A stretch of 64,000 bases of DNA from Mesorhizobium sp. J428 (GTDB lineage: Bacteria > Pseudomonadota > Alphaproteobacteria > Rhizobiales > Rhizobiaceae): assembly GCF_024699925.1 (NCBI RefSeq), contig NZ_JAJOMX010000004.1, positions 197,108 through 261,107 on the forward strand, given 5' to 3'. How positions within the stretch are numbered: position 1 is the stretch's first letter; every line of letters starts with the position of its first letter. This document shows positions 1 to 64,000 of the stretch, piece after piece. A model generated the notes under the pieces. It was not told the DNA's origin and did not search any database. It was given only the letters and a program-made list of their open reading frames with translations. A program made the translations under genes and the position numbers.

Positions 1-1550
1 CCCGGTCATCCACCTTCGATTTCGAAGAAGCCTTCCCGCGTCGCGCAGCCGCCGTCTTATTGGTTGCCGCCTGGACCAATTCTCGCTGCGCGACGGCGGT
101 GTGGACGATGGCGCGGGTGTCGACTTCGCGACGGCCCTTTGCACGTAAGGGTACGCCGGGCGGTGAGTGCCTCGTGCAGCGTTATCGAGGGCAGGGTCAC
201 GTCGGCATAACGGGCCTCGACGAAGTTTCCCGATGGCCGCCGGACGAAGATGCGCGCCATGTCGCGCGGATCGTATTTTACGAGTAGGCGCCGGTCAGAA
301 CGTCCGACGTCGGCGCTCAATGCCGGCGACCAGTAGCGCAGTTTGAACAGATGAATCCCGTCAGGCATCAACGTCCGCTCCTGCTCCGGCAGGAACGTCA
401 GCCAGAAGCGCATTCGATCTTGCGGGAACCGAAGCGGGATTTCGCCCTCGTGCTCCCGCCACACCGCGATCGGCGGTCGACCCAGACTGCTGTGGATCGA
501 TTGATGATAAGCGCCGACAATGTCGAGAGCGATGTAGCGCTCGAGCTCCCTCAGAGTCAGTGCCGCATGTCGCTTCGAGTCATAGGCGCCCAACTCCTGT
601 TCGTGGCTGAACGTTGTTCCGGGCAGGAGATGCAGCCTGCCCATCTGAGTGCCGATCAGGCGCTCGATATGACCGCCGAAACGCGGCTCACCGGGTGGCC
701 GCCACTCGATCGCGATGCCCGCGTCCTGGCACCCTCGCTTGAAGGCCCGGCTTCGGAAGTCGGCACCATTGTCAACATGCACCATGTCCGGCAGACCGGC
801 GACGGGCCAGGGCTCCGTTATCTCGCGCTCCCGCAGCCATGCCGATTTGTCGAAGACGGAGTGTAGCAGGCACATGCTGGTGGACAGGCGGGACGGCGCA
901 TCCATCGTGAGATAAAAGCCGGTCACCATCCGGCTGCAGACATCCATAGCCAGCGTCAGCCATGGCCGTCCGATAGGCTGCCGCGTCTCCTCGTCAACGA
1001 CAAAGATGTCTGCCTTGGTATGGTCGATCTGGACCACTGCCAGGGGACGGGAGACCTCGAATGATCCGGGGACGGCCGTTGTCGCCTTGACGATTTTCTG
1101 TTCGCCACGCCGATTTGCGCGCTTCTGCAGGTCGATGTCCTTCACGCGGGCGACGATCGTTCGGCGATGTGGCGGCTTCAGCCCGACCGTAATACAGTTC
1201 GTCTGCACGTCCCGCACCAACTGCGAGATCGTCGGTCGGGTCCGCTTCAAGTAGAGCTTTTTGATTGTCTTGCTAACGATCTCTTCCCGTTTCTCGTCCA
1301 GCGCACGATGACCCACAGGACGTCCGCGCCTGCGATCGACAAGAGACAGAACGGTCCCACCGACGCGGAACAGCTTGATCAGCCGGTAGGCCGTCGCCTG
1401 GCTCACATCCATCTCGGCAGCGAACCCCGAAACGTTTGCCGCGGTCGTGCCGTCAGGATTGCGCCTCAGGAATTCACGGAGCGCATCTGCCCTTCGGCAA
1501 GCTTCATCCCAAAGCGCTTCGTCGATCTCATCAGGGAACCGATCGCTCAT
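1..1550 (-). CDS. tniA: TniA/TnsB-type DDE transposase, 3' end outside window, one frame change
   Basis: This is a Mu/Tn7-superfamily transposase that would cut and join the ends of a Tn5053/Tn552-like transposon. An N-terminal helix-turn-helix region (about 40-140) precedes an rve-type catalytic core with candidate DDE residues D176 (VVQIDHTKAD), D260 (VHVDNGADF) and E296 (GGHIERLIG), then a Mu-type C-terminal beta barrel. The start at 1550 lies directly inside the transposon end. Frame continuity is lost near 143-152: after residue ~455 the frame degenerates, while the next frame continues a lysine/arginine-rich tail (KGRREVDTR, then KTAAARRGKASSKSK) up to base 1. So there is one extra base, and the gene runs off the window. 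tniB and tniQ partners would lie further left and are not visible. Confidence 0.85.
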
Positions 1551-1696
1551 GGCAGGCTCGCGAGGAAAACATAACGAGTCTCATTCTCACATTAAGTGGC
1601 AAAAGCCAATGGGCATTATCGAATTAACTGCCCATTCGCAAATTAAGTGCCGGCGTAAGCATCTGAGATCATTGAAGCATGATTCTCATCATTAAG

Positions 1697-3388
1697 GGTT
1701 CTTCCTCACTTTGTGTGGTTAACAGGTTGTAGGCATCGCATTTGCTACCTGCGGGAATGCGCACGAAATCGAAATGGTCACCCGGCCCAGGGGTCAATGT
1801 TCTGGGCATCTCACTCCAAAACGACGGCAAATGGGCCGTTTCCGCGGTCGCGAAGCCAGTCGGAACGTGTCCGGATTGCTGTATGCGAAGTCGTCATCGG
1901 CACGGTTGGCGCAAGCGCACTCTTCAAGACCTTTCGGTTCAGGGGCAGGTGGTGAACGTTCAGCTCACCCTGAGCCGGTGGCAATGCAGACACCGGGAAT
2001 GTCAGCGGCGAACCTTCACTGACCGATTGCCTGATATCGCTGCACCCTACACGCGGCGTACCGCTCGGATGGCCGCGATTGTAGACTTGGTGGGTTACAG
2101 CATGGGTGGCCGCCCCGCGGAACATCTGATGGGTCGCCTTGGTATGCCTGTCAGCGATGACACGATCCTTCGCCAGATCAAACGAAGAGCTTCGGTCTCA
2201 ATTCAGGATGCAGTGAGAGTCGTTGGCATCGATGATTGGAGTTGGCGTCGCTCCACACGATACGGCACGATCATGGTCGATCTCGAGCGTCGTGCAGTCG
2301 TTGATATTCTGGACGACCGCAGCGTTGCGAGCGCGAAAGCATGGCTGCAAGCACGTCCCTCTATTGAGGTCGTCAGTCGAGATCGTTGCGGTCTCTATGC
2401 CCAGGCTTCTCGAGAGGGCGCGCCGCAGGCCCGCCAGGTGGCGGATCGCTTTCATCTGGTTCAGAATCTCAGGGCGGCTATCAAGGAACAGATGAGCCTT
2501 TGCGGCCATGCCAACGTCAGACCGATACTGTCGGAAGACGCCATTGCCAGCACCACGGCTCAACACCGCCGTGCGCGCCTTGCCCATCGGCAGTCGCGCC
2601 AGGAAATATTCGAGATGCTGCATGCTCTACGCCAGCAGGGTCTCACCTACAGTGAGATTGCTAGACGCACGGGATTTGAGCGTCGGAGCGTCACCAACTG
2701 GCTAACATCAAGTGCACCCAGGGACAGAAATCGAGCGGCATTGAATCCGACATCCCCTTTGTATTTCGAAGCGTTCCTGGCTGAGTGCTGGAAGGATGGA
2801 AACCGCCTTGGGCGTCATCTTTTCCATGACCTCAAGAACCGGGGCTATACTGGAAGCCGTTCGAACCTGGAACGACTTTTGCAGGTGTGGCGACAAGCCG
2901 AAAACGTCCGCTCCGAGGTGACGCTGCCCGAGGTAAAGGTTTCAGAGCCTGTCCGTGATCCTGACACTGGCCATGTCATCTCTGCCGATGCCGTCGCTGC
3001 TTTGTGCATCAAGCCGCGCGGCCTGCTGACAAACCGCCAGGCAAGACGGGTCGATGCATTGAAGCAGGGCTCAGAAGCGTTCCGCGTGATGCGTGGCTTG
3101 GCAATGCGCTTTAACGGAATTCTGCGCAGCAGGAACCCTGATGCGCTGGATAAGTGGATCGACGATGCCATCGAGACCGAACTTACGGCAATCATGCGAT
3201 TCGCCAGTGTCCTGCGGCGGGATATCGATGCCGTGAAAAACGCAATCGAGCTCCCTTGGAGCAACGGTCAAGCCGAAGGCCAGATCAATCGCCTAAAAAC
3301 ACTGAAGCGAGCCATGTATGGCAGAGCCGGGCCAGAACTGATGAGAGCCCGTATGTTACCGTTGAATCACACAAAGTGAGGAAGAACC
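1697..3388 (+). mobile_element. ISL3-family insertion sequence, complete, with 8-bp target duplication
   Basis: The 1692-bp element has near-perfect terminal inverted repeats: GGTTCTTCCTCACTTTGTGT at 1697 and its complement ending at 3388. It is flanked by direct 8-bp repeats TCATTAAG at 1689-1696 and 3389-3396, the duplication length usual for the ISL3 family. It encodes one transposase. The insertion lies in the outermost iteron of the Tni-type transposon end, so it postdates arrival of that transposon and may have immobilised it. Confidence 0.92.
1742..3379 (+). CDS. tnpA: ISL3-family transposase
   Basis: A 545-residue transposase of usual ISL3 length. An N-terminal zinc ribbon is visible as CPDCC at 43-47 and CRHREC at 82-87. 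The DDE core includes D164 in VGIDDWSWRR and D214 in VSRDRCGLY, with the catalytic Glu expected near the C-terminus in NGQAEGQINRLK. A helix-turn-helix-like stretch (TYSEIARRTGFERRSV) lies mid-protein. The reading frame is unbroken and its last codons run into the right inverted repeat, as in other ISL3 elements, so the enzyme is probably functional. An alternative start at the ATG encoding residue 6 is possible. Confidence 0.9.
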   Translation: MLPAGMRTKSKWSPGPGVNVLGISLQNDGKWAVSAVAKPVGTCPDCCMRSRHRHGWRKRTLQDLSVQGQVVNVQLTLSRWQCRHRECQRRTFTDRLPDIAAPYTRRTARMAAIVDLVGYSMGGRPAEHLMGRLGMPVSDDTILRQIKRRASVSIQDAVRVVGIDDWSWRRSTRYGTIMVDLERRAVVDILDDRSVASAKAWLQARPSIEVVSRDRCGLYAQASREGAPQARQVADRFHLVQNLRAAIKEQMSLCGHANVRPILSEDAIASTTAQHRRARLAHRQSRQEIFEMLHALRQQGLTYSEIARRTGFERRSVTNWLTSSAPRDRNRAALNPTSPLYFEAFLAECWKDGNRLGRHLFHDLKNRGYTGSRSNLERLLQVWRQAENVRSEVTLPEVKVSEPVRDPDTGHVISADAVAALCIKPRGLLTNRQARRVDALKQGSEAFRVMRGLAMRFNGILRSRNPDALDKWIDDAIETELTAIMRFASVLRRDIDAVKNAIELPWSNGQAEGQINRLKTLKRAMYGRAGPELMRARMLPLNHTK

Positions 3389-3391
3389 TCA

Positions 3392-3844
3392 TTAAGTGCC
3401 GAGCGACACCTGCAACCAGGCATGCTGCAGCCGGTTCTGGACAATGTCGAAAAAGGCCTGCTCCTCCATTGTCCGCCGTGCGGCAGGATCGTGCCGATCA
3501 GGGCATGAAGTATCCTGCACCACATAGGTGAGACCCTGACGTTCCGCGTAAGCGATCGCAGCCTCGCGGGTCGGGAAGCTGAGTTCTACCTGGGTGAGCG
3601 TGTCCCTGGAGCCGGTATAGCCCATCAGTGGCTCGATGAAGGGCGCACTCCGGCGCTCGAACGATAGCCGCCAGGCCCGACGAGGCCGTGCGGATGTCAT
3701 CGCCGACCGCGCCGGCCTGTAAATGCGCGCAACCGCATCGCGCGGGAAAGTGGAGCGTCCGAAGGACAACGCGAAAGAACCGACCGGACAATTGTCGTTG
3801 TCGGGCCGGTGATTGTTCGCCGTGGGAACCGTATTGTTGTGCAT
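3392..3844 (-). CDS. NDUFS4-like (ETC complex I subunit) protein, C-terminus replaced by transposon end
   Basis: The central part (about 35-105) matches the NDUFS4/ETC complex I 18-kDa subunit family: ARIYRPARSAMTS, WRLSFERRSAPFIEPLMGYT and the segment TQVELSFPTREAAIAYAERQ. In alphaproteobacteria the genuine subunit is a small accessory protein of NADH:quinone oxidoreductase; plasmid- and island-borne paralogs also occur, and this one carries an N-terminal extension. The ATG at 3844 was chosen because GAGGGA lies about 11 bases upstream. The last five codons and the stop are supplied by the transposon terminus (TAA in CACTTAA), so the native C-terminus is lost. Function after truncation is uncertain because the core fold is complete. 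Confidence 0.75.
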   Translation of the reverse strand: MHNNTVPTANNHRPDNDNCPVGSFALSFGRSTFPRDAVARIYRPARSAMTSARPRRAWRLSFERRSAPFIEPLMGYTGSRDTLTQVELSFPTREAAIAYAERQGLTYVVQDTSCPDRHDPAARRTMEEQAFFDIVQNRLQHAWLQVSLGT

Positions 3845-3875
3845 AGTTCGTGTTTCCCTCGCAAGAGAAGGAGAT

Positions 3876-3902
3876 GCTGGAGGCGGCCAGACCGCCTCCA
3901 GC
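3876..3902 (-). terminator. 11-bp perfect hairpin downstream of hsp20 fragment
   Basis: GCTGGAGGCGG (3876-3886) and CCGCCTCCAGC (3892-3902) form an 11-bp perfect stem with a 5-base loop, starting eight bases after the hsp20 stop on the minus strand. The following bases are pyrimidine-rich (TCTCCTTCTCTT) rather than a pure U tract, so it may be a weak terminator or an mRNA-stabilising hairpin between hsp20 and the NDUFS4-like gene. Confidence 0.5.
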
Positions 3903-3909
3903 ACCGTAG

Positions 3910-4134
3910 TCAGTGCTTGCCGTTGATGGCGATGCGCTTCGCCTTCGCCTGCGCACGCTCGGTCTTGGGCAGGGCGACGGTCAGCACGCCATTCTTGAAA
4001 TCGGCGCTGACCTTGTCGTCCTCGACCTCGTAGCCGAGTGGTATGCGGCGCTCAAAGCGGCCGTAGAAGCGCTCCGAGAACTGACGGTCCTTGTCCTCGG
4101 TCTCGGAATAGGGCGTAAAAATCGCCCTCAGCAA
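3910..4134 (-). pseudogene. Hsp20/alpha-crystallin small heat-shock protein, C-terminal fragment
   Basis: From TEDKDRQFSERFYGRFERR to VLTVALPKTE and the final lysine-rich tail, the sequence is the C-terminal half of an Hsp20 chaperone, including the conserved GVLTV beta strand. The first ~11 residues (MLRAIFTPYSE) do not belong to the family: a full protein needs about 90 further N-terminal residues. The break is near 4100-4105, immediately followed by 80 unassigned bases and the IS5-like element, so the 5' part was probably lost in an IS-associated rearrangement. Expression from this start is unlikely to yield a working chaperone. Confidence 0.8.
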
Positions 4135-4216
4135 GGCGTCTAGGCTTGCATGACGTTCTTTTCGTTCGGGTCCATTGCGATCAGGCAGGACAAGCTCATG
4201 AGCAGACGCCAGGGCG

Positions 4217-5005
4217 CTAGGCCGTGTGGACGAATTTGATCAAGCATAGTCCCGCTGCGAAGCTGACGATGGATCGATAGTTACGGGCGGTTTTCTCGCA
4301 CCGCAGGGCGACGCGCTTGAAGCGTTTGACGACGCCGATGCCCTGTTCGATGCGAGCGCGAGCCCTGTAGAGGACCTTTGCGAAGAAAGCGGGCTTGTCC
4401 TTCTCGTTGGCCTTGTAGGGAATGACCGGGGCGATGCCTCTGCTCGTGCGGCGGCCCGGTTCGCCTTGCTGGCATAGCCTTTGTCGCCGATGGCGGCGCG
4501 GGGCACGATGTCCGGCCCGATGTCGAGGAGGATGGGGAAGTGCGGCGCGTCGCCTTTCTCGCCGCCAGTCAGGTCGAAACCGATCATGGTTCCCGATGCA
4601 TCTGATTTGACATGGATTTTCGTCGTGAACCCGCCCCGCGAGCGGCCGAGCGCTTGACCCTGCTGCCCCCTTTTGCGCCGGCCGCTGAGACATGGGCACG
4701 CACGATGGTGCTGTCGAACATCTGGATCTCTGGATCAGATGCGCCGATGTGCTCATCGAAGCCAGCGTGTCGAAGAAGGCCTCGAACACGCCCGCCTTGC
4801 TCAGCCGGTCGAAGCGCTTCCACACGGAATTCCAGGGACCGAACCGCTCCGGGAGCGCACGCCAGCGCACGTTCTCCACCCTGAAGAAGTGCATCGCTTC
4901 CAGGAACAGCCGGTCGTCCGCCGCCTTGCGCCCGCGTCGCGGCAGGCAGGCCCGGAACACCTCCAGCGTGTGCGCCCAATCTGCTTCCGTCATCCTTGTG
5001 GACAT
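4217..5005 (-). pseudogene. IS5-family transposase, three frame changes
   Basis: The N-terminal part (TEADWAHTLEVFRACLP, FRVENVRWRALPERFGPW) is in one frame. From about 4765 the protein continues in a second frame (EIQMFDSTIVRAHVSAAGAK, containing the first catalytic Asp). Near 4660-4690 it moves to a third frame (MIGFDLTGGEKGDAPHF, AAIGDKGYASKANR). Near 4450 it returns to the first frame (APVIPYKANEKDKPAFF, then VVKRFKRVALRCEKTARNYR). Some IS5 elements use one programmed frameshift, but three changes are not explained that way. Confidence 0.85.
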
Positions 5006-5101
5006 CGCCGACCTCCAGAATCAGTCGGCTATCTATGAATCAGACCGGATTCCGCGACGGAACCCTCAAACCTATATCTGAGTCAATTCGTCCACACGGC
5101 C
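4220..5101 (-). mobile_element. IS5-family (IS427-like) insertion sequence with TA duplication
   Basis: Terminal inverted repeats GGCCGTGTGGACGAATT start at 4220 and end, inverted, at 5101. Each end is bordered by TA (4218-4219 and 5102-5103), consistent with the 2-bp duplication of the IS427 group. The 882-bp size fits the group. The transposase stop codon TAG is completed by the duplicated flanking bases. The transposase frame is broken in several places, so this copy looks inactive unless the breaks are sequencing errors. Confidence 0.85.
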
Positions 5102-5111
5102 TAACAGCGGG

Positions 5112-5136
5112 GTGAACCACACAAATTGAGGAAGAC
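5112..5136. repeat. Solo ISL3-type terminal repeat
   Basis: GTGAACCACACAAATTGAGG followed by AAGAC resembles the right end of the ISL3 element at 3363-3388 (TGAATCACACAAAGTGAGG followed by AAGAA) with a few mismatches. No transposase or partner end is present nearby, so this is a remnant of a related but distinct ISL3 copy. Confidence 0.6.
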
Positions 5137-5213
5137 CCCCAGACCTTCAACACAGTCTGATTGGGTTCGACATTCGTATCCAGTGGTGCCGAAGTAAGAA
5201 GAACAGCAGTCAA

Positions 5214-6601
5214 TCAGCGAAGCAGCGATCCGATCTCATCGAGTGAAGCAACCGACCAAAGTTTGCGGGAGACGCGAGTCCACCCATCGCCATCGAGGGC
5301 GCCACCATACTGTGCTAGAGTACGCGCTTTTTTTCGATCTCGTCGCGCGTCAAGGTGTTACCGGGGTCTCCTTTCGGCTCGTCGACACGGGCTGTCAAAA
5401 CCGTCCCGCCTCGTATCGTTACCGATACTTTCCCCATCCAGGTGGCCGGGTAGTTCTGCTCCACTTCCGGGTCGAAGATCATGTCGACCCTTCGCATGAG
5501 CTCTCGGACCGCTTCATCCTCCAGGACCGTATCGAATTCGTCCAACCCGGCGCGCCGATGCACGGCAATGAGCCCCAGCGTAGCAGGCATCGAGAATTTC
5601 GCCTGATGCACAGTGGCGGGCCGCACGACCGACCCCAGCACGTCGATTGCCGCCTGGTGAACGTGAGCGGTGACATGCTGAATATCATCGGCGCGCAGAT
5701 CGTGCTCATGCAGAATTTTTAGCAAAGCGTCGGCGGCAGGGTGCGTGTGGCGGCATGACGCATGAAACTTAAAGGAGGTCTCGGCGAGCGCCCATCTCAC
5801 ACCAAGACCAGCTGTGATTTTTGCGGGGTCGCAGTTTCGTGACATTCCTGCGCCCATGCCTTGTTCCCCCTCCAAGATGCGACGTGCGCCGGTAAACCCC
5901 CGCGCTGCGAGACTTGCTGCAGTCATCCCGTTGGCTGCAGCCTTCCCGGTGTGGAGCTGCTTGGAGTCGGCGGCGTCTCTGAGAAACTCCCATACACCCG
6001 CGGCCTGGGTTCCGGCCGAGCCGAAAGCATTGAGCATCTGCTCAGAGCCCAACCCAAGCAGCCGGCCAGCAGCAGCGGCCGCAGCGAGAGTGCCCGCGGT
6101 TCCCGTGGTGTGAAAGATCTTGTAGTGCGGAAGGCCCAGATATTCGCCGGCGCGAATGCCTGTCTCATAGCCGGCGACGCATGCCGTCAGGAAGTCGCGG
6201 CCACTTGCGCCGATATTCTGGGCCACGGCCAGTGCGGCGGGAAACACCACCGCCCCCGGATGGAACACTGAACCATTGTGCACATCGTCCTGCTCAGAGA
6301 CGTGCGAAGCGGCAGCGTTAACCATCGCGGCGAATAGCGGTGAGGTCATGCGGCCCGAGATGAGCACTTCTGACCGGCCATGGTTGGGGCCCATTTCCTT
6401 GGCGAAATCGTCAACCGCAAGGATCGCGTGATGGCGTGCGCCTGAAAGCGCCGATCCGGCCCAATCGACAAAGAGGTCTACGCACCGTTCGACGACATGT
6501 TCGGGAATATCCCGTATGGACAGCGCTGACGCGAATTCAGCCAGTTCGGCAGTGCCATGTTCGCCAGAACGCTTCCGGCTCGTCTCCGTTCCGCTCAACA
6601 T
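5214..6601 (-). CDS. MmgE/PrpD family protein, frame change in a poly-A tract
   Basis: This belongs to the MmgE/PrpD family (2-methylcitrate dehydratase, cis-aconitate decarboxylase and relatives), which acts on CoA-free or CoA-linked di/tricarboxylates. It spans the usual all-alpha domain and lid, with conserved stretches DWAGSALSGARHHAI, SHVSEQDDVHNGSVFHPGA and FKFHASCRHTHPAADALL. The uninterrupted frame stops at 5315 after EKKRVL. If the seven-A run at 5328-5334 is read as eight, the protein continues with ARTLAQYGG and ends LDEIGSLLR at 5214, exactly the family C-terminus. The ATG at 6601 follows GGGAGAAG. It is the last gene of the minus-strand operon, 34 bases after the hydratase gene, and might hydrate or dehydrate the branched dicarboxylyl intermediate made by the carboxylase. 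Confidence 0.85.
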
Positions 6602-6635
6602 CTTCTCCCGTGAATTCGATCGTTCGTTAAAGCGA

Positions 6636-7476
6636 TCAGGACTGATATGTGCCTTGCATTGTTCTCAGTCCGTCGGCTGTCTCGCACCACACCGTGCCTT
6701 CGGTCGGCGTCCCCTGTTGGCACAGCATCAACATCTTGCCGCTATAGCATGGCGCCAAGCCCCGATAGCTGAAAACTGCCGGTATGCGGCCACATGCCTT
6801 CGCGGCCAGATTGATGAGTAATGTAGCCTGCAGCGGCCCATGAACCACCAGGTCTGGATAGCCCTCGATTTCGCAGGCATAGGGACGGTCGTAGTGGATA
6901 CGATGGCCGTTGAACGTCATTGCTGAATAGCGGAACAGCAAAATGGGATCGGGCGTCAGGACCTCCTGCACGCGCTTTGCCGCCTCGGGCGGAACAGCGG
7001 GCGCGGGCCCGGGCACCGTGCTTGCCCGATAAACAATGTTCTGGGTCTCGACAACCGCGGTTTCGCCGTCAGCGACATATTTGTGCTTGACCGCAACCAA
7101 CACCAGCGGGCCACTGCGCCCTTGTTTCAGGGTCACATCGGCGATGACCGACCGGCGCTTGACGGTTCCCAGCGCAGGCAGCGGCCTCAGATGCCGCAAC
7201 TCGCCGCCGGCCCACATGCGCGAAGGCAGAGGCACAGGAGGCATAAAGCCGCCCCGGGCCGGGTGTCCGTCCGCTCCAAGCGTCTCGAAATCGGCTGGAG
7301 GCAGTGTGAGGCACCAGTGGAGGCCCAGTGGTCCGTGCCCTGCCTCGGCGGGCGCGAGCCACCGGCCCAAGGTCGCGCGGTGCCCGTGCCAGCAGTACGT
7401 CGCTAATGGTTTCCGAAGCGCTCTCCTCAGTGCCGATCCAGCCTCGCAGATGATCGATGTCGACTTCGGTTGTCAT
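6636..7476 (-). CDS. HTD2/FAS1-like hot-dog hydratase (mesaconyl-C4-CoA hydratase type), one frame change
   Basis: A two-part hot-dog dehydratase related to mesaconyl-C4-CoA or itaconyl-CoA hydratases and fungal HTD2. It shows HWCLTLPPADFETLGADGHP near the N-terminus, the MWAGGELRHLRPLPALGTV segment, and a MaoC-like half (PDPILLFRYSAMTFNGHRIH, then YDRPYA) carrying the expected catalytic region. The start is the ATG at 7476 (MTTEVDIDHLRGWIG). The frame changes at the CCC run 7383-7385: with one base fewer the protein reads VLLARHRATLGRWLAPAEAG without interruption. Neighbours are an acyl-CoA dehydrogenase 44 bases upstream and MmgE/PrpD 34 bases downstream. It probably hydrates an unsaturated methyl-branched dicarboxylyl-CoA. 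Confidence 0.8.
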
Positions 7477-7520
7477 CCGCGCTCTTCCCGTTCCAGATTG
7501 CCGCGCCAGCACGAGGCGCC

Positions 7521-8684
7521 TCAAAACGACCTTGGCATGCCGAGGATGTGTTCCGCGACATAGGACAGGATCAGGCTGGTCGATATCGGCGCCACCTGGT
7601 ACAGACGGGTTTCGCGAAACTTGCGTTCCACATCATGCTCCCGGGCGAACCCGAACCCGCCATGGGTCTGGATGCATGCATTGGCCGCCTCCCAGGACGC
7701 ATCGGCGGCAAGCAGCTTGGCCATGTTGGCCTGCGCCCCGCAATCGCCGCCGGAATCGAAGCGGCGGCAGGCTTCGAAACGCATCAGATTGGCTGCCTCG
7801 AGGTTGACGAAAGCCTTGGCAATTGGGAACTGCACTCCCTGGTTCTGGCCGATGGGCCGGTCGAACACGATCCGCTCCCCCGCATAGGCGCGGGCTTTAT
7901 TAATGAACCAGTAGCCGTCGCCGATACATTCCGCAGCGATCAGGGTGCGCTCAGCATTCAAGCCATCCAGGATATGATAAAAGCCGCGCCCTTCCTCACC
8001 GATCAGGTTCTCTTCTGGGATCTCGAGCTCATCGAAGAAAACCTCGTAGGTTTCGTGCCCCGGCATGTTCGCGATCGGGCTTACTCTCATGCCATTGCCA
8101 ATCGCCTTTTTCAGATCGACCATGAAGATCGACAGGCCCTGCGCCTTGCGCTTGACCTCATTGATCGGCGTCGTGCGCGCCAGCAGGATCATTAGGTCGG
8201 AATGCCGGATTCGGCTGATCCAGACCTTCTGACCGTTGACCACATAGCGGTCGCCCGTCTTGACCGCGGTGGTCTTGAGCTTGGTAGTATCGGTGCCGGT
8301 GGTGGGTTCGGTCACGGCCATTGATTGCAGCCGCAGTTCGCCGCTGGCGATGCCGGGCAGGTATTTCCGCTTCTGCTCTCCCGATCCGTGCCGCAGGAGC
8401 GTGCCCATGTTGTACATCTGGCCGTGGCAATGGCCAGCGTTGCCGCCCGAGCGGTTGATCTCCTCCATGATGATCGAGGCCTCGGTTAGCCCTAGCCCCG
8501 AGCCGCCATATTCTTCGGGGATCATCGCGGCAAGCCAGCCCGCGCGGGTCAGCGCCTCAACAAACTCTTCGGGGTAGGTCTCATCCGCACCATGCTGGCG
8601 GTGATATTCGGGTGGGAATTGCGCGCAGAGCGCGCGCAGCGCCGCGCGCAGATCGTCATGGTTTTCGGGGGCAGAGGTCTGCAT
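7521..8684 (-). CDS. Acyl-CoA dehydrogenase
   Basis: A 387-residue FAD-dependent acyl-CoA dehydrogenase with the three family domains: N-terminal helical (WLAAMIPEEYGGSGLGL), beta (LQSMAVTEPTTGTDTTKLKT, the flavin/substrate motif) and C-terminal helical (RIVFDRPIGQNQGVQFPIA, then IQTHGGFGFAREHDVERKF). The usual C-terminal catalytic Glu (E376 of MCAD) is missing, since that segment reads LYQVAPISTS; a Glu in GLNAERTLIA matches the isovaleryl-CoA dehydrogenase placement. This suggests a branched-chain or bulky acyl-CoA substrate. The frame is intact. It lies three bases after the citryl-CoA-lyase-like gene and 44 bases before the hydratase. Confidence 0.88.
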   Translation of the reverse strand: MQTSAPENHDDLRAALRALCAQFPPEYHRQHGADETYPEEFVEALTRAGWLAAMIPEEYGGSGLGLTEASIIMEEINRSGGNAGHCHGQMYNMGTLLRHGSGEQKRKYLPGIASGELRLQSMAVTEPTTGTDTTKLKTTAVKTGDRYVVNGQKVWISRIRHSDLMILLARTTPINEVKRKAQGLSIFMVDLKKAIGNGMRVSPIANMPGHETYEVFFDELEIPEENLIGEEGRGFYHILDGLNAERTLIAAECIGDGYWFINKARAYAGERIVFDRPIGQNQGVQFPIAKAFVNLEAANLMRFEACRRFDSGGDCGAQANMAKLLAADASWEAANACIQTHGGFGFAREHDVERKFRETRLYQVAPISTSLILSYVAEHILGMPRSF

Positions 8685-8687
8685 TCG

Positions 8688-9491
8688 TCACCTCGCCCTG
8701 TGCGCGCCAGGGCCGCTGGTCTCGAGGATCTCCTCTTCGGCGCGCTGCCATATTTCGTAGGAAATCGGATTTTCGCTCTCCTCGAGGATATGGCCCACCA
8801 GCCCGATCGCGCGCGCCATTACGCCAAAGCCGCGCACGATCTTCCATGGGAAGCCGAATTCGCAGCAGATCGCTCCGATCGCGCCAGTGGCGTTGATAGG
8901 CAGCATCTTGCCTGACTTATCTTCGGCCACGGCCTGAATTTTCTGGATCAGCGCGACATATTCGCCGGACTTGCCGTTCTCGGCCGCAATCTGGAAAAGC
9001 CGCGGCGCGCGGGGATCGACCGGCTTGTGCACCGGATGGCCCAGCCCAGGAACGATCGCCCTGCGGGCGCGGAATTTTTCAACCGTTTCAGCGGCGACAG
9101 CATCCAGATCTGCGCCGGTGCCCAGCTTGTCCTGCGGCAGCGCCTCGTACAGCATCTTTGAGGCGCCTTCCATCGAGCCGACGAACACCATGCCGAGCCC
9201 GCAGAGCCCCGCCGCGACTGCGGCCTGAAGCGATTCCGGCGCGCCCATATAGGTCATGCGCGCGGCCAGGGCGGACGGCGTGATACCATGTTCGACCAGC
9301 GTGATGACGATGGCGTTGAACACCCGGCTCTCCTCGGGCGTGGCCTTGCGGCCCGTCAACTGGAGAAACGCCAGATCGCCGAGGTTCATGTGGCCCAGGA
9401 TCTCGTTCGGCAGGTCGAGTCCGCGCACGCAGATCTTATCGGGTGTGCTCCAGCCGATATTCGACGTAATTTTTTGTTTGCGCTTGCTCAT
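8688..9491 (-). CDS. Citryl-CoA lyase-like protein (citrate synthase superfamily)
   Basis: A short (267 residues) citrate-synthase-fold protein of the citryl-CoA lyase type. Conserved blocks are AFLQLTGRKATPEESRVFNA, ALAARMTYMGAPESLQAAVA, VPGLGHPVHKPVDPRAPRLF (active-site histidines) and INATGAIGAICCEFGFPWKI. It is too short for a full citrate or methylcitrate synthase. Family members cleave citryl-CoA or related 3-hydroxy-3-carboxyacyl-CoA thioesters to acetyl-CoA and a 2-oxo acid. The ATG at 9491 was chosen because it overlaps the SDR stop as TGATG, suggesting translational coupling. Placed between an SDR and an acyl-CoA dehydrogenase, it could perform a retro-aldol step late in the pathway. 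The substrate is inferred only. Confidence 0.8.
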   Translation of the reverse strand: MSKRKQKITSNIGWSTPDKICVRGLDLPNEILGHMNLGDLAFLQLTGRKATPEESRVFNAIVITLVEHGITPSALAARMTYMGAPESLQAAVAAGLCGLGMVFVGSMEGASKMLYEALPQDKLGTGADLDAVAAETVEKFRARRAIVPGLGHPVHKPVDPRAPRLFQIAAENGKSGEYVALIQKIQAVAEDKSGKMLPINATGAIGAICCEFGFPWKIVRGFGVMARAIGLVGHILEESENPISYEIWQRAEEEILETSGPGAHRAR

Positions 9492-10405
9492 CAAACCGGA
9501 TCCCAGGAAAAGACGTCCGCCGACACTTCAAGCGGCGTGAAATGCGACTTGAGCGCGGGAATGGCATGCTCGGCGATCGTTTCGGCGGTCCAGCCGTCGC
9601 CGGAATGCACCGAACGCACCGGCCGCGGCTGGCTCATCAGGAAGATTTCGTTCATCCGAACTGCAAAGATCTGACCCGAGATCTCTGCGGCCTGATCGCT
9701 CAGCAGATAGCAGGCCATCGGCGCGACCTTGGCGGGCGTCATCTTCTTGATCTTCTCGACCCGCGCCTCCTGTTCCGGCGTGTCGGTCTTGATCGAGGAA
9801 ATCATCCGGCTCCAGGCGAAGGGCGCGATGCAGTTGGACCGCACGTTCCAGCGTTTGAGGTCAAGCGCGACGGATCTCGAAAAGGCCGCAATACCCAGTT
9901 TGGCCGCCGAATAGTTCACCTGGGCGTAATTGCCGATCAGGCCCGAGGTCGAGGTCATGTGCACCAGTGCGCCGCCTTCCTGCTCGCGGAAATAATCCGT
10001 CGCGGCGCGCGAGGTATTGAAGGCGCCGTAGAGGTGTACCTTCACCACCGCATCGAAATCCTCGTGGCTCATCTTGTGAAAGAAGCCGTCGCGCAGGATT
10101 CCGGCATTGTTCACGACTGCATCGATGCGGCCGAATTCCTTCACGGCGGCCTCGACCATGGCCCGGGCCGCGTCCGGGTCGGTTACGCTGCCGCCATCGG
10201 CGATGGCGTCGCCACCGGCGGCCTTGATCTCGTCCACGACCGTTTGCGCTGCGGTGAGAGTGTGGCCAATACCCTTGAGCGTCGCGCCCAAATCGTTGAC
10301 CACGACCGCCGCTCCCTCGGCTGCCGCCATCAGGGCGATCTCGCGGCCGATCCCGCCGCCCGCGCCGGTGACCAGCACAACCTTTCCATCCAGCGTCTTT
10401 CCCAT
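9491..10405 (-). CDS. Short-chain dehydrogenase/reductase (3-hydroxyacyl-CoA dehydrogenase-like)
   Basis: A 304-residue SDR with the glycine-rich NAD(P) motif TGAGGGIG (13-20), NNAG at 99-102, Ser in TSTSG and the YSAAK catalytic pair. The length and the C-terminal extension resemble the dehydrogenase part of peroxisomal multifunctional enzyme type 2 (17-beta-HSD4), which oxidises 3-hydroxyacyl-CoA. A strong ribosome-binding site, GAGGAGG, precedes the ATG at 10405. It follows the HMG-CoA-lyase-like gene by 11 bases and overlaps the next gene by TGATG. It probably oxidises a 3-hydroxyacyl-CoA in this operon. Confidence 0.85.
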   Translation of the reverse strand: MGKTLDGKVVLVTGAGGGIGREIALMAAAEGAAVVVNDLGATLKGIGHTLTAAQTVVDEIKAAGGDAIADGGSVTDPDAARAMVEAAVKEFGRIDAVVNNAGILRDGFFHKMSHEDFDAVVKVHLYGAFNTSRAATDYFREQEGGALVHMTSTSGLIGNYAQVNYSAAKLGIAAFSRSVALDLKRWNVRSNCIAPFAWSRMISSIKTDTPEQEARVEKIKKMTPAKVAPMACYLLSDQAAEISGQIFAVRMNEIFLMSQPRPVRSVHSGDGWTAETIAEHAIPALKSHFTPLEVSADVFSWDPV

Positions 10406-10416
10406 ATCAATCCTCC

Positions 10417-11376
10417 TCATCGCGCCTTGCGATATTTTGCGAGGCCGCCGGAATGCATCACCCGGCCCATCAGAGGCGCGCCGATGATCTCTTCGGCCTT
10501 GACCGAGGCGGCGATCAGCTTGTCCAGGTCGATGCCCGTCTCGATGCCCAGCTCGTGGCACAGAAAAACCGCGTCCTCGGTGCAGACATTGCCCGCGGCG
10601 CGCGCGTTGCCGTGGCCGGCGAAGGGGCAGCCGCCAAGGCCGGCGACCGAGCTTTCGAACATGTCCACCCCCATTGACAACGCCGCATGGATGTTGGCGA
10701 TGCCCAGCCCGCGCGTGTCGTGAAGATGCATTCCGATGCGCGCCCCGGGCGCAATCTCGCGCAGGGCGCCGATCATGCGCTTGACCGCCTCTGGGTTGCC
10801 CCAGCCCATCGTGTCGGCGATCACGAGGATAGGTACCGGAATATCCTCTTCCTCGCAAAGTTGGAGGACAAAGCGGAAGTCGTTCAGGACCTGCTCCTGC
10901 GGAATCGGTCCCTGCAGGTTGCAGCCGAACGCGGTCATCACATAGGCCGCATCGACGGTGTAGCCCGCTTCCCTGTAGAGCCGCACCCACTCGCGCTGCC
11001 GCTCGCGCATCTCCGCTGAGGAGCAGTTGTTGTTTGCCTGTGCGAAAGCTTCAGACGGATAGAACAAAAGACGCGGGTCGATATCGACTTCATGCGCGGT
11101 CAACGCCTTGCGGAACCCCTTCTCGTTCAGCCAGAGCGAGGTGTATTTCACACCGGGCTTGCGCTTGATGCGCTGGAACAGCTCGCCCGTATCAGACATC
11201 TGCGGCACGTATCTGGGGCTGACGAAGCTACCCACCTGAATGCGATTCAGCCCGGTATCGCTGAGCATGTCGATCAGTTCGATCCGCTGTTCGATGGGGT
11301 AGGGCTTGCTTTCGATCTGAAAGCCCTCGCGCGGGCCTTCTTCACGAAACTCTACGAACTTGGGAAAGTCGGTCAT
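10417..11376 (-). CDS. HMG-CoA lyase-like aldolase
   Basis: A 319-residue TIM-barrel protein of the DRE-TIM HMG-CoA lyase family. It shows the N-terminal metal-site signature FREEGPREGFQIE (family form RDGLQ or REGFQ), the Arg-bearing QVGSFVSPRYVPQM, the metal-binding HLHDTRGLGIANIHAAL and the C-terminal loop AGLGGCPFAGHGNARAAGN containing the catalytic Cys. HMG-CoA lyases split 3-hydroxy-3-methylglutaryl-CoA to acetyl-CoA and acetoacetate; relatives in terpene degradation cleave larger 3-hydroxy-3-alkylglutaryl-CoAs. The start overlaps the carboxylase alpha stop as ATGA. Directly behind a complete acyl-CoA carboxylase, it is the natural cleavage step for a carboxylated and hydrated 3-methyl-branched enoyl-CoA. 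Confidence 0.87.
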   Translation of the reverse strand: MTDFPKFVEFREEGPREGFQIESKPYPIEQRIELIDMLSDTGLNRIQVGSFVSPRYVPQMSDTGELFQRIKRKPGVKYTSLWLNEKGFRKALTAHEVDIDPRLLFYPSEAFAQANNNCSSAEMRERQREWVRLYREAGYTVDAAYVMTAFGCNLQGPIPQEQVLNDFRFVLQLCEEEDIPVPILVIADTMGWGNPEAVKRMIGALREIAPGARIGMHLHDTRGLGIANIHAALSMGVDMFESSVAGLGGCPFAGHGNARAAGNVCTEDAVFLCHELGIETGIDLDKLIAASVKAEEIIGAPLMGRVMHSGGLAKYRKAR

Positions 11377-13388
11377 GCCTGTTCCTTTTCGAATGGTATG
11401 ATCTCGGCGATCATCTGGCCGCGATCCACCATCATGCCTTTGGAAACCGCAACATTCGCGGCCATGCCGGAGGCAGATGCCTTGATGGAGATCTCGAGCT
11501 TCATTGATTCCAGGACCGCTACGACATCGCCCTCCGTTATCGCGTCGCCTTCGGACACTTTGACGTCGACGATCATTCCGGTTAGTGGCGAGACGACGAT
11601 CCTTTCGGCAGCGCTGTCGCCGCCGGCCGAGGCCAAGGGTGGTGCCGGGCGGAAGACAAGCCGGCCCGGCGCAGCGTCGATCTCGATCACCTCGGAATAA
11701 AGGCGCGCGGTTGCCATGTCTACCGTCTCGCCACGCGCCACGCGCCACCGGCCCGGCGCGATCTCACGGCAGGAGAAAGTGAGGGCGTGTCCGTCGCTGC
11801 CGTAGACCGTGTAGGTGTCGCCGGAGCGGACCGGACCGACGCAGAGCTCCTCAAACCTTCCCGCTGCGTCGGTCAGCATCACGCGCTGGCCCGCCTCCAT
11901 TGCGTCGCCGCCAAGGCCGAGCCGCCAGTTGGTAAAGAGGTCGCGGTTCGACCAAGGTTCGGCGGCGCCGTCTGAGCGCCCGCGGGTGACGAAAAGCACC
12001 GCTGCCATGGCCTTCCAGAGCCGGGCGCCCGGCACTTTCGCCGCCGCGGTCAGATCGTCCAGCCGCTCGTCGATCCAGCGGGTGTGGACGTTCATTTTCC
12101 CGAAATCGGCGTTGCGGGCGAGCGCGGCGAGGAAGGCGCGGTTGGTCTCGACGCCTTCGACCGCGACATGATCCAGCGACAGCGCGAGCCGCGCCAGCGC
12201 TGTCTCGCGGTCGGGCGCGTGGATGATCAGCTTGGCGATCATCGGATCGTAGTAGGGGGTGACGGCATCGCCTACCTCGACGCCGCTGTCGATGCGCAGA
12301 CCGTCGGGCAGGCTCAACGTGGTCAGCGTGCCGGTGGAAGGAGCGAATTGCATCGACGGGTCCTCGGCATAGAGCCGTGCCTCGATGGCGTGACCGTCAA
12401 TCGTCAGATCGTCTTGCTTCAGGCCAAGGCCCGCACCCTCGGCAATACGCAGATGCAACGCCACGAGGTCGAGCCCGGTGATCGCCTCGGTCACGGGATG
12501 TTCCACCTGGATGCGCGGGTTCACCTCGAGGAAAAAATAATCCTCGCCCGCCACCAGGAACTCCACCGTGCCGAGCCCGCGGTAGTCGAGCGTCTCCCCC
12601 AGCCGCACGGCGTCCTGGGCGATCCGTTCGAGCAGGTCGCGGGGCAGCCCCCAGGCGGGGGCTTCCTCGATCACCTTCTGATGCCGGCGCTGCAGCGTGC
12701 AATCGCGCTCGAAAAGATGCACGACGTGGCCCTTGCCATCGCCGGCGATCTGCACCTCCACATGGCGGGCCTCGGGGAGGAACCGTTCCAGCAGGAGACC
12801 TTCCGAGCCGAAGGTAGACTTCGCCTCGCGCAGCGCACCCTCGATGTCGGTCATCAGGGTCTTTTCGTCTGCCACCAACCGCTGTCCACGTCCGCCGCCG
12901 CCGCCCACGGCCTTGAGCAGCACGGGCAGCCCCATCCGGCGCACTTCGGCGGCGATTTGATCGGGATCGGACAGGGCGCCCGCGGCGCCCGAGATCACCG
13001 GCAGGCCGGCCGCGATGGCGGCATCCTTGGCGCTGGCCTTGTCGCCGAACCGTTCCAGGGTTTCCGGCGTCGGTCCGATGAAGATCAGACCGGCGGCCTC
13101 GACCGCGCGGGCGAATTCGGGGTTCTCGGCGAGGAAACCGTAGCCGGGATGGACGGCGTCGGCCCCGGTGGCCTTCGCCGCGGCCAGCACGGCGTCGATG
13201 CGTAGATAGCTTTCCGAGGCCGGCCCGCCGCCGATGCAGATCGAGTGGCCGATCTCGCGCACGTGGAGCGCGTTTACGTCGGCTTCGGAATGTACGGCGA
13301 CAGGCCGGACGCCCCGTATCCGCGCCGTGCGGGCGATCCGGCAGGCGATTTCGCCGCGGTTGGCGATGAGAAGCGTCTTGATCCTCAC
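11373..13388 (-). CDS. Acyl-CoA carboxylase alpha subunit (biotin carboxylase + BCCP)
   Basis: A 671-residue fused biotin carboxylase/biotin carrier of the MccA/AtuF/PccA type. The N-terminal domain starts RIKTLLIANRGEIACRIART. The ATP-grasp glycine loop is KAVGGGGGRGQR, biotin carboxylase motifs include ERDCTLQRRHQKVIEEAP and FFLEVNPRIQVEHPVTE, and the carrier site is VLESMKLE with biotin-accepting Lys at about residue 630. The GTG at 13388 is preferred: it follows GAGGCGG, lies 11 bases after the carboxyltransferase stop and gives the family N-terminus. The longer open frame reaching 13478 would overlap that gene. With the beta subunit it should carboxylate a 3-methylcrotonyl-, geranyl- or similar branched enoyl-CoA. 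Confidence 0.9.
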   Translation of the reverse strand: MRIKTLLIANRGEIACRIARTARIRGVRPVAVHSEADVNALHVREIGHSICIGGGPASESYLRIDAVLAAAKATGADAVHPGYGFLAENPEFARAVEAAGLIFIGPTPETLERFGDKASAKDAAIAAGLPVISGAAGALSDPDQIAAEVRRMGLPVLLKAVGGGGGRGQRLVADEKTLMTDIEGALREAKSTFGSEGLLLERFLPEARHVEVQIAGDGKGHVVHLFERDCTLQRRHQKVIEEAPAWGLPRDLLERIAQDAVRLGETLDYRGLGTVEFLVAGEDYFFLEVNPRIQVEHPVTEAITGLDLVALHLRIAEGAGLGLKQDDLTIDGHAIEARLYAEDPSMQFAPSTGTLTTLSLPDGLRIDSGVEVGDAVTPYYDPMIAKLIIHAPDRETALARLALSLDHVAVEGVETNRAFLAALARNADFGKMNVHTRWIDERLDDLTAAAKVPGARLWKAMAAVLFVTRGRSDGAAEPWSNRDLFTNWRLGLGGDAMEAGQRVMLTDAAGRFEELCVGPVRSGDTYTVYGSDGHALTFSCREIAPGRWRVARGETVDMATARLYSEVIEIDAAPGRLVFRPAPPLASAGGDSAAERIVVSPLTGMIVDVKVSEGDAITEGDVVAVLESMKLEISIKASASGMAANVAVSKGMMVDRGQMIAEIIPFEKEQA

Positions 13389-13398
13389 TGTCACCGCC

Positions 13399-15007
13399 TC
13401 ACATCCTGAAAACGCCGAAATGGGTTTCGACCTTTCGCCGCCGTGAGGTGATGTCGAGCAGCAGCGCCATGACGTCACGGGTCTCGCAGGGCTCGATCAC
13501 GCTGTCGACCCAGAGGTTGGAGGCGAAGTTGTAGGCGCCCTGGAAATCCTCGTATTCCTTGCGGATAGGCGCCTTGAAGGCCTCTTCCTCCTCCTTCGTC
13601 CAGGTCTTGCCCTCGCGCTCGTTGATCTGGGCGCGCACCTGGGCCAATACGCTCGCCGCCTGTTCCGGCCCCATGATCGCAGCGCGGCCGGTCGGCCAGG
13701 CGAACATCGCGTCGGGCTGGAAGGGGCGGCCCAACATGGCCAGGTATCCTGCTCCGTAAGAACCCCCGGTGATGATGGTGAACTTCGGCACCCGCGCCGA
13801 GGACATGGCGGTGATCATCTTGGCGCCCGCCTTGGCGATTCCCATCTGCTCGACCTCGCGGCCCACCATGAAGCCGTTGACATCGGCCAGGAACAGCAGC
13901 GGAATATCGCGCTGCACGCAGAGATTGATGAAATGCGTGGCCTTCAGCGCCGCTTCGACGAACAGCACGCCGGTATTGGCGAGAATCCCCACCTCGTGCC
14001 CGTGAATGCGGCCCCAGCCGGTCATCAAAGTGTCGCCGTAGAGCGGTTTGAACTCGTGGAAATCGCTGCCGTCGACCAGCCGCGCCACGATCTCGCGGTT
14101 CTCGGTGGGTACTTTGGGGTCCCGGCTGACGATGCCGTAGATCTCTTCTACCGCGTAGGCCGGGTCGCGCGGCGACGCCGGCGTCTTGCGCGGGGAGAGC
14201 TTCTCGCCCAGGTGCTTGACGATTTCTCGCGTAATGGCGAGCGCGTGGGCGTCGTCCTCGGCGAGATGGTCGGTCACGCCCGAGACCGAGCAGTGCATCT
14301 TGCCGCCGCCGAGGGTCTCGTTGTCGACCTTCTCCCCAGTGGCGGCGAAGGTGAGTTCCGGCCCGCCGAGATACATGAAGCCCTGGCCGCGCACGATGAC
14401 CACCTCGTCGCAAAGCGCCGGGATATAGGCGCCGCCGGCGGTGCAGGGGCCCATGACCACGGCGATCTGCGGCACGCCGTCGCCCGACATCCCGACCTGG
14501 TTGTGAAATATCGAGCCGAACTGGCCCTCGTCGGGAAAGATGTTCTCCTGGTCAGGCAAAAACGCGCCGCCGGAATCGACCAGTGTGACGACCGGCAGGC
14601 GATTGGCCCAGGCGATCCGCTGGGCGCGCACGTGCTTACGGCAGGTCATGCCGAAATAGGTGCCGCCCTTCACCGTGGCGTCGTTGGCGATGATCATGCA
14701 GTGGCGGCCCTCAATCACGCCGATGCCAGTGATGATGCCCGCGCCGGGCGGCACGCCGTCGTAGCTTGTCGAGCCCGGCGAGTTCGCCGAGCTCGAGGAA
14801 CGGCGCGCCCGGGTCGATCAGCCGCTCGACGCGCTCGCGCGGCAGGAACTTGCCCTTCTTCACGTGGCGCGCCCGTGCGCTTTCCGGCCCGCCGACGCGT
14901 TGGCTGAGCCGCAGCGCGTGCAGCTCGGCCACTTTGGCGCGGTAATGCGTGTCATTGGCCCGGAAGTCTTCCGACCCGGTGTTGACCAGGGACTTCAGCT
15001 TCGTCAT
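13399..15007 (-). CDS. Acyl-CoA carboxylase beta subunit (carboxyltransferase), one frame change
   Basis: A carboxyltransferase of MccB/AtuC type, 536 residues when reconstructed. The N-terminal part runs from MTKLKSLVNTGSEDFRA to PFLELGELAG in one frame, and the rest from PPGAGIITGIGVIEGRH to the end in another. The join is at CCC 14774-14776, where one base fewer gives LAGSTSYDGVPPGAG. The crotonase-fold CT domain includes VKGGTYFGMTCRKHVRAQRI, the oxyanion region ITGGSYGAGYLAM and the final WVDSVIEPCETRD. ATG 15007 overlaps the upstream ligase stop as ATGA once the ligase frame is corrected. Whether the substrate is methylcrotonyl- or geranyl-type cannot be decided by eye. Confidence 0.88.
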
Positions 15008-16397
15008 GGCAGATCGGGGTAGCTTTCTCAACACGAAGGCCACTTTGGCCGCGCCCGGCTTTTCGAAGGTGTCGGCATCGACGATCCGGACATCGGCCCG
15101 GAACACCAGGGCGTCGCGCAGGCGCTGCTCGATCTTCTTCTTCAGGTTCGCGTCACCGTCTCGGTCGCGGTCGGGACCGCGTTCGACGATGATCTTCAGT
15201 GGTTCCTGCGTGGTGTGGCCCTCGAAATCGGCCACCACACGCATCACGCCGTTCGTTTGCGGCACCATCTCGTTGACGATGCTGTTGATCGCCGAGGGAA
15301 ACACGTTGGCCCCGCGCACGATCAGCATGTCGTCGGTGCGCCCTGTGCAGCGGATCTTGGGACCCGACCGGCCGCAGGCGCAGGTCGTGCCCAAGACCTC
15401 GATGAAATCGCCAGAGCGGAAGCGCACCAGCGGGCTCGCCCGGCGGCCGAGGGCGGTGTAGATCATCTCGCCACTGGCGCCCTCCGCCCAAGGGATGATC
15501 TTGCCGGTCTCGGGATCGAGCAGTTCGGTCAAAACGTAGTCCATGTTGACCATGTGCATGCCCGACTGCTGGTCACACTCGGCCCAGTAGGTCACGCCCA
15601 GGTCGGGTACCGCCCAGCATCTCGGTGCACTTGGCGCCCCACAGTTTTTCGATCTTGGCGCGGATCGCCGGAATGCCGCCGCCCGGCTCCCCGCCGACGA
15701 CGACTCGTTCCACGCCCAGTCTGCTCGCTGGAACGCCCAGCACCTCTTCGGCCTTTTCGGCCAGGTGGATCACGAAATTCGGCGCCCCGACGACGCAGCG
15801 CGGGCGCGTGTCGGCGCAGGCGCGCAGGAGCCGGTCGGCGCCGCCGTCGGCTCCCACCGGCACGTCGATGGAGCCCATATATTGCAGGCCTTGCATCACC
15901 GGGATGCCGCCTACGAAGCCCTTGGCGAGCGAGAAGGCGTGCAGCACCATGTCGCCGGGCCGCACGCCGTTGGCGAAGAAGCAGCGCGCCGTCATCTCGT
16001 GCCACATCTCGGCATCGGATTCTGTCAACGCCACGTAGGAGGGGCTGCCGGTCGTCCCCGAGGACGCCTGCATCTGGATGATGTCTTCCACGGGCGCGGC
16101 GCGGTGGCGGCCGAAAGGCGGCTCGGCCGACAGGCTTTCGCGTATCTCGGTCTTGTAGGTGAAGGGCAGCCTCTGCAGATCCTCAATGGTGCGGATCTCA
16201 TCGAAATCGATGCCGGCCGCAGCGAACTTGTCTTGGTAGAAGGGCGAGTTGGCCTTGAGATAGGCCATCTGCTCGACCAGCCGCTCCTCCTGGATGCGGC
16301 GCACCTCGTCGAGCGGCATGCCCTCGATCTCGTGCCAGAACCGGTCGTTGGCCTTCGCGCCGGCATCGGCCCGCCGGAAGCGCATTCCGTGTTGCAT
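15004..16397 (-). CDS. PaaK-type acyl-CoA ligase, two frame changes
   Basis: A phenylacetate-CoA ligase family enzyme (ATP-dependent CoA ligation of aryl, cyclic or related acids), about 464 residues. The N-terminal half shows the PaaK start FWHEIEGMPLDEVRRIQEER and the P-loop QASSGTTGSPSYVALT. The C-terminal half shows GVTYWAECDQQSGMHMV, the hinge GRTDDMLIVRGANVFPSAIN and the final KVAFVLRKLP. The halves are in different frames, joined near 15607-15615 (one extra base). At the 3' end the GGGG run 15016-15019 appears one base too long: with three bases the gene ends LRKLPDLP with a TGA overlapping the carboxyltransferase ATG. As given, the frame reads into the carboxyltransferase, an apparent fusion that I reject. 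Probably the activating enzyme of this operon. Confidence 0.82.
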
Positions 16398-16422
16398 GCT
16401 TTCCTCCCTGGGTTTTTCGCGA

Positions 16423-17584
16423 TCAATGCGACCGCGGCAGACCCATTACCTTCTCGCCAATAAAGCTGAGGCACAGTTCACGGTTCACCGGCGCGGTGCG
16501 TAGCAGGCGCACCAGCGGATAAAGCTCGTACAGCCCGGTATCTTCCGTGAAACCCGACCCGCCATGCGCCTGAAGGGCGGCGTCCACGGCTTCGATCCCG
16601 GCCTCGGCGGCGGCATATTTCGCCATGTTCGACGAGGCGCCGGCCGAAAGCTTGTTGTCGAATTCCCAGGCCGCGCGGTGGGTCATCAGGCTCGCCATTT
16701 CCACGGCCGTGTGGGCCTTGGCCAGCGGATGCTGCACGCCCTGGTGCGCGCCGATCGGCTGACCAAAGACGTTGCGCTCGCAAGCATAGGCCACTGCCTT
16801 CCGTAAGGCGAACCGGCCAATGCCGCAGCAAAGCGCCGCCAGGATGATGCGTTCGGGATTGAGCGAATCGAACAGGATCGAAAAGCCGTCGTCCACCTCG
16901 CCCACGATATCCTCGGGACCGAGATCCACCTCGTCGAAGAACAGCGTCCATTGTTCTTCCGGCAGTGGGATCGAGACCTTCACCCGCTGCATTTCTACGC
17001 CCTTCTTCTTCAGGTCCACGGCGAACAGCGTGAAGCCGTCGGTCTTGCGGGAGACCTCGGTGTGAGGCTTGGTGCGCGCCACCACCAGGCAGTAGTCGGA
17101 GACGTCGGCGCCGGTGATGAAGGTCTTTTCCCCCGTTAGCGCAAAACGGTTGCCCTTGCGCCTGGCAAGCGTCGTGGCCTTGATCGTGTTGGACCCCGCG
17201 CCCGGTTCGGTGATCGCAAAGCAGAACTGGATCTCGCCGCGGCAAGCCAGGGGCAACAACTCCTTCTTGTGAAACTCGGTCCCGTGGCTGGCGATATGTG
17301 CCAGCGACATGGTGGGGCCGACCACCATCATCAGGAGCGGGATGCCGTGGTTCGCCGTGCCCTCCATGAAGAGCGCCATCTCGGTCATGCCGAGACCGGC
17401 ACCGCCATATTCCTCGGGGTACCATGATGCCGAGAAAGCCGTCCTCGGCGATCTGCTGGAACATCTCTTTGGGAAAGGCGTGCCGGCGGGCGTGATCCAG
17501 CCAGTAGGCGTTGTCGAATTTCTGCGCGAGCTGGGCGCCGTAGTCGTAGATCTGGCGCTGCTCATCGTTTAGCGTGAAGTCCAT
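16423..17584 (-). CDS. Acyl-CoA dehydrogenase, one frame change
   Basis: A full-length acyl-CoA dehydrogenase when two frames are joined: MDFTLNDEQRQIYDYGAQ to DGFLGIMVP, then EEYGGAGLGMTEMALFMEG to VMGLPRSH. The change is at GGGG 17416-17419; one base fewer restores VPEEYGGAG. The beta-domain motif is CFAITEPGAGSNT. At the usual C-terminal catalytic position the sequence is LLRTAPVNRE with no aligned Glu, and SLNPERIIL offers the alternative Glu, as in the dehydrogenase at 7521-8684. The two are similar enough to suggest duplication. It sits 25 bases upstream of the ligase and 13 bases after the hydratase. Confidence 0.87.
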
Positions 17585-17597
17585 CCCGCACCTTTTG

Positions 17598-18377
17598 TCA
17601 GGCTTTGAAGGCCGGCGCGCGCCGGTTTTCGAATGCGTCCAGCCCTTCGGCCACGTCCTCGCTTCGTAGCGCGCGCACGGCAGCGTCGCGCTCCAGCCGC
17701 ATCTGCTGGTCGAGGCCCATGTCGGCGCCTTCGCGCGCCAGGCGCTTCATCTCGGCGATGCCGGGCCGTGAGCGGGTGGAGATCGTCACGCAGTAGTTCA
17801 ACGCCGCCTGGCGCAGCTCTTGGTCCGGCACGACGTAATTCACCAGTCCGGCCTGCTTCGCCTCGTCCGCCTTCAGCCAGCGGGCCGAGAACATCAGATC
17901 GAGCGCCCGGCGCAGGCCCATCAGCCGGGTCAGCCGCTGGCTGCCGCCCCAGCCGGGGATCAGCCCGAACTGCGCGTGCTGGTCGCCGAACTGAGCGCTT
18001 TCCGCGGCGAAACAGACATCGCAGGACAGCATCAGCTCGAGCCCGCCGGCCAGGCAAAGGCCCTGCACCGCGACGACCACGGGGAGACGGCTCTGTTCCA
18101 GCCTGCGAAGCCCTTCCATCCCAAAGGCGATGAAGTGGTCCAGCGCCTGCGCATCGCTCATCTTGCCTTTCACCTCGGTCAGGTCGGCGCCGGTGCAGAA
18201 GTGCTTTCCCTGTGCGCAGATCAGGATCGAGCAGATGTCGCGGTCGGCCTCAAAGCTTTCGCGGGCCCTGGAGATACACTCGTGGATTTCCAGCGACAGG
18301 CAGTTGAACTTGTCGGGGCGGGCGAGCTCGATAATGCCGACGCTGCCCTCGGCGCTGACATTGACGGGAACGCTCAT
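17598..18377 (-). CDS. Enoyl-CoA hydratase/isomerase (crotonase superfamily)
   Basis: A 259-residue crotonase-fold protein with the oxyanion segment FCTGADLTEVKGK and GLCLAGGLELMLSCDV, retaining the first catalytic Glu in GGLEL. The position of the second hydratase Glu (PE in classical hydratases) is DQHAQFGLIPGWGG, without that Glu. It may therefore be an isomerase, hydrolase or specialised hydratase rather than a standard enoyl-CoA hydratase. The start at 18377 overlaps the preceding dehydrogenase stop as ATGA. Together with that dehydrogenase it would carry out the first oxidation and hydration of the activated acid. Confidence 0.87.
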   Translation of the reverse strand: MSVPVNVSAEGSVGIIELARPDKFNCLSLEIHECISRARESFEADRDICSILICAQGKHFCTGADLTEVKGKMSDAQALDHFIAFGMEGLRRLEQSRLPVVVAVQGLCLAGGLELMLSCDVCFAAESAQFGDQHAQFGLIPGWGGSQRLTRLMGLRRALDLMFSARWLKADEAKQAGLVNYVVPDQELRQAALNYCVTISTRSRPGIAEMKRLAREGADMGLDQQMRLERDAAVRALRSEDVAEGLDAFENRRAPAFKA

Positions 18378-19555
18378 TTCGCGCCTCCCTTGGCCTTCCT
18401 GTCGTATTGCAGCGCCATGCGGCCGACCTTCTCGCGCGCGATGACGAGCTTCTGGATTTGCGCGGTACCGTCGCCGATCTGCAGGCCCAGAACATCGTTG
18501 TAGCGCTGATGATGAGGCAGGTCGGTGGTATAGCCGTAGTGGCCATGCAGGATCAGGCACTGATGGATGATCTCGCACGCGGTTTTCGGCACGTACCACT
18601 TGCACATCGCCGCCTCCTTGGTGTGCGGCAGGCCACGGTCGCGCAGATCGAGCGTGTAGTAGCAAAGCTGTCGCATCATGGTGAGCTGCGTTTCGGCCTC
18701 GGCCAGCGGGAAGCTGACCCCCTGATACTGCGCCAGCGGCGCACCGAAGGCTTCGCGTTCCTGCACATAAGTCCAGGTCTCGTCCACCGAGGCCTGCGCC
18801 GCGCCCAGACATTCCAACCCGATCAGCGCTCGGGAATAGTCGAAGCCAGCCATGATCGTGCCGAAGGCACGGTCCTGCTCGGCCATCAGGCATTGGGAGG
18901 GGACGAAGACGTCGTCAAAGAAGACCGAACCGCGCCCCACGGGCTTGGTGCCAATGTCGTCGAAATGCGTGCGGTTGATGCCCTTTTCATTCAGGTCCAC
19001 AAGGAACGCACTGACGCCCCGCGATCCGCCCTCTGGATCGCCGGTACGGGCAAAGACCACCGCCGCGTCGGCCTGCGCGGCAAAGCTCATCGACGTTTTC
19101 TCGCCGTTCAGCCGCCAGCCGTTGCCGGATTTGGCGGCCCTGAGTTGCAGGTTCGCCGCGTCCGATCCGCCGCGCGGCTCGGTCAATCCCAACCCTATCA
19201 CCGCCTCACCCGCCGTGACGCGGGGCACCCATTCCTTGGCGATGTCGGGCAAGGCGTGTTTCGCGACCATGCCGCCCATCAGCGACCCCAGAAGCTGGAT
19301 GTAGCTGACATTGAAATCGGCCCGCGCGATTTCCTCGACGATCAATCCGGCCGTGACGGAGCTCTCGCCCAACCCGCCGAACTCCTCGGGCAGATCGGCG
19401 CCGATCAGCCCAAGCGCCCCCATCTCCTTGATGAGCCCGCGATCCATCACGTGCTCGGTTGCCCGCTTCTGATAACTCTCGGCCAGCTTTTCACGTGCGA
19501 AACGCTGTGCTGTCTCTCGAAAGGCCTGCTGGTCATCTGTCGGTTGAAACTGCAC
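18374..19555 (-). CDS. Acyl-CoA dehydrogenase with Asp at the usual catalytic Glu position
   Basis: A 393-residue acyl-CoA dehydrogenase, first gene of the minus-strand operon. The GTG start at 19555 follows GGGAGG by eight bases. Family motifs are ADLPEEFGGLGESSV, IGLGLTEPRGGSDAANLQL and REAFGAPLAQYQGVSFPLAE. At the position of the usual C-terminal catalytic Glu (EGT in MCAD) it has IGDGTAQIQKL, an Asp. Its substrate is probably the CoA ester made by the operon's ligase. A relationship to cyclohexanecarboxyl-CoA dehydrogenases is possible but not demonstrated. Its promoter region contains a palindrome shared with three other promoters. Confidence 0.87.
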   Translation of the reverse strand: MQFQPTDDQQAFRETAQRFAREKLAESYQKRATEHVMDRGLIKEMGALGLIGADLPEEFGGLGESSVTAGLIVEEIARADFNVSYIQLLGSLMGGMVAKHALPDIAKEWVPRVTAGEAVIGLGLTEPRGGSDAANLQLRAAKSGNGWRLNGEKTSMSFAAQADAAVVFARTGDPEGGSRGVSAFLVDLNEKGINRTHFDDIGTKPVGRGSVFFDDVFVPSQCLMAEQDRAFGTIMAGFDYSRALIGLECLGAAQASVDETWTYVQEREAFGAPLAQYQGVSFPLAEAETQLTMMRQLCYYTLDLRDRGLPHTKEAAMCKWYVPKTACEIIHQCLILHGHYGYTTDLPHHQRYNDVLGLQIGDGTAQIQKLVIAREKVGRMALQYDRKAKGGAK

Positions 19556-19598
19556 GTGATAGCCCTCCCGAGCCTGTGAATCTCACTTCCCAAAAAAC

Positions 19599-19612
19599 CT
19601 AACAAACGTTAG
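19599..19612. promoter_or_regulatory. Operator A: CTAAC-N4-GTTAG between divergent operons
   Basis: CTAAC AAAC GTTAG is a perfect 5-bp-arm palindrome in the 93-base gap between the minus-strand operon (start 19555) and the plus-strand operon (start 19649). GAATG follows the right arm, and the other three sites also have GAA there. Its central position allows it to control both directions. It probably binds the tandem TetR protein encoded at 45682-46989. Confidence 0.7.
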
Positions 19613-19648
19613 AATGCTTGGCAAGATGCAATGGGAGGTAACGTGGAT

Positions 19649-21682
19649 ATGTCCGACAGGCGCGGAAGAACCTTCGAGAAATTGCTGTCCCCGATCCGGG
19701 CCGGCGTCCACGATCTGCGAAACCGGGTCATTATGGGCTCGATGCACACGCGGCTTGAAACCGAAGCGAACGGTATCGAAAGACAGGTCGCGTTCTATCG
19801 TGAACGCGCGCACGGCGAAGCGGCAGTCATCGTGACTGGCGGTTTTTCGCCCAACGCCGAAGGCATGTTCGATCCGGAAGGTCCGCGGCTCGACGATCCG
19901 CAGCAGGCGCTGAGCCTCAAGCCGATTTGCGATGCAGTCCATCAGGAAGGCAGCCTGATTTGCGCGCAGATCTGCCACGCGGGGCGTTATGCCAAGTTTG
20001 AAGGTTGCGTGGCACCTTCGCCGATTCGGGCGCCGATAAACCCCTATTCCCCGCGGGAGATGAGCGAACAGGATATTCTGCACACCATTGAAGATTTCGC
20101 CCAGGCAGCGCTCAACGCGCAATCTGCCGGTTTCGATGGCGTCGAAATAATGGGCTCCGAAGGCTATCTCATTAATGAATTCACCGTGACCCACACCAAC
20201 AAACGCGAGGACGAGTGGGGTGGCAGCGCCGACAACCGGCACCGCTTCGCGGTCGAAATCGTGCGCGCGGTGCGCGACCGCTGCGGACCGGATTTGCTGG
20301 TCATCTACCGTATTTCGGCGGCCGATCTTGTCGAGGGCGGCGCGCCCGCCGAAGAGATCGCCGCGCTCGCCCGCAAGATCGAGGCCGCCGGCGCCGACAT
20401 TCTGAACACCGGAATCGGCTGGCACGAGGCGCGCGTGCCAACGATCGCCTACCCAGTACCGCGTGGCGCCTGGCGGAAGGCGGCGGCCAACGTGAAGGCG
20501 GCGGTGTCGATCCCGGTGGTGGCCTCGAACCGAATCAATACCCCCGAGGTCGCCGAGGACATCCTGGCCTCGGGAGATGCCGACATGGTCTCGATGGCGC
20601 GGCCCTTCCTCGCCGACCCTCATTTCGTGAAGAAGGTGCGCGAGGGTCGGGCCCATGAGATCAACACCTGCATCGCCTGCAATCAGGCATGTCTGGATTT
20701 CATCTTCTCGGACCGTCCGGCAAGCTGCCTTGTCAATCCGCGCGCCGGCCGCGAGACGGAATTCCGTGACACCCCGAGCGAGACCCCGAAGAAGGTGGCG
20801 ATCGTCGGCGGCGGGGCGGCGGGTATGGCCACGGCGGCCGAGGCCGCGCGGCTTGGGCACGCGGTCACTCTTTTCGAGGCAGAGAACCGGCTGGGCGGGC
20901 AGCTCAACCTGGCACGTGCGGCCCCGGGCAAGCACGAGTTCGACGAAACGCTGCGTTATTACACTGCTCAGATGGACAGGCACGGCGTCACCCTGCGGCT
21001 GGGCTGTCGCGCCACTGCCGACGATCTTGCCGGGTTCGACCATGTGGTGATCGCCTCAGGCGTGACCCCTCGCATTCCGGACATTCCGGGCATAGATCAT
21101 CCCAAGGTCGCCACCTATGCCGAGATCCTCTGCGGCGCACGGGAGGCGGGACAGACCGTGGCCATCATGGGCGCCGGCGGGATCGGCCATGACGTGGCCG
21201 AATTCCTTGTCACCCATCCGGCTGAGGCCAACGAGAACGCGGCCTTTTTCGACACGTGGGGTGTGGACGGACAATTCAGGAACGCCGGCGCGCTGGCGGG
21301 CGATCCACTGGCCGCGGTGCCTGCAAAGCGCAAAGTGGTGATGCTGCAGCGCAAGACGAGCAAGGTGGGACAGGGGCTTGGCATTTCGACCGGCTGGATC
21401 CTGCGCAACGCGTTACGCAAACACGGAGTCGAGACCTTAGCGGGCGTGGTCTACCAGCGTATCGACGATGGGGGGCTCCACGTCCTTTCGAACGGCGAGA
21501 CAAAAGTTATCGCCGCCGATACGATCGTTCTCTGTACGGGACAGGAACCCGTACGGACGCTGGTCGAGGCGCTTGCGGCCCGCGGCATTTCCGCCACGAT
21601 GATCGGCGGTGCGGCCGAGGCGGCTGAACTCGATGCGCTGCGTGCGATCGATGAAGGAGTGCGCCTCGCCCAGTCTTTGTGA
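19649..21682 (+). CDS. 2,4-dienoyl-CoA reductase-type NADH:flavin oxidoreductase (FadH family)
   Basis: An old-yellow-enzyme TIM barrel (FMN) fused to a 4Fe-4S and FAD/NAD(P) module, as in E. coli FadH. The barrel holds the catalytic HAGRYAKF and the phosphate-binding region. The iron-sulfur Cys cluster is visible as CIACNQACLDFIFSDRPASC. The dinucleotide motif VAIVGGGAAGMATAAEAARL begins the second half, followed by a second GAGGIG site. The ATG at 19649 is preferred: GGGAGGT ends nine bases upstream, whereas the in-frame ATG at 19631 would contain that ribosome-binding site. It would reduce conjugated double bases at positions 2 and 4 of unsaturated acyl-CoAs, useful for terpenoid or polyunsaturated substrates. 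Confidence 0.9.
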   Translation: MSDRRGRTFEKLLSPIRAGVHDLRNRVIMGSMHTRLETEANGIERQVAFYRERAHGEAAVIVTGGFSPNAEGMFDPEGPRLDDPQQALSLKPICDAVHQEGSLICAQICHAGRYAKFEGCVAPSPIRAPINPYSPREMSEQDILHTIEDFAQAALNAQSAGFDGVEIMGSEGYLINEFTVTHTNKREDEWGGSADNRHRFAVEIVRAVRDRCGPDLLVIYRISAADLVEGGAPAEEIAALARKIEAAGADILNTGIGWHEARVPTIAYPVPRGAWRKAAANVKAAVSIPVVASNRINTPEVAEDILASGDADMVSMARPFLADPHFVKKVREGRAHEINTCIACNQACLDFIFSDRPASCLVNPRAGRETEFRDTPSETPKKVAIVGGGAAGMATAAEAARLGHAVTLFEAENRLGGQLNLARAAPGKHEFDETLRYYTAQMDRHGVTLRLGCRATADDLAGFDHVVIASGVTPRIPDIPGIDHPKVATYAEILCGAREAGQTVAIMGAGGIGHDVAEFLVTHPAEANENAAFFDTWGVDGQFRNAGALAGDPLAAVPAKRKVVMLQRKTSKVGQGLGISTGWILRNALRKHGVETLAGVVYQRIDDGGLHVLSNGETKVIAADTIVLCTGQEPVRTLVEALAARGISATMIGGAAEAAELDALRAIDEGVRLAQSL

Positions 21683-21714
21683 ACAACCAGGAACGATTGC
21701 CAGGGAGGAGCATC

Positions 21715-23244
21715 ATGCTGCCGGAGGTGGCCCGCGCCGGGCGGGCAGATGTCTTTTCGATGTTTCGCACGAGAGCGCGCGAGCAACAAGATGCGCTTGC
21801 GCTCGAGAACGGAGAGATAAGACACAGCTACGGCACCCTTCTGGGCCGTGTGGACCGTCTCGCTGCGGTGCTTCTGGCGCGGGGGGTAAAGACCGGGGAC
21901 CGGCTGGTGATCCTGTCGAACAATCGCGCCGAGTACCTTGAACTGCAACTGGCCGCCGCCGGGATCGGGGCGATCGTCGCCTGTTTGAACTGGAGGCTGA
22001 CCGCGCCGGAGCTCAAGCACTGCATCGACCTGGTTGAACCGGTTCTGGCCGTGGTCGAGCCAGAGTTGCGCGCGGCCTTGGACGCGGTTTCGCACCTGCC
22101 GGTTCTGGAAATCGGCCCCGACTGGGAGGCCGCACTGGCTGGAGCAGAGCCCGATCCGCGCATCGACGCGCTGGTGAATGACGTGGAGGCGGGGCTGACC
22201 ATCCTTTACACCTCCGGCACCACTGGGCTGCCCAAGGGCGCACTCATCAGTCATCGCGCCCATATCGCGCGTGCCATGGTTTTTGCGGCGCAGCTCGCGC
22301 TCCAGCCTGATGACGCCTTCATCGCCTGGGCGCCGATGTTCCATATGGCGTCGACCGACCATGCGCTAGCCACGATCTTGCGCGGTGGCCCCGTGGTGAT
22401 GGTCGATGGGCTGCAGCCGGCGGTCATCAATGAGGCGCTGAGCCGCCACAAGGTCGGCTGGTTCATAATGATGCCGGGCGCGATCGACGCCTTCATCGCG
22501 GAACGTCGCGCCAATCCTCTGCCGATCAGAGGCGTCAGGGTCTGCGGCGCTATGGCCGATCTGGTGCCGCCGCATCAGATTGCAGAACTCACGTCGCTGA
22601 TCGGCGCGCCCTATCTCAACTCCTTCGGCGCGACCGAAACGGGGCTGCCGCCGGCCACGGCCGAGCTGATCCCGGTGGGCGTCGCGCCGAAACGTCTGTC
22701 GAAGCGCGCCAGCGCCTTCTGCGAGGTGCGGCTGGTCGATCCGGAGGGGCGCGAGGTGGCGGATGGAACGCCCGGAGAAATGGCCGTGCGCGGCCCCACG
22801 CTATTTTCCGGGTACTGGAATGCCGACGAGACCAACGCCCGCGACTTTCGCGGTGGCTTTTTTCATATGGGCGATGTCTTCCGCCGCAATGCGGACGGCA
22901 CCATCGACTTCGTGGACCGCGCCAAGTATCTTATCAAGTCGGGTGGGGAAAACGTCTATCCAGCCGAGATCGAGCGGGTGCTGCTGGCGCATCCGAAGGT
23001 GATCGATGCCGCCGTCGTAAAGTCCGGGGACCTGCGCTGGGGCGAACGCCCGGTGGCCTTCGTGGCACGGCACGTCGACGGCCCCGATGCCGACGAGCTG
23101 ATGCGGCTTTGCCGCGATCAACTGGCCGGCTATAAGCGGCCGCGCGAGATCCGCTTCATCGCTTTCGAAGACTTCCCGCGCTCGACCAGCGGCAAGATCC
23201 AGCGCCACGTCCTGGAGACCTGGATCGAGCGCGAGGCCAACTGA
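21715..23244 (+). CDS. Acyl-CoA ligase (AMP-binding family), intact copy
   Basis: A 509-residue ANL-superfamily CoA ligase. The ATP P-loop is ILYTSGTTGLPKGALISH, the adenine motif NSFGATETGLPP, the A8 hinge FVDRAKYLIKSGGENVYPAE and the C-terminal catalytic Lys in STSGKIQRHV. The ATG at 21715 follows GGGAGGAG and is preferred over the longer frame from 21679, which begins inside the preceding stop region. It starts 32 bases after the reductase gene, in one operon. A broken second copy of its 3' part lies at 36117-36162 and 40446-40702. Confidence 0.88.
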   Translation: MLPEVARAGRADVFSMFRTRAREQQDALALENGEIRHSYGTLLGRVDRLAAVLLARGVKTGDRLVILSNNRAEYLELQLAAAGIGAIVACLNWRLTAPELKHCIDLVEPVLAVVEPELRAALDAVSHLPVLEIGPDWEAALAGAEPDPRIDALVNDVEAGLTILYTSGTTGLPKGALISHRAHIARAMVFAAQLALQPDDAFIAWAPMFHMASTDHALATILRGGPVVMVDGLQPAVINEALSRHKVGWFIMMPGAIDAFIAERRANPLPIRGVRVCGAMADLVPPHQIAELTSLIGAPYLNSFGATETGLPPATAELIPVGVAPKRLSKRASAFCEVRLVDPEGREVADGTPGEMAVRGPTLFSGYWNADETNARDFRGGFFHMGDVFRRNADGTIDFVDRAKYLIKSGGENVYPAEIERVLLAHPKVIDAAVVKSGDLRWGERPVAFVARHVDGPDADELMRLCRDQLAGYKRPREIRFIAFEDFPRSTSGKIQRHVLETWIEREAN

Positions 23245-23354
23245 GGCCTGCCTCGACTGCGCCTTTCCGCTGACACCCGTCCCGTCTGAACCGCGCCATC
23301 AGCGTACCGGTCATCGTGGCAGCCAGCTTGTCGGTCCTGCGCTTCAGCGCATGT
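23245..23354 (-). pseudogene. Relic of a PaaI-type thioesterase 3' end
   Basis: These 110 bases after the ligase stop match the convergent 3' end of the thioesterase at 40722-41177 (CATCAGCGTACCGGTCATCG, then CTTCAGCGCATG) but with indels and no open frame. The similarity ends at about 23354. They show that an ancestral ligase/thioesterase convergent pair was duplicated and that this copy lost the thioesterase. 23355-23462 holds nothing I can identify. Confidence 0.7.
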
Positions 23355-23462
23355 GCGTATCCTCCGGATGCCGTCTTTGCCCCAGCCGCTCACCTATCCA
23401 AGCGCAAAGAAGGCAAGTCCACAGGTCGGACGACAGTAAAGAGAGGGCAGTTGATTCGAATT

Positions 23463-23476
23463 CTAACGTCTGTTAG
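23463..23476. promoter_or_regulatory. Operator B: CTAAC-N4-GTTAG upstream of the first transport operon
   Basis: CTAAC GTCT GTTAG is a perfect palindrome with the same arms and spacing as operator A, 145 bases upstream of livG. Read on the minus strand its flank is GTTAGAATT, matching operator A's GTTAGAATG. 23477-23620 shows no gene and probably contains the promoter and leader of the transport operon. Confidence 0.68.
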
Positions 23477-23620
23477 ATTGTTCGGTGGGGTTTGCTGAAG
23501 CCCTGCACAAACGACAGGGTCGACGGGAGGAAGATCGTTGATCGGTAGCGAACGGACCTGTGGCCGGTGTGATGACTCACGTTCCCTGCGCCCGCCGCCA
23601 GGAATGCGTGACGGCATCGC

Positions 23621-24409
23621 GTGCTCATGACCGCCGCGCGAAAAGAGCGACAGGCACCGCCGCTTGCCGTCCGCAGCGCCACCCTTCGGTTCGGCGGAGT
23701 GACGGCGCTGGATGACGTCTCTATCGAGGTGCGCGAGGACGAGCTTTTGGCGATCATCGGCCCCAATGGTGCAGGAAAGACATCGTTTCTGAACGTCACT
23801 GCCGGTTTTTACCGCCCCCAGCAGGGGTGCGTCGAACTCATCGGGCAGGATGTGACCGGCCTCCGCGTGGACCAGATCGCCCGCAGAGGCTTGGCACGCA
23901 CCTTTCAGGGAACGCACCTCTTCGGGGGGTTGACCGTGGTCGAGAACATCCTGATTGGCCGCCACACCCTTATGCGTTCGAATGTAGTCCAGGCCTTCTT
24001 CCACTACGGGCCGGTGATGCGCGAGGAAACCGAACATCGCGAGGCTGTTGAGGAAATCGTGGAATTTCTCGAGATCGAGGCGATCCGAAACCGGCAGGTG
24101 GGCACGCTGGGCTACGGGTTGCGCAAGCGCGTCGATCTGGGCCGCGCCTTGGCGCAAGAGCCCTCTATCCTGCTTTTGGACGAGCCGATGGCCGGAATGA
24201 ACTCCGAGGAGAAAGAAGATCTCGCGCGCTTCATCCTCGACGTGCGCGAGGCGCGGAAGATCCCGGTGGTGCTTGTGGAACACGACATGGGCGTCGTGAT
24301 GGACCTGGCCGACCGGATCGTAGTGCTGGACTTCGGCCGGGTGATCGCTGAAGGGACGCCGGCTGAAATCCAGAGGGATCCGGCCGTGATCAAAGCCTAT
24401 CTGGGGTAG
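23621..24409 (+). CDS. livG: Branched-chain amino acid-type ABC transporter ATPase (LivG-like)
   Basis: A 262-residue LivG-type ATPase. Walker A is IGPNGAGKTS, the signature region is TLGYGLRKRVDLGRALA (YGLRKRV in place of LSGGQ, as is usual in LivG), and Walker B is ILLLDEPMAGM followed by a switch His in VLVEHDMGVV. The start is GTG at 23621 or ATG at 23627. It is the first gene of an operon whose order livG, ligase, livH, livM, binding protein, livF is repeated on the minus strand at 56040-62628. With its partners it would energise uptake of a carboxylate rather than an amino acid, judging from the catabolic context. Confidence 0.88.
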   Translation: MLMTAARKERQAPPLAVRSATLRFGGVTALDDVSIEVREDELLAIIGPNGAGKTSFLNVTAGFYRPQQGCVELIGQDVTGLRVDQIARRGLARTFQGTHLFGGLTVVENILIGRHTLMRSNVVQAFFHYGPVMREETEHREAVEEIVEFLEIEAIRNRQVGTLGYGLRKRVDLGRALAQEPSILLLDEPMAGMNSEEKEDLARFILDVREARKIPVVLVEHDMGVVMDLADRIVVLDFGRVIAEGTPAEIQRDPAVIKAYLG

Positions 24410-24413
24410 AACA

Positions 24414-26412
24414 GTGGAGCGCACAAGAGCAGCGAAGGTCTTCAGCGATCCCGCGGTGACGCAAAGCCAAACGCTGCCGCAGGTGTTGCTGGCGCGAGCC
24501 AAGGCCACGCCGGCTGCCTTGGCCCAGCGGCACAAGCGCCTCGGCATCTGGCGCGAGTTCACCTGGGCCGACGTGCTCCAGCGGGTCCGCGCCTTGGCGC
24601 TTGGCCTTGACGATCTGGGATTCGGCTCAGGCGACTCAATGATGGTAATCGGCGAGAACGAACCCGAACATTTCTGGGCCGAGTACGCCGCCCAATCGTT
24701 GGGCGGGAAGGTGATCTCGGTCTACCCCGATCAATCCTCCGCCGAGGTTCACTATCTGGCGCGGGATTCGGAGACGCGGATCTTCCTTGTGCAGGACCAG
24801 GAGCAGGTGGACAAGTGCCTCGAGATCGCCGGGGACCTCGAGGGCATCATCGCCATTGTCTACTGGGACGATGCCGGGCTGTGGACCTACGCACACCCGC
24901 TCTTGCGCTCGTATCAGGCGGTGAGCGATGCCGGAGCCCGCCGTCACGACCAGGACCCGAAGTTATTCGAGGCTCGTGTCGCGCGCGGTAGACGCGGCGA
25001 CATCGCGGTTCTGTCCTATACCTCGGGCACGACCAGCAAGCCGAAAGGCGTTATGATCTCACAGCGCTATCTTTTCGACAACTCCGCCCGGGTGATGGGC
25101 GCGGTCGAAATCGCGCCGGGCACCGAGTACCTCACCTATATTTCCCCGGCTTGGGTTACCGAGCAGATCTTCGGGCTGTCGATCGGGCTGCTTGCACCGA
25201 TGGTGGTGAACTTCCCCGAGGGGCCGGAAGAGATACTCGACAACATCCGTGAGCTGGCCGTCAATGCGCTGGTCTTCAGCCCGCGTCAGTGGGAGAACCT
25301 TGCCTCGATTGTGCAGGCGCGGATGCTTAGCGCGGGGCCAATTCGGCGGGCGTTCTACAACTGGGCCATGAGGGTGGGCCGCGACGTCTATGTCGAGCGG
25401 CTTGAAGGGCGTCGGCCTTCGCTTGCAGCGCGCCTGCAGCTGCCGCTGGCCGAGGTTCTGGTGCTTTGGCACCTGCGCGACAACCTAGGCCTGAGAAAGG
25501 CCAGGAACGCCATGTCTGGGGGGGCGCTCATGGCGCCTGACGTCTTCCGCATGTTCCACGCCATGGGCGTGAAGCTGCGCAACGTATACGGGGCAACAGA
25601 AGTCGGACTTCTCACAGCGCATATGGGCGAAAGCTATAAGCTGGAGACCAGCGGGCGCTGGATGCAGGTCAATCCTGTCTATGGCGATCCGCTCGAATTT
25701 CGCATCGCCGAGGACGGCGAGCTCCATGTGCGGGGCGGCTCGGGGTTCGGCGGCTATTTCCGCAAGCCTGACAAGACCGCTGAGGCCCAGACCAGGGACG
25801 GCTGGTACGCGACCGGCGACGCCGTCTCAATGACCGATGATGGAGAGCTCGTGTTCTTCGACCGCGTAAAGGACATGCGGCATCTCTGCAACGGTCACAG
25901 CTATCCGCCGCAGTTCATCGAAACCCGTCTGCGCTACAGCCCCTTCATCAAGGACCTGATGATCCTTGGAGACCAGACGCGCCCCTTCGTGGCGGCGTTG
26001 ATCAATATCGATATGGAGAGTGCTGAGCCGCTGGGTCGAGGAGAACCAGCTTAGCTTCTCGACCTATACCGACCTGTCGCAGAAACCCGAGATCCTCGAA
26101 CTGATCAGAGCGGAGGTGGAGCGCATCAACATGCTTCTGCCGGAAGGCTCGCGGGTCCGGCGTTTCGCGAACTTCCCCAAGGAGCTCGATCCCGACGAGG
26201 GCGAGCTGACCCGCAGCCGCAAGCTGCGCCGAGCCTTTCTGGAAGAGCGCTACGCCGATCTAGTGGAGGCGATCTACGGCGGGGACCACAGTGTCGATCT
26301 CGAAATCGCTGTCACCTATCAAGACGGCCGCCGGGGCGTTCTAAGAGTCCACGTCGCCGTTACCGATGTAGAGGGCGCTCCGCGCACCGCCCGGAAGCAA
26401 CACGCCGCGTGA
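24414..26412 (+). CDS. Long-chain acyl-CoA synthetase-type AMP ligase, one frame change
   Basis: A FadD/LC-FACS-like AMP-forming acyl-CoA synthetase, about 665 residues. Motifs are LSYTSGTTSKPKGVMISQ, the LC-FACS element YGATEVGLLTAHM and FFDRVKDMRHLCNGHSYPPQ. The first frame ends at 26054; the protein continues after VALINIDMES in another frame as RWVEENQLSFSTYTDLSQ to the C-terminus DEGELTRSRKLRRAFLEER. The single-base change lies near 26021-26026. The start is GTG at 24414, four bases after livG. Placement inside a Liv transporter operon suggests uptake-coupled activation of the imported acid, as in vectorial acylation (inference). Confidence 0.85.
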
Positions 26413-26428
26413 AGGAGTTCACGAAACG

Positions 26429-27313
26429 ATGATCTACGTTATCAACGACATCATCACTGGCGCCCTGATCGGGCTGCTCTATGCTCTGGTCGCGATGGGG
26501 TTCGTGGTGATCTATCGCGCCAGCAAAGTGTTCAACTTCGCCCAGGGCGAACTGGTGATCCTGGGCGGCTTCATCGTGTGGTACACGACCTTCGAGCTGG
26601 GTCTCGACCTCTGGCTGGCGATCCCGCTCTCGCTGCTGCTTTCGGCGCTGGCAGGCTACCTGATCGAGCGGATCTTCCTGACCAAACTGATCGGAGAAAG
26701 TGTATTCTCCATGGTCATGGTCACCGTGGGGCTGTTGATATTGCTGCGCGGGATTGTGCTGCTGCTTTTCGGACCCGCGGTGCGGCCCTTCCCGGTGATC
26801 TTCCCTCTGAAGCCGCTGTTCCTGGGAGAGATGCTGATTCCGATGAACCTCCTGATCGGCGGTCTCATCACCGTGGTCGCGGCGGTCGGGCTCTCCTGGT
26901 TCTTCAATCGGACCCGCGCCGGGCTGCGCATGACGGCGGTGGCCGAGGATCATGTGGTGGCTTCGTCTATGGGGATCTCGGTCAAGGGCTCGATCGCCTT
27001 CGCCTGGGTCCTGGGCGCGGTTCTCTCCACGGTGGGTGCGATGATCTTCCTGAGCGGCAAGTCGCTCACTTTCCTTGCCTCCGAGATCGGCTTCGCCGCG
27101 CTTCCTGTTGCGCTGTTTGCCGGGCTCGAATCCATCGGCGGACTAATCCTTGCCGGCGTAATCGTGGGCGTGGCACAAAGCTTGGCCACCAACTATCTCG
27201 ATCCGCTGGTGGGCGGTGCGCTCGGTGCTGTCGTGCCCTACCTCATCATGCTGGGCATCCTGCTGATCCGGCCAACCGGACTGTTCGGCTGGCGCACCAT
27301 CGAGAGGGTCTGA
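26429..27313 (+). CDS. livH: ABC transporter permease (LivH-like)
   Basis: A 294-residue inner-membrane permease of the LivH family with about eight hydrophobic segments, beginning NDIITGALIGLLYALVAMGF and including the family motif FNFAQGELVILGGF. The conserved cytoplasmic loop TRAGLRMTAVAEDHVVASSM contains the expected EAA-like coupling segment. The ATG at 26429 follows AAGGAG by about eleven bases. It pairs with the LivM-like protein four bases downstream. Confidence 0.9.
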   Translation: MIYVINDIITGALIGLLYALVAMGFVVIYRASKVFNFAQGELVILGGFIVWYTTFELGLDLWLAIPLSLLLSALAGYLIERIFLTKLIGESVFSMVMVTVGLLILLRGIVLLLFGPAVRPFPVIFPLKPLFLGEMLIPMNLLIGGLITVVAAVGLSWFFNRTRAGLRMTAVAEDHVVASSMGISVKGSIAFAWVLGAVLSTVGAMIFLSGKSLTFLASEIGFAALPVALFAGLESIGGLILAGVIVGVAQSLATNYLDPLVGGALGAVVPYLIMLGILLIRPTGLFGWRTIERV

Positions 27314-27316
27314 GCG

Positions 27317-28369
27317 ATGGATCCTTCCGGCATCTTCGCCACCAGCTACCGCGCCGACCGGCGGCTGGTCCGCACCCGCTGGCAAGCGCTTTCGCTCATC
27401 CTATTCATCGCGGTGCTGCTGGCGGCGCCCTATCTGGTAGGGCCGCGGATCGTCGCCATCCTCAACATCATGTACATCAGCGCCGTGGTCGCCGTGGGGC
27501 TTCAGATCTGCACCGGCTATGCCGGTCAGATCAACCTCGGTCAGGCGGCATTCATGGGAGTTGGCGCCTATACGGCTGCGATCCTGGCCGAGAAGACCGG
27601 GCTAACCTTCCTTCTGACAATCCCCATCGCCGGTTTCGCAGCGGCTGTCTTCGGCTTCCTCTTCGGGCTGACGGCGGCGCGGATCAAGGGCTTCTACTTG
27701 GCGCTCACCACCATCGCTGCACAATTCATCTTCCACTTCGCGGTACTCAATCTGCCCTCGTCCTGGCTTGGGGGATCGAACGGGGTGACCGTGCCGCCGG
27801 CCACGCTTTTCGGATTGCGGATCGTGAGCGAAGGCGCGCAGTACTACCTTATGCTGTTCGTTGCCGCGATCATGGTGGCCGGCGCCTTCGGAATCGTCCG
27901 CTCGCGCTTCGGGCGTGCCTTCGTGGCGGTCCGCGACGACGACGTGGCCGCCGGCATCATGGGCATCAATGTCGCCGCCACCAAGGCCAACGCCTTCCTG
28001 ATCGGCGCATTCTACGCCGGGGTGGGCGGCGGGCTCTGGGCCTACCTGATCCGCTTCGTCGGCGTGGATCAGTTCACCCTGTTCAACTCGGTGTTCTTCA
28101 TAGCGATGATTATTGTTGGCGGCATGGGCTCTGTCGTCGGTGCGCTCATCGGGGTCTTCGTGATCCGCGTGATTCAGGAGATCATCGCAACCGTTGGGCC
28201 GAACATTGCCGACAGCGTCACCTTCCTCGGCGGCGACATCGTCTTCGCGGGAATGAACGTGATCCTGGGCGGGGTCATTGCCCTCTTCATGATCCTCGAG
28301 CCCAAGGGACTGATGCATCGCTGGACCATCCTGAAGTCGTCTTACCGCATCTGGCCGTTCCCCTATTGA
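27317..28369 (+). CDS. livM: ABC transporter permease (LivM-like)
   Basis: A 350-residue LivM-type permease. A short cytoplasmic N-terminus precedes eight or more transmembrane segments with the motifs TGYAGQINLGQAAFMGVGAY, FGLTAARIKGFYLALTTIAA and the coupling loop FVAVRDDDVAAGIMGINVAA. It would form the heterodimeric translocation pore with the preceding LivH-like protein. The intact frame and four-base spacing indicate one operon. Confidence 0.9.
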   Translation: MDPSGIFATSYRADRRLVRTRWQALSLILFIAVLLAAPYLVGPRIVAILNIMYISAVVAVGLQICTGYAGQINLGQAAFMGVGAYTAAILAEKTGLTFLLTIPIAGFAAAVFGFLFGLTAARIKGFYLALTTIAAQFIFHFAVLNLPSSWLGGSNGVTVPPATLFGLRIVSEGAQYYLMLFVAAIMVAGAFGIVRSRFGRAFVAVRDDDVAAGIMGINVAATKANAFLIGAFYAGVGGGLWAYLIRFVGVDQFTLFNSVFFIAMIIVGGMGSVVGALIGVFVIRVIQEIIATVGPNIADSVTFLGGDIVFAGMNVILGGVIALFMILEPKGLMHRWTILKSSYRIWPFPY

Positions 28370-28400
28370 CCAGGGCCGGCCCTCAACTGGGAGAAAGAAA

Positions 28401-29639
28401 ATGACAACGTCGTTGAAATCGAGGTGCCGCACTCTTCTTGCGGCGGGCGCAATGGCACTGGCCTGGGCACTGCCGCTGAAGGCGCAGGAGGAAACCCGCT
28501 ACAACGTGGCGCTCCTGTCGGACTTCTCGGGGCCTTATGCCGACATCATGCCGATCCTCGCGGCGGGGCGCGAGAAGGTGATCGACTGGTGGAACGCCAC
28601 CCGCGGCGCGCAACTGGGTGTGACGCTGAACTACAAGAACTACGAGACCCGCTATGACGCCGCCCAGGTGGCAAGCCTGTGGCCCGGCATCAAGTCCGAA
28701 CTCGAGCCCATCGCGGTAATCGGCCTCGGCGGCCCCGACGTCGCCGCACTGTCCGAGCGCCTGCCCGAGGACAAGATCCCGATGTTCATGGCCACCGCCG
28801 CGTACGGCTATGCGTGGAAACCGGACTCCTGGATTTTCAATCCCCGTCCCACCTACTCACACGAGAGTGCGGGCTTCCTGAACTGGCTGCGCCGGAAGCG
28901 GGGCGGTGATGGCCCCATCAAGGCAGCGATCATGGCCTCGGAGGCCTCGCCGGCCTATGTGGACATGGCCAAGGGCCTGGAGAAATACGCCGAAGAGCAC
29001 CCCGACGAGATCGAACTGGTTGAGGTGATCTATACGGAAGTGCAGCCGACCGATCTGACGGCGCAGATGCGCCGCGTGGCACGCTCGGGCGCCGACGCCC
29101 TGATCATCCAGACCAACACTTCGATCGTAGTTGCCGCAAAGCGCGGCCTGCAGGCCAATGGCGCCGATGTGCCGATCATGATGAGTTCGCACAATGGCCT
29201 TCCCGCCTCGGGCAAAGCCCTGGGCGGCCTCGAACAGCTTGAAGGCGACTACGAAGCCTACGGCATGGCCATCGCGGCCGACGAGGATACGCCGCCCCGC
29301 CAGTTCTACCAGACCCTGTCCGACAGTTACGGCCTGAAGGCGCCTTGGAACGTAGTGACTGCCATGGGCATCTCCCAAGGGCTTTTTGCCGTTACGGTGA
29401 TCGAACATGCGATAGAAGCCAACGGTCCGGAGGGCCTGACCGGCGAGAAGGTGCGCGAGGCGCTTTTCGCAGAACCGATCACTACAGAAGAAACCCACGG
29501 TTTCCTTCCCACGCTGTCCTTCACGCCTGAGGCACCCTTCCCCCTGAAGGGACTTCAGGTCAACGTCGGCAGCGTGCGCGACGGCAAGATCGTGGTCGAC
29601 GCCACCGGTGCCGCCATCCCCAACGTCGAGAAGTGGTGA
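28401..29639 (+). CDS. Periplasmic substrate-binding protein (LivK/Peripla_BP_6 type)
   Basis: A 412-residue type I periplasmic binding protein. A Sec signal peptide (residues 1-28) ends AWALPLKAQ, and the mature fold starts NVALLSDFSGPYADIMP. GGPDVAALSERLPEDKIPMF and DALIIQTNTSIVVAAKRGLQ are typical subdomain segments. Unlike true leucine-binding proteins, relatives in this position usually bind aromatic or hydrophobic carboxylates. That is family knowledge, and the ligand is not visible here. The ATG at 28401 follows GGGAGAAAGAAA. A strong hairpin separates it from livF. Confidence 0.88.
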   Translation: MTTSLKSRCRTLLAAGAMALAWALPLKAQEETRYNVALLSDFSGPYADIMPILAAGREKVIDWWNATRGAQLGVTLNYKNYETRYDAAQVASLWPGIKSELEPIAVIGLGGPDVAALSERLPEDKIPMFMATAAYGYAWKPDSWIFNPRPTYSHESAGFLNWLRRKRGGDGPIKAAIMASEASPAYVDMAKGLEKYAEEHPDEIELVEVIYTEVQPTDLTAQMRRVARSGADALIIQTNTSIVVAAKRGLQANGADVPIMMSSHNGLPASGKALGGLEQLEGDYEAYGMAIAADEDTPPRQFYQTLSDSYGLKAPWNVVTAMGISQGLFAVTVIEHAIEANGPEGLTGEKVREALFAEPITTEETHGFLPTLSFTPEAPFPLKGLQVNVGSVRDGKIVVDATGAAIPNVEKW

Positions 29640-29644
29640 GACCT

Positions 29645-29674
29645 GCCGGGCACCGCCCGCTCGTGGTGCCCGGC
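29645..29674 (+). promoter_or_regulatory. 10-bp perfect intergenic hairpin between binding protein and livF
   Basis: GCCGGGCACC and GGTGCCCGGC flank a 10-base loop just after the binding-protein stop, with no U tract after it. Such structures between a binding-protein gene and its transporter partners often protect the upstream mRNA from 3' decay and raise binding-protein yield relative to the ATPase. That role is inferred here. Confidence 0.55.
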
Positions 29675-29702
29675 CCTATCCTAAGAACGGGGCAAGCGGC
29701 CG

Positions 29703-30494
29703 ATGCTGGAACTTCACAATGTAGAGGTTACCTATTCCGATGTCATCCTTGCGCTGAAGGGCGTTTCCCTGAGCCTTCGGGAAGGGCAGTGCGTCGCGCT
29801 CCTTGGCGGCAACGGCGCCGGCAAGAGCACGACCCTCAAGGCAATCTCGGGCACGCTGAAATCCGAAGACGGAAAGGTGTCGGCCGGAGCAATCACCCTC
29901 GAGGGCACTCCGATCCATAACCTGGAAGCTTCGGAGGTTGTGCGGCGCGGCCTCATCCACGTGATGGAAGGCCGCCGCGTGCTGCGCCACATGACAGCGG
30001 AGCAGAACCTGATTGTCGGGGGACACATGGTGCCTGACCGGGCCGAGCTGAAGCGACGGCTCGATCACGTCTACATGCTGATGCCGCGCCTCGCTGACCT
30101 GAAGTCCCGCACGGCGGGCTTCATGTCGGGCGGCGAACAGCAGCTCCTTCTGATCGGCCGCGCGATGATGGCCCGGCCTAAGATCATCGCCATCGATGAG
30201 CCTTCGCTCGGCCTCGCTCCGCTGATGATCCGCGACGTCTACGAGGTGCTGAGCCGGCTGAAGGAGGAGGGCACGACCTTCTTTTTGGTTGAGCAGAACA
30301 GCGCCGCGGGGCTGGGATTGGCCGATTACGCCTATGTGCTGGAGAACGGCCGGGTGGTTCTCGACGGGCGCGCCGATAAGCTGGCCCAGAACGAGGACGT
30401 GAAGGAATTCTACCTCGGCGTGACCGCCTCAGGCGAACGCAAGAGTTATCGCGAGGTCAAGCACTACCGCCGGCGCAAGCGCTGGCTCGGATGA
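29703..30494 (+). CDS. livF: ABC transporter ATPase (LivF-like) with basic C-terminal tail
   Basis: A 263-residue LivF-type ATPase. Walker A is LGGNGAGKST, the signature FMSGGEQQLLLIGRAMM, and Walker B IIAIDEPSLGLAP followed by FFLVEQNS. After the ATPase core it has an extra tail ending REVKHYRRRKRWLG. The second LivF in the window ends almost identically (RDVKHYKRRKRWLS), so the tail is conserved in this transporter subtype and absent from ordinary amino-acid LivF. Confidence 0.88.
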   Translation: MLELHNVEVTYSDVILALKGVSLSLREGQCVALLGGNGAGKSTTLKAISGTLKSEDGKVSAGAITLEGTPIHNLEASEVVRRGLIHVMEGRRVLRHMTAEQNLIVGGHMVPDRAELKRRLDHVYMLMPRLADLKSRTAGFMSGGEQQLLLIGRAMMARPKIIAIDEPSLGLAPLMIRDVYEVLSRLKEEGTTFFLVEQNSAAGLGLADYAYVLENGRVVLDGRADKLAQNEDVKEFYLGVTASGERKSYREVKHYRRRKRWLG

Positions 30495-30509
30495 TGAACA
30501 GGGGGAGGC

Positions 30510-31298
30510 ATGAAACACATTCTCGACCTCAAGGGACGGACAGCGCTGGTGACCGGCGGTGGACAAGGCGTGGGGCGCCAGGTCGCCCTCTATCTGGCGC
30601 AGTTCGGCGCCGGCGCCGTTGTGATCAACGATTTCCACGCCGACCGCGCCGAAGCGGTGGCATCCGAGGTAGCGGCGCTCGGTGCGAAGGCGCTGCCCCT
30701 GGCCTTCGACGTCTCCGATTTCGAGGCCGTCGGCGGCGCGTTCGCCAGGGCGCGTGAGGCGCTGGGCGGGGTCGACATCCTGGTGAACAACGCCGGCAAT
30801 GCAGGCCCGACCTCGCGCCTCGACGATTTGGTTCCTTTCTGGGAATCCGGTCCCGACGAGTGGCGACGCTGGTTGGCCACCAACTTAGACGGCGTGCTCA
30901 ACTGCACCCGCCACGCCATGCCCGGCATGATCAAGGGCGGTTACGGTCGGATTGTCACCGTGATCTCGGACGCCGGCCGCGTCGGCGAACCGCACCTGGC
31001 TGTCTATTCCGGTGCCAAGGCCGGCGCTGCGGGCTTCATGCGCGCCATCGCCAAAGCCGGCGGCCGCTTCGGGATCACCGCCAACTGCGTTGCCCTCGGC
31101 GGCACACGGACCCCCGCGGTGACCGATCTGATCCCCGACGAAGCCGCTGAGAAAAAGGTCCTTTCGCAATACCTGATCCGTCGCCTCGGTGAACCGGAGG
31201 ATCCGGCGGGCCTGATCCTCTTCCTCTGCTCGGACGCGGCGAGCTGGATCACCGGCCAGACCTATCCGGTCAACGGGGGATACTCGTTTGCGGTCTGA
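30510..31298 (+). CDS. Short-chain dehydrogenase/reductase
   Basis: A 262-residue SDR with TGGGQGVG cofactor motif, NNAG, and the catalytic pair in VYSGAKAG, with Ser in VISDAG. GGGGGAGG precedes the ATG at 30510, 15 bases after livF, so it is the last gene of the transport operon. It probably oxidises a 3-hydroxyacyl-CoA or alcohol derived from the imported substrate. The frame is intact. Confidence 0.85.
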   Translation: MKHILDLKGRTALVTGGGQGVGRQVALYLAQFGAGAVVINDFHADRAEAVASEVAALGAKALPLAFDVSDFEAVGGAFARAREALGGVDILVNNAGNAGPTSRLDDLVPFWESGPDEWRRWLATNLDGVLNCTRHAMPGMIKGGYGRIVTVISDAGRVGEPHLAVYSGAKAGAAGFMRAIAKAGGRFGITANCVALGGTRTPAVTDLIPDEAAEKKVLSQYLIRRLGEPEDPAGLILFLCSDAASWITGQTYPVNGGYSFAV

Positions 31299-31316
31299 CC
31301 TAGGGAAGGCGGGCCA

Positions 31317-32420
31317 CTATCCGCGGCCCCGCCCCAGAACGCCGTCGGTATCGGCCCCAAGCTCCGGAGCCGGGCTACTTGGGCTGCTCTCGAACCCGTC
31401 GAACTTCAGAGGCTGAACCAGATGTGTCTCGCTCCCCCCGTCCGGCAGCGCCAGGGTCCGCAGCAGTCCGCGGGCGCGAACATGCGGATCGGCAAGGGTC
31501 TCGGTCAGGCTGTTGACCGGGCCCCAGGGCACGCCGGCCTTGTCGAACAGGAGGCCCCACGCGTCGCGCGCCCGGGTGACGATCACCGCGGCGATATCCT
31601 CGCGCAGCGCATCTTTTCGCGCTGCGCGGTCGCGGCCCTTCAGGCCGGCAAGCTTCGGCCTGCCGATCACCTCGCAGAAGGGGCGCCAGAACCAATCCTC
31701 ATGCGCGATCGAAAGCGTTATGAGCTTGCCGTCGCCGCAGGTGAAGACGCCATAGGCCGGCTCGGCGATGAAGTTGCCCAGGGGAGTGCCGTTGGCCTCG
31801 GGTACCAGGAAGGCGGTGAGCATCGAAACCACGGCATCCGACATCGAAACGTCCACGTAGCGCCCCCGCCCCGTCCGCCGGGCCGAGATCGTGGCCGAGA
31901 GGACCGCGATGGCCGCGAACAGTGCCGCGCCTATATCGGCCAGGGGAACTCGCGGCACTTCGCCTGGCAGGCCCGCGTTGGCCTGCCCGGCCAGAAGCCC
32001 GCCCACGCCCTCGTAGCTCAGATCGTGGCCGGCCCGGTCGCGATAGGGCCCGTCCTGCCCGTATCCCGAGATCGACACGTAGACGAGGCGCGGATTGACC
32101 TTGCGCATCTCCTCGAACCCTGCCCCGAGAGCAGCGAGCTTGCCGGGGCGAAACCCCTCAACGATAACGTCCGTCTCCGCGGCCAATTCGCGGAACCGCG
32201 CCAGCTCTTGGGGTACCTTAAGGTCCAGGGCCACGCTCTTCTTGCCCCGGTTCAGCGCCTTGAACAGCGGCGCGAACTGCCGCGCCGGGTCGCCCATGCC
32301 CGGCCGCTCCACCATGATCACCTCGGCGCCCATGTCCGACAGCAGCATCGTGGCATAGGGGCCCGGAAACTGCTCGGCCAGACTCAGGATCCTCAGCCCT
32401 TCGAGCGGTGCGTTGCTCAT
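31317..32420 (-). CDS. CaiB/BaiF family CoA-transferase (or acyl-CoA racemase)
   Basis: A 367-residue type III CoA-transferase family protein. It shows the N-terminal PLEGLRILSLAEQFPGPYAT, DMGAEVIMVERPGMGDPARQ and the active-site Asp region RAGHDLSYEGVGGLLAGQ; HD there is the alpha-methylacyl-CoA racemase-like His-Asp pair. It could epimerise the 2-methyl group of branched acyl-CoAs or transfer CoA. It stands alone on the minus strand, convergent with the SDR (18-base gap) and divergent from a hydratase gene. Confidence 0.85.
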   Translation of the reverse strand: MSNAPLEGLRILSLAEQFPGPYATMLLSDMGAEVIMVERPGMGDPARQFAPLFKALNRGKKSVALDLKVPQELARFRELAAETDVIVEGFRPGKLAALGAGFEEMRKVNPRLVYVSISGYGQDGPYRDRAGHDLSYEGVGGLLAGQANAGLPGEVPRVPLADIGAALFAAIAVLSATISARRTGRGRYVDVSMSDAVVSMLTAFLVPEANGTPLGNFIAEPAYGVFTCGDGKLITLSIAHEDWFWRPFCEVIGRPKLAGLKGRDRAARKDALREDIAAVIVTRARDAWGLLFDKAGVPWGPVNSLTETLADPHVRARGLLRTLALPDGGSETHLVQPLKFDGFESSPSSPAPELGADTDGVLGRGRG

Positions 32421-32530
32421 CGCCGCCTCCCATCCTTGTTCCGCCCGCGTGCGGGCCCCTTATTCCACCGCGCGCGGCGCCGGAGATCAACCCCAAAAAT
32501 CACCATTTTTTGCAATGTCTTCAGGAGGTT
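32421..32530. promoter_or_regulatory. Divergent promoter region, no shared operator
   Basis: This 110-base gap separates the CoA-transferase gene (minus) from the hydratase/thiolase/dehydrogenase operon (plus) and must hold both promoters. It is A/T-richer near 32488-32515. I found no CTAAC-N4-GTTAG palindrome, so this operon may be outside the proposed regulon. AGGAGG at 32523-32528 is the ribosome-binding site of the hydratase. Confidence 0.4.
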
Positions 32531-33322
32531 ATGTTGACTGAAGATCGAAAGACCGTGTCGGTCGAACGCGTTGGGCAAACCCAGTGGATCACCTTTCGGC
32601 GCAGCGAGCAGATGAACGCGATGTCGATGCAGATGCTCGACGAGATGGCCGGGGCGCTTGTCCAGGCGATGACCGACGACGAGGTGCGCGCGGTGGCGCT
32701 CACCGGTTCGGGCCGCGCCTTCTGCGCCGGAGCCGATCTCAAGGAGGTGAGCGAGGCCGAGTTGAAGCCGGGCGAGCCGGATCTGCTCGATCGCGTTGAT
32801 CACGCTTTCGGACTCATCCGCAGCGGCCCCAAGCCGGTGATCGCCGCGGTAAACGGCCTGACCCTGGCGGGCGGCCTGGAAATGGTGATGGCCTGCGATC
32901 TGGTGTTCGCAGCCGAAAGCGCAAAGCTCGGCGACGCCCATTCCAACTTCGGCGTCTTCCCCGGAGCCGGCGGCGCCGCCATTCTGCCGCGCCGGATCGG
33001 GCTCAACCGCGCAAAGTACCTCTTGTTCTCGGGCGAACACGTATCGGCCCGCGAGATGATGGACTGGGGGCTTGTGAACAAGGTCGTGCCCGATGACGAG
33101 CTACGCGACACGGTGCAGGCCTTCACCGATAAGCTTGCCGAGAAGAGCCCCGCCGTGCTGCGGCGGATGAAGGCCGTGGCGAACCGGGCGATGAACGTGG
33201 ACGAGCCCGCCGCCCTGGCCGAGGAAATGCTGAACCTGCGTGCGCACATGCGCTCGTGGGACATCCGGGAAGGGCTCGCGGCCTTTGCCGAGAAACGCAA
33301 ACCGCAATTCAGGGGCTACTGA
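32531..33322 (+). CDS. Enoyl-CoA hydratase/isomerase
   Basis: A 263-residue crotonase-family protein with FCAGADLKEVSEAE and NGLTLAGGLEMVMACDL (first Glu present), then GDAHSNFGVFPGAGGAA, where the classical second Glu is replaced by His, as in the hydratase at 17598-18377. The ATG at 32531 lies only two bases after AGGAGG; TTG at 32534 would give better spacing and differs by one residue. It is followed by a thiolase and an acyl-CoA dehydrogenase in one operon, a complete set for one round of beta-oxidation with a dehydrogenase supplied elsewhere. Confidence 0.87.
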   Translation: MLTEDRKTVSVERVGQTQWITFRRSEQMNAMSMQMLDEMAGALVQAMTDDEVRAVALTGSGRAFCAGADLKEVSEAELKPGEPDLLDRVDHAFGLIRSGPKPVIAAVNGLTLAGGLEMVMACDLVFAAESAKLGDAHSNFGVFPGAGGAAILPRRIGLNRAKYLLFSGEHVSAREMMDWGLVNKVVPDDELRDTVQAFTDKLAEKSPAVLRRMKAVANRAMNVDEPAALAEEMLNLRAHMRSWDIREGLAAFAEKRKPQFRGY

Positions 33323-33339
33323 GCCCGGAGGGAAATACG

Positions 33340-34578
33340 ATGCAGGATATTTACGTAGTTGGCGTCGGAATGACGCCGTTCGGAAAGTTCCGCGACAAGT
33401 CGGTCAAGGACATGGCGCGCGAGGCCGTAAACGCCGCGCTCGAAGACGCCGGGCTTGCGGCCAACCGGATCGAGGGCGCCTTCTTCTCCAACGCCGTCCA
33501 AGGCCACATGGAAGGCCAGCACATGATCCGTGGCGAGATCGCGCTACGCGAGATGGGTATCCAGGGTATCCCGGTCGTTAACGTCGAGAATGCCTGTGCC
33601 AGCGCCTCGACCGCGTTCAAGCTGGCGATCGACTTCCTCAAGGCGGCCAATGGCGATTGCTGCCTTGCGGTCGGCGCCGAGAAGATGTATTCCGACGATC
33701 GGGCGCTGATGTTCTCGGCCTTCGACAGCGGCTGGGATGTTAGCAACGGCGAACAGGTCGCGCAGCGCCTGGCCGATCTGGGCGCTGGGGTCGAGGAACC
33801 CGAAGGCTCGAAATCGCCCAAGCCTTACAGCGTGTTCATGGATGTCTATGCCGGCTTCGCGCGGCTGCACATGAAGACCTTCGGCACAACGCAGGAACAA
33901 TTCGCCGCCGTCGCCGCAAAGAACCATGCGCATTCCGCGCATAACCCGCTGGCCCAGCACCGTGATTCAATGAGCATTGAACAGGTTCTGGCCGCGCCGC
34001 CCATTTCCTACCCGCTGACCCTGCCGATGTGCGCCCCGATCTCCGATGGCGCGGCGGCAGCCCTGCTGTGCACCGGCGAGGGACTCAAGCGGCTGGGTCT
34101 CGATCCAGCGCGTGCGATCAAGGTCAAGGCGGCGATCCTGCGGTCCGGCACCGACCGTCCGCCCGAGGACTTCAAGAACCACCTGACCCGCCTTGCCGCG
34201 CTTCAGGCCTATGAACAGGCCGGACTTGGCCCCGAGGACATGTCCGTTGCCGAGGTGCATGACGCAACCGCCGTCGGCGAAGTTATCCAGATCGAGAACC
34301 TCGGGTTTGTCGAATTCGGAGAGGGTGGCCCGGCCAGCCTGCGCGGCGAGACGAAGATCGGCGGGCGCATCCCGGTGAACCCCTCGGGCGGGCTCGAATC
34401 CAAGGGCCACCCGGTCGGGGCCACCGGGATCGGGCAGATTTTCGAACTGGTCACGCAGCTGCGCGGGGAGGCCGGCGCGCGTCAGGTCGAGGGCGCGCAG
34501 AACGCAATCGCCGAGAACGGTGGCGGATTGCACGGAGTCGAGGAAGCCACCGCCTGCGTCACCATTTTGGGCCGCTAA
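33340..34578 (+). CDS. Thiolase family protein (SCP-x type)
   Basis: A 412-residue thiolase-superfamily enzyme of the SCP-x/acetyl-CoA acetyltransferase-like branch. The nucleophilic Cys lies in NVENACASASTAFKLA, the C-terminal His in GLESKGHPVGATGIGQ, and VAEVHDATAVGEVIQ is the branch-specific motif in place of classical NEAFA. Members of this branch cleave 3-oxoacyl-CoAs with alpha-methyl branches or steroid side chains. The ATG at 33340 follows GGAGGGA and lies 17 bases after the hydratase stop. The classical second Cys of biosynthetic thiolases is not obvious. Confidence 0.88.
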   Translation: MQDIYVVGVGMTPFGKFRDKSVKDMAREAVNAALEDAGLAANRIEGAFFSNAVQGHMEGQHMIRGEIALREMGIQGIPVVNVENACASASTAFKLAIDFLKAANGDCCLAVGAEKMYSDDRALMFSAFDSGWDVSNGEQVAQRLADLGAGVEEPEGSKSPKPYSVFMDVYAGFARLHMKTFGTTQEQFAAVAAKNHAHSAHNPLAQHRDSMSIEQVLAAPPISYPLTLPMCAPISDGAAAALLCTGEGLKRLGLDPARAIKVKAAILRSGTDRPPEDFKNHLTRLAALQAYEQAGLGPEDMSVAEVHDATAVGEVIQIENLGFVEFGEGGPASLRGETKIGGRIPVNPSGGLESKGHPVGATGIGQIFELVTQLRGEAGARQVEGAQNAIAENGGGLHGVEEATACVTILGR

Positions 34579-34593
34579 CACAGGTAGACAACA

Positions 34594-35759
34594 ATGGAAA
34601 ACGTGATCGCCGCCGCTCAGGCAATCTATACCGACGACCAGCGCATGTTGCTGGAGAACTTCCGCAAGATGGCCGAGGCCGAATTCGCCCCGCTGACGGA
34701 GAAATACGAAGCTCTGGGCCATCCGCCGGACGCGGACACGCTGAAAGGCTTGTTCGCCAAGGTCGAGGAGTTCGGACTGATCAGCGGCTTGATCCCCGAG
34801 GAAGATGGCGGCGCAGGCATGGACCGGATGAGCTACGGTATTCTGTATGAGGAACTGGCGCGCATCTGGCCCGACCTGGCGATCGCCGTTCTGATCCAGG
34901 GCCATGCCGCCTTCGCCCTCAGCCTTCTGGGCAGCCCCGAGCAGAAGGAGATTTATCTAAAGCCGCTTCTGCGCAGCGAGCGTATCGCCTGCACCTGCAT
35001 CTCCGAGCCAGAGGTGGGCTCAAACGACGCGAGGTGAAGTGTCGGGCCGCGCGCGAGGGCGAGAAAATCTTCATCAGTGGTCAAAAGTTGTGGATCTCGA
35101 ACGGTGCACAGTCGGATTTCGCCATCGTGGTCTGCAATCTGGACGGCGGTATATCGATGGTGATCGTCGACCGCGACGCCGGCAAGTACGAAAGCCGCGA
35201 ACTGCGCAAGCTGGGCCTGGTGGGCGCCTCGACTTGCGAACTCTTCTTCGACCGCGCCGAAACCACTTCGGACCGCGTGCTGGGCCAGCCCGGCGGTGGG
35301 CTCTTCCAAACACTGAAGTTGTTCGAGAGCGCGCGAGTCTTCGTTGGCCTCACCAGCATCGGGATCGGCCAGGCGGCTCTGGAATGCGCGGTGACCTATG
35401 CGAAGGAACGCCACCAGCACGGCAAGCCGATCGCCGGGCATCAGTTGATCCAGGGCTACCTGGCCGACATGGCCACCCAGCTCGACGCTGCTCGGCTTCT
35501 CTGCCAGCGCGGGTTGAAGCTTCTTGATCTTGGCGTCCGCTGCGACACTCAGACCTCGATGGCAAAGTGGTACGCCACAGAGATGGCTGTCGAGATCACC
35601 GGGAAGGCGGTGCAAATCCACGGCGGTAACGGGATCACCAAGGAATTCCCGGTAGAACGGCACTTCCGGAATGCCAAGGTGATGCCGATCCCCGATGGCA
35701 CCACGGAAATCCAGAAGCTGGTGATCGGACGCAACCTCACCGGCGTCGGTGCGTTCTGA
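34594..35759 (+). CDS. Acyl-CoA dehydrogenase, one frame change, Asp at catalytic position
   Basis: An acyl-CoA dehydrogenase split in two frames: the N-terminal part to TCISEPEVGSNDAR, then KCRAAREGEKIFISGQKLWI to the end. The change at 35026-35031 corresponds to one missing C (GACCGCGAGGTGAAG expected), giving SNDREVKCRAA. The beta-domain motif and the C-terminal IHGGNGITKEFPVERHFRNA are normal, but the usual catalytic Glu is Asp in IPDGTTEIQKLVIG, as in the dehydrogenase at 18374. It starts 15 bases after the thiolase gene. Confidence 0.86.
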
Positions 35760-36116
35760 TCCGGTGCCTGACACGGGGCTGCAGCTGCCCCTCAAACGTC
35801 ATCCCAACGGCGGTCATGAGACCGGCAAATCTCTGGGGTCAGGCAGGCGCTCGGATTGATTATCGGAGCCGACGGTCGGTTCACGCTGCCGAAAAAATGC
35901 GGTGCCGTAGCGGATTGCGAAGTCCGCCATCGGTGTTCGCCTCTCGGAGAGACTGTTGGCGGCCCGGAGCCCAGCCGAATAGCGCTTTCGGGTATCGACT
36001 ATCGCACTGCGGTTTGAGCGGACAAAGTCCAGGGGTTTCAATCCGAGGCTATGTAGCCGTAAGTCGAGAACTCGGCCACTCCAGGCGGGTCCTCATAAGA
36101 GCCTCTCGCCGTGGAC
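35760..36116. other. Gene-free stretch before the nested insertion
   Basis: 357 bases without a recognisable gene. A 75-codon minus-strand open frame (35814-36041, MKPLDFVRSNRSAIVD at its start) resembles nothing I know and is not claimed. A perfect 9-bp-arm palindrome TCTCGCCGT-GG-ACGGCGAGA spans 36104-36123 at the junction to the ligase relic. The region is probably scrambled remains left by rearrangement. Confidence 0.4.
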
Positions 36117-36162
36117 GGCGAGAACGTCTATCCGGCCGAGATCGAGCGGGTGCTGCTGGCGC
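36117..36162 (+). pseudogene. Ligase relic, left piece
   Basis: GGCGAGAACGTCTATCCGGC and the following bases to GCTGCTGGCGC match the A8 hinge of the ligase at 21715-23244 (positions about 22945-22990) with few changes. The piece ends at TGGCGC, the 6-bp repeat flanking the integrase-type element. Its continuation resumes at 40446. Confidence 0.8.
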
Positions 36163-36289
36163 TGTAGCGCGACAATCTGGGTGAGAGGCGCATTGCTTCG
36201 CCAGAACTGTTCCTGAAGATCGAGCGGTTGCCGTATTAAAGATGTTCCCGGAGCGGTTCTGTTCGGGGACGGGAATGAGACGGATCAGC

Positions 36290-36537
36290 ATGGGCACGCG
36301 AGACGAGCTACTGAAAGCCGTTGCAGGACGATATCGTGCCGCGTCGCGAGCCGAGAAGGGGTTGATCCTGACGGAGTTTGCCGAGATATCCGGGTATCAT
36401 CGCAAGCATGTGGAACGGCTTCTTCGGTGTGACCCTGTCGTGGACCGATCGCAGCCCCGGCCCGGGCGGCGCATTTATGACGACGCCGTGCGAGAGGCTC
36501 TGGTCGTTGTCTGGGAAGCAGCTGACCGCATCTGCGG
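36290..36537 (+). pseudogene. DDE integrase/transposase, 5' part (interrupted gene)
   Basis: The N-terminal ~83 residues: MGTRDELLKAVAGRYRAASR, then a helix-turn-helix region (ILTEFAEISGYHRKHVERLL) and VVWEAADRICG. At 36537 the IS21-like element begins. Removing it and one 9-bp repeat joins ADRICG to KRLKPLVPLLVAAMERHG at 39025, restoring the frame. The coding strand is the same on both sides. Confidence 0.85.
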
Positions 36538-36675
36538 TGTCAATCGGCTCGGAATCGGGACCCTGGATAGGCGCCCCAAAGGGACCCCTTCGTAGGGCTC
36601 GACATTCAGCGCTCGCCGGGCGGAGTTGGTCCGGGTTGCGCAGCGCGGCGAGTGCGGATCGTTTGGACGGGATGA

Positions 36676-37405
36676 TCAGGCGCGGTTCTTGAAGCGCCAG
36701 GATTCGTTGCCGGTCTCGATGATCTCGCAGTGGTGGGTGAGCCGGTCGAGCAGAGCGGTGGTCATCTTGGCGTCGCCGAAGACGGCGGGCCATTCCCCGA
36801 AGGCGAGGTTGGTGGTGACGATGATCGAGGTCCGTTCGTAGAGCCGGCTGATCAGGTGGAAGAGGAGCTGGCCGCCGGCCTGGGCGAAGGGGAGATAGCC
36901 CAGTTCGTCGAGCACGACGAAGTCGAGCCGGGTCAGGTAGTCGGTGATGCGCCCCTGCTTGCCGGAGCGGTGCTCGGTCTCGAGCCGGTTGACCAGATCG
37001 ACGACGTTGAAGAAGCGGCCGCGGGCGCCACTGCGTATGAGGGCGCGGGCGATCGCGATGGCCAGATGCGACTTGCCCGTGCCGGTACCGCCGATGAGCA
37101 CGGCGTTGCGCTGGTCGGCGACGAAGGCGCCGGTGGCGAGGTCGCGCACGAGCGTCTCGTTGACGGGCGTGCCGGCGAAGTCGAAGTCGTCGATGTCCTT
37201 GGCCAGCGGCAGCTTGGCGACGGTGAGCTGGGCATTTGATGGAGCGCGCCTGCTTCTCGGCGATCTCGGCCGAGAGCAGGTCGCCGACGACCCTCGGCGG
37301 CTCGTGCTGACGCTTGATGGCGGTCGTCATGATCTCATCGTAGGCGCTGCGCATGCCGTAGAGCTTCAGCGTTCCCATCAGGTCCAGAACCTGGGTGCGT
37401 TCCAT
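36676..37405 (-). CDS. istB: IstB-type transposition ATPase, one frame change
   Basis: An AAA+ ATP-binding helper of the IS21 transposase, about 243 residues. The N-terminal part [20 protein letters not shown] is in one frame and the ATPase core in another, joined at GGG 37230-37232, where one base fewer gives [20 protein letters not shown]. Walker A is [13 protein letters not shown], Walker [13 protein letters not shown], sensor [13 protein letters not shown]. The ATG at 37405 overlaps the istA stop as TGATG, so the two genes are translationally coupled. Confidence 0.88.
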
Positions 37406-38910
37406 CAGCTTGCCCTCCTGAGGCTGTCGTAGCGGGCGCAGTCCGCCCGCGGCTCGATCGCCAAGCGCAGTGCGTCGGGTGTGAGGATGGTGACGGCCGG
37501 CGCCGGATCGCGGCGCCGGGCCAGGATGTTGAGAATGACGGCGCACGAGCAGACGTTCTCGGCAAGCGCCTGCTGGCAGGCGCTCTCGACGGCATCGAGC
37601 CCATCCGACAGCACCGCCGTCAGGATCGACACCATCTGACGGTCGCCGTCGTCGGCAGCCTTCAGCCGGCGCCTGACCCGCTCCATCGCCGACGGCAGTT
37701 CCCAGCCCTGGAATGGCGCACCGTTGCGCAGCGCGACGGGCTTGCGCGCCAGCACCGGGACGTAGTGCCACGGATCGTAGACGGTCTGGTTGCGGCCGAA
37801 CGAGCGGGCATGCTCGCCCACGATCGTGCCGTCCTGGCGCACGACGATGCGATCGGCATAGGCCTGGATCTCGACTGGCCGACCGACCGCGGTCGAGAGC
37901 ACCGAGTACTTGTTGTTGTCGAAGCGCACGGTGCAGGTCTTCGTGACGGAGGCGGGAACCGTGTGGAAGCCGTCGAAAGGGCCGCGATACTCGACCAGCT
38001 TGCCGCGCTCCTCCTCGAACACGTCCCAGATGGTGCGCTCCGGCTGGTCGACATGGCGGTGGGCCTTGGCGTAGGCCACGCACTTGTCGAGCAGCCAGGC
38101 GTTCAGCTCCTCGTAGCTCCTGAAGCGCAGCCGAGGCGTGAAGAAGCGCTCCCTCACCAGGCCAACCTGGTTCTCGACCTGCCCCTTCTCCCAGCCGGAC
38201 GCCGGCGTGCAGGCGACGGGCTGGACCAGATAGTGGCTGCACATCTGCAGGAAGCGACGGTTGCATTGCCGCTCCTTGCCGACGAAGACCGTCTCCACCG
38301 CCGTCTTCATGTTGTCGTAGATACCGCGCGTGCAGGCGCCGCCGAAGAAGGCGAAGGCCCGGTCGTGAGCGTCGAACACCATCTCCTGCGTCTCGCGCGG
38401 ATAGGCCCGCACGAACATCATGCGGCTGTGGCAAAGCCGGACGTGGGCGACCTTCACGGTCACCGTCACGCCAGCGAGCAGGACGATCTCGTGGCTCCAG
38501 TCGAACTGGTAGGCGTCGCCCGGGGGATAGAACAGCGGCACGTAGGCCTCAGCTGTCGCCCCCCGAACCTTCTCCCGGCTCTTGGCGTAGCGCCGGATCG
38601 CGTCGTAGCTGCCTTCGTAGCCCAGCGACCGCAGTTCCTCATAGATGCGGATCAGCGTCAGCCGCTCGCGCTTCTGCTTCGCGTCGTTGCCGTCCAGCAG
38701 AGCATCGAGCTGCACCTGCCATGGGCCGATCTTCGGCTTCGGCTGGTGCTGACGCTCATACCGGAACTCAGTTGCATCGGAACGAAGAACCTTGCGGACC
38801 ACCTTCCGCGATATCCGCAACTCGCGGCAGATCTCCTTGATCGACTTCCCTTGAACCAGCGACAGCCGGCGTATCTTCGCAATCGTCTCCACGACCAACA
38901 TCCAAAACAA
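37405..38910 (-). CDS. istA: IstA-type transposase
   Basis: A 501-residue IS21-family DDE transposase. The N-terminal helix-turn-helix is SIKEICRELRISRKVVRKVL. The rve catalytic core has candidate Asp residues in AYQFDWSHEI and RGIYDNMKTAVE and Glu in KGQVENQVGLVRERFF. The C-terminal beta-barrel-like part follows (SVLSTAVGRPVEIQAYADRI). The frame is intact. The gene occupies most of the element, with istB directly downstream. Confidence 0.9.
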   Translation of the reverse strand: MFWMLVVETIAKIRRLSLVQGKSIKEICRELRISRKVVRKVLRSDATEFRYERQHQPKPKIGPWQVQLDALLDGNDAKQKRERLTLIRIYEELRSLGYEGSYDAIRRYAKSREKVRGATAEAYVPLFYPPGDAYQFDWSHEIVLLAGVTVTVKVAHVRLCHSRMMFVRAYPRETQEMVFDAHDRAFAFFGGACTRGIYDNMKTAVETVFVGKERQCNRRFLQMCSHYLVQPVACTPASGWEKGQVENQVGLVRERFFTPRLRFRSYEELNAWLLDKCVAYAKAHRHVDQPERTIWDVFEEERGKLVEYRGPFDGFHTVPASVTKTCTVRFDNNKYSVLSTAVGRPVEIQAYADRIVVRQDGTIVGEHARSFGRNQTVYDPWHYVPVLARKPVALRNGAPFQGWELPSAMERVRRRLKAADDGDRQMVSILTAVLSDGLDAVESACQQALAENVCSCAVILNILARRRDPAPAVTILTPDALRLAIEPRADCARYDSLRRAS

Positions 38911-39024
38911 CTGCCTCCGATCAAACCGGAGGCAGTGTGAAACACCCGCCGCTACAGGGGGCCCTTTTGGATGCCGATCACCCCTGAAACGGGGTCCTTA
39001 TTCCACGCCGAAACACATCTGCGG

Positions 39025-40385
39025 AAAGCGGTTGAAGCCCCTGGTCCCGCTGCTGGTTGCAGCGATGGAGCGGCATGGCCACCTTGCGCTGGACGAGATT
39101 GTCCGCACCCGGTTGCTTGCGATCAGCGCGTCCACGATTGACCGGGTTCTCGCCCCGGTCCGGGCCGGCGGGCCGGGCAGCAAACGTGGGTCGACCGCAC
39201 ATTCCTCGGCGGCACGTCGCAGCGTGCCCATCCGGACTTACGCGGACTGGAACGATCCCGCGCCCGGGGCACGTGGAGGCGGATCTCGTTGCCCACAGCG
39301 GCCCGTCGGCGAGCGGGAACTTCGTGCAGACGCTGACCCTGACCGACGTGGCGACAGGATGGACGGAATGTGCGCCGCTGCTGTTTCGAGAGCAGCGCCT
39401 GCTCGGTGAGGTGATGACCGCATTGCGCCCTGCGCTGCCGTTTCCTCTGCTCGGGTTTGATACGGACAACGACAGCGTCTTCATGAACGAGACCATCAAG
39501 GGCTGGTGCGAGGCTGCGCAGGTCGCATTCACCCGCTCGCGGCCGTATCGCAAGAACGACCAGGCTTACGTCGAGCAGAAGAACGGCGCGATCGTGCGTC
39601 GGATGGTGGGTTACCGCAGATATGCCGGCATTGTCGCGGCCAGGGAACTGGCGCACCTCTACAGCCGGATGCGGCTCTACGTGAACTTCTTCCAGCCTTC
39701 GTTCAAGTTGATGGAGAAGACCCGCGACGGCGCCCGCGTGACGAAGCGGTATCACCCGCCGCTGACACCGTTCCAGCGCGTGCAGGCCCATCCCGCCATA
39801 GCGCAGGCGGCCAAGGACGCACTTGCGGCGCAGTTCAGGGGCCTCGATCCGGTGAAGCTGCTCCACGAGATCCGCCAGGCGCAGGCTCGGTTGACCGCGC
39901 TGGCCGATGCGACCCCCGCCGCGGATGGCGATGACGCCAAGGCGGACGTCGCAGCCTTCCTCCACGGTCTCCGCAATGCCTGGAAGGACGGCGAGATCAG
40001 GCCCACATCCCGGAAAAAGCCGCCAACTCCCCGAGGGCGCCGCCGCCCCGACCCGCTGGCCGAGGTTACCGAGGACCTCAAGGAATGGTTCGAAGAGGAT
40101 CCCGCCCAGACCGGACGAGAGCTCCTGGGCAGGCTTCAGGCGGCTCATCCGGACACCTTCCCGGATGGCTTGATCCGCACGGTGCAGCGTCGCGTGAAGA
40201 TATGGAGAAGAGACGTGGCCCGGGCACTGGTGTTCGGCGCGCACGGAAATATGTCGCGCCCCATTCCCCCTGACGCGCTCCGCAATTTGGAGGCTTCACG
40301 CGTCAGGGGGCATGGGGAACCGCAAGAAGCTGGCGACCACCACGGTGAGAACGTCCAGGAACAATTGACTGAGGCAACCATATGA
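39025..40385 (+). pseudogene. DDE integrase/transposase, 3' part, one further frame change
   Basis: Continuation of the gene at 36290: KRLKPLVPLLVAAMERHGHL, then SVPIRTYADWNDPAPG. At GGGG 39266-39269 one base fewer restores GHVEADLVAHSG, after which the rve core continues with GFDTDNDSVFMNETIKGW and NDQAYVEQKNGAIVRR (candidate D, D, E). A long Arg/Lys-rich C-terminal part follows, ending at 40385. Even without the frame change the gene is inactivated by the IS21-like insertion. Confidence 0.82.
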
Positions 40386-40445
40386 TCCCTTAGGAACATG
40401 GTTCGATGAGGCAATACGCGCTCTCACGTTGATTGCCGCGCCGCA

Positions 40446-40702
40446 TGGCGCATCCGCAGGTGATCGATGCCGCCGTCATAAAGGCCGGGGACCTGCGCTG
40501 GGGCGAACGCCCGGTGGCCTTCGTGGCACGGCACGTCGACGGCCCCGATGCCGACGAGCTGATGCGGCTTTGCCGCGATCAACTGGCCGGCTAAACGGCC
40601 GCGCGAGATCCGCTTCATCGCTTGCGAAGACTTCCCGCGCTCGACCAGCGGCAAGATCCAGCGCCACGTCCTGGAGACCTGGATCGAGCGCGAGGCCAAC
40701 TG
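40446..40702 (+). pseudogene. Ligase relic, right piece
   Basis: From TGGCGCATCCGCAGGTGATC to the stop at 40702 this is almost identical to 22985-23244, the 3' end of the intact ligase, except that GGCTATAAGCGG has become GGCTAAACGG at about 40590, giving a premature stop. Together with 36117-36162 it is a second, broken ligase copy opened by the integrase-type element. Homology with the first copy continues past the stop into the convergent thioesterase. Confidence 0.88.
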
Positions 40703-40721
40703 AGGCCTGCCTCGACTGCGC

Positions 40722-41177
40722 CTATCCGCTGACACCCGTCCGTCCGAACAGCGCCATCAGCGTACCGGTCATCGTGGCGACCAGCTTCTCCGCCCCGCCC
40801 TTCAGCGCATGGGCGCGCGCCTCGCAGATGGTGAGGGTGCGACCCGGTTTGACCACCTCGGCCTGGAAGCGGAAGCACTCGCCGTCGGCTGGGTTGAGGA
40901 GGTTGATTTTGAACTCCACGGTCAGCACCGCCGCTTCGGCCGGCATCAGCGAGAAGGCGGCGTAGCCGCAAGCGCTGTCGAGCGCTGTCGAGACGATGCC
41001 GGCGTGAACGAAGCCGTGCTGCTGGGTCAGCGCGTCGTGGTGCGCCATCTCCAGAACGATGCGCCCGGGCGACAGGTCGGCAATGGTGATGCCCAGCGTG
41101 TGCATCACCTTCTGGCGTCCGAAACTGTCGCGCACGCGTGCGTCGAAATCGGGGTTCTTCGGTTCGAAACCGGGCAT
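40722..41177 (-). CDS. PaaI-type hot-dog thioesterase
   Basis: A 151-residue hot-dog thioesterase of the PaaI/YdiI group: LSPGRIVLEMAHHDALTQQH, then GFVHAGIVSTALDSACGYAA with the HGG-like GFVHAG motif and an acidic residue in TALDSACG, as expected for the catalytic site. It would hydrolyse dead-end acyl-CoAs and release CoA. The start at ATG 41177 gives the family N-terminus and avoids the longer open frame that overlaps the AraC-type gene. A degenerate copy of its 3' end lies at 23245-23354. Confidence 0.86.
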   Translation of the reverse strand: MPGFEPKNPDFDARVRDSFGRQKVMHTLGITIADLSPGRIVLEMAHHDALTQQHGFVHAGIVSTALDSACGYAAFSLMPAEAAVLTVEFKINLLNPADGECFRFQAEVVKPGRTLTICEARAHALKGGAEKLVATMTGTLMALFGRTGVSG

Positions 41178-41194
41178 GGCCTGTCTGCTCCTCG

Positions 41195-41935
41195 TCAGGG
41201 ATCGATGAGCAGTCTTAGGCGGGTTTCGAGTCCCTGATCTTGGAAGAAACGGCCAGAGGGCCGCGCGCAGGCAAGGCGGCGGAGCACGCCCGGTGGGGCG
41301 TCGGCGAAGGCGCGGCAGGCGGCCGACATGTGCGACTGGTCGTAGTACCCTGCATCGAGCGCCAGTTCGCTTAACGCCTGATCGCGCGCCGCAAGCCCGT
41401 CCAGCAGGGTCCGGAAACGCCGGGTGGCGGCGAGCCGCCGTCGCGACATGCCGGTGGTCGCGCGAACGCAACGCCGTTCACTTCGCGCGCTGGCGGGGGC
41501 GGAGTGGCTGCCGGAGAAGGTCAGGTCGCAGGCGAGCTGGTCGAGTGCCGCAACAAGCGGCGCCCAGGCCTCACCGTTCCCCGTCACTGCCAGAAGAGCA
41601 AGGGTCAGCGCGTCCAGATTACCTTCGGAGGGGAGAAGGTGGGGCGCGGCGTCGAGGCGCATTCCGGCGATCGCGCCCTCGAAGGGCGCGCGGCGCGGGC
41701 TGAAGGCGGGGCGGGGCGGTTCGAGGTCGAGGCGCGGGCGGGGGCCGCGATCGGCTCCGCCGCGCAGCGTCAGGGAAAGCGTAAAGAGATCGGTGGCGAA
41801 GTGGCCGGTGCCGGGACCCGACAAGAGGCCGCAATCGCAGTAGACGAAGAAATGGTCGATCTGGGCGGGGGCCCCGGCCGGCGGCGCGAGCTCGAGATAA
41901 AGCGGCGCGGGCGCCGCCTTATCCGACGTAGGCAT
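41195..41935 (-). CDS. AraC-type transcriptional regulator (divergent)
   Basis: A 246-residue protein whose C-terminal part (about 160-235) looks like an AraC-type double helix-turn-helix: MSRRRLAATRRFRTLLDGL, then LSELALDAGYYDQSHMSAAC. The N-terminal part (LYLELAPPAGAPAQIDHFFV) is a possible cupin-like sensor without a recognisable ligand site. ATG 41935 overlaps the NmrA-like gene's 3' end by 17 bases. AraC family members usually activate neighbouring genes, here probably this small island. Confidence 0.72.
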   Translation of the reverse strand: MPTSDKAAPAPLYLELAPPAGAPAQIDHFFVYCDCGLLSGPGTGHFATDLFTLSLTLRGGADRGPRPRLDLEPPRPAFSPRRAPFEGAIAGMRLDAAPHLLPSEGNLDALTLALLAVTGNGEAWAPLVAALDQLACDLTFSGSHSAPASARSERRCVRATTGMSRRRLAATRRFRTLLDGLAARDQALSELALDAGYYDQSHMSAACRAFADAPPGVLRRLACARPSGRFFQDQGLETRLRLLIDP

Positions 41936-42773
41936 GCCTGTTCCCGGCCACAAAGTCGCGGAAGCGGCGCGCCGGGCGGCCGAGCACCTCGCTGACCGTG
42001 GTCTCAATGCCGGCGAGATAGCCCTTGGCTGCGAGCGAGGCCAACTCCACCATGGCGGCGGCGACGTCGGGGTGCATGCCGTTCGCAATCATGCTCGCCT
42101 TGGCCTGATTCGGCGGCAAGGAGGCGCATGTCACCGCGCGGCCTGTCGCCTCGCTGAGGAGAGAGGCGATCTCCTCGCCGGTCAACGCCTCCGCGCCCGT
42201 CAGGCCATAGGCCTTGCCAGCATGGCCCGCGCCAAGCAGCGCCTCGACCGCCACATCGGCGATGTCACCGGCGTCGACCCACGCCACCGGCCCACCCAGA
42301 TCGTCATAATAGACGCCATCGGAGACGATGTTTTCAGCCTGCCACAGAAGGTTTTGCATGAAATAGGTGGGCTGAACTAAGGTCCAGTCCATGCCGCTGT
42401 CCTTCAGCAGTTCCTGGCTTTCGGAATGCCACATCCCGAAGGTCAGCCGCGCCCTGGGCGAAGCACCGAGTCCGGTGGACATGACCACATGGCGCACGCC
42501 CGCCGCCTTGGCCGCGGCGATGGCATTGGCCTTCCAGCGGCGCATGTCCTGATGCGGCGGCGTCACGAGATAGGCCTTCTCCGCCCCTTGGCAGGCGCGT
42601 TCCAAAGCGTCGCGGTCGCCGAAATCCGCCACGGCGGCATCGCAACCCTTCGCCACCAACGCCGCAGCCTTCGCAGGCTGGCCGGTGACGGCACGCAGCC
42701 TCGCGCCCCTGGTGAGAAGCGCTTCCACCAGTGGCACGCCGGTGGTGCCCGTGGCTCCGAAAACCGTGATCAT
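41919..42773 (-). CDS. NmrA-like NAD(P)-binding protein
   Basis: A 284-residue NmrA/atypical SDR: the N-terminal ITVFGATGTTGVPLVEALL (GxxGxxG cofactor loop), AYLVTPPHQDMRRWKANAIA, and the segment MDWTLVQPTYFMQNLLW typical of the family. No YxxxK pair is evident, so it may sense redox cofactors or reduce quinone-like compounds rather than act as a classical dehydrogenase. The stop of the upstream synthetase gene overlaps its start by four bases. Confidence 0.8.
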   Translation of the reverse strand: MITVFGATGTTGVPLVEALLTRGARLRAVTGQPAKAAALVAKGCDAAVADFGDRDALERACQGAEKAYLVTPPHQDMRRWKANAIAAAKAAGVRHVVMSTGLGASPRARLTFGMWHSESQELLKDSGMDWTLVQPTYFMQNLLWQAENIVSDGVYYDDLGGPVAWVDAGDIADVAVEALLGAGHAGKAYGLTGAEALTGEEIASLLSEATGRAVTCASLPPNQAKASMIANGMHPDVAAAMVELASLAAKGYLAGIETTVSEVLGRPARRFRDFVAGNRHAYVG

Positions 42774-44709
42774 GGCTTGTCCTTTCTCAGGGCCGCGATG
42801 GCCTCCATCGTTTCGGGATTGCTGATCGAGGAGAGGTCGCCCGGATCCTCGTCCAGGAAGGCGGCGCGCACGATCCGGCGCATCGTCTTCATGCTGCGGG
42901 TCTTGGGCAGCGCCTCGACGAAATGGATCTCGCTCGGGCGGAAGGGCCTCGAAACCACCTCGCCGACGCGGTCCTTGAGCTGCTCGACGAGCCTGTCATC
43001 GGGCGTCACACCGGGCGCCGTGACGCAGATGCAAATCACCGTTGTGCCCCTTTATGGGGTCGGGGACGGGTATCGCCGCTGCATCCACAACTTTCCCCGT
43101 TTCGGTCAGCGCCGCCTCGATCTCCGGTGGCCCGATGCGCTTGCCGGCAATGTTCAGCGTGTCATCGGAACGGCCGAGGATAAACCAGGTGCCGTCCGGA
43201 TCGCGCCGCGCCCAGTCGCCATGGCGCCAGATGCCGGGAAACGTGGACCAGTAGGTGTCGAGATAGCGCTTTTTGTTGCCCCAGATCGTCGGCGTCAGCC
43301 CCATCGGCGGCCGGGTGACGACCAATTCGCCGACCTCGCCCGGCGCAGCCTCGCTGCCGTCCACGCGCAGCACCTTGGCACCGACGCCCAGCGCCTGACC
43401 CGAAAAGCCACCCGGCTTCACCTCGTGAAATACGGTCGAGGTAAGAATTGCGCCGAAGAGCTCGGTTCCACCCGAAATGTTGAGCGGTACCGCGTGGTGC
43501 CGGCAGATATGCTCCAGGTGCCAAAGCCAGGCATCTTCGGTCCAGGGCTCTCCGGTCGAGGCGACGATACGCAGTGCGGAAAGATCATGTCCCCCGCAGC
43601 GGCGCGGGATCCTGCGTCATGAATTGCCGCACCAGCGTTGGGGCAACGCCCATATGAGTAACTTTGTTCTCGGCGGCCAGCCGCAGTAGGCGGAAGGGAT
43701 CGCCCGGCATCGAGGGCGCTCCTTCGGCGAGCACCAACGTGGCGCCCGCAAGCAGCACCGAAATCAGCGTGAGGGGCCCCATCACCCAACCCATGTCCGT
43801 CATCCAAAGATGCCGATCATCGGGCTTTAGATCGAGACACAGCAGAAAATCGGCCGTGGCCTTGGCCTGTACGCCCAAATTCGTGTGAACCACCCCCTTG
43901 GGCTTGCCGGTGGTGCCCGAGGTGTAGGCGATGAGCAGCGGTGCGTCGGTCTCCACCGGATGCGCCGGCCGCGTCGCGTCGGCCTTAGCGACGGTTTCCT
44001 GCCAGTCGAGATCGCGGGCCGGATCGGCCACTGGGCCGCCGAAGCGCCGCAGGCTGAACACGGTATGCACCGAGGGCACCTCCGCCAGTGCCTCGGCCAG
44101 GGTGGCTTCCATCCAGACCGGCTTGCCCCGCCGGGGCGTCGCATCCGCAGTCAGCACGGCAACGGCACGGGCGTCGTTCAGGCGGGTGACGATGGCATGC
44201 GGCGCAAACCCGGAAAATAGCGGGACCGCTACGGCGCCCAGCCGCGCGATGCCCAGAAGCGCGGCCTCGATTTCGGGGATCATCGGCATGTAGATGCCGA
44301 CGCCCTGGCTGGGCCTCACTCCACGCGCCGAGAGGGCGGAGGCAACGCGCGCGGCTTCCTCGGCAAGCCGGGAATAGCTCCATTGCTGGCGGCTGCCGTC
44401 TTCGTCCACCCAGTCGATCGCTGTCTTATCGCCGAGCCCCTTCTCGATGTGCGCGTCGAGACAGGTTTCGGTGAGATTCAGTGCGCCGCCGATTCCCCAG
44501 CGGATGTTCTCCGGTCCGTCGCCGATCTCGCGCAGACGGTCATGCGGGCGGGCGAATCGAATGCGGGTGAGGTCGAGAATCTGCGTCCAGAACCAATCCG
44601 GGTCACTGTCTGCGCGTTCGACCAATTCCTCGTAGTTCGCAACGCCACAACGGTCCATGAATGCCGCGAGCGCATTTGTTTCCTTGATGGTTTGGTCGGC
44701 CTCGAACAT
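42770..44709 (-). CDS. Acetyl/propionyl-CoA synthetase-like AMP ligase, two frame changes
   Basis: An ACS-like acyl-CoA synthetase, about 646 residues when joined. The first part (to 43585) has LIAYTSGTTGKPKGVVHTNL and MTDMGWVMGPLTL. At CCCCC 43591-43595 one base fewer gives PLRGHDLSALRIVASTGEPW. The middle part contains ISGGTELFGAILTS, HGDWARRDPDGTWFILGRSD and NIAGKRIGPPEIE. At CCCC 43047-43050 one base fewer leads to PIKGTTVICICVTAPG and the C-terminus with LPKTRSMKTMRR. It would activate a short or branched acid such as acetate, propionate or acetoacetate. Confidence 0.84.
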
Positions 44710-44726
44710 TACGGATCTTCTGACCT

Positions 44727-44753
44727 AAAAAAGGGGCCGCACTGAATGCGGCC
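44727..44753 (-). terminator. Rho-independent terminator after the SDR at 44807
   Basis: On the minus strand GGCCGCA-TTCAG-TGCGGCC is followed by CC and six Ts: a classical G/C stem and U tract, 54 bases after the SDR stop and 18 bases before the synthetase start. It separates the two transcription units. Confidence 0.82.
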
Positions 44754-44800
44754 AGGTGGGGAGGAAACCTTGACATCGTTTGGAACCGGAAAGCACCGCC

Positions 44801-44827
44801 GGGCTGTCAACCGTGCATTGACAGCCC
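44801..44827 (-). promoter_or_regulatory. 10-bp perfect hairpin spanning an SDR stop codon
   Basis: GGGCTGTCAA and TTGACAGCCC flank a 7-base loop and include the last codons and stop (44809-44807) of the SDR. Together with the terminator 50 bases further on it may protect the transcript's 3' end. Confidence 0.45.
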
Positions 44828-45568
44828 GCCCGATACGGAAATGACCTGTCCGGTTATGAATCCGGCATCGTCCGAGGCGAGGAAACACACAATCCCGGGA
44901 TAGTCCGTCGGCTGGGCGAGACGTCTCATGGGGATCGCCCGTTTAAGGCCTTCCGCAATCTTCTCTCCGGCTTCGCCCTTGGCGACTTCTGCGAATAGCG
45001 GGGTGTCTGTCGGACCGGGCGCGACCGCGTTGAGCTGAATGCCCTTGCGGGCCAGTTCCCGCGCGACGGTCTTGGTAAAGGAAATGATGCCGCCTTTGCA
45101 GGCCGAATAGACCGCCTCGCCCGAGGAGCCGACGCGGCCCGCATCCGAACTGATGTTCACGACGCGGCCGGACCCATTCCTTACCATTCCCGGAAGAACA
45201 GCATGATGCATGTGAAGAGGGCCGTAGAGGTTGATGTCTATGATCTTCTTCCACAGATCAAGATCGGTCTCGAGGAACGGCTTGATCTCATCCCATCCGG
45301 CGTTGTTGACCAGAACGTCGATCGGCCCGCCGGCCTCGAACTCGGCCACTGCGGCGTCCACTGCCTTGCGGTCGGTGATGTCGACGGTGTAAGCACGCGC
45401 CTTGCCGCCTGCATCTTCGATCGTTCCGACGGTTTGCCGGGCACCTTCTTCATTGAGGTCGAAAACCGCAACCTCGGCTCCTTCCTCGGCGAAGCGGGTG
45501 CAGATCGCCCGCCCGATTCCGCTTCCGCCACCCGTGACGATTACTCTCTTGCCTTTCAGTCCGCGCAT
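44807..45568 (-). CDS. Short-chain dehydrogenase/reductase
   Basis: A 253-residue SDR with TGGGSGIG (12-19), NNAG, Ser in NISSDAG and the catalytic VYSACKGG, ending with the typical FITGQVISVSGG. ATG 45568 follows GGAGAAAC, giving a 6-residue lead to the Rossmann fold. The longer open frame overlaps the divergent regulator and is rejected. It is divergent from the tandem TetR gene and shares operator C with it. It probably acts on 3-hydroxyacyl-CoA or an alcohol in this pathway. Confidence 0.86.
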   Translation of the reverse strand: MRGLKGKRVIVTGGGSGIGRAICTRFAEEGAEVAVFDLNEEGARQTVGTIEDAGGKARAYTVDITDRKAVDAAVAEFEAGGPIDVLVNNAGWDEIKPFLETDLDLWKKIIDINLYGPLHMHHAVLPGMVRNGSGRVVNISSDAGRVGSSGEAVYSACKGGIISFTKTVARELARKGIQLNAVAPGPTDTPLFAEVAKGEAGEKIAEGLKRAIPMRRLAQPTDYPGIVCFLASDDAGFITGQVISVSGGLSMHG

Positions 45569-45620
45569 TCCCGTTTCTCCTTTTGCCGGTGTCGCAGGCA
45601 CCGTGGAATGACCGCGCATT

Positions 45621-45634
45621 CTAACGCTTGTTCG
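45621..45634. promoter_or_regulatory. Operator C: one-mismatch CTAAC-N4-GTTAG between SDR and double-TetR gene
   Basis: CTAAC GCTT GTTCG has the same arms and spacing as operators A and B with one mismatch. On the minus strand the right-hand flank reads GTTAGAATG, identical to operator A. It lies in the 113-base gap between the SDR and tetR-tetR genes, where a repressor commonly controls its own synthesis. Confidence 0.68.
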
Positions 45635-45681
45635 AATTACCTCAACTGATAAACTGATGTCCAGCGTCGAAAGAGAGATCC

Positions 45682-46989
45682 ATGGAAGAAATCCTCCCCC
45701 ATAGCCCCCGCGACGAGCCATACGGGAAATCGGTGCAGACGCGTCGCGCGATCCTCCTGGCGGCGGCGAAGCTGTTTAGCAAAGAGGGATACAACGCGAC
45801 CACCATGCGGCGGATCGCCGAGGCGGCGAACCTGGAAGCCGGTAGCATCTACTATCATTTCGGCTCGAAGGATCAGATCCTGGACGAGGTCCTCGATATT
45901 GGGGTTAGACAACTCTACGAGCAAATTCGGGGGATCGTCGAACGGTCGGCGGCGGAAGGTGACCCATTCCGGAAAACGTTCGCGCAGCTTGTCGACACTC
46001 ACCTTTGTTTCCTTTTGAAAGAAAGTGATTTCACTTCAGCGAATATCAGGAACTTCCCTATGCTGTCGGACAAGCGCCGCAGAGCGCATCGTCCCTTGCG
46101 AGAGGCCTATGCGCAGCTCTGGCGATCATTCTTGCAGCACCATCAGGACGATCTGCGTGGTGACATCTCGGTCACCCTGGTCAGCCAGTTCATCCTCGGA
46201 GCTATGAACTGGACAGCGGAATGGTGCGACAGCGAACGTTATCCGGTCAGTCTGCTGTCGGAACGCTTGTCGAAACTGCTGCTCGACGGCATGTGCACCA
46301 AACGTGGCGGAACGGTCAGAAAATCGGTCGAATCTCTTGACCTGACAGATGGACTCGAACCAGCGGGGAAGGCCGAACGAACCCGCCATCAAATCCTTCG
46401 CACGGCCGCCCAAATCTTGCGAGAGAGCGGCTACAAGGCCGCTACAATACGACGTGTCGCATCGGAAGCGGGCCTTGAGGCAGGCAGCGTCTACTACCAT
46501 TTCGGCTCGAAGGAGGAAATTCTCGATGAGGTGCTCGACCTGGGCCTGCATGATCTCTTGAACGGCGTCAGCCATGCGGCCGCCATATGGCCGAACAAGG
46601 AAGATCATAGAAACCGGATCGCGACCGCGATCGCGACGCACATGGCATATTTGTTCCGTGCCAGCGAGTTTACCTCCGCCAACATCCGCATCTATGGGAT
46701 GCTGCCGGAAGGGATCCGCTCGCGCCATCGGCCTGTTCGACACCAATACGCGAAGGTCTGGGATCGGCTGTTGCGCGAGGCGCAGACGGCCGGAGCCTTG
46801 CGCTCCGACATAAAGGTGGTTCCGCTACGGCAGGCCATGCTGGGCGCGCTGAATTGGACGGTCGAATGGTTCGATCCCGGCAAGGGCGACCAACGCGGAT
46901 ACTATACGCTTTCAGCTTTCACGGATCTGCTCATCAAAATGCTGCTGGACGGTATTTCGGCCAACGGCTCAGCCCCGAAGATCACATAA
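45682..46989 (+). CDS. Tandem (fused) double TetR-family regulator
   Basis: A single 435-residue frame containing two complete TetR units. Helix-turn-helix domains lie at about 20-66 and 231-286; the recognition regions LEAGSIYYHFGSK and LEAGSVYYHFGSK differ at one position. Each is followed by an alpha-helical ligand domain with matching landmarks (TSANIR, HRP, LGAMNWTAEW and LGALNWTVEW). A linker of about 30 residues joins them. Normal TetR proteins are ~200-residue homodimers, so this protein may act as a single-chain pseudo-dimer on palindromic DNA such as the four CTAAC-N4-GTTAG sites. The ligand is probably an acyl-CoA intermediate (inference). An artefactual join of two genes is unlikely, because no leftover stop or start signals are visible in the linker. 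Confidence 0.88.
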   Translation: MEEILPHSPRDEPYGKSVQTRRAILLAAAKLFSKEGYNATTMRRIAEAANLEAGSIYYHFGSKDQILDEVLDIGVRQLYEQIRGIVERSAAEGDPFRKTFAQLVDTHLCFLLKESDFTSANIRNFPMLSDKRRRAHRPLREAYAQLWRSFLQHHQDDLRGDISVTLVSQFILGAMNWTAEWCDSERYPVSLLSERLSKLLLDGMCTKRGGTVRKSVESLDLTDGLEPAGKAERTRHQILRTAAQILRESGYKAATIRRVASEAGLEAGSVYYHFGSKEEILDEVLDLGLHDLLNGVSHAAAIWPNKEDHRNRIATAIATHMAYLFRASEFTSANIRIYGMLPEGIRSRHRPVRHQYAKVWDRLLREAQTAGALRSDIKVVPLRQAMLGALNWTVEWFDPGKGDQRGYYTLSAFTDLLIKMLLDGISANGSAPKIT

Positions 46990-47009
46990 TCGGGGCGCGA
47001 AGAATAGCC

Positions 47010-47411
47010 TCAGACCAATAGAAAATGATACAACCCTTCGGCCACCGGCCGGGAGTCGTCATCCTGCCAACAGGCCGTCCGCACGCTTGCCATGCGCTTG
47101 CCCTTCCGCGTCACTGTGGCTTCGGCCATCAGGGCCCCTTTGACCGCCGGGCGCAAGTAGTCAACCGTCAGATTGATCGGCTTGGGTGGCTGCAGATCGG
47201 GACCATGGCTTACGCTGATCGCGGCGACCGCCTCCATGAAGCTCGCGATGATTCCGCCATGGTAGTATTCCATGATCGGATTTCCGATCAGTCGTTCGGC
47301 GAAGGGCATCGTCGCGGCCGCATGCGTTTCAGCAAGCTCGGTGATCATGAAGTCGAGAAACTGGAAGAACGGTACTTTCCTGAGCTGCTGAGTTGCCAGA
47401 TCCGGCGTCAT
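47010..47411 (-). CDS. Hot-dog thioesterase (PaaI-like)
   Basis: A 133-residue hot-dog protein with AERLIGNPIMEYYHGGIIAS (YHGG near the usual HGG, Glu/Ser helix) and INLTVDYLRPAVKGALMAEA, typical of PaaI/4HBT-like acyl-CoA thioesterases. It overlaps the preceding thioesterase gene by ATGA and is last in the operon that starts at 50788, converging with the tandem TetR gene. The two neighbouring thioesterases may form a heteromer. Confidence 0.83.
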   Translation of the reverse strand: MTPDLATQQLRKVPFFQFLDFMITELAETHAAATMPFAERLIGNPIMEYYHGGIIASFMEAVAAISVSHGPDLQPPKPINLTVDYLRPAVKGALMAEATVTRKGKRMASVRTACWQDDDSRPVAEGLYHFLLV

Positions 47412-47956
47412 TTGGAGGACCTGCTTTGCGTCATCGCATCGAAAATGCTGACCTCGCCCCGTGTGAGCGCAAAACTAGCGGCGCCACGGGCCACTTCGGC
47501 CTGATCCGGCTCATCGAACCAGATCCTGCCCGAATTGAACGCGATATGCCGGGTCTGCCGAATGCATTCTGCGCGCACCATGACGTCGGCCCGCGATTTC
47601 GCCGGGCGCAGATAGTCGACGCGGAGGTCGAGTGTCGCCATGCTGCTGATCCCGTCGATCGCCACGAAATTCGCTAGTCCGAACACGCTGTCCAGAAGGG
47701 CCGTCAACACCCCCCCATGCAGCAGGGTTTTGACCTCGTCGGCGCAGAAAGCGGGGTTGAACGGCATCCTGACCAGAACGCCATCAATCGCCACCTTTTC
47801 AATCTTCAGGTTCATCTCGGTAATCAGACCACGTCCGCGATGGTTCCACATCCTGGCGATCTGATCTAGTTTCTTCTGGTCCGGATGGGTCAACTGTAAG
47901 GCCGATCTGTCAGTCGCCAAAGAATGCAGGTTTTCGTTTCTCGAGGAACGCGGCAA
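47408..47956 (-). CDS. Hot-dog thioesterase (PaaI-like)
   Basis: A second hot-dog thioesterase with DEVKTLLHGGVLTALLDSVF (HGG motif and acidic helix residue) and MATLDLRVDYLRPAKSRADV. The start is uncertain: the open frame begins at 47956, overlapping the hydratase stop by 47 bases, while the ATG at 47851 (MWNHRGRGLITEM) would avoid the overlap but trim residues that look conserved-like. It overlaps the next thioesterase by four bases. Confidence 0.8.
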   Translation of the reverse strand: MPRSSRNENLHSLATDRSALQLTHPDQKKLDQIARMWNHRGRGLITEMNLKIEKVAIDGVLVRMPFNPAFCADEVKTLLHGGVLTALLDSVFGLANFVAIDGISSMATLDLRVDYLRPAKSRADVMVRAECIRQTRHIAFNSGRIWFDEPDQAEVARGAASFALTRGEVSIFDAMTQSRSSK

Positions 47957-48713
47957 GAGCTTCGTGGTGGTCCTTGGTCTGGTGCATCAGTGCCTGGTAG
48001 GCGGCGGCGGTATTCAGGAAATCCGGCAGGTCCATGCGTTCGGCATTGCGCATCAGCCGCTTGGCGACGCGCAGTGCGCGGGGCGGCTTGGCCGCAATTA
48101 CGGCCGCACGCTCCCGCGCCCGCGCCATGAGATCGCCATGCGGCACCACCTCAAGCACCATTCCTAGCTCCAGCGCCTCCTCGGCCCCGACCATCCGGCC
48201 GGTGAATGTCAGTTCGGCCGCTTTCTGGTGCCCGAGCCGCCGCAGGAGGAACCAGCTGCCTGCGTCGCCGGGAATGATTCCGAGGTTCAAAAATACCTCG
48301 CCGAATTTCGCCTTCTCCGACGCGATGCGCATGTCGCACATCATCGTCAGGTCGCAGCCCGCGCCCACGGCCGGGCCGTTGACAGCTGCGATCGTAGGTA
48401 TGTCGAGATTGTAGAGCGCGAGCGGTATCCGCTGAATGCCGGTGATGTAGCTGTCCGCCGCGGCCAGCGGATCTTTGCGGAACACGCTTTCGGGGTCTGA
48501 CATTTCCTTGACGTCGCCGCCGGCGCAGAAGGCCGGGTCCGCGCCGGTCAGGATCATGACGCTCACCTCGGGATCGCGCTGCGCCTGGTCGAACGCGTCG
48601 AGCAGCCCCGCGATCATCTCGTTGCCGGTGACGGGGTTGCGCCTGTCGGGGTCGTTGAGCGTCACCGTTGCGATGCGATCGGCAATCTCGAGCAGGACGA
48701 CGGATTCACTCAT
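47910..48713 (-). CDS. Enoyl-CoA hydratase family protein with altered catalytic positions
   Basis: A 267-residue crotonase-fold protein: GADPAFCAGGDVKEM (oxyanion region), AVNGPAVGAGCDLTMMCD, FLNLGIIPGDAGSWFLLRRL. The first hydratase Glu is Asp in GAGCDL, and the second position lacks Glu, but PGD supplies an Asp nearby. This pattern occurs in crotonase relatives with hydrolase, isomerase or hydratase activity on branched substrates, so a standard hydratase assignment is uncertain. It overlaps the SDR stop by eight bases. Confidence 0.84.
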   Translation of the reverse strand: MSESVVLLEIADRIATVTLNDPDRRNPVTGNEMIAGLLDAFDQAQRDPEVSVMILTGADPAFCAGGDVKEMSDPESVFRKDPLAAADSYITGIQRIPLALYNLDIPTIAAVNGPAVGAGCDLTMMCDMRIASEKAKFGEVFLNLGIIPGDAGSWFLLRRLGHQKAAELTFTGRMVGAEEALELGMVLEVVPHGDLMARARERAAVIAAKPPRALRVAKRLMRNAERMDLPDFLNTAAAYQALMHQTKDHHEALAAFLEKRKPAFFGD

Positions 48714-49563
48714 TCTTTCCGTCCCCCCGCTGACGCTCCTGGAACATGTCCGGATGGATCATGTCGCGGGCGTCGTGGCCCATGTGCAGGGTTTCTCCCC
48801 CGTCCACATACACATCCTCGCCGGTAATGAAGGAACCGAGCCTGGAGGCGAGAAAAATGATCGTCCCTGCGACGTCTTCCGCCGCCCCCATGCGGTTAAG
48901 AACTGACCGGTTTAGCTCGTGCCACTTTTTCGGCGGTATCGGGTAGCGGCCGAGCGCCTCTGTCTTGATCGCACCGGGAGCTACGCAGTTCAGGCGGATG
49001 CCGTATTCACCCCATTCGGCGGCGAGCGTCTTCATCAAGCCTGTGACGCCTGCGCGCGCGGCAACGGTATGGGCGAAGCCCGTAAGTGCGGTGCGGGTCG
49101 AGATCGCGGTTACGAATACGATCGAGCCGCCGTTCTCGAACATGAAGTGGTCGGCGGCGGCGCGCGTCATCTGCCACGAGCCGATCAGATTGTTGCGGAT
49201 AACCGCCTCGAACCCTTTGTTGGTGATGTCGCGGGCGGCGGCGATATACTGGCCGCCGGCATTGTTCACAAGCACGTCGAGCCGACCGTAGTGATCTTTG
49301 ATCTTCAGCATTGCCGACTCGACGCTCTTCTCGTCGCGAGTGTCGCCCGGGACGACGAAGGCTTCGCCCCCCGTCGCGCGGATCATCTCGGCGGTTTCCT
49401 GAAGCGGCTCCTCGCGACGGGCGAATAGCGCCAGTCTGGCCCCGCAGGAAGCCATTTCGAGTGCTGTGGCGCGGCCCATGCCGGAGCCCGAGCCAGTCAC
49501 GAGAGCCACCTGGCCTGCCATGAGGTCGGGGGCGAAACGGCTCTGCACTTGTTTTTGTGCCAT
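48706..49563 (-). CDS. SDR family protein lacking the Tyr-Lys catalytic pair
   Basis: A 285-residue SDR fold with TGSGSGMG cofactor motif, NNAGG and Ser in VTAISTRT. Where YxxxK is expected it reads AHTVAARAGVTGLMK, with Thr and Arg in the two positions. 2,4-dienoyl-CoA reductase-like and PECR-like SDRs and some citronellol/citronellal (AtuB/AtuG) relatives also lack the pair, so a reductase of conjugated enoyl-CoAs is possible. It starts ten bases after the dehydrogenase gene. Confidence 0.84.
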   Translation of the reverse strand: MAQKQVQSRFAPDLMAGQVALVTGSGSGMGRATALEMASCGARLALFARREEPLQETAEMIRATGGEAFVVPGDTRDEKSVESAMLKIKDHYGRLDVLVNNAGGQYIAAARDITNKGFEAVIRNNLIGSWQMTRAAADHFMFENGGSIVFVTAISTRTALTGFAHTVAARAGVTGLMKTLAAEWGEYGIRLNCVAPGAIKTEALGRYPIPPKKWHELNRSVLNRMGAAEDVAGTIIFLASRLGSFITGEDVYVDGGETLHMGHDARDMIHPDMFQERQRGDGKNE

Positions 49564-49573
49564 GTGCCGGGCC

Positions 49574-50788
49574 TCAGTTCTTCAGCAGTTCGCCGGAGAT
49601 GATGAGCTTGCGCACCTCCTGCGTGCCCGCGCCCACCTCGAGAACCCGGCCCGTCCGATAGAGGCGGTTGACCTCGGTGTCGCGCATGTAGCCCGATCCG
49701 CCGTGAATCTGCACCGCGCGATCCAGCACGAAGGAGGTCGCTGCCGCAGCCTTGAAGATAGCCGCGGCCGTCAGCTTGTGGATCTCGCCACGCCCCCCTT
49801 CGCCTTCTTCCAGCCCCTCGCACATGGCGGCGGTGCGCAGCGACAGGCTGCGAGCGGCCTCGATCTCGGTATACATCTCGGCCAGCATGGCCTGCACCAT
49901 CTGGAAACTGGCGATCGGCTTGCCGAACTGTTCGCGGATCCTGGCGTAATCGAGCGCCAGCTCCAGAGCCCTTTCGGCCATCCCCACGCAAACCGAAGCG
50001 ACCATCGCCCGCTCCAGGTCGAGCCCGCTCATCACCACCGAAACGCCGCTGTTCTCGGCCCCGATCATGGCCGAGGCGGGCACGCGGCAATCCTCGAACA
50101 CCAGCTCGCCCGTGGGCGAGCCACGAAAGCCCATCTTGTCGAGCTTCTGCGCCACCTTGAAGCCGGGATTGTCGGTCTCCACGATGAAAGCCGAGATGCC
50201 CTTGGCGCCCTTCGCCTTATCGGTTTTTGCGTAAACCAGGATGACATCCGCGATCGGGCCGTTGGTGATGTAGATCTTCGAGCCGTTGATCACATAATCA
50301 TTGCCATCGCGCACGGCGCCGGTGGCCATCGAGCCCAGCGCGTCCGAGCCCGCGCCGGGCTCGGTCAGCCCAAGTGCGCCGACCAGCTCGCCCGAGCACA
50401 GGCCGGGAACGTATTTCCGCACCTGCTCATCCGAGCCGTTCCTGAGGATGTTGTTGAGGCACAGATTGTCGTGCGCGCCGTGCGAAAGGCCGACTGCCGG
50501 GTTCCATTTCGAGATGGTCTCTGAGACCAGGGCCTGGGTAAATTCGTTCTGGCCGCTGCCGCCCAGCTCCTCGGGCGCGGTAATGCCCAGCAGCCCGAGC
50601 TCGCCCATCTGCCGAAACAAATCCTCGGGCCACCATTCTTCCGCATCCATCTTCTCTTGCAATGGATGAAGAATCTCGCGCGCAACCCGATCCACGTGAT
50701 CCACGATCTGCCGTTGTTCGGGCGTCAGCGAATAGTTGGCCTTTATGGCCGCGAGCGCGGCCATGCCTGGCTCGGCCTGGACGTTCAT
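49574..50788 (-). CDS. Isovaleryl/citronellyl-CoA dehydrogenase-type acyl-CoA dehydrogenase
   Basis: A 404-residue acyl-CoA dehydrogenase of the isovaleryl-CoA dehydrogenase branch. The catalytic Glu appears in [10 protein letters not shown], and at the MCAD Glu376 position it has [15 protein letters not shown], as in isovaleryl-CoA dehydrogenase. Other motifs are [17 protein letters not shown] and [18 protein letters not shown]. This branch acts on 3-methyl-branched acyl-CoAs (isovaleryl-, citronellyl-CoA). ATG 50788 follows GGAGGATCAAAG. It heads the operon with SDR, hydratase and two thioesterases, with operator D 46 bases upstream of its start. Confidence 0.9.
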
Positions 50789-50833
50789 CTTTGATCCTCC
50801 CGATGGCTGCGCAACTTGCCTATTGATCAAAAT

Positions 50834-50847
50834 CAAACATATGTTAG
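50834..50847. promoter_or_regulatory. Operator D: one-mismatch CTAAC-N4-GTTAG upstream of the IVD-type operon
   Basis: CAAAC ATAT GTTAG has the same spacing and right arm as operators A and B, one mismatch in the left arm, and is followed by GAAAA. It sits in the gap between the dehydrogenase operon (minus) and the truncated atuA-like gene (plus), positioned to regulate both. Confidence 0.62.
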
Positions 50848-50966
50848 AAAACGTTTCAAGTGGTGTCGAGCTGCGTGTGTCTTTTTTTTGGGCATGCGCT
50901 TGGGAGGAAAGACGGAAGCTTGCCATCGGCGTCCACCCGAATGGACCGGGCGACAGGGAGGTTGCG

Positions 50967-51161
50967 ATGACTGGGCGAACTGTGCGCATCGGCTGCGCCT
51001 CGGGGTTCTGGGGCGACACGCCCGAGGCGGTTGGCCAACTGGTGACGAAGGGCGACATCGATTATCTGGTCTTCGACTATCTTGCCGAGATCACGATGTC
51101 GCTGCTTGCGCGGGCGCTTAGGCACGCTATAGCGCGACAATCTGGGAGAGACGCCGTATGA
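50967..51161 (+). pseudogene. AtuA-like (DUF1446) gene, N-terminal fragment
   Basis: [20 protein letters not shown] followed by [20 protein letters not shown] is the N-terminus of the AtuA/DUF1446 family, found in acyclic-terpene utilisation clusters. After about 52 residues the similarity stops at ~51120, and the last codons derive from an insertion-element end. AGGGAGG precedes the ATG at 50967. A second family member, lacking only its N-terminus in this window, lies at 62615-64000. This fragment cannot encode a functional protein. Confidence 0.82.
51126..51152. repeat. Solo end of the integrase-type element
   Basis: TATAGCGCGACAATCTGGGA followed by GAGACGC matches the left end of the integrase-type element at 36163 (TGTAGCGCGACAATCTGGGT, GAGAGGCGC). 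Only this end is present, immediately after the atuA-like fragment, so insertion followed by deletion probably truncated that gene. Confidence 0.7.
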
Positions 51162-51586
51162 TGATGCCCCACCACGTTCTCTAATCGCCTTTGTCAACGA
51201 GTTCCTTTCTTTCCGCTGATGCAGCGTCTGCCGGGCTCAGGGTTCTCTCCGGGGTCGATCGGAAGGATCGCCCTAGTCTGGCACATGCTCACCAAGGAGA
51301 AGGAGTATATGTGGGCTCGGCCAAGCCTGGTCGCTCACAAGGTGCGCGGAATGGAACTGCAGGCGGGGAAGATGCAGAGGAAGGGCAATGCATGTAGGCC
51401 AACCTATGCCTACCACGTGAAGGAACTGCGGCATCAGGAGATGAACATCGCCCGAAAGCCGAGGAGAATTACGAGCACTTCGCGGGCGCCTCAATCCGGC
51501 AAGGCTTGAATAGGCTGCTCGGCGGCGCTTGCAGCCGATGCACCGCGCTTCTCCACGAGGTCGCCCGCGCATAAAGCGCTTGTCGA

Positions 51587-51836
51587 TCTCATCCGTCGTG
51601 TACAAGAATCGGCGTACGTCAAAATGAAAGGCGTAGAAGGGCACGACCTCGCTCCAGGCGCGACGCCAACTCTGGGCGATGGCCGGATAGCGGCGCCCCC
51701 AGATACCTTCCTCGAAGGCGCCGAGTGCCGCTTCTCCGGCGACGGCGTCGAACACGATAGATGTTCTTCAGCGCGCCGGCGACCGGCTTGCGATCCTTGC
51801 GGGAGACAAAGTCGAGGCTGTGTCGCATCAGATCTG
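51587..51836 (-). pseudogene. IS256-family transposase fragment
   Basis: In two frames: DLMRHSLDFVSRKDRKPVAG at about 51834-51754, then AALGAFEEGIWGRRYPAIAQ, SWRRAWSEVVPFYAF and FLYTTDEID to about 51587. This is the C-terminal part of a mutator (IS256) transposase with decayed ends. 51162-51586 between this and the solo end holds nothing I can identify. Confidence 0.72.
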
Positions 51837-52130
51837 ACATAACCTTTTCCCCGGAATCAGTGTCAGCCATTCCTCGCGCGTCCTGCGTCGGATACCTATT
51901 CGAACGGCGGATCGGCCAAATCCCGGCGCGACACCAGTCTTACCATAAGCGTAGGCCGTAGCATCCGTGATGCGCCAGTCCGTGCTGGGAACCCGACCAT
52001 CCTCGCAGGAACCTCCAGCCACCGATGCAAAGACTGGCCGGAAATGGTGCAGCGGGAAACCGCTGCATCCTTCTTGTCGATCACACACCTCGTGGATAAA
52101 GATTTGCCGCCCAGTCCAAGGGTGCCAAGG

Positions 52131-52340
52131 ATAGAGAAGCTCGCGCTCAAAACCGGTCCCGTGGGCGTTCCGTCGTCGACTTGTATAACGAGGTGCGCCC
52201 GCATGGGGCGATCGGGCGCAATCCGATCTCTTGCTCAATCCCGACGGCGCCACCAGCCCGCCGTTGTGAAATGGCCGGGAAAACTCTCGCTTCCGGCGGT
52301 CCAGAGAACGGGACCGGAGCAAAACTTGGGGCGGACTCCA
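52131..52340 (+). pseudogene. IS3-type transposase 3' remnant
   Basis: DREARAQNRSRGRSVVDLYN then EVRPHGAIGRNPI is the C-terminal end of an IS3-family integrase; after one missing base the frame continues LLNPDGATSPPL and stops near 52268. The following GAAATGGCCGGGAAAACTCT resembles an IS3-type right end. 51837-52130 shows no recognisable gene; it may be the degraded upstream part of the same element. Confidence 0.62.
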
Positions 52341-52385
52341 ATCTACGGTTGAGGAGAAATCCCTCGGCAGATCACGACCTGTGCC

Positions 52386-53981
52386 TTACATTCTGTAGAC
52401 GCCATAATGCGGCGCGCCTGGGCTGACGCCCGCCGCACAGGTCAGCGCGATGCCCAGCATGTTTCGGGTGTCCAGCGGGTCGATGATCCCATCGTCGTAG
52501 AGCCGCGATGTAAACCAATAGGCCGAGGTTTCGTTTTCCGCCTTGGCGCGCACGCGGTCGCGCAATTCCTGCACCACCTCGTCGCTGAGATCGGGGTCGG
52601 CGCGGCGCATCTGTGCCAGCTTGACATCGCCAAGGGTGCGCGCGGCCTGTTCCGGCCCCATCACTCCCATCTGAGCATTGGGCCATGTCATGAGAAGCCG
52701 TGGATCCCATGCCCGCCCGCACATTCCATAATACCCGGCCCCGAACGCGCCAGAGGTCAGCACCGTCAGTTTTGGCACTTCGGAGCCGGCCTGTGCCATC
52801 AGCATCTTGGCCCCGTCCTTAGTGATACCGCGTTCCTCGTATTCGCGGCCAATCATGTAGCCGGTGGTGTTCTGCAGGAAAATCAGCGGCGTGCCGGTCT
52901 GATTGCAAAGCTGAATGAAATGCGCGGCCTTCAGCGAGCTGTCGTTGAACAGCACGCCGTTGTTGCCGAGAATGCCGACCTTGCAGCCCCAGATGCGGGC
53001 ATATCCCGTCACCAGCGTGATGCCGTACTTTGGCTGGTATTCGTGAAACCGCGAACCATCGACGATGCGGGCAATGACTTCGCGCATGTCAAACCGCACG
53101 CGGTAGTCGGTCGGCACGATGCCATAGATTTCCTTTGGATCGTAGTAGGGCTCTTCGGGGGCCGCCCAGTCGAAGGCGCGGGGTTTGCGCGGAAAGGTGG
53201 CGACGATTTCCCGCGCCAGCAGGATTCCGGCCTGTTCGGTATCCACCGGATAATCACCGGTGCCCGAGATCGACGTGTGCATGTCGGCCCCGCCCAGATC
53301 GTTAACCGAAACCTCTTCACCGGTGGCGGCCTTGACCAGGGGCGGACCGCCCAGGAAGATCGCGCCGGTGTCGCGCACGATGATGGTATATTCACACAGC
53401 CCGGGCACATAGGCCCCGCCGGCGGTGCAATGGCCACAGACGATGGCGACCTGCGGTATGCCTTTCTTCGACAGGATGCACTGGTTGCGGAACACTCGCC
53501 CGCCCGGCGCGAAGACGCCTGACATTTCCTCAAGATAGCCGCCCGCGCTGTCGCAGATATGCACGACCGGCAGGTTGTTTTCCAAGGCGAATTCCAGCGC
53601 ACGCACGATCTTCGGCACCGACATGGGATACCAGGCCCCGCCCTTGTTGGAGCTATCGTCGGCATGGATCACGACTTCGCGTCCGGAAATCACGCCGACA
53701 CCGGTGATGACGTTGGCCCCCGGTGCCTGACCGTCATAGAGATCATAGGCCGCCAACGTCGAGAATTCCAGAAACGGCGTGCCGGGGTCCAGCAGAAGCT
53801 CCAACCGCTGGCGCGCGAGCATCTTGTTCTGACGCTTCAGCCGGTCAAGATCGCGCTGGGGGCGGTCATAGCGGACCTTGTCCTGCAAGTCGTGGAACCG
53901 TTTCACCACGTCTTGCATTTTCTCAGAGGCTGCCTTGAACTCGGCTGAGTCCGAGCGGATCTGGGATTGCATTCGGCGCAT
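52386..53981 (-). CDS. Acyl-CoA carboxylase beta subunit (carboxyltransferase), second set
   Basis: A 531-residue carboxyltransferase with an intact frame. The N-terminal DLDRLKRQNKMLARQRLELL and DPGTPFLEFSTLAAYDLYDG, biotin/acyl-CoA site segments SSNKGGAWYPMSVPKIVRAL and TSGAFGAGYYGMCGRAWDPR, and the C-terminal DDGIIDPLDTRNMLGIAL place it in the methylcrotonyl/geranyl-CoA carboxylase group. The start overlaps the biotin-carrier stop as TGATG. It is the last gene of the minus-strand operon entering from the right. It is clearly divergent from the first carboxyltransferase, so it is not a recent duplicate. Confidence 0.9.
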   Translation of the reverse strand: MRRMQSQIRSDSAEFKAASEKMQDVVKRFHDLQDKVRYDRPQRDLDRLKRQNKMLARQRLELLLDPGTPFLEFSTLAAYDLYDGQAPGANVITGVGVISGREVVIHADDSSNKGGAWYPMSVPKIVRALEFALENNLPVVHICDSAGGYLEEMSGVFAPGGRVFRNQCILSKKGIPQVAIVCGHCTAGGAYVPGLCEYTIIVRDTGAIFLGGPPLVKAATGEEVSVNDLGGADMHTSISGTGDYPVDTEQAGILLAREIVATFPRKPRAFDWAAPEEPYYDPKEIYGIVPTDYRVRFDMREVIARIVDGSRFHEYQPKYGITLVTGYARIWGCKVGILGNNGVLFNDSSLKAAHFIQLCNQTGTPLIFLQNTTGYMIGREYEERGITKDGAKMLMAQAGSEVPKLTVLTSGAFGAGYYGMCGRAWDPRLLMTWPNAQMGVMGPEQAARTLGDVKLAQMRRADPDLSDEVVQELRDRVRAKAENETSAYWFTSRLYDDGIIDPLDTRNMLGIALTCAAGVSPGAPHYGVYRM

Positions 53982-54490
53982 CAGCTGGCGTCCTTCAGCG
54001 GTTCGAAACCAATCAACACCACTTTACCGTCGAAACTATCGCCGGGGGCAAAATGCACCTCGGAAACGACACCATCACGCGGTGCGGTGATGGTGGTTTC
54101 CAATTTCATGCTTTCGATCACCATAAGGGTCTGGCCCTCGGTTACGGCATCGCCCGCGGCCACCGAGACGGAGATCACGGCACCCGGCATCGGTGCAATC
54201 ATCCGGTCCTGCGGGGCACCGCCGTCGGCCTGGCCCAGGGGTTGCGACGGATCGGTGCGCCCGATCTCATAGGCGCGGCCGTCGAGGTGCACGAATGTGG
54301 CCTCTTCCCCCACGGCGATCCGCAGCGCGATACTGGTGCCATTCAGATCCAGCGTAAAGGCGCCCTTGCCGGGCGCAGTCGTGAGGGCGCAGGGGATTTC
54401 ACGATCGCCCAGGTGCAACACATGGAATTGCCCGACCGAGGCCAGCCAGACCGGGATTTCCTCTCCGTGGACTTCAAGAATACGGCGCAT
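53981..54490 (-). CDS. Biotin carboxyl carrier protein
   Basis: A 169-residue protein. The N-terminal part MRRILEVHGEEIPVWLASVG resembles the linker (BT-type) region of acyl-CoA carboxylase alpha subunits. The C-terminal biotinyl domain begins DRMIAPMPGAVISVSVAAGD with VIESMKLETT and the biotin-accepting Lys at about 129. The ATG at 54490 overlaps the biotin carboxylase stop as TGATG. Thus in this set the alpha subunit is split into two proteins. Confidence 0.87.
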   Translation of the reverse strand: MRRILEVHGEEIPVWLASVGQFHVLHLGDREIPCALTTAPGKGAFTLDLNGTSIALRIAVGEEATFVHLDGRAYEIGRTDPSQPLGQADGGAPQDRMIAPMPGAVISVSVAAGDAVTEGQTLMVIESMKLETTITAPRDGVVSEVHFAPGDSFDGKVVLIGFEPLKDAS

Positions 54491-55962
54491 CAGTTTCTCC
54501 ACCCCCCCATCATTCGATAAATCGCGGGCACGCTCTCGACGGCCTGCACAAGGCGCGCGTCGGACAGTGCGGTGGCGGCTAGCAGGATGTCGGTAGAGGA
54601 GGCGTCGGGGGCACGTTTCAGCGCGTCTGCTTCCTCGTCCAGAAACCCGGTCGACAGGTCGCCGAACCCGAACCTTGGATGCTCAAGGATCGCATAGAGG
54701 TAGCCCAGGTTGGTCGTGACGCCCAGAATGATATAATCTAGCGCCGCGCGGCGGGCGCGCGCGATGGCCTCGGCCCGGTCGCGGCCGTGCACGATCAGCT
54801 TGGACAGCATCGGGTCGAAATCGGTGGTGACCTTGCCGCCCTCCAGAATGCCGCTGTCGACCCGCACGCCGGGTCCGGCGGGCTCGTCCATCAACAGGAT
54901 GTTGCCGATCGCGGGGCGGAAATCGGCATCCGCATCCTCGGCGCAGACGCGCAGTTCGATCGAATGGCCGGTCTGGTGGATGTCGTCCTGCTGCAGTCCC
55001 AGCGGCTCGCCGGCTGCAATGCGCAACTGTTCGGCAACCAGATCGAAACCCGTGACCATTTCGGTGACGGGATGTTCGACCTGAAGCCTCGTGTTCATCT
55101 CGAGGAAATAGAACCGGCCATCGTTGGCATAGATGAACTCGACCGTGCCGGCGCCGCGATAGTTCACCGCCCGCGCGATGCCCGCTGCGGCCTCGCAGAT
55201 TTCCTCGCGCTGGCCGGGTCTCAGGGCGGGGGAGGGGGTTTCCTCGATGATCTTCTGGAACCGGCGCTGGATCGAGCATTCGCGCTCCCAGAGATGGACC
55301 ACGTTTCCCTGACCGTCGCCCATCACTTGCACTTCGATATGGCGCGGGTTTTCGATATAGGTTTCGACAAACAGCCGGCCGTCGCCGAAATAGCGTTCGC
55401 CTTCGCGGCGGGCGGTTTCGATCTCTGCCCGCAGACGGGCATCCTCGCGCACGATGCGCATTCCCTTGCCGCCGCCGCCGGCAGAGGGCTTGATCAGCAG
55501 CGGATAGCCCACAGCGCGGGCGCGCTCGACGAAATCGCCCGGATTGTCATCCTCGATGGCGGAAGGCGCCACCGGAAAGCCGCGTTCCGCGACGAAATTG
55601 CGGGCGCGCACCTTGTCGCCCATCAGGTCGATGACCTCCGCAGTCGGTCCGACAAAGATGATCCCTGCTTCGTCCAGCGCTTTGACGAAGGCCGCGTTCT
55701 CGGCCAGAAACCCGTAGCCGGGATGCACGGAGTCGGCGCCGATATGCCGTGCGGCCTGGACGATCTGGCCGATATCCAGATAGGCCGAGACCGGGGTTGG
55801 TCCGTCGATGGTCACGACCTGGTCGGCAATTGCGTGTGCCGGTGCGTCCACCTCGGCGGGATGACGCAGCACGGCGGTCTTGATGCCGATGGCGCGGGCG
55901 GTGCGCACCACGCGCGCGGCAATCTCTCCTCGGTTCGCCACGAGAAGCCTGGTGATGCTCAT
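54490..55962 (-). CDS. Biotin carboxylase subunit
   Basis: A 490-residue biotin carboxylase: SITRLLVANRGEIAARVVRT, the ATP-grasp loop IKPSAGGGGKGMRIV, WERECSIQRRFQKIIEETPS and FYFLEMNTRLQVEHPVTEMV. It ends after the C-terminal biotin carboxylase domain without a carrier domain. ATG 55962 gives the canonical N-terminus; the longer frame to 56013 extends into the intergenic region. It starts 77 bases after the binding-protein gene. Confidence 0.9.
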   Translation of the reverse strand: MSITRLLVANRGEIAARVVRTARAIGIKTAVLRHPAEVDAPAHAIADQVVTIDGPTPVSAYLDIGQIVQAARHIGADSVHPGYGFLAENAAFVKALDEAGIIFVGPTAEVIDLMGDKVRARNFVAERGFPVAPSAIEDDNPGDFVERARAVGYPLLIKPSAGGGGKGMRIVREDARLRAEIETARREGERYFGDGRLFVETYIENPRHIEVQVMGDGQGNVVHLWERECSIQRRFQKIIEETPSPALRPGQREEICEAAAGIARAVNYRGAGTVEFIYANDGRFYFLEMNTRLQVEHPVTEMVTGFDLVAEQLRIAAGEPLGLQQDDIHQTGHSIELRVCAEDADADFRPAIGNILLMDEPAGPGVRVDSGILEGGKVTTDFDPMLSKLIVHGRDRAEAIARARRAALDYIILGVTTNLGYLYAILEHPRFGFGDLSTGFLDEEADALKRAPDASSTDILLAATALSDARLVQAVESVPAIYRMMGGWRN

Positions 55963-56039
55963 ATCCGCGGGTCTTTCTGCTTGGCCTTCCCGCCCCCAAT
56001 GCCGTGTCGGCACGGGGGGGGCGTTGTCATGTTAGCGGA

Positions 56040-57237
56040 TCATTCGATTTCCATACGCTCGGACACGATGGTGAAGTCCTTCTTGTCCGCGTTGGACTGC
56101 AGAACGATCGCCGCCGTGGGCGCGTGACGGTTACCTTTACCATAGGTGACGGGCCCCAGCAGGCCATCGGTTTCGAACCCGTCCAGACCTTCCAGTTTTT
56201 CAATCACGCAGGCCCGGGTCAGGTCAGCGCCGCATTCGGCCATCGCGTGCTCGAAAATCAGCGCCCCGGCATAGCCCGCCAGCGAGTGCCCGGTTCAGCG
56301 AATTTCGTTCGTCCTCGCTGAGGTATGTGTTGGCCAGTTCCATGAACTTCGCCACACCTGGAACCTCAAGCGAGGTCAGCGCGGGCACATAGTCCGCCGC
56401 ATAATAGCCGTCACCTGCACTGCCAGCCAACGCCTGAACCGGGGTCAGATGCGCGGAATGGGCGCCGAGGAACGTGATATCCATCCGGTTCTTGGCGGCT
56501 TCCTTCAGCATAATCGAGTGTTCGGCAACGACGCCGCCGGATACCAGCACGGTCACGCCTGCGGCCCGTGCCCGTAGCATTTCGGCCGAGAAATCCTTCT
56601 GGCCGCGCTTGAATTCCAGCTCCAGAACATTGTTGAGCCCGTATTTCTTGACCCCTTCGAGATAGCCGCAGCGCACGTCGTCGCCAAATTCATCATCCTG
56701 AAAGGCGATCGCGTATTTGCCATCTTTCAGACCCAGTTCTTCGACGAGGTAAGTCATGCCGGCGGCAATTTCCTGGCAATAGGTTGGTCCGACCACGAAC
56801 AACGGGTTCAACGGCGGGTTGAAATGGTGCGAGTTCACCGCCATGTTGTTGAGTGTCGGGATGCCGAGCTCGTTGATCATGGGCATCATAGCCGCCAGCT
56901 GCGCGCTGCCGGAGGTGCCGATCAGCCCGAAGATGTCATCGACCTCAACCATCTTCTTCAGCGCCTGAAGCGAGCGTGCCGGGACGTATCCGTCATCCTC
57001 GAACACGATTTCGACCTTGCGGCCGTTGATGCCGCCACGGGCATTCACGTCATCCTGCCAGACTTGCAGCGCCAGCCTGTGCGCCTTGCCCAGCAGGCTG
57101 GGCGGGCCTGTCAGCGGGTCCACGGCACCCAATACGACCTTGTCGTCGGTGACGCCGGGTTCCGCCATTGCACCGACGGCTCCGGCCACCAGGAGGGTGA
57201 CTGAAAGCGCCCCTTTCAAAATCCAGTTCATTCTCAT
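56040..57237 (-). CDS. Periplasmic binding protein (LivK type), one frame change
   Basis: A Peripla_BP_6 protein of about 398 residues. After a signal peptide ending VGAMA, the mature protein starts EPGVTDDKVVLGAVDPLTGP. Subdomain segments include VWQDDVNARGGINGRKVEIV and AIAFQDDEFGDDVRCGYLEG. After ERNSLNR the frame changes at CCC 56289-56291; one base fewer gives HSLAGYAGALIFEHAMAECG to the C-terminus SERMEIE at 56040. Start codons are ambiguous (GTG 57243, ATG 57237 or ATG 57231); GGGGAGAAG favours 57237. It should present the substrate to the LivHMFG proteins encoded upstream. Confidence 0.85.
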
Positions 57238-57283
57238 TCTCACTTCTCCCCTTTTAGTGGCCCGTCCTCCCGGGCCGTTCGCA

Positions 57284-58321
57284 TCAGTATCTGAATGGCC
57301 AGTTGACCCAACGGTTCTTGTATTCGCGGTAGATCCCCATCAGCCCGTCCGGCTCGAATCGCAGGAAGAGTACGATGGTCAGACCGTAAAGGAACCCTTT
57401 CAGTTCCAGCGCCGACAGCGACCCGAGCGTCCCGCCTAGCGAGCTGAACGCATAGTTCAGGAGTTCGGCCAGCCCCACGACGAACACTACGCCGATCACC
57501 GCCCCGGCGGTGGACCCGAGGCCGCCAACGATGATCATGGACACAGCTTCGATCGAGATGACGAGGCTAAAGCTGTCCACGTTCACGAAACGAATATGAT
57601 AGACCATCAGCGCCCCGGCCACGCCCGCGTAAGAAGAACTGACGACAAAGGCATAAAGCTTGTATCGCGCCACCGGGACGCCCATCGCGCGCGCTGCGAT
57701 ATCCTGTTCCCGTATCGCCAGAAAGGCACGGCCGATGCGGCTGCGCTTGATGTTGGCCGACCCCAGGACGGCCAGCGTCAGAACCGCCAGGATCAGGTAG
57801 TAAAACGACTTATCGGTATCCAGTACCATGCCGAAGATCGCCGGCTTGGGTGTCGAGATGCCAGACGACCCATGCGTGATGCTTTCGGCGCTGAGGATGA
57901 CATGGGTAATGATGATGGTAAATGCGAGCGTAGTGATCGCCAGATACAGCCCCTTCAGGCGCAGCGATGGTATCCCGACCAACAGCCCGAAAGCCCCCGC
58001 CGCCAGAGCGCCCGCCGGAAGGCACAACCACAGCGGCATGTTGTAATCTGCCGAGAGGATGGCCGCAGTATAGCCGCCCACCGCAAGAAACCCGGCCTGA
58101 CCGAAGGAAATCAGGCCCGTCGTACCGGTCAGAAGGTTCAGGCCAATTACCCCGATCGCGGTAATTAACATACCGTTGACCAGCGACGTCACGTGATTGC
58201 TCAACACGAACGGCGCCGCCAGCGACATGATGACCAACGCCCAAGTCCAATAGGCCTGCGTCGGGTTGCGGATCAGCGAGATCAGCTCGCCATAGCTCTC
58301 TTGAAAGACACCTGTCCGCAT
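57284..58321 (-). CDS. livM: ABC transporter permease (LivM-like), second set
   Basis: A 345-residue LivM-type permease with eight or more transmembrane segments, LTGTTGLISFGQAGFLAVGG, GIPSLRLKGLYLAITTLAFT and the coupling loop FLAIREQDIAARAMGVPVAR. The frame is intact and starts three bases after the livH stop. Divergent from the first LivM, so the two transporters are old paralogs or independently acquired. Confidence 0.9.
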   Translation of the reverse strand: MRTGVFQESYGELISLIRNPTQAYWTWALVIMSLAAPFVLSNHVTSLVNGMLITAIGVIGLNLLTGTTGLISFGQAGFLAVGGYTAAILSADYNMPLWLCLPAGALAAGAFGLLVGIPSLRLKGLYLAITTLAFTIIITHVILSAESITHGSSGISTPKPAIFGMVLDTDKSFYYLILAVLTLAVLGSANIKRSRIGRAFLAIREQDIAARAMGVPVARYKLYAFVVSSSYAGVAGALMVYHIRFVNVDSFSLVISIEAVSMIIVGGLGSTAGAVIGVVFVVGLAELLNYAFSSLGGTLGSLSALELKGFLYGLTIVLFLRFEPDGLMGIYREYKNRWVNWPFRY

Positions 58322-58324
58322 AGC

Positions 58325-59197
58325 TCACACCCTCTCGATCTCGGGCGTGCCGAACAGCCCGTAGGGGCGGATCATCAGAACTACCAGAATGACGAGGAAG
58401 CCGGAAATCTCCTTCAGCCCGCGCCCGATATAGCCTTCGGACATGTTCTCCAGCAGACCGATGAAAACGCCGGAGATCGCCGCACCGAACACCGAGTCCA
58501 GGCCGCCGAGAATAACCGCCGGAAAGGCGCGCAGCCCTTGCGTCCACATGTCCGGCCCCAGGCCATAGATCGTTCCCAGCAGCACGCCGGCAATCCCGGC
58601 AATGACGGCCGCAATGGCCCAGGCCAGGGCGTAAACATAAGTCACGTTGATCCCCATCAGCAGCGCGGTGGTTTCGCGCGCGGCCGTGGCCCGCATGGCG
58701 ACGCCCGTGCGCGAAAACCGCAGGAAGACCCACATGCCGATCACGCAAAGCGCAAGCAGACCGATAGCATAGAGCTGCGACGTATACAGGAAAACAAGGC
58801 CGATCTCGACGCCACTGTCACCGATGTCGGTGGGCAGAACCAGCGGGTCGGCCCCCCAGATCATCACCACTAGGGCGCGTATCATCACCGCCAGCCCGAT
58901 GGTGACCATCACGGTTGAAAAGACGTCTTGCCCCAGCATCGGGCGGATGAAAATCCGCTCGATCAACAGGCCGACAACCGCCGAAAGCACGACGCAAACC
59001 GCCAGCAACCCCCAGAACGGCAGGGTCCAGGAACGTGCTATCGCGAAAGCCATGTATGATATCAGCATCATGACTTCGCCCTGGGCAAAATTGACGACGC
59101 TGGTCGCCTTGAAGATCAGAGCATAGCCCATTCCGATCAGGCCATAGATCACGCCGATGGCAATCCCCGAAACGCAGAGCAAAATGAAATAGTCCAT
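58325..59197 (-). CDS. livH: ABC transporter permease (LivH-like), second set
   Basis: A 290-residue LivH-type permease beginning YFILLCVSGIAIGVIYGLIG with the family motif VNFAQGEVMMLISYMAFAIA and the coupling loop TGVAMRATAARETTALLMGI. The frame is intact. It lies ten bases after the acyl-CoA synthetase gene, the same order as in the first transporter operon. Confidence 0.9.
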   Translation of the reverse strand: MDYFILLCVSGIAIGVIYGLIGMGYALIFKATSVVNFAQGEVMMLISYMAFAIARSWTLPFWGLLAVCVVLSAVVGLLIERIFIRPMLGQDVFSTVMVTIGLAVMIRALVVMIWGADPLVLPTDIGDSGVEIGLVFLYTSQLYAIGLLALCVIGMWVFLRFSRTGVAMRATAARETTALLMGINVTYVYALAWAIAAVIAGIAGVLLGTIYGLGPDMWTQGLRAFPAVILGGLDSVFGAAISGVFIGLLENMSEGYIGRGLKEISGFLVILVVLMIRPYGLFGTPEIERV

Positions 59198-59207
59198 GCT
59201 GTTCCCC

Positions 59208-61053
59208 CTAGGCGTAGATTTCCGCCATCTCGGCTTCGAACCTTGTCTCGATGACGTTGCGCCGCACCTTCTGGGTGGCCGTCAGTTCGCCGTCGTCATG
59301 GTCGAGCTGCTTTTTCAGAAGCACGAATTTTCGAATGTTTTCCACGCGTGCGAAGGCGTCATTCACCCGTGCCACCTCCTTGGCGATGAGTTCCCTGACC
59401 TCATCCAGGCTGGAAAGGTGGCTGAACGTGGTATAAGCGAGGCCTTGCGCCTGAGCCCACTTGCCGACGGTATCGTAGTCAATCTGGAGCAATGCCCCGA
59501 GGAAGTTACGCCCCTCGCCGACCACGATCGCCTCAGAGATGTAGATCAGATCCTTCAGGGCGTTTTCAATTTCAGACGGTGTGATGTTCTTGCCGCCCGA
59601 CGTGATGATGATGGATTTCTTCCGGTCGACGATGACAATTTCGCCGTTATCCAGCTGTTCAACCACATCGCCGGTCTGCAACCAGCCATCAATGATGGTT
59701 TCGGCCGTGGCCTTTTCATTGTCGAGATAGCCCAGAAAGACGCTGGGGTGCTTGATCTCCAGCTCGCCATCTTCGGCTATCCTGTATTGCAGGCCCGGCG
59801 CAGGAACACCCGCTGCCCCGACCGTTGCCTTGTCGGCATTCTGGAAGAACGCCAGACCCCCCGATTCGGTCATGCCATAGACCTGATAGAGCGGCACGCC
59901 GATCACCCGGAAAAACCGGACGACCTCGGGCGAGATGGATGCGCCGCCGACGAAGCTGCAATGCACCTTGTCGATCCCCATGAAACGCTTGAGCGGGTTG
60001 AAAACCAGGATCTTGGCTACAAAATGCTTGACGCGCTCGACCGGGTTCAGTTGTTGGCCGGCCTCGATCTTGCGGAAATGCGCCTGTCCCAGGTCCAGCC
60101 CCCAGTTGTAAATCCGCCGGGCCATGGGCCGCGCATCCTGAATTCGGATCGACGCGCTTACTGGAGCTTTTCCCAGATGCGCGGGACGCCCAGAAACACC
60201 TGTGGTGCAATTTCGCGTAGGTTGACCTGTGCGTGTCGATGGATTCGGCAAAATTCACGGCGCCGCCGATCATCAGGCTGAGAATGGTGGAGAATACACG
60301 TTCGGCCACATGGCAAAGCGGCAGGTAGCAGACCACCGAATACCGATTGCGTGTCAGATTGAACTGATCTATCAGCGGATAAGACGCCACAAGCAGGTTG
60401 CGGTGCGACAACACCGCGCCTTTCGGCGGGCCAGTGGTGCCTGACGTATAGACCACAACCGCCGGATCGTCGGGCTTGCCCGCATTGACGCAATCGAGGA
60501 AGAAATCGGCGTCCTCGATGTGGCCCGAGGCATGATCCAGCCCTTCCTGCACCACTTCGTCAAACGATTTGAGCCGCGTGCGGTCATAACTGCGCATCCC
60601 CTTCATGTCGACGCACACGATCAGCTTGAGGTTGGGAAAGGCACCTTCGTTCGCTTCGGCATCCAGCACCTTGTCGACCTGTTCCTGATCCCCGCAAACG
60701 ATGATGCTGCTCTTGGAATGCCTCAGGATATAGTTGAGTTCGCGCCAGGGATTGGTCGGATAGACCCCGACGGTCATGCCACCCAGCGCCTGCGCAGCGA
60801 TGTCGGAATACAGCCATTCCGGCGTGTCTTCGCTGGCGATGGCCAGACGATCGCCGCGCCCGAACCCCCTGATGTGGAGGCCCAGGGCGAAGCCCCGCAC
60901 TTTGGCAAAATATTCGGCCCAGGTGACCCGGTTCCAGATCCCGAGGTCCTTTTCCCGGATCGCCAGTTCATCAGGAATAGTAACGGCCCAGTGCAGCAAC
61001 AGTTGCGGAAGGGTGATATTGCCGTCCCCAAAGCGCTGGTTCAGATCGTCCAT
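59208..61053 (-). CDS. Long-chain acyl-CoA synthetase-type AMP ligase, two frame changes
   Basis: An LC-FACS-like synthetase embedded between LivG and LivH, as in the first transporter operon. The N-terminal part has VVVYTSGTTGPPKGAVLSHR. Near 60229-60236 the frame changes so that AESIDT continues AQVNLREIAPQVFLGVPRIW, then near 60158-60162 changes again to reach SIRIQDARPMARRIYNWGLD. The C-terminal part has YGMTESGGLAFF, TGDVVEQLDNGEIVIVDRKK and TATQKVRRNVIETRF. ATG 61053 overlaps the LivG stop as TGATG. It would convert the imported acid to its CoA ester. Confidence 0.85.
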
Positions 61054-61841
61054 CAACCCGCCCCCAATGCTTCTTCCAGTTTGTGCCCGAGATAGGCTTC
61101 GATCACACGCGGATCGGCCCGGATTTCATCCGGCGTGCCATAGGCGATGCGCTCGCCGAAATTCATCACGCCGATATGGTCGGAAATATCCGTGACAATA
61201 CCAATGTCGTGCTCGATCATCATCACCGTGATATCCAGCTCCTCCCGGAGATCGAGGATAAAGCGGGCGATGTCCTCGGTCTCCTCGGCGTTCATGCCCG
61301 AAACCATCTCATCGAGTAGCAAGAGTTTGGGTTCGGTAGCCAGGGCACGGCCCAGTTCGACCCTTTTCTGCAACCCGTAGGCCAGAGCGCCAACCGGCAT
61401 GTCGCGGACATGCTGGATTTCGAGAAAGTCTATGATCTCCTCGACCCGTTTGCGGTGCGCCCGCTCCTGCGCCCGCGTGGTTGGCCCGAAGATCAACCCT
61501 CCCAGAACGCTTGTATTAATGTGGCTGTGGCGCCCCACAAGAATGTTATCAACAACGCTGGCATGCTTGAACACCGCCAGGTTCTGGAAGGTGCGCCCCA
61601 TTCCAAGGGAGGCAATCTTGTGCGGCGCTGTACGTGTGATGTCCTTGCCATCCAACGTGATCGTGCCCGACGTGACCGGAAGAACCCGGCTGATCATGTT
61701 GAACATGGTGGTCTTGCCGGCGCCGTTCGGACCGATCAGGCTGAAGATCTCGCCCTTGAGGACCGGAAAGCTGACATCGTTGACTGCCGTCACACCGCCA
61801 AATTTCTTGACCAGATTGTCGACCTGCAAAAGCACGCTCAT
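61053..61841 (-). CDS. livG: ABC transporter ATPase (LivG-like), second set
   Basis: A 262-residue LivG-type ATPase: Walker A IGPNGAGKTT, the YGLQKRVELGRALA signature, and Walker B LLLLDEMVSGMN (Glu-Met where most have Glu-Pro) with switch His in MMIEHDIGIV. ATG 61841 overlaps the livF stop as ATGA and is preferred to the longer in-frame start nine bases upstream. It ends overlapping the synthetase start. Confidence 0.9.
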   Translation of the reverse strand: MSVLLQVDNLVKKFGGVTAVNDVSFPVLKGEIFSLIGPNGAGKTTMFNMISRVLPVTSGTITLDGKDITRTAPHKIASLGMGRTFQNLAVFKHASVVDNILVGRHSHINTSVLGGLIFGPTTRAQERAHRKRVEEIIDFLEIQHVRDMPVGALAYGLQKRVELGRALATEPKLLLLDEMVSGMNAEETEDIARFILDLREELDITVMMIEHDIGIVTDISDHIGVMNFGERIAYGTPDEIRADPRVIEAYLGHKLEEALGAG

Positions 61842-62628
61842 GACAGCCACCTCTTGCGTCTCTTGTAGTGTTTCACGTCCCGCATGTTGCGCCGATGGCC
61901 AGATTCGGAGAAGCCCAGGTAGAATTCCTTGACGTCCTCGTTGCTCATCAGTTTCTGCGGCGTGCCATCCATCACCACTCGGCCGTTTTCGATGATATAT
62001 CCGTAGCTTGCAATCGACAGCGCCAATTCGGCGTTCTGTTCCACCAGCAAGATCGAGACGTTGCTTTCCTTAACCAGACTGGTCACCGCGGCGAAGATTT
62101 CGGTGATGATCTGCGGGGCCAGGCCCAGGCTGGGCTCGTCTAGCATCAGCAGGCGCGGTCGCGACATCAGGGCGCGGCTGATCGCCACCATCTGCTGTTC
62201 CCCGCCCGACAGATAGCCGGCAATCGTGCCACGCTTCTCCTTGACGCGCGGGAAGATCGAGAAGACATAGTCCAGCGCCTCGGCCGCGGCCGCCCGGCTT
62301 CGGGTGATGCCGCCCATCATCAGGTTTTCCTCGACGGTCAGCGGCTCGAACAACTGGCGCCCCTCGGGCACCATGACGATGCCGTCGCGCACGATTTCGT
62401 CGGGCTTGCGGCCAATCAGGTTTTTGCCGTCAAAGCTGATCGTGCCGCCGATGATGTCGCCTTCTTCCGGGTACAAGCGCCGGCTATTCCCTTGAGGATT
62501 GTCGACTTGCCCGCCCCGTTCGACCCAAGAAGCGTGACGATCTGTCCCTGATCCACACTCAGCGATGCATCGCGCACGGCCTCGATCACGTTGTCGTAGA
62601 CGATCTGGACGTTGTTAAGCGTCAGCAT
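61838..62628 (-). CDS. livF: ABC transporter ATPase (LivF-like), second set, one frame change
   Basis: A LivF-type ATPase with Walker A LGSNGAGKST in the first frame. After LKGIAG the frame changes near 62477-62483 (one base missing), continuing RLYPEEGDIIGGTISFDGKN with signature YLSGGEQQMVAISRALM and Walker B LLMLDEPSLGLAP. The C-terminus has the same basic tail as the first LivF, RDVKHYKRRKRWLS. ATG 62628 overlaps the AtuA-like gene by 14 bases. Confidence 0.87.
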
Positions 62629-64000
62629 CTGCCATCTCCGCAAGCCCGTCGCGCGCGGCCAGATCGGCCGGCACAGGTATTTGGATATCGAGGAGCATCT
62701 GTGCGAAGCCCTTGCCCTGCGGGTCGATCCTGACCGATGCGATGCCGCCGCCGCCGAGCGAGTCGTGCAGCAGGAAGTTCAGCGCATGAATGCCGGGCAG
62801 TTCGAACCGCTCGACCGGGCCATTGCAGAGATGCTCAAAGTAGTCCTTCACGGTCTCTTCGGTCAGCGCCGAGCGGATATAGGGCAAATACTCGGGCTTG
62901 CGGGCGAGAATACCGATATTGGCGATGTCCCCCTTGTCGCCCGAGCGGCCCCAGGCCAGTTCGACCAGGCGCACCATCACCGCGCCGGGACCGGCCTCGC
63001 GGCCTTCCACCGCTGCCGCGGAGGAAGCATCAAGTCGCACCGCCTCGGTCGCAACGGTGACGGGCAAGTCTTTGCCGTCGACCTCGACCGCGATCGGGGT
63101 ATCGGCCTTGTCCTGCAGGAAGGAGAAGAGACGGACCACCGGCTGCACCTTTGGCCGACCGGCGAAGAAACCCGTCAGCCCCTGCGCGGAGGAGACCGCC
63201 ATCGGCGCGATCTCTCCGGCGAAGATGTTCAGCGCATCGCGGTCATCATGGGTCACGCCGATCTTCAGCACCACCTCGCGGGTCTGGGCGCGGGCGTTGG
63301 CGCCATAGGCGGCCTCGGCGCCCAGCACCTCCACGCTGACCTGCCGGAAATCACCGAGGTTGCGCCCGCGGAAAATGCGGCGGCAGCGGGTCAGAATGGC
63401 CTCGGCCACACGTTCGGCCTTGGCAGGCGCGTCGATCGCGGCCAGCGTCAGCGTGGTGATCGCCCGCCAGCCGTCGGCATGGGTGGCCGACACCTTGTAG
63501 CTGTCGGTGCGTCCCAGCCCCCGCGCGCCCTTCACCATCACCCGGTCGGGCCCCACCTGCTCCAGTGTCACCTGCGACCAGCTCCGCAGATCACATCGGC
63601 AGGACGGGCGTAGCGGATCGCCGATTTCGTAGAGCATCTGCTCGCCGACCGAGGCCGGCACCACCAGCCCGCCCGTGCCGAGCGTCTTGGTCATGACAAA
63701 GCTGCCGTCTTCCGACACTTCGACGATCGGCATCCCCATATCGTCCCAGCCCGGCACATCCTGCCAATCGAGGAAGTTGCCGCCCAGTGCCCTGCGGCCG
63801 CATTCGATCAGGTGGCCGGCCAGCGAGCCCTGGCTGAGCTTGTCCCAATCGTCGCCTTTTCCAGCCGTGAACTCATGCATCAGCGGCCCAAGCGCCACAG
63901 CACTGTCAGCGCAGCGGCTTGGTCACCACGATCTCGGCACCCGCATCGAGGGCGGCGTCAGCCGCGCGCCGAGATAGGCGTTCATGCTCATCGGCTTGGC
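62615..64000 (-). CDS. atuA: AtuA-like (DUF1446) protein, 5' end outside window, two frame changes
   Basis: The main frame covers the AtuA core, GKGDDWDKLSQGSLAGHLIE and NFLDWQDVPGWDDMGMPIVE, and the fused C-terminal AtuA ferredoxin-fold domain with LAWGRSGDKGDIANIGILAR. Upstream of 63898 the protein continues in other frames: VVTSRCADSAVALGPLMH needs one base fewer at 63919-63920, and MSMNAYLGARL to ALDAGAEIVV needs one base more near 63962-63966. The N-terminus lies beyond 64000. AtuA proteins are required for acyclic terpene (citronellol/geraniol) growth in Pseudomonas but their reaction is unknown; this gene heads the visible part of the second transport/carboxylase operon. Confidence 0.86.

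What the first reader, a model, noticed from the sequence alone, without database searches (positions are those of the whole stretch)
19599..50847. A shared palindrome CTAAC-N4-GTTAG marks four catabolic promoters
Sites at 19599-19612 and 23463-23476 are perfect palindromes, and 45621-45634 and 50834-50847 have one mismatch each. All four are in intergenic promoter regions: two divergent catabolic operons, the transport operon, the double-TetR/SDR gap and the IVD-type operon. Spacing is constant (N4) and the right arm is followed by GAA in every oriented copy. This suggests one regulon covering uptake, activation and oxidation. The 31317-44709 genes and the second transport operon (start outside the window) have no such site in view.
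Basis: seen in the sequence. Interest (0 to 1): 0.82.

Follow-up and report, generated by a model that had tools for sequence, protein, structure and literature searches.

The report
Shared TetR operator for acyl-CoA catabolism
A short mirror-image DNA word marks the start of many operons of a plasmid-borne fat/terpene-like degradation pathway, is conserved across many alphaproteobacteria, and is most likely the docking site of an unusual double TetR repressor and its single-domain relatives.

Summary
The window is the end of an untrimmed circular plasmid contig (unique length about 224.7 kb). That plasmid has 12 distinct CTAAC-N4-GTTAG sites (7 perfect, 5 one-mismatch) against 3 in the remaining 5.62 Mb. 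On a sister plasmid (Nitratireductor thuwali) 11 of 11 distinct sites fall between listed genes.

In 80 of 80 loci encoding the 435-aa tandem TetR, a site lies just upstream of that gene (58 perfect, 22 one-mismatch). These loci hold 109 perfect sites, against 0-2 for 29 permuted palindromes. Both recognition helices are nearly identical; the model resembles Mce3R, a one-chain pseudo-dimer.

A single-domain TetR elsewhere on the plasmid has a perfect upstream site in 30 of 30 fetched loci. Genomes with only one regulator type keep sites. A chromosomal site before the ETF-ubiquinone oxidoreductase gene is conserved in the genus.

Best reading: an acyl-CoA-responsive TetR regulon for branched/isoprenoid-like acid catabolism. 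The operator word belongs to one TetR subfamily; one member is a fused double TetR reading a palindrome, unlike Mce3R. Binding, ligand and substrate are untested.

The parts
19599..19612 (.). perfect operator CTAACAAACGTTAG between divergent operons (acyl-CoA dehydrogenase operon leftward; dienoyl-CoA reductase-like/AMP-ligase operon rightward)
   Evidence: orthologous site in N. thuwali plasmid 71251 and in several other alphaproteobacterial plasmids
23463..23476 (.). perfect operator CTAACGTCTGTTAG upstream of ABC transport/AMP-ligase operon
   Evidence: N. thuwali site 68551, 151 bp from the ABC ATPase start
45621..45634 (.). operator CTAACGCTTGTTCG (1 mismatch) between SDR and tandem TetR
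   Evidence: a site at this place in 80 of 80 tandem-TetR loci, 58 perfect and 22 one-mismatch
50834..50847 (.). operator CAAACATATGTTAG (1 mismatch) upstream of the paired acyl-CoA dehydrogenase operon
   Evidence: the CAAAC arm variant is the commonest one-mismatch form, 60 of 84 in the 80 loci, and stands at this operon in 5 of 5 plasmid regions that cover it
45682..46989 (+). 435-aa tandem (double) TetR, two TetR_N and two TetR_C_24 stretches; proposed reader of the operators
44807..45568 (-). SDR (glucose 1-dehydrogenase family), divergent from the TetR; start inferred from the annotated orthologue
18374..19555 (-). acyl-CoA dehydrogenase, first gene of the long leftward operon (hydratase, dehydrogenase, AMP ligase, biotin-dependent carboxylase subunits, HMG-CoA lyase, SDR, citryl-CoA lyase, dehydrogenase in N. 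thuwali)
19649..21682 (+). Oxidored_FMN/Pyr_redox enzyme annotated as NADPH-dependent 2,4-dienoyl-CoA reductase in N. thuwali; start inferred from the orthologue
21679..23244 (+). AMP-binding acyl-CoA ligase, same operon
23627..31298 (+). branched-chain-type ABC transporter operon with AMP ligase and SDR; start inferred from the orthologue
49574..50788 (-). acyl-CoA dehydrogenase (IVD-type operon); start inferred from the orthologue
52386..63898 (-). second transport operon: AtuA (cut), ABC transporter, AMP ligase, biotin carboxylase, biotin carrier, carboxyl transferase; its operator is C4:36914, outside the window

Best explanation
AWTCTAAC-RNNY-GTTAGAWT (core CTAAC-N4-GTTAG) is the operator of a TetR-family repressor regulon for plasmid-borne uptake and acyl-CoA oxidation/carboxylation of a branched or isoprenoid-like acid. 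The 435-aa tandem TetR folds as a one-chain pseudo-dimer and places two nearly identical recognition helices on the two arms. The paralogous single-domain TetR on the same plasmid uses the same operator as a homodimer. Sites mostly sit within about 55 bp of start codons, so binding should block transcription initiation, and an acyl-CoA intermediate should release it; both regulators would also repress themselves. In this genus the chromosomal ETF-ubiquinone oxidoreductase gene, which takes electrons from acyl-CoA dehydrogenases (established knowledge), carries the operator too. Shown here: motif, placement, conservation, co-occurrence, helix similarity, modelled fold. Inferred: binding, repression, ligand, substrate.
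Against: No binding or expression data. With two or three candidate regulators, which one occupies which site is open. Some subfamily loci lack a site: 8 of 24 (and several of the 16 with a site are from the same genus, so not independent); the chromosomal paralogue C1:2920284 has none in its 18-kb region. One-mismatch counts alone do not discriminate: permuted control CATCA gives 111 versus 84. Reversed-pattern counts are of the same size as the forward counts in many records and tandem carriers, so placement and contrast with non-carriers carry the case. In the 19 of 20 tandem carriers outside the genus that could be analysed, ETF-QO has no perfect or one-mismatch site. The G426 loss is a single case.
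Confidence: 0.86

Rival explanations
1. Only the single-domain TetR (C4:53374-54006) binds the palindrome, as a homodimer; the tandem TetR is itself a target and acts elsewhere or by another sequence. (A variant of the regulon reading; its odds overlap with the main one.)
For: Single TetR has a perfect site upstream in 30 of 30 fetched loci; homodimer on a palindrome is the usual TetR mode; the solved double TetR found here, Mce3R, reads a non-palindrome (PMC11667970 passages).
Against: G391 has no single TetR at E<=1e-25 but 7 perfect sites. S. pontiacus and P. pseudonitzschiae H46 plasmids with 10 sites each are not among the 17 records with a single TetR at E<=1e-40 (another replicon could carry it). 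Both tandem helices have the subfamily core.
Confidence: 0.1
2. Only the tandem TetR reads the sites; the single TetR is one regulated gene and responds to a different operator. (A variant of the regulon reading; its odds overlap with the main one.)
For: Site at 80 of 80 tandem promoters; single-TetR promoter sites have different flanks.
Against: G057 has three perfect sites and only a single-domain relative, which groups with the C-halves; relatives across the class have own-promoter sites in 16 of 24 loci.
Confidence: 0.12
3. The palindromes are a general promoter or structural element (RNA hairpin, nucleoid protein site) unrelated to TetR.
For: Perfect inverted repeats with a 4-base loop could form a small hairpin.
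Against: 4 perfect sites in 12 genomes without a tandem match (2 of them in G001, which has a single-domain relative) versus 138 in 20 carriers; exact N4 spacing and dependence on the CTAAC order; coupling to subfamily TetR promoters; several sites lie between divergent genes.
Confidence: 0.02

Closest known systems
Mce3R of Mycobacterium tuberculosis (double TetR, PDB 9b7y)
   Different: Mce3R binds 25-bp asymmetric sites with non-identical HTHs, and its halves belong to distinct subgroups (PMC11667970 passages). Here the recognition helices are near-identical, the operator is a palindrome, and both halves fall in one subgroup.
AtuR of Pseudomonas (acyclic terpene utilization)
   Same: TetR repressor beside atu-type genes.
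   Different: AtuR operators are AGCAAGCGCTTGG/CCAAGCGCTTGCT (PMC9973270 passage), unlike CTAAC-N4-GTTAG; that AtuR is single-domain is recalled, not tested.
BkaR/Fad35R of mycobacteria
   Same: TetR for branched-chain keto-acid/carboxylase genes including citE; autoregulated palindrome.
   Different: Operator core GTTA(N)T(N4)A(N)TAAC, arms in the opposite order (PMC3920632 passages).
KstR2 and AibR
   Different: Single-domain chains; no operator comparison was run here.

Membership tests
TetR-family repressor regulon | regulator with TetR_N HTH domain | tested here: met
   two TetR_N stretches, E 2.6e-34
TetR-family repressor regulon | palindromic site in the regulator's own promoter and in candidate target promoters | tested here: met
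   80 of 80 tandem loci, 30 of 30 fetched single loci, operon promoters
TetR-family repressor regulon | DNA binding and ligand-released repression | not testable with these tools
   needs EMSA/DAP-seq and expression data
Mce3R-type double TFR | two TetR units in one chain | tested here: met
   Pfam; single frame in the orthologues
Mce3R-type double TFR | intramolecular four-helix bundle | tested here: inconclusive
   AlphaFold model matches Mce3R along its length; no experiment and interface not inspected
Mce3R-type double TFR | asymmetric, non-palindromic operator with non-identical HTHs | tested here: not met
   palindrome and near-identical helices; binding itself inferred
Mce3R-type double TFR | halves from distinct TetR subgroups | tested here: not met
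   N- and C-halves joined at 100/99 together with two single relatives
AtuR regulon | 13-bp operators AGCAAGCGCTTGG | tested here: not met
   operator differs (versus passage)
AtuR regulon | atu-type genes under the operator | tested here: met
   AtuA PF07287 heads an operon with a site about 120 bp upstream; control itself untested
BkaR regulon | operator GTTA(N)T(N4)A(N)TAAC | tested here: not met
   arm order reversed

The most novel reading that the evidence does not exclude
A whole lineage of alphaproteobacterial TetRs shares one operator word, and a fused, symmetric double TetR reads it as a one-chain pseudo-dimer. Because the code is shared, horizontally moving catabolic plasmids can join a host's existing circuit: here a chromosomal ETF-QO operator, kept in the genus beside endogenous single-domain TetRs, would be co-controlled by the plasmid regulators, giving a cross-replicon regulon.
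Probability: 0.4. Interest if true: 0.66.

Novelty: new variant of a known kind. Interest (0 to 1): 0.54.

Why it matters
It assigns a precise candidate operator to a large catabolic gene set found on plasmids and contigs of many marine and soil alphaproteobacteria, so its regulon, and perhaps its substrate, can be found by genome scan. It gives a symmetric double TetR to set against the asymmetric Mce3R, and so a direct test of how fusing two TetR units shapes DNA recognition. The conserved chromosomal ETF-QO site gives a testable case of a plasmid regulon plugged into a host respiratory gene.

Tried and rejected
Chance: rejected by permuted palindromes and spacing control. AtuR or BkaR as the regulator: operators differ (passages). 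Conservation of the ETF-QO site beyond the genus: of 49 loci, 6 could not be parsed and were dropped; of 43 analysed, 5 have a perfect site (all in the genus), 1 genus member has a 2-mismatch site, and in the 37 outside the genus none has 0-1 mismatch (two have a 2-mismatch hit at another position). Substrate naming by NCBIfam: 2 of 10 proteins passed a curated cut-off (HMG-CoA lyase subfamily, a thiolase subfamily), so the substrate stays open. Tree: my parser kept 18 of 23 class singles and 1 of 7 intended outgroup rows; the root is unsure and some branches are long. Literature: in the titles and abstract starts listed (15 of 399 papers; 10 of 13; 12 of 14; 0 found; 12 of 12; 8 of 64; 15 of 2,700; 15 of 898) I saw no paper on this operator or on a palindrome-reading double TetR; absence from print is not established. 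Papers were read only as passages. Structure match tables do not exclude other families.

Full report
1. Observation. The four sites are at the stated coordinates, two perfect and two with one mismatch; shuffled windows give 0.25 on average and none of 100 reached four. The window is C4:197108-261107, the end of a 261,107-bp contig whose last 36.4 kb repeat its first 36.4 kb at 99.66% with 74 gaps: an untrimmed circular plasmid of about 224.7 kb. Counting once, the plasmid has 12 sites (7 perfect, 5 one-mismatch) and the remaining 5.62 Mb has 3: one perfect before ETF-QO, one over the 3' end of an ORF, one before a pterin-binding (DHPS-type) ORF. The plasmid count has Poisson P of about 2e-20 at the rest-of-genome rate. 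The tool's reversed-pattern control gives 151 hits in the genome, so the motif is not abundant as such; its concentration is the signal.

2. Placement. The sister plasmid of Nitratireductor thuwali (NZ_CP030943.1, mostly 91-98% identical over the shared catabolic region) has 13 sites, 11 distinct because its record also repeats 13.5 kb. All 11 lie between listed genes in an 83-kb stretch that is 88% coding (P about 8e-11), 8 of 11 within 28-55 bp of a start codon. The gene table is incomplete: three of the 11 lie in a 2.5-kb stretch with no listed gene, where the window's own plasmid has two ORFs; there the sites are upstream of ORFs. On the window's plasmid 5 of the 12 sites overlap ORFs from my crude ORF caller; comparison with the annotated orthologues suggests these ORFs are over-extended or on the wrong strand. 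Targets on the sister plasmid: the paired acyl-CoA dehydrogenase operon and AtuA, the tandem TetR and SDR, two ABC-transport operons, the dienoyl-CoA-reductase-like gene and divergent dehydrogenase/carboxylase/HMG-CoA lyase operon, CoA-transferase and thiolase/OB-fold/MaoC operons, and the single TetR with a biotin-dependent carboxylase operon.

3. Conservation. Eight further plasmids of Roseibium, Sulfitobacter, Sagittula, Phaeobacter, Roseovarius and Pseudosulfitobacter carry 4-12 sites each (reversed control 3-13); in the regions read, many of the sites are at orthologous operons, including the same CAAAC variant before the dehydrogenase pair in 5 of 5 regions that cover it. A genome-collection scan kept the best 80 loci encoding the tandem TetR (of 164 confirmed); 80 of 80 have a site just upstream of it (58 perfect, 22 one-mismatch), 58 more lie at about +6.25 to +6.5 kb and 37 between -5 and -9.5 kb. 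These loci hold 109 perfect sites; 29 palindromes with permuted arms have 0-2; other spacings from 0 to 10 give zero. At one mismatch the controls range from 0 to 111 against 84, so I rest on perfect sites and position. The logo of 72 distinct perfect sites extends to AWTCTAACRNNYGTTAGAWT. Of 35 genomes, 20 tandem carriers have 138 perfect sites (4-11 each; reversed control 123), 12 without a tandem match have 4 (reversed control 87; two of the 12, G001 and G007, carry single-domain relatives); the other three are G265 (7) and G342 (2), with a tandem, and G057 (3), with a single relative.

5. A second reader. A single TetR at C4:53374-54006 (38% and 37% identical to the two halves) has the helix KAGSIYYHF. 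All 30 loci fetched for it, the best from 37 tandem-carrying genomes searched, have one perfect site upstream, with different flanks. G391 has the tandem but no single TetR at E<=1e-25 and keeps 7 perfect sites; G057 has a single TetR without tandem and its only three perfect sites within 5 kb, beside hydratase, dehydrogenase, SDR and ABC genes. In an even class sample of 385 genomes, 29 (own included) have a match at E<=1e-25; of 28 loci examined (one is a tandem half), 16 of 24 at E<=1e-40 have a site (up to one mismatch) 38-146 bp before the match, 0 of 4 weaker ones; some rows share a genus. In those loci perfect counts are 7 versus 0-1 for the permuted palindromes. The operator therefore looks like a trait of a TetR subfamily, and both plasmid regulators probably use it.

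6. Chromosomal link. A perfect site precedes ETF-QO in G000, G423, G424, G425 and G427, with different central bases but intact arms; G426 has a two-mismatch remnant; G422 could not be read. The five carry a subfamily TetR at E<=1e-48, G426 none (best 1.3e-12). In G424 a separate chromosomal cluster of dehydrogenases, ligase, CoA-transferase, lyase and ABC genes with its own single TetR holds 8 sites. In the 19 of 20 tandem carriers outside the genus that could be analysed, ETF-QO has no site with 0-1 mismatch. So the ETF-QO operator is a genus feature, and the plasmid regulon may simply share it.

7. Function and limits. AtuA, biotin-dependent carboxylases, HMG-CoA lyase (above its NCBIfam cut-off), dehydrogenase pairs and ABC importers point to branched or isoprenoid-like acid catabolism; the substrate is not identified. 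Repression, binding and ligand are inference from TetR biology. Novelty: a new variant, namely a palindrome-reading double TetR and its regulon, inside a known kind.

Noticed in passing
window 27625-64000 (C4:224732-261107): The window's last 36.4 kb repeat the first 36.4 kb of the same contig at 99.66% with 74 gaps: an untrimmed circular assembly, so small indels near the end are probably sequencing errors.
   Followed up: yes
C4:18052-19357 versus window 45682-46989: In the contig's first copy the tandem TetR is split by a frameshift (182 + 240 aa); the window copy is one open frame. Described only.
   Followed up: partly
C4:22025-23485 and C4:36644-38105: Inverted near-identical copies of the dehydrogenase promoter region (with its operator) flank a 13-kb AtuA/ABC/carboxylase block; N. 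thuwali has one site there.
   Followed up: partly
C1:4979440 (L067 about 2941-2954): A one-mismatch site CTAACGGTCGTTGG directly before a pterin-binding (DHPS-type) ORF; the identical 14-mer occurs in relative G424 (C4:3190431). Possibly real, unexplained.
   Followed up: no
N. thuwali plasmid NZ_CP030943.1, 1-13540 and 199178-212698: This public plasmid record also carries a terminal repeat (99.86%), probably untrimmed.
   Followed up: no
L076-L079: Tandem TetR 98-99% identical in a Rhizobiaceae MAG, Mesorhizobium sediminum, Enterovirga aerilata and Aliihoeflea aestuarii: suggests recent transfer between hosts.
   Followed up: no
L164-L193: Operators before the single TetR often have nested extra arms (TAACCTAAC...GTTAGTTA type), unlike the AWT flanks of other sites; may set affinity or regulator choice.
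   Followed up: partly
L321 6800 and 6877 (G001:C8): Two perfect sites 77 bp apart upstream of a thiolase-like gene in a genome without the tandem TetR.
   Followed up: no
G393:C15:44874-46550: A second ETF-QO copy lies on the same contig as part of the site-bearing catabolic cluster in this genome, about 10 kb from the last perfect site.
   Followed up: no
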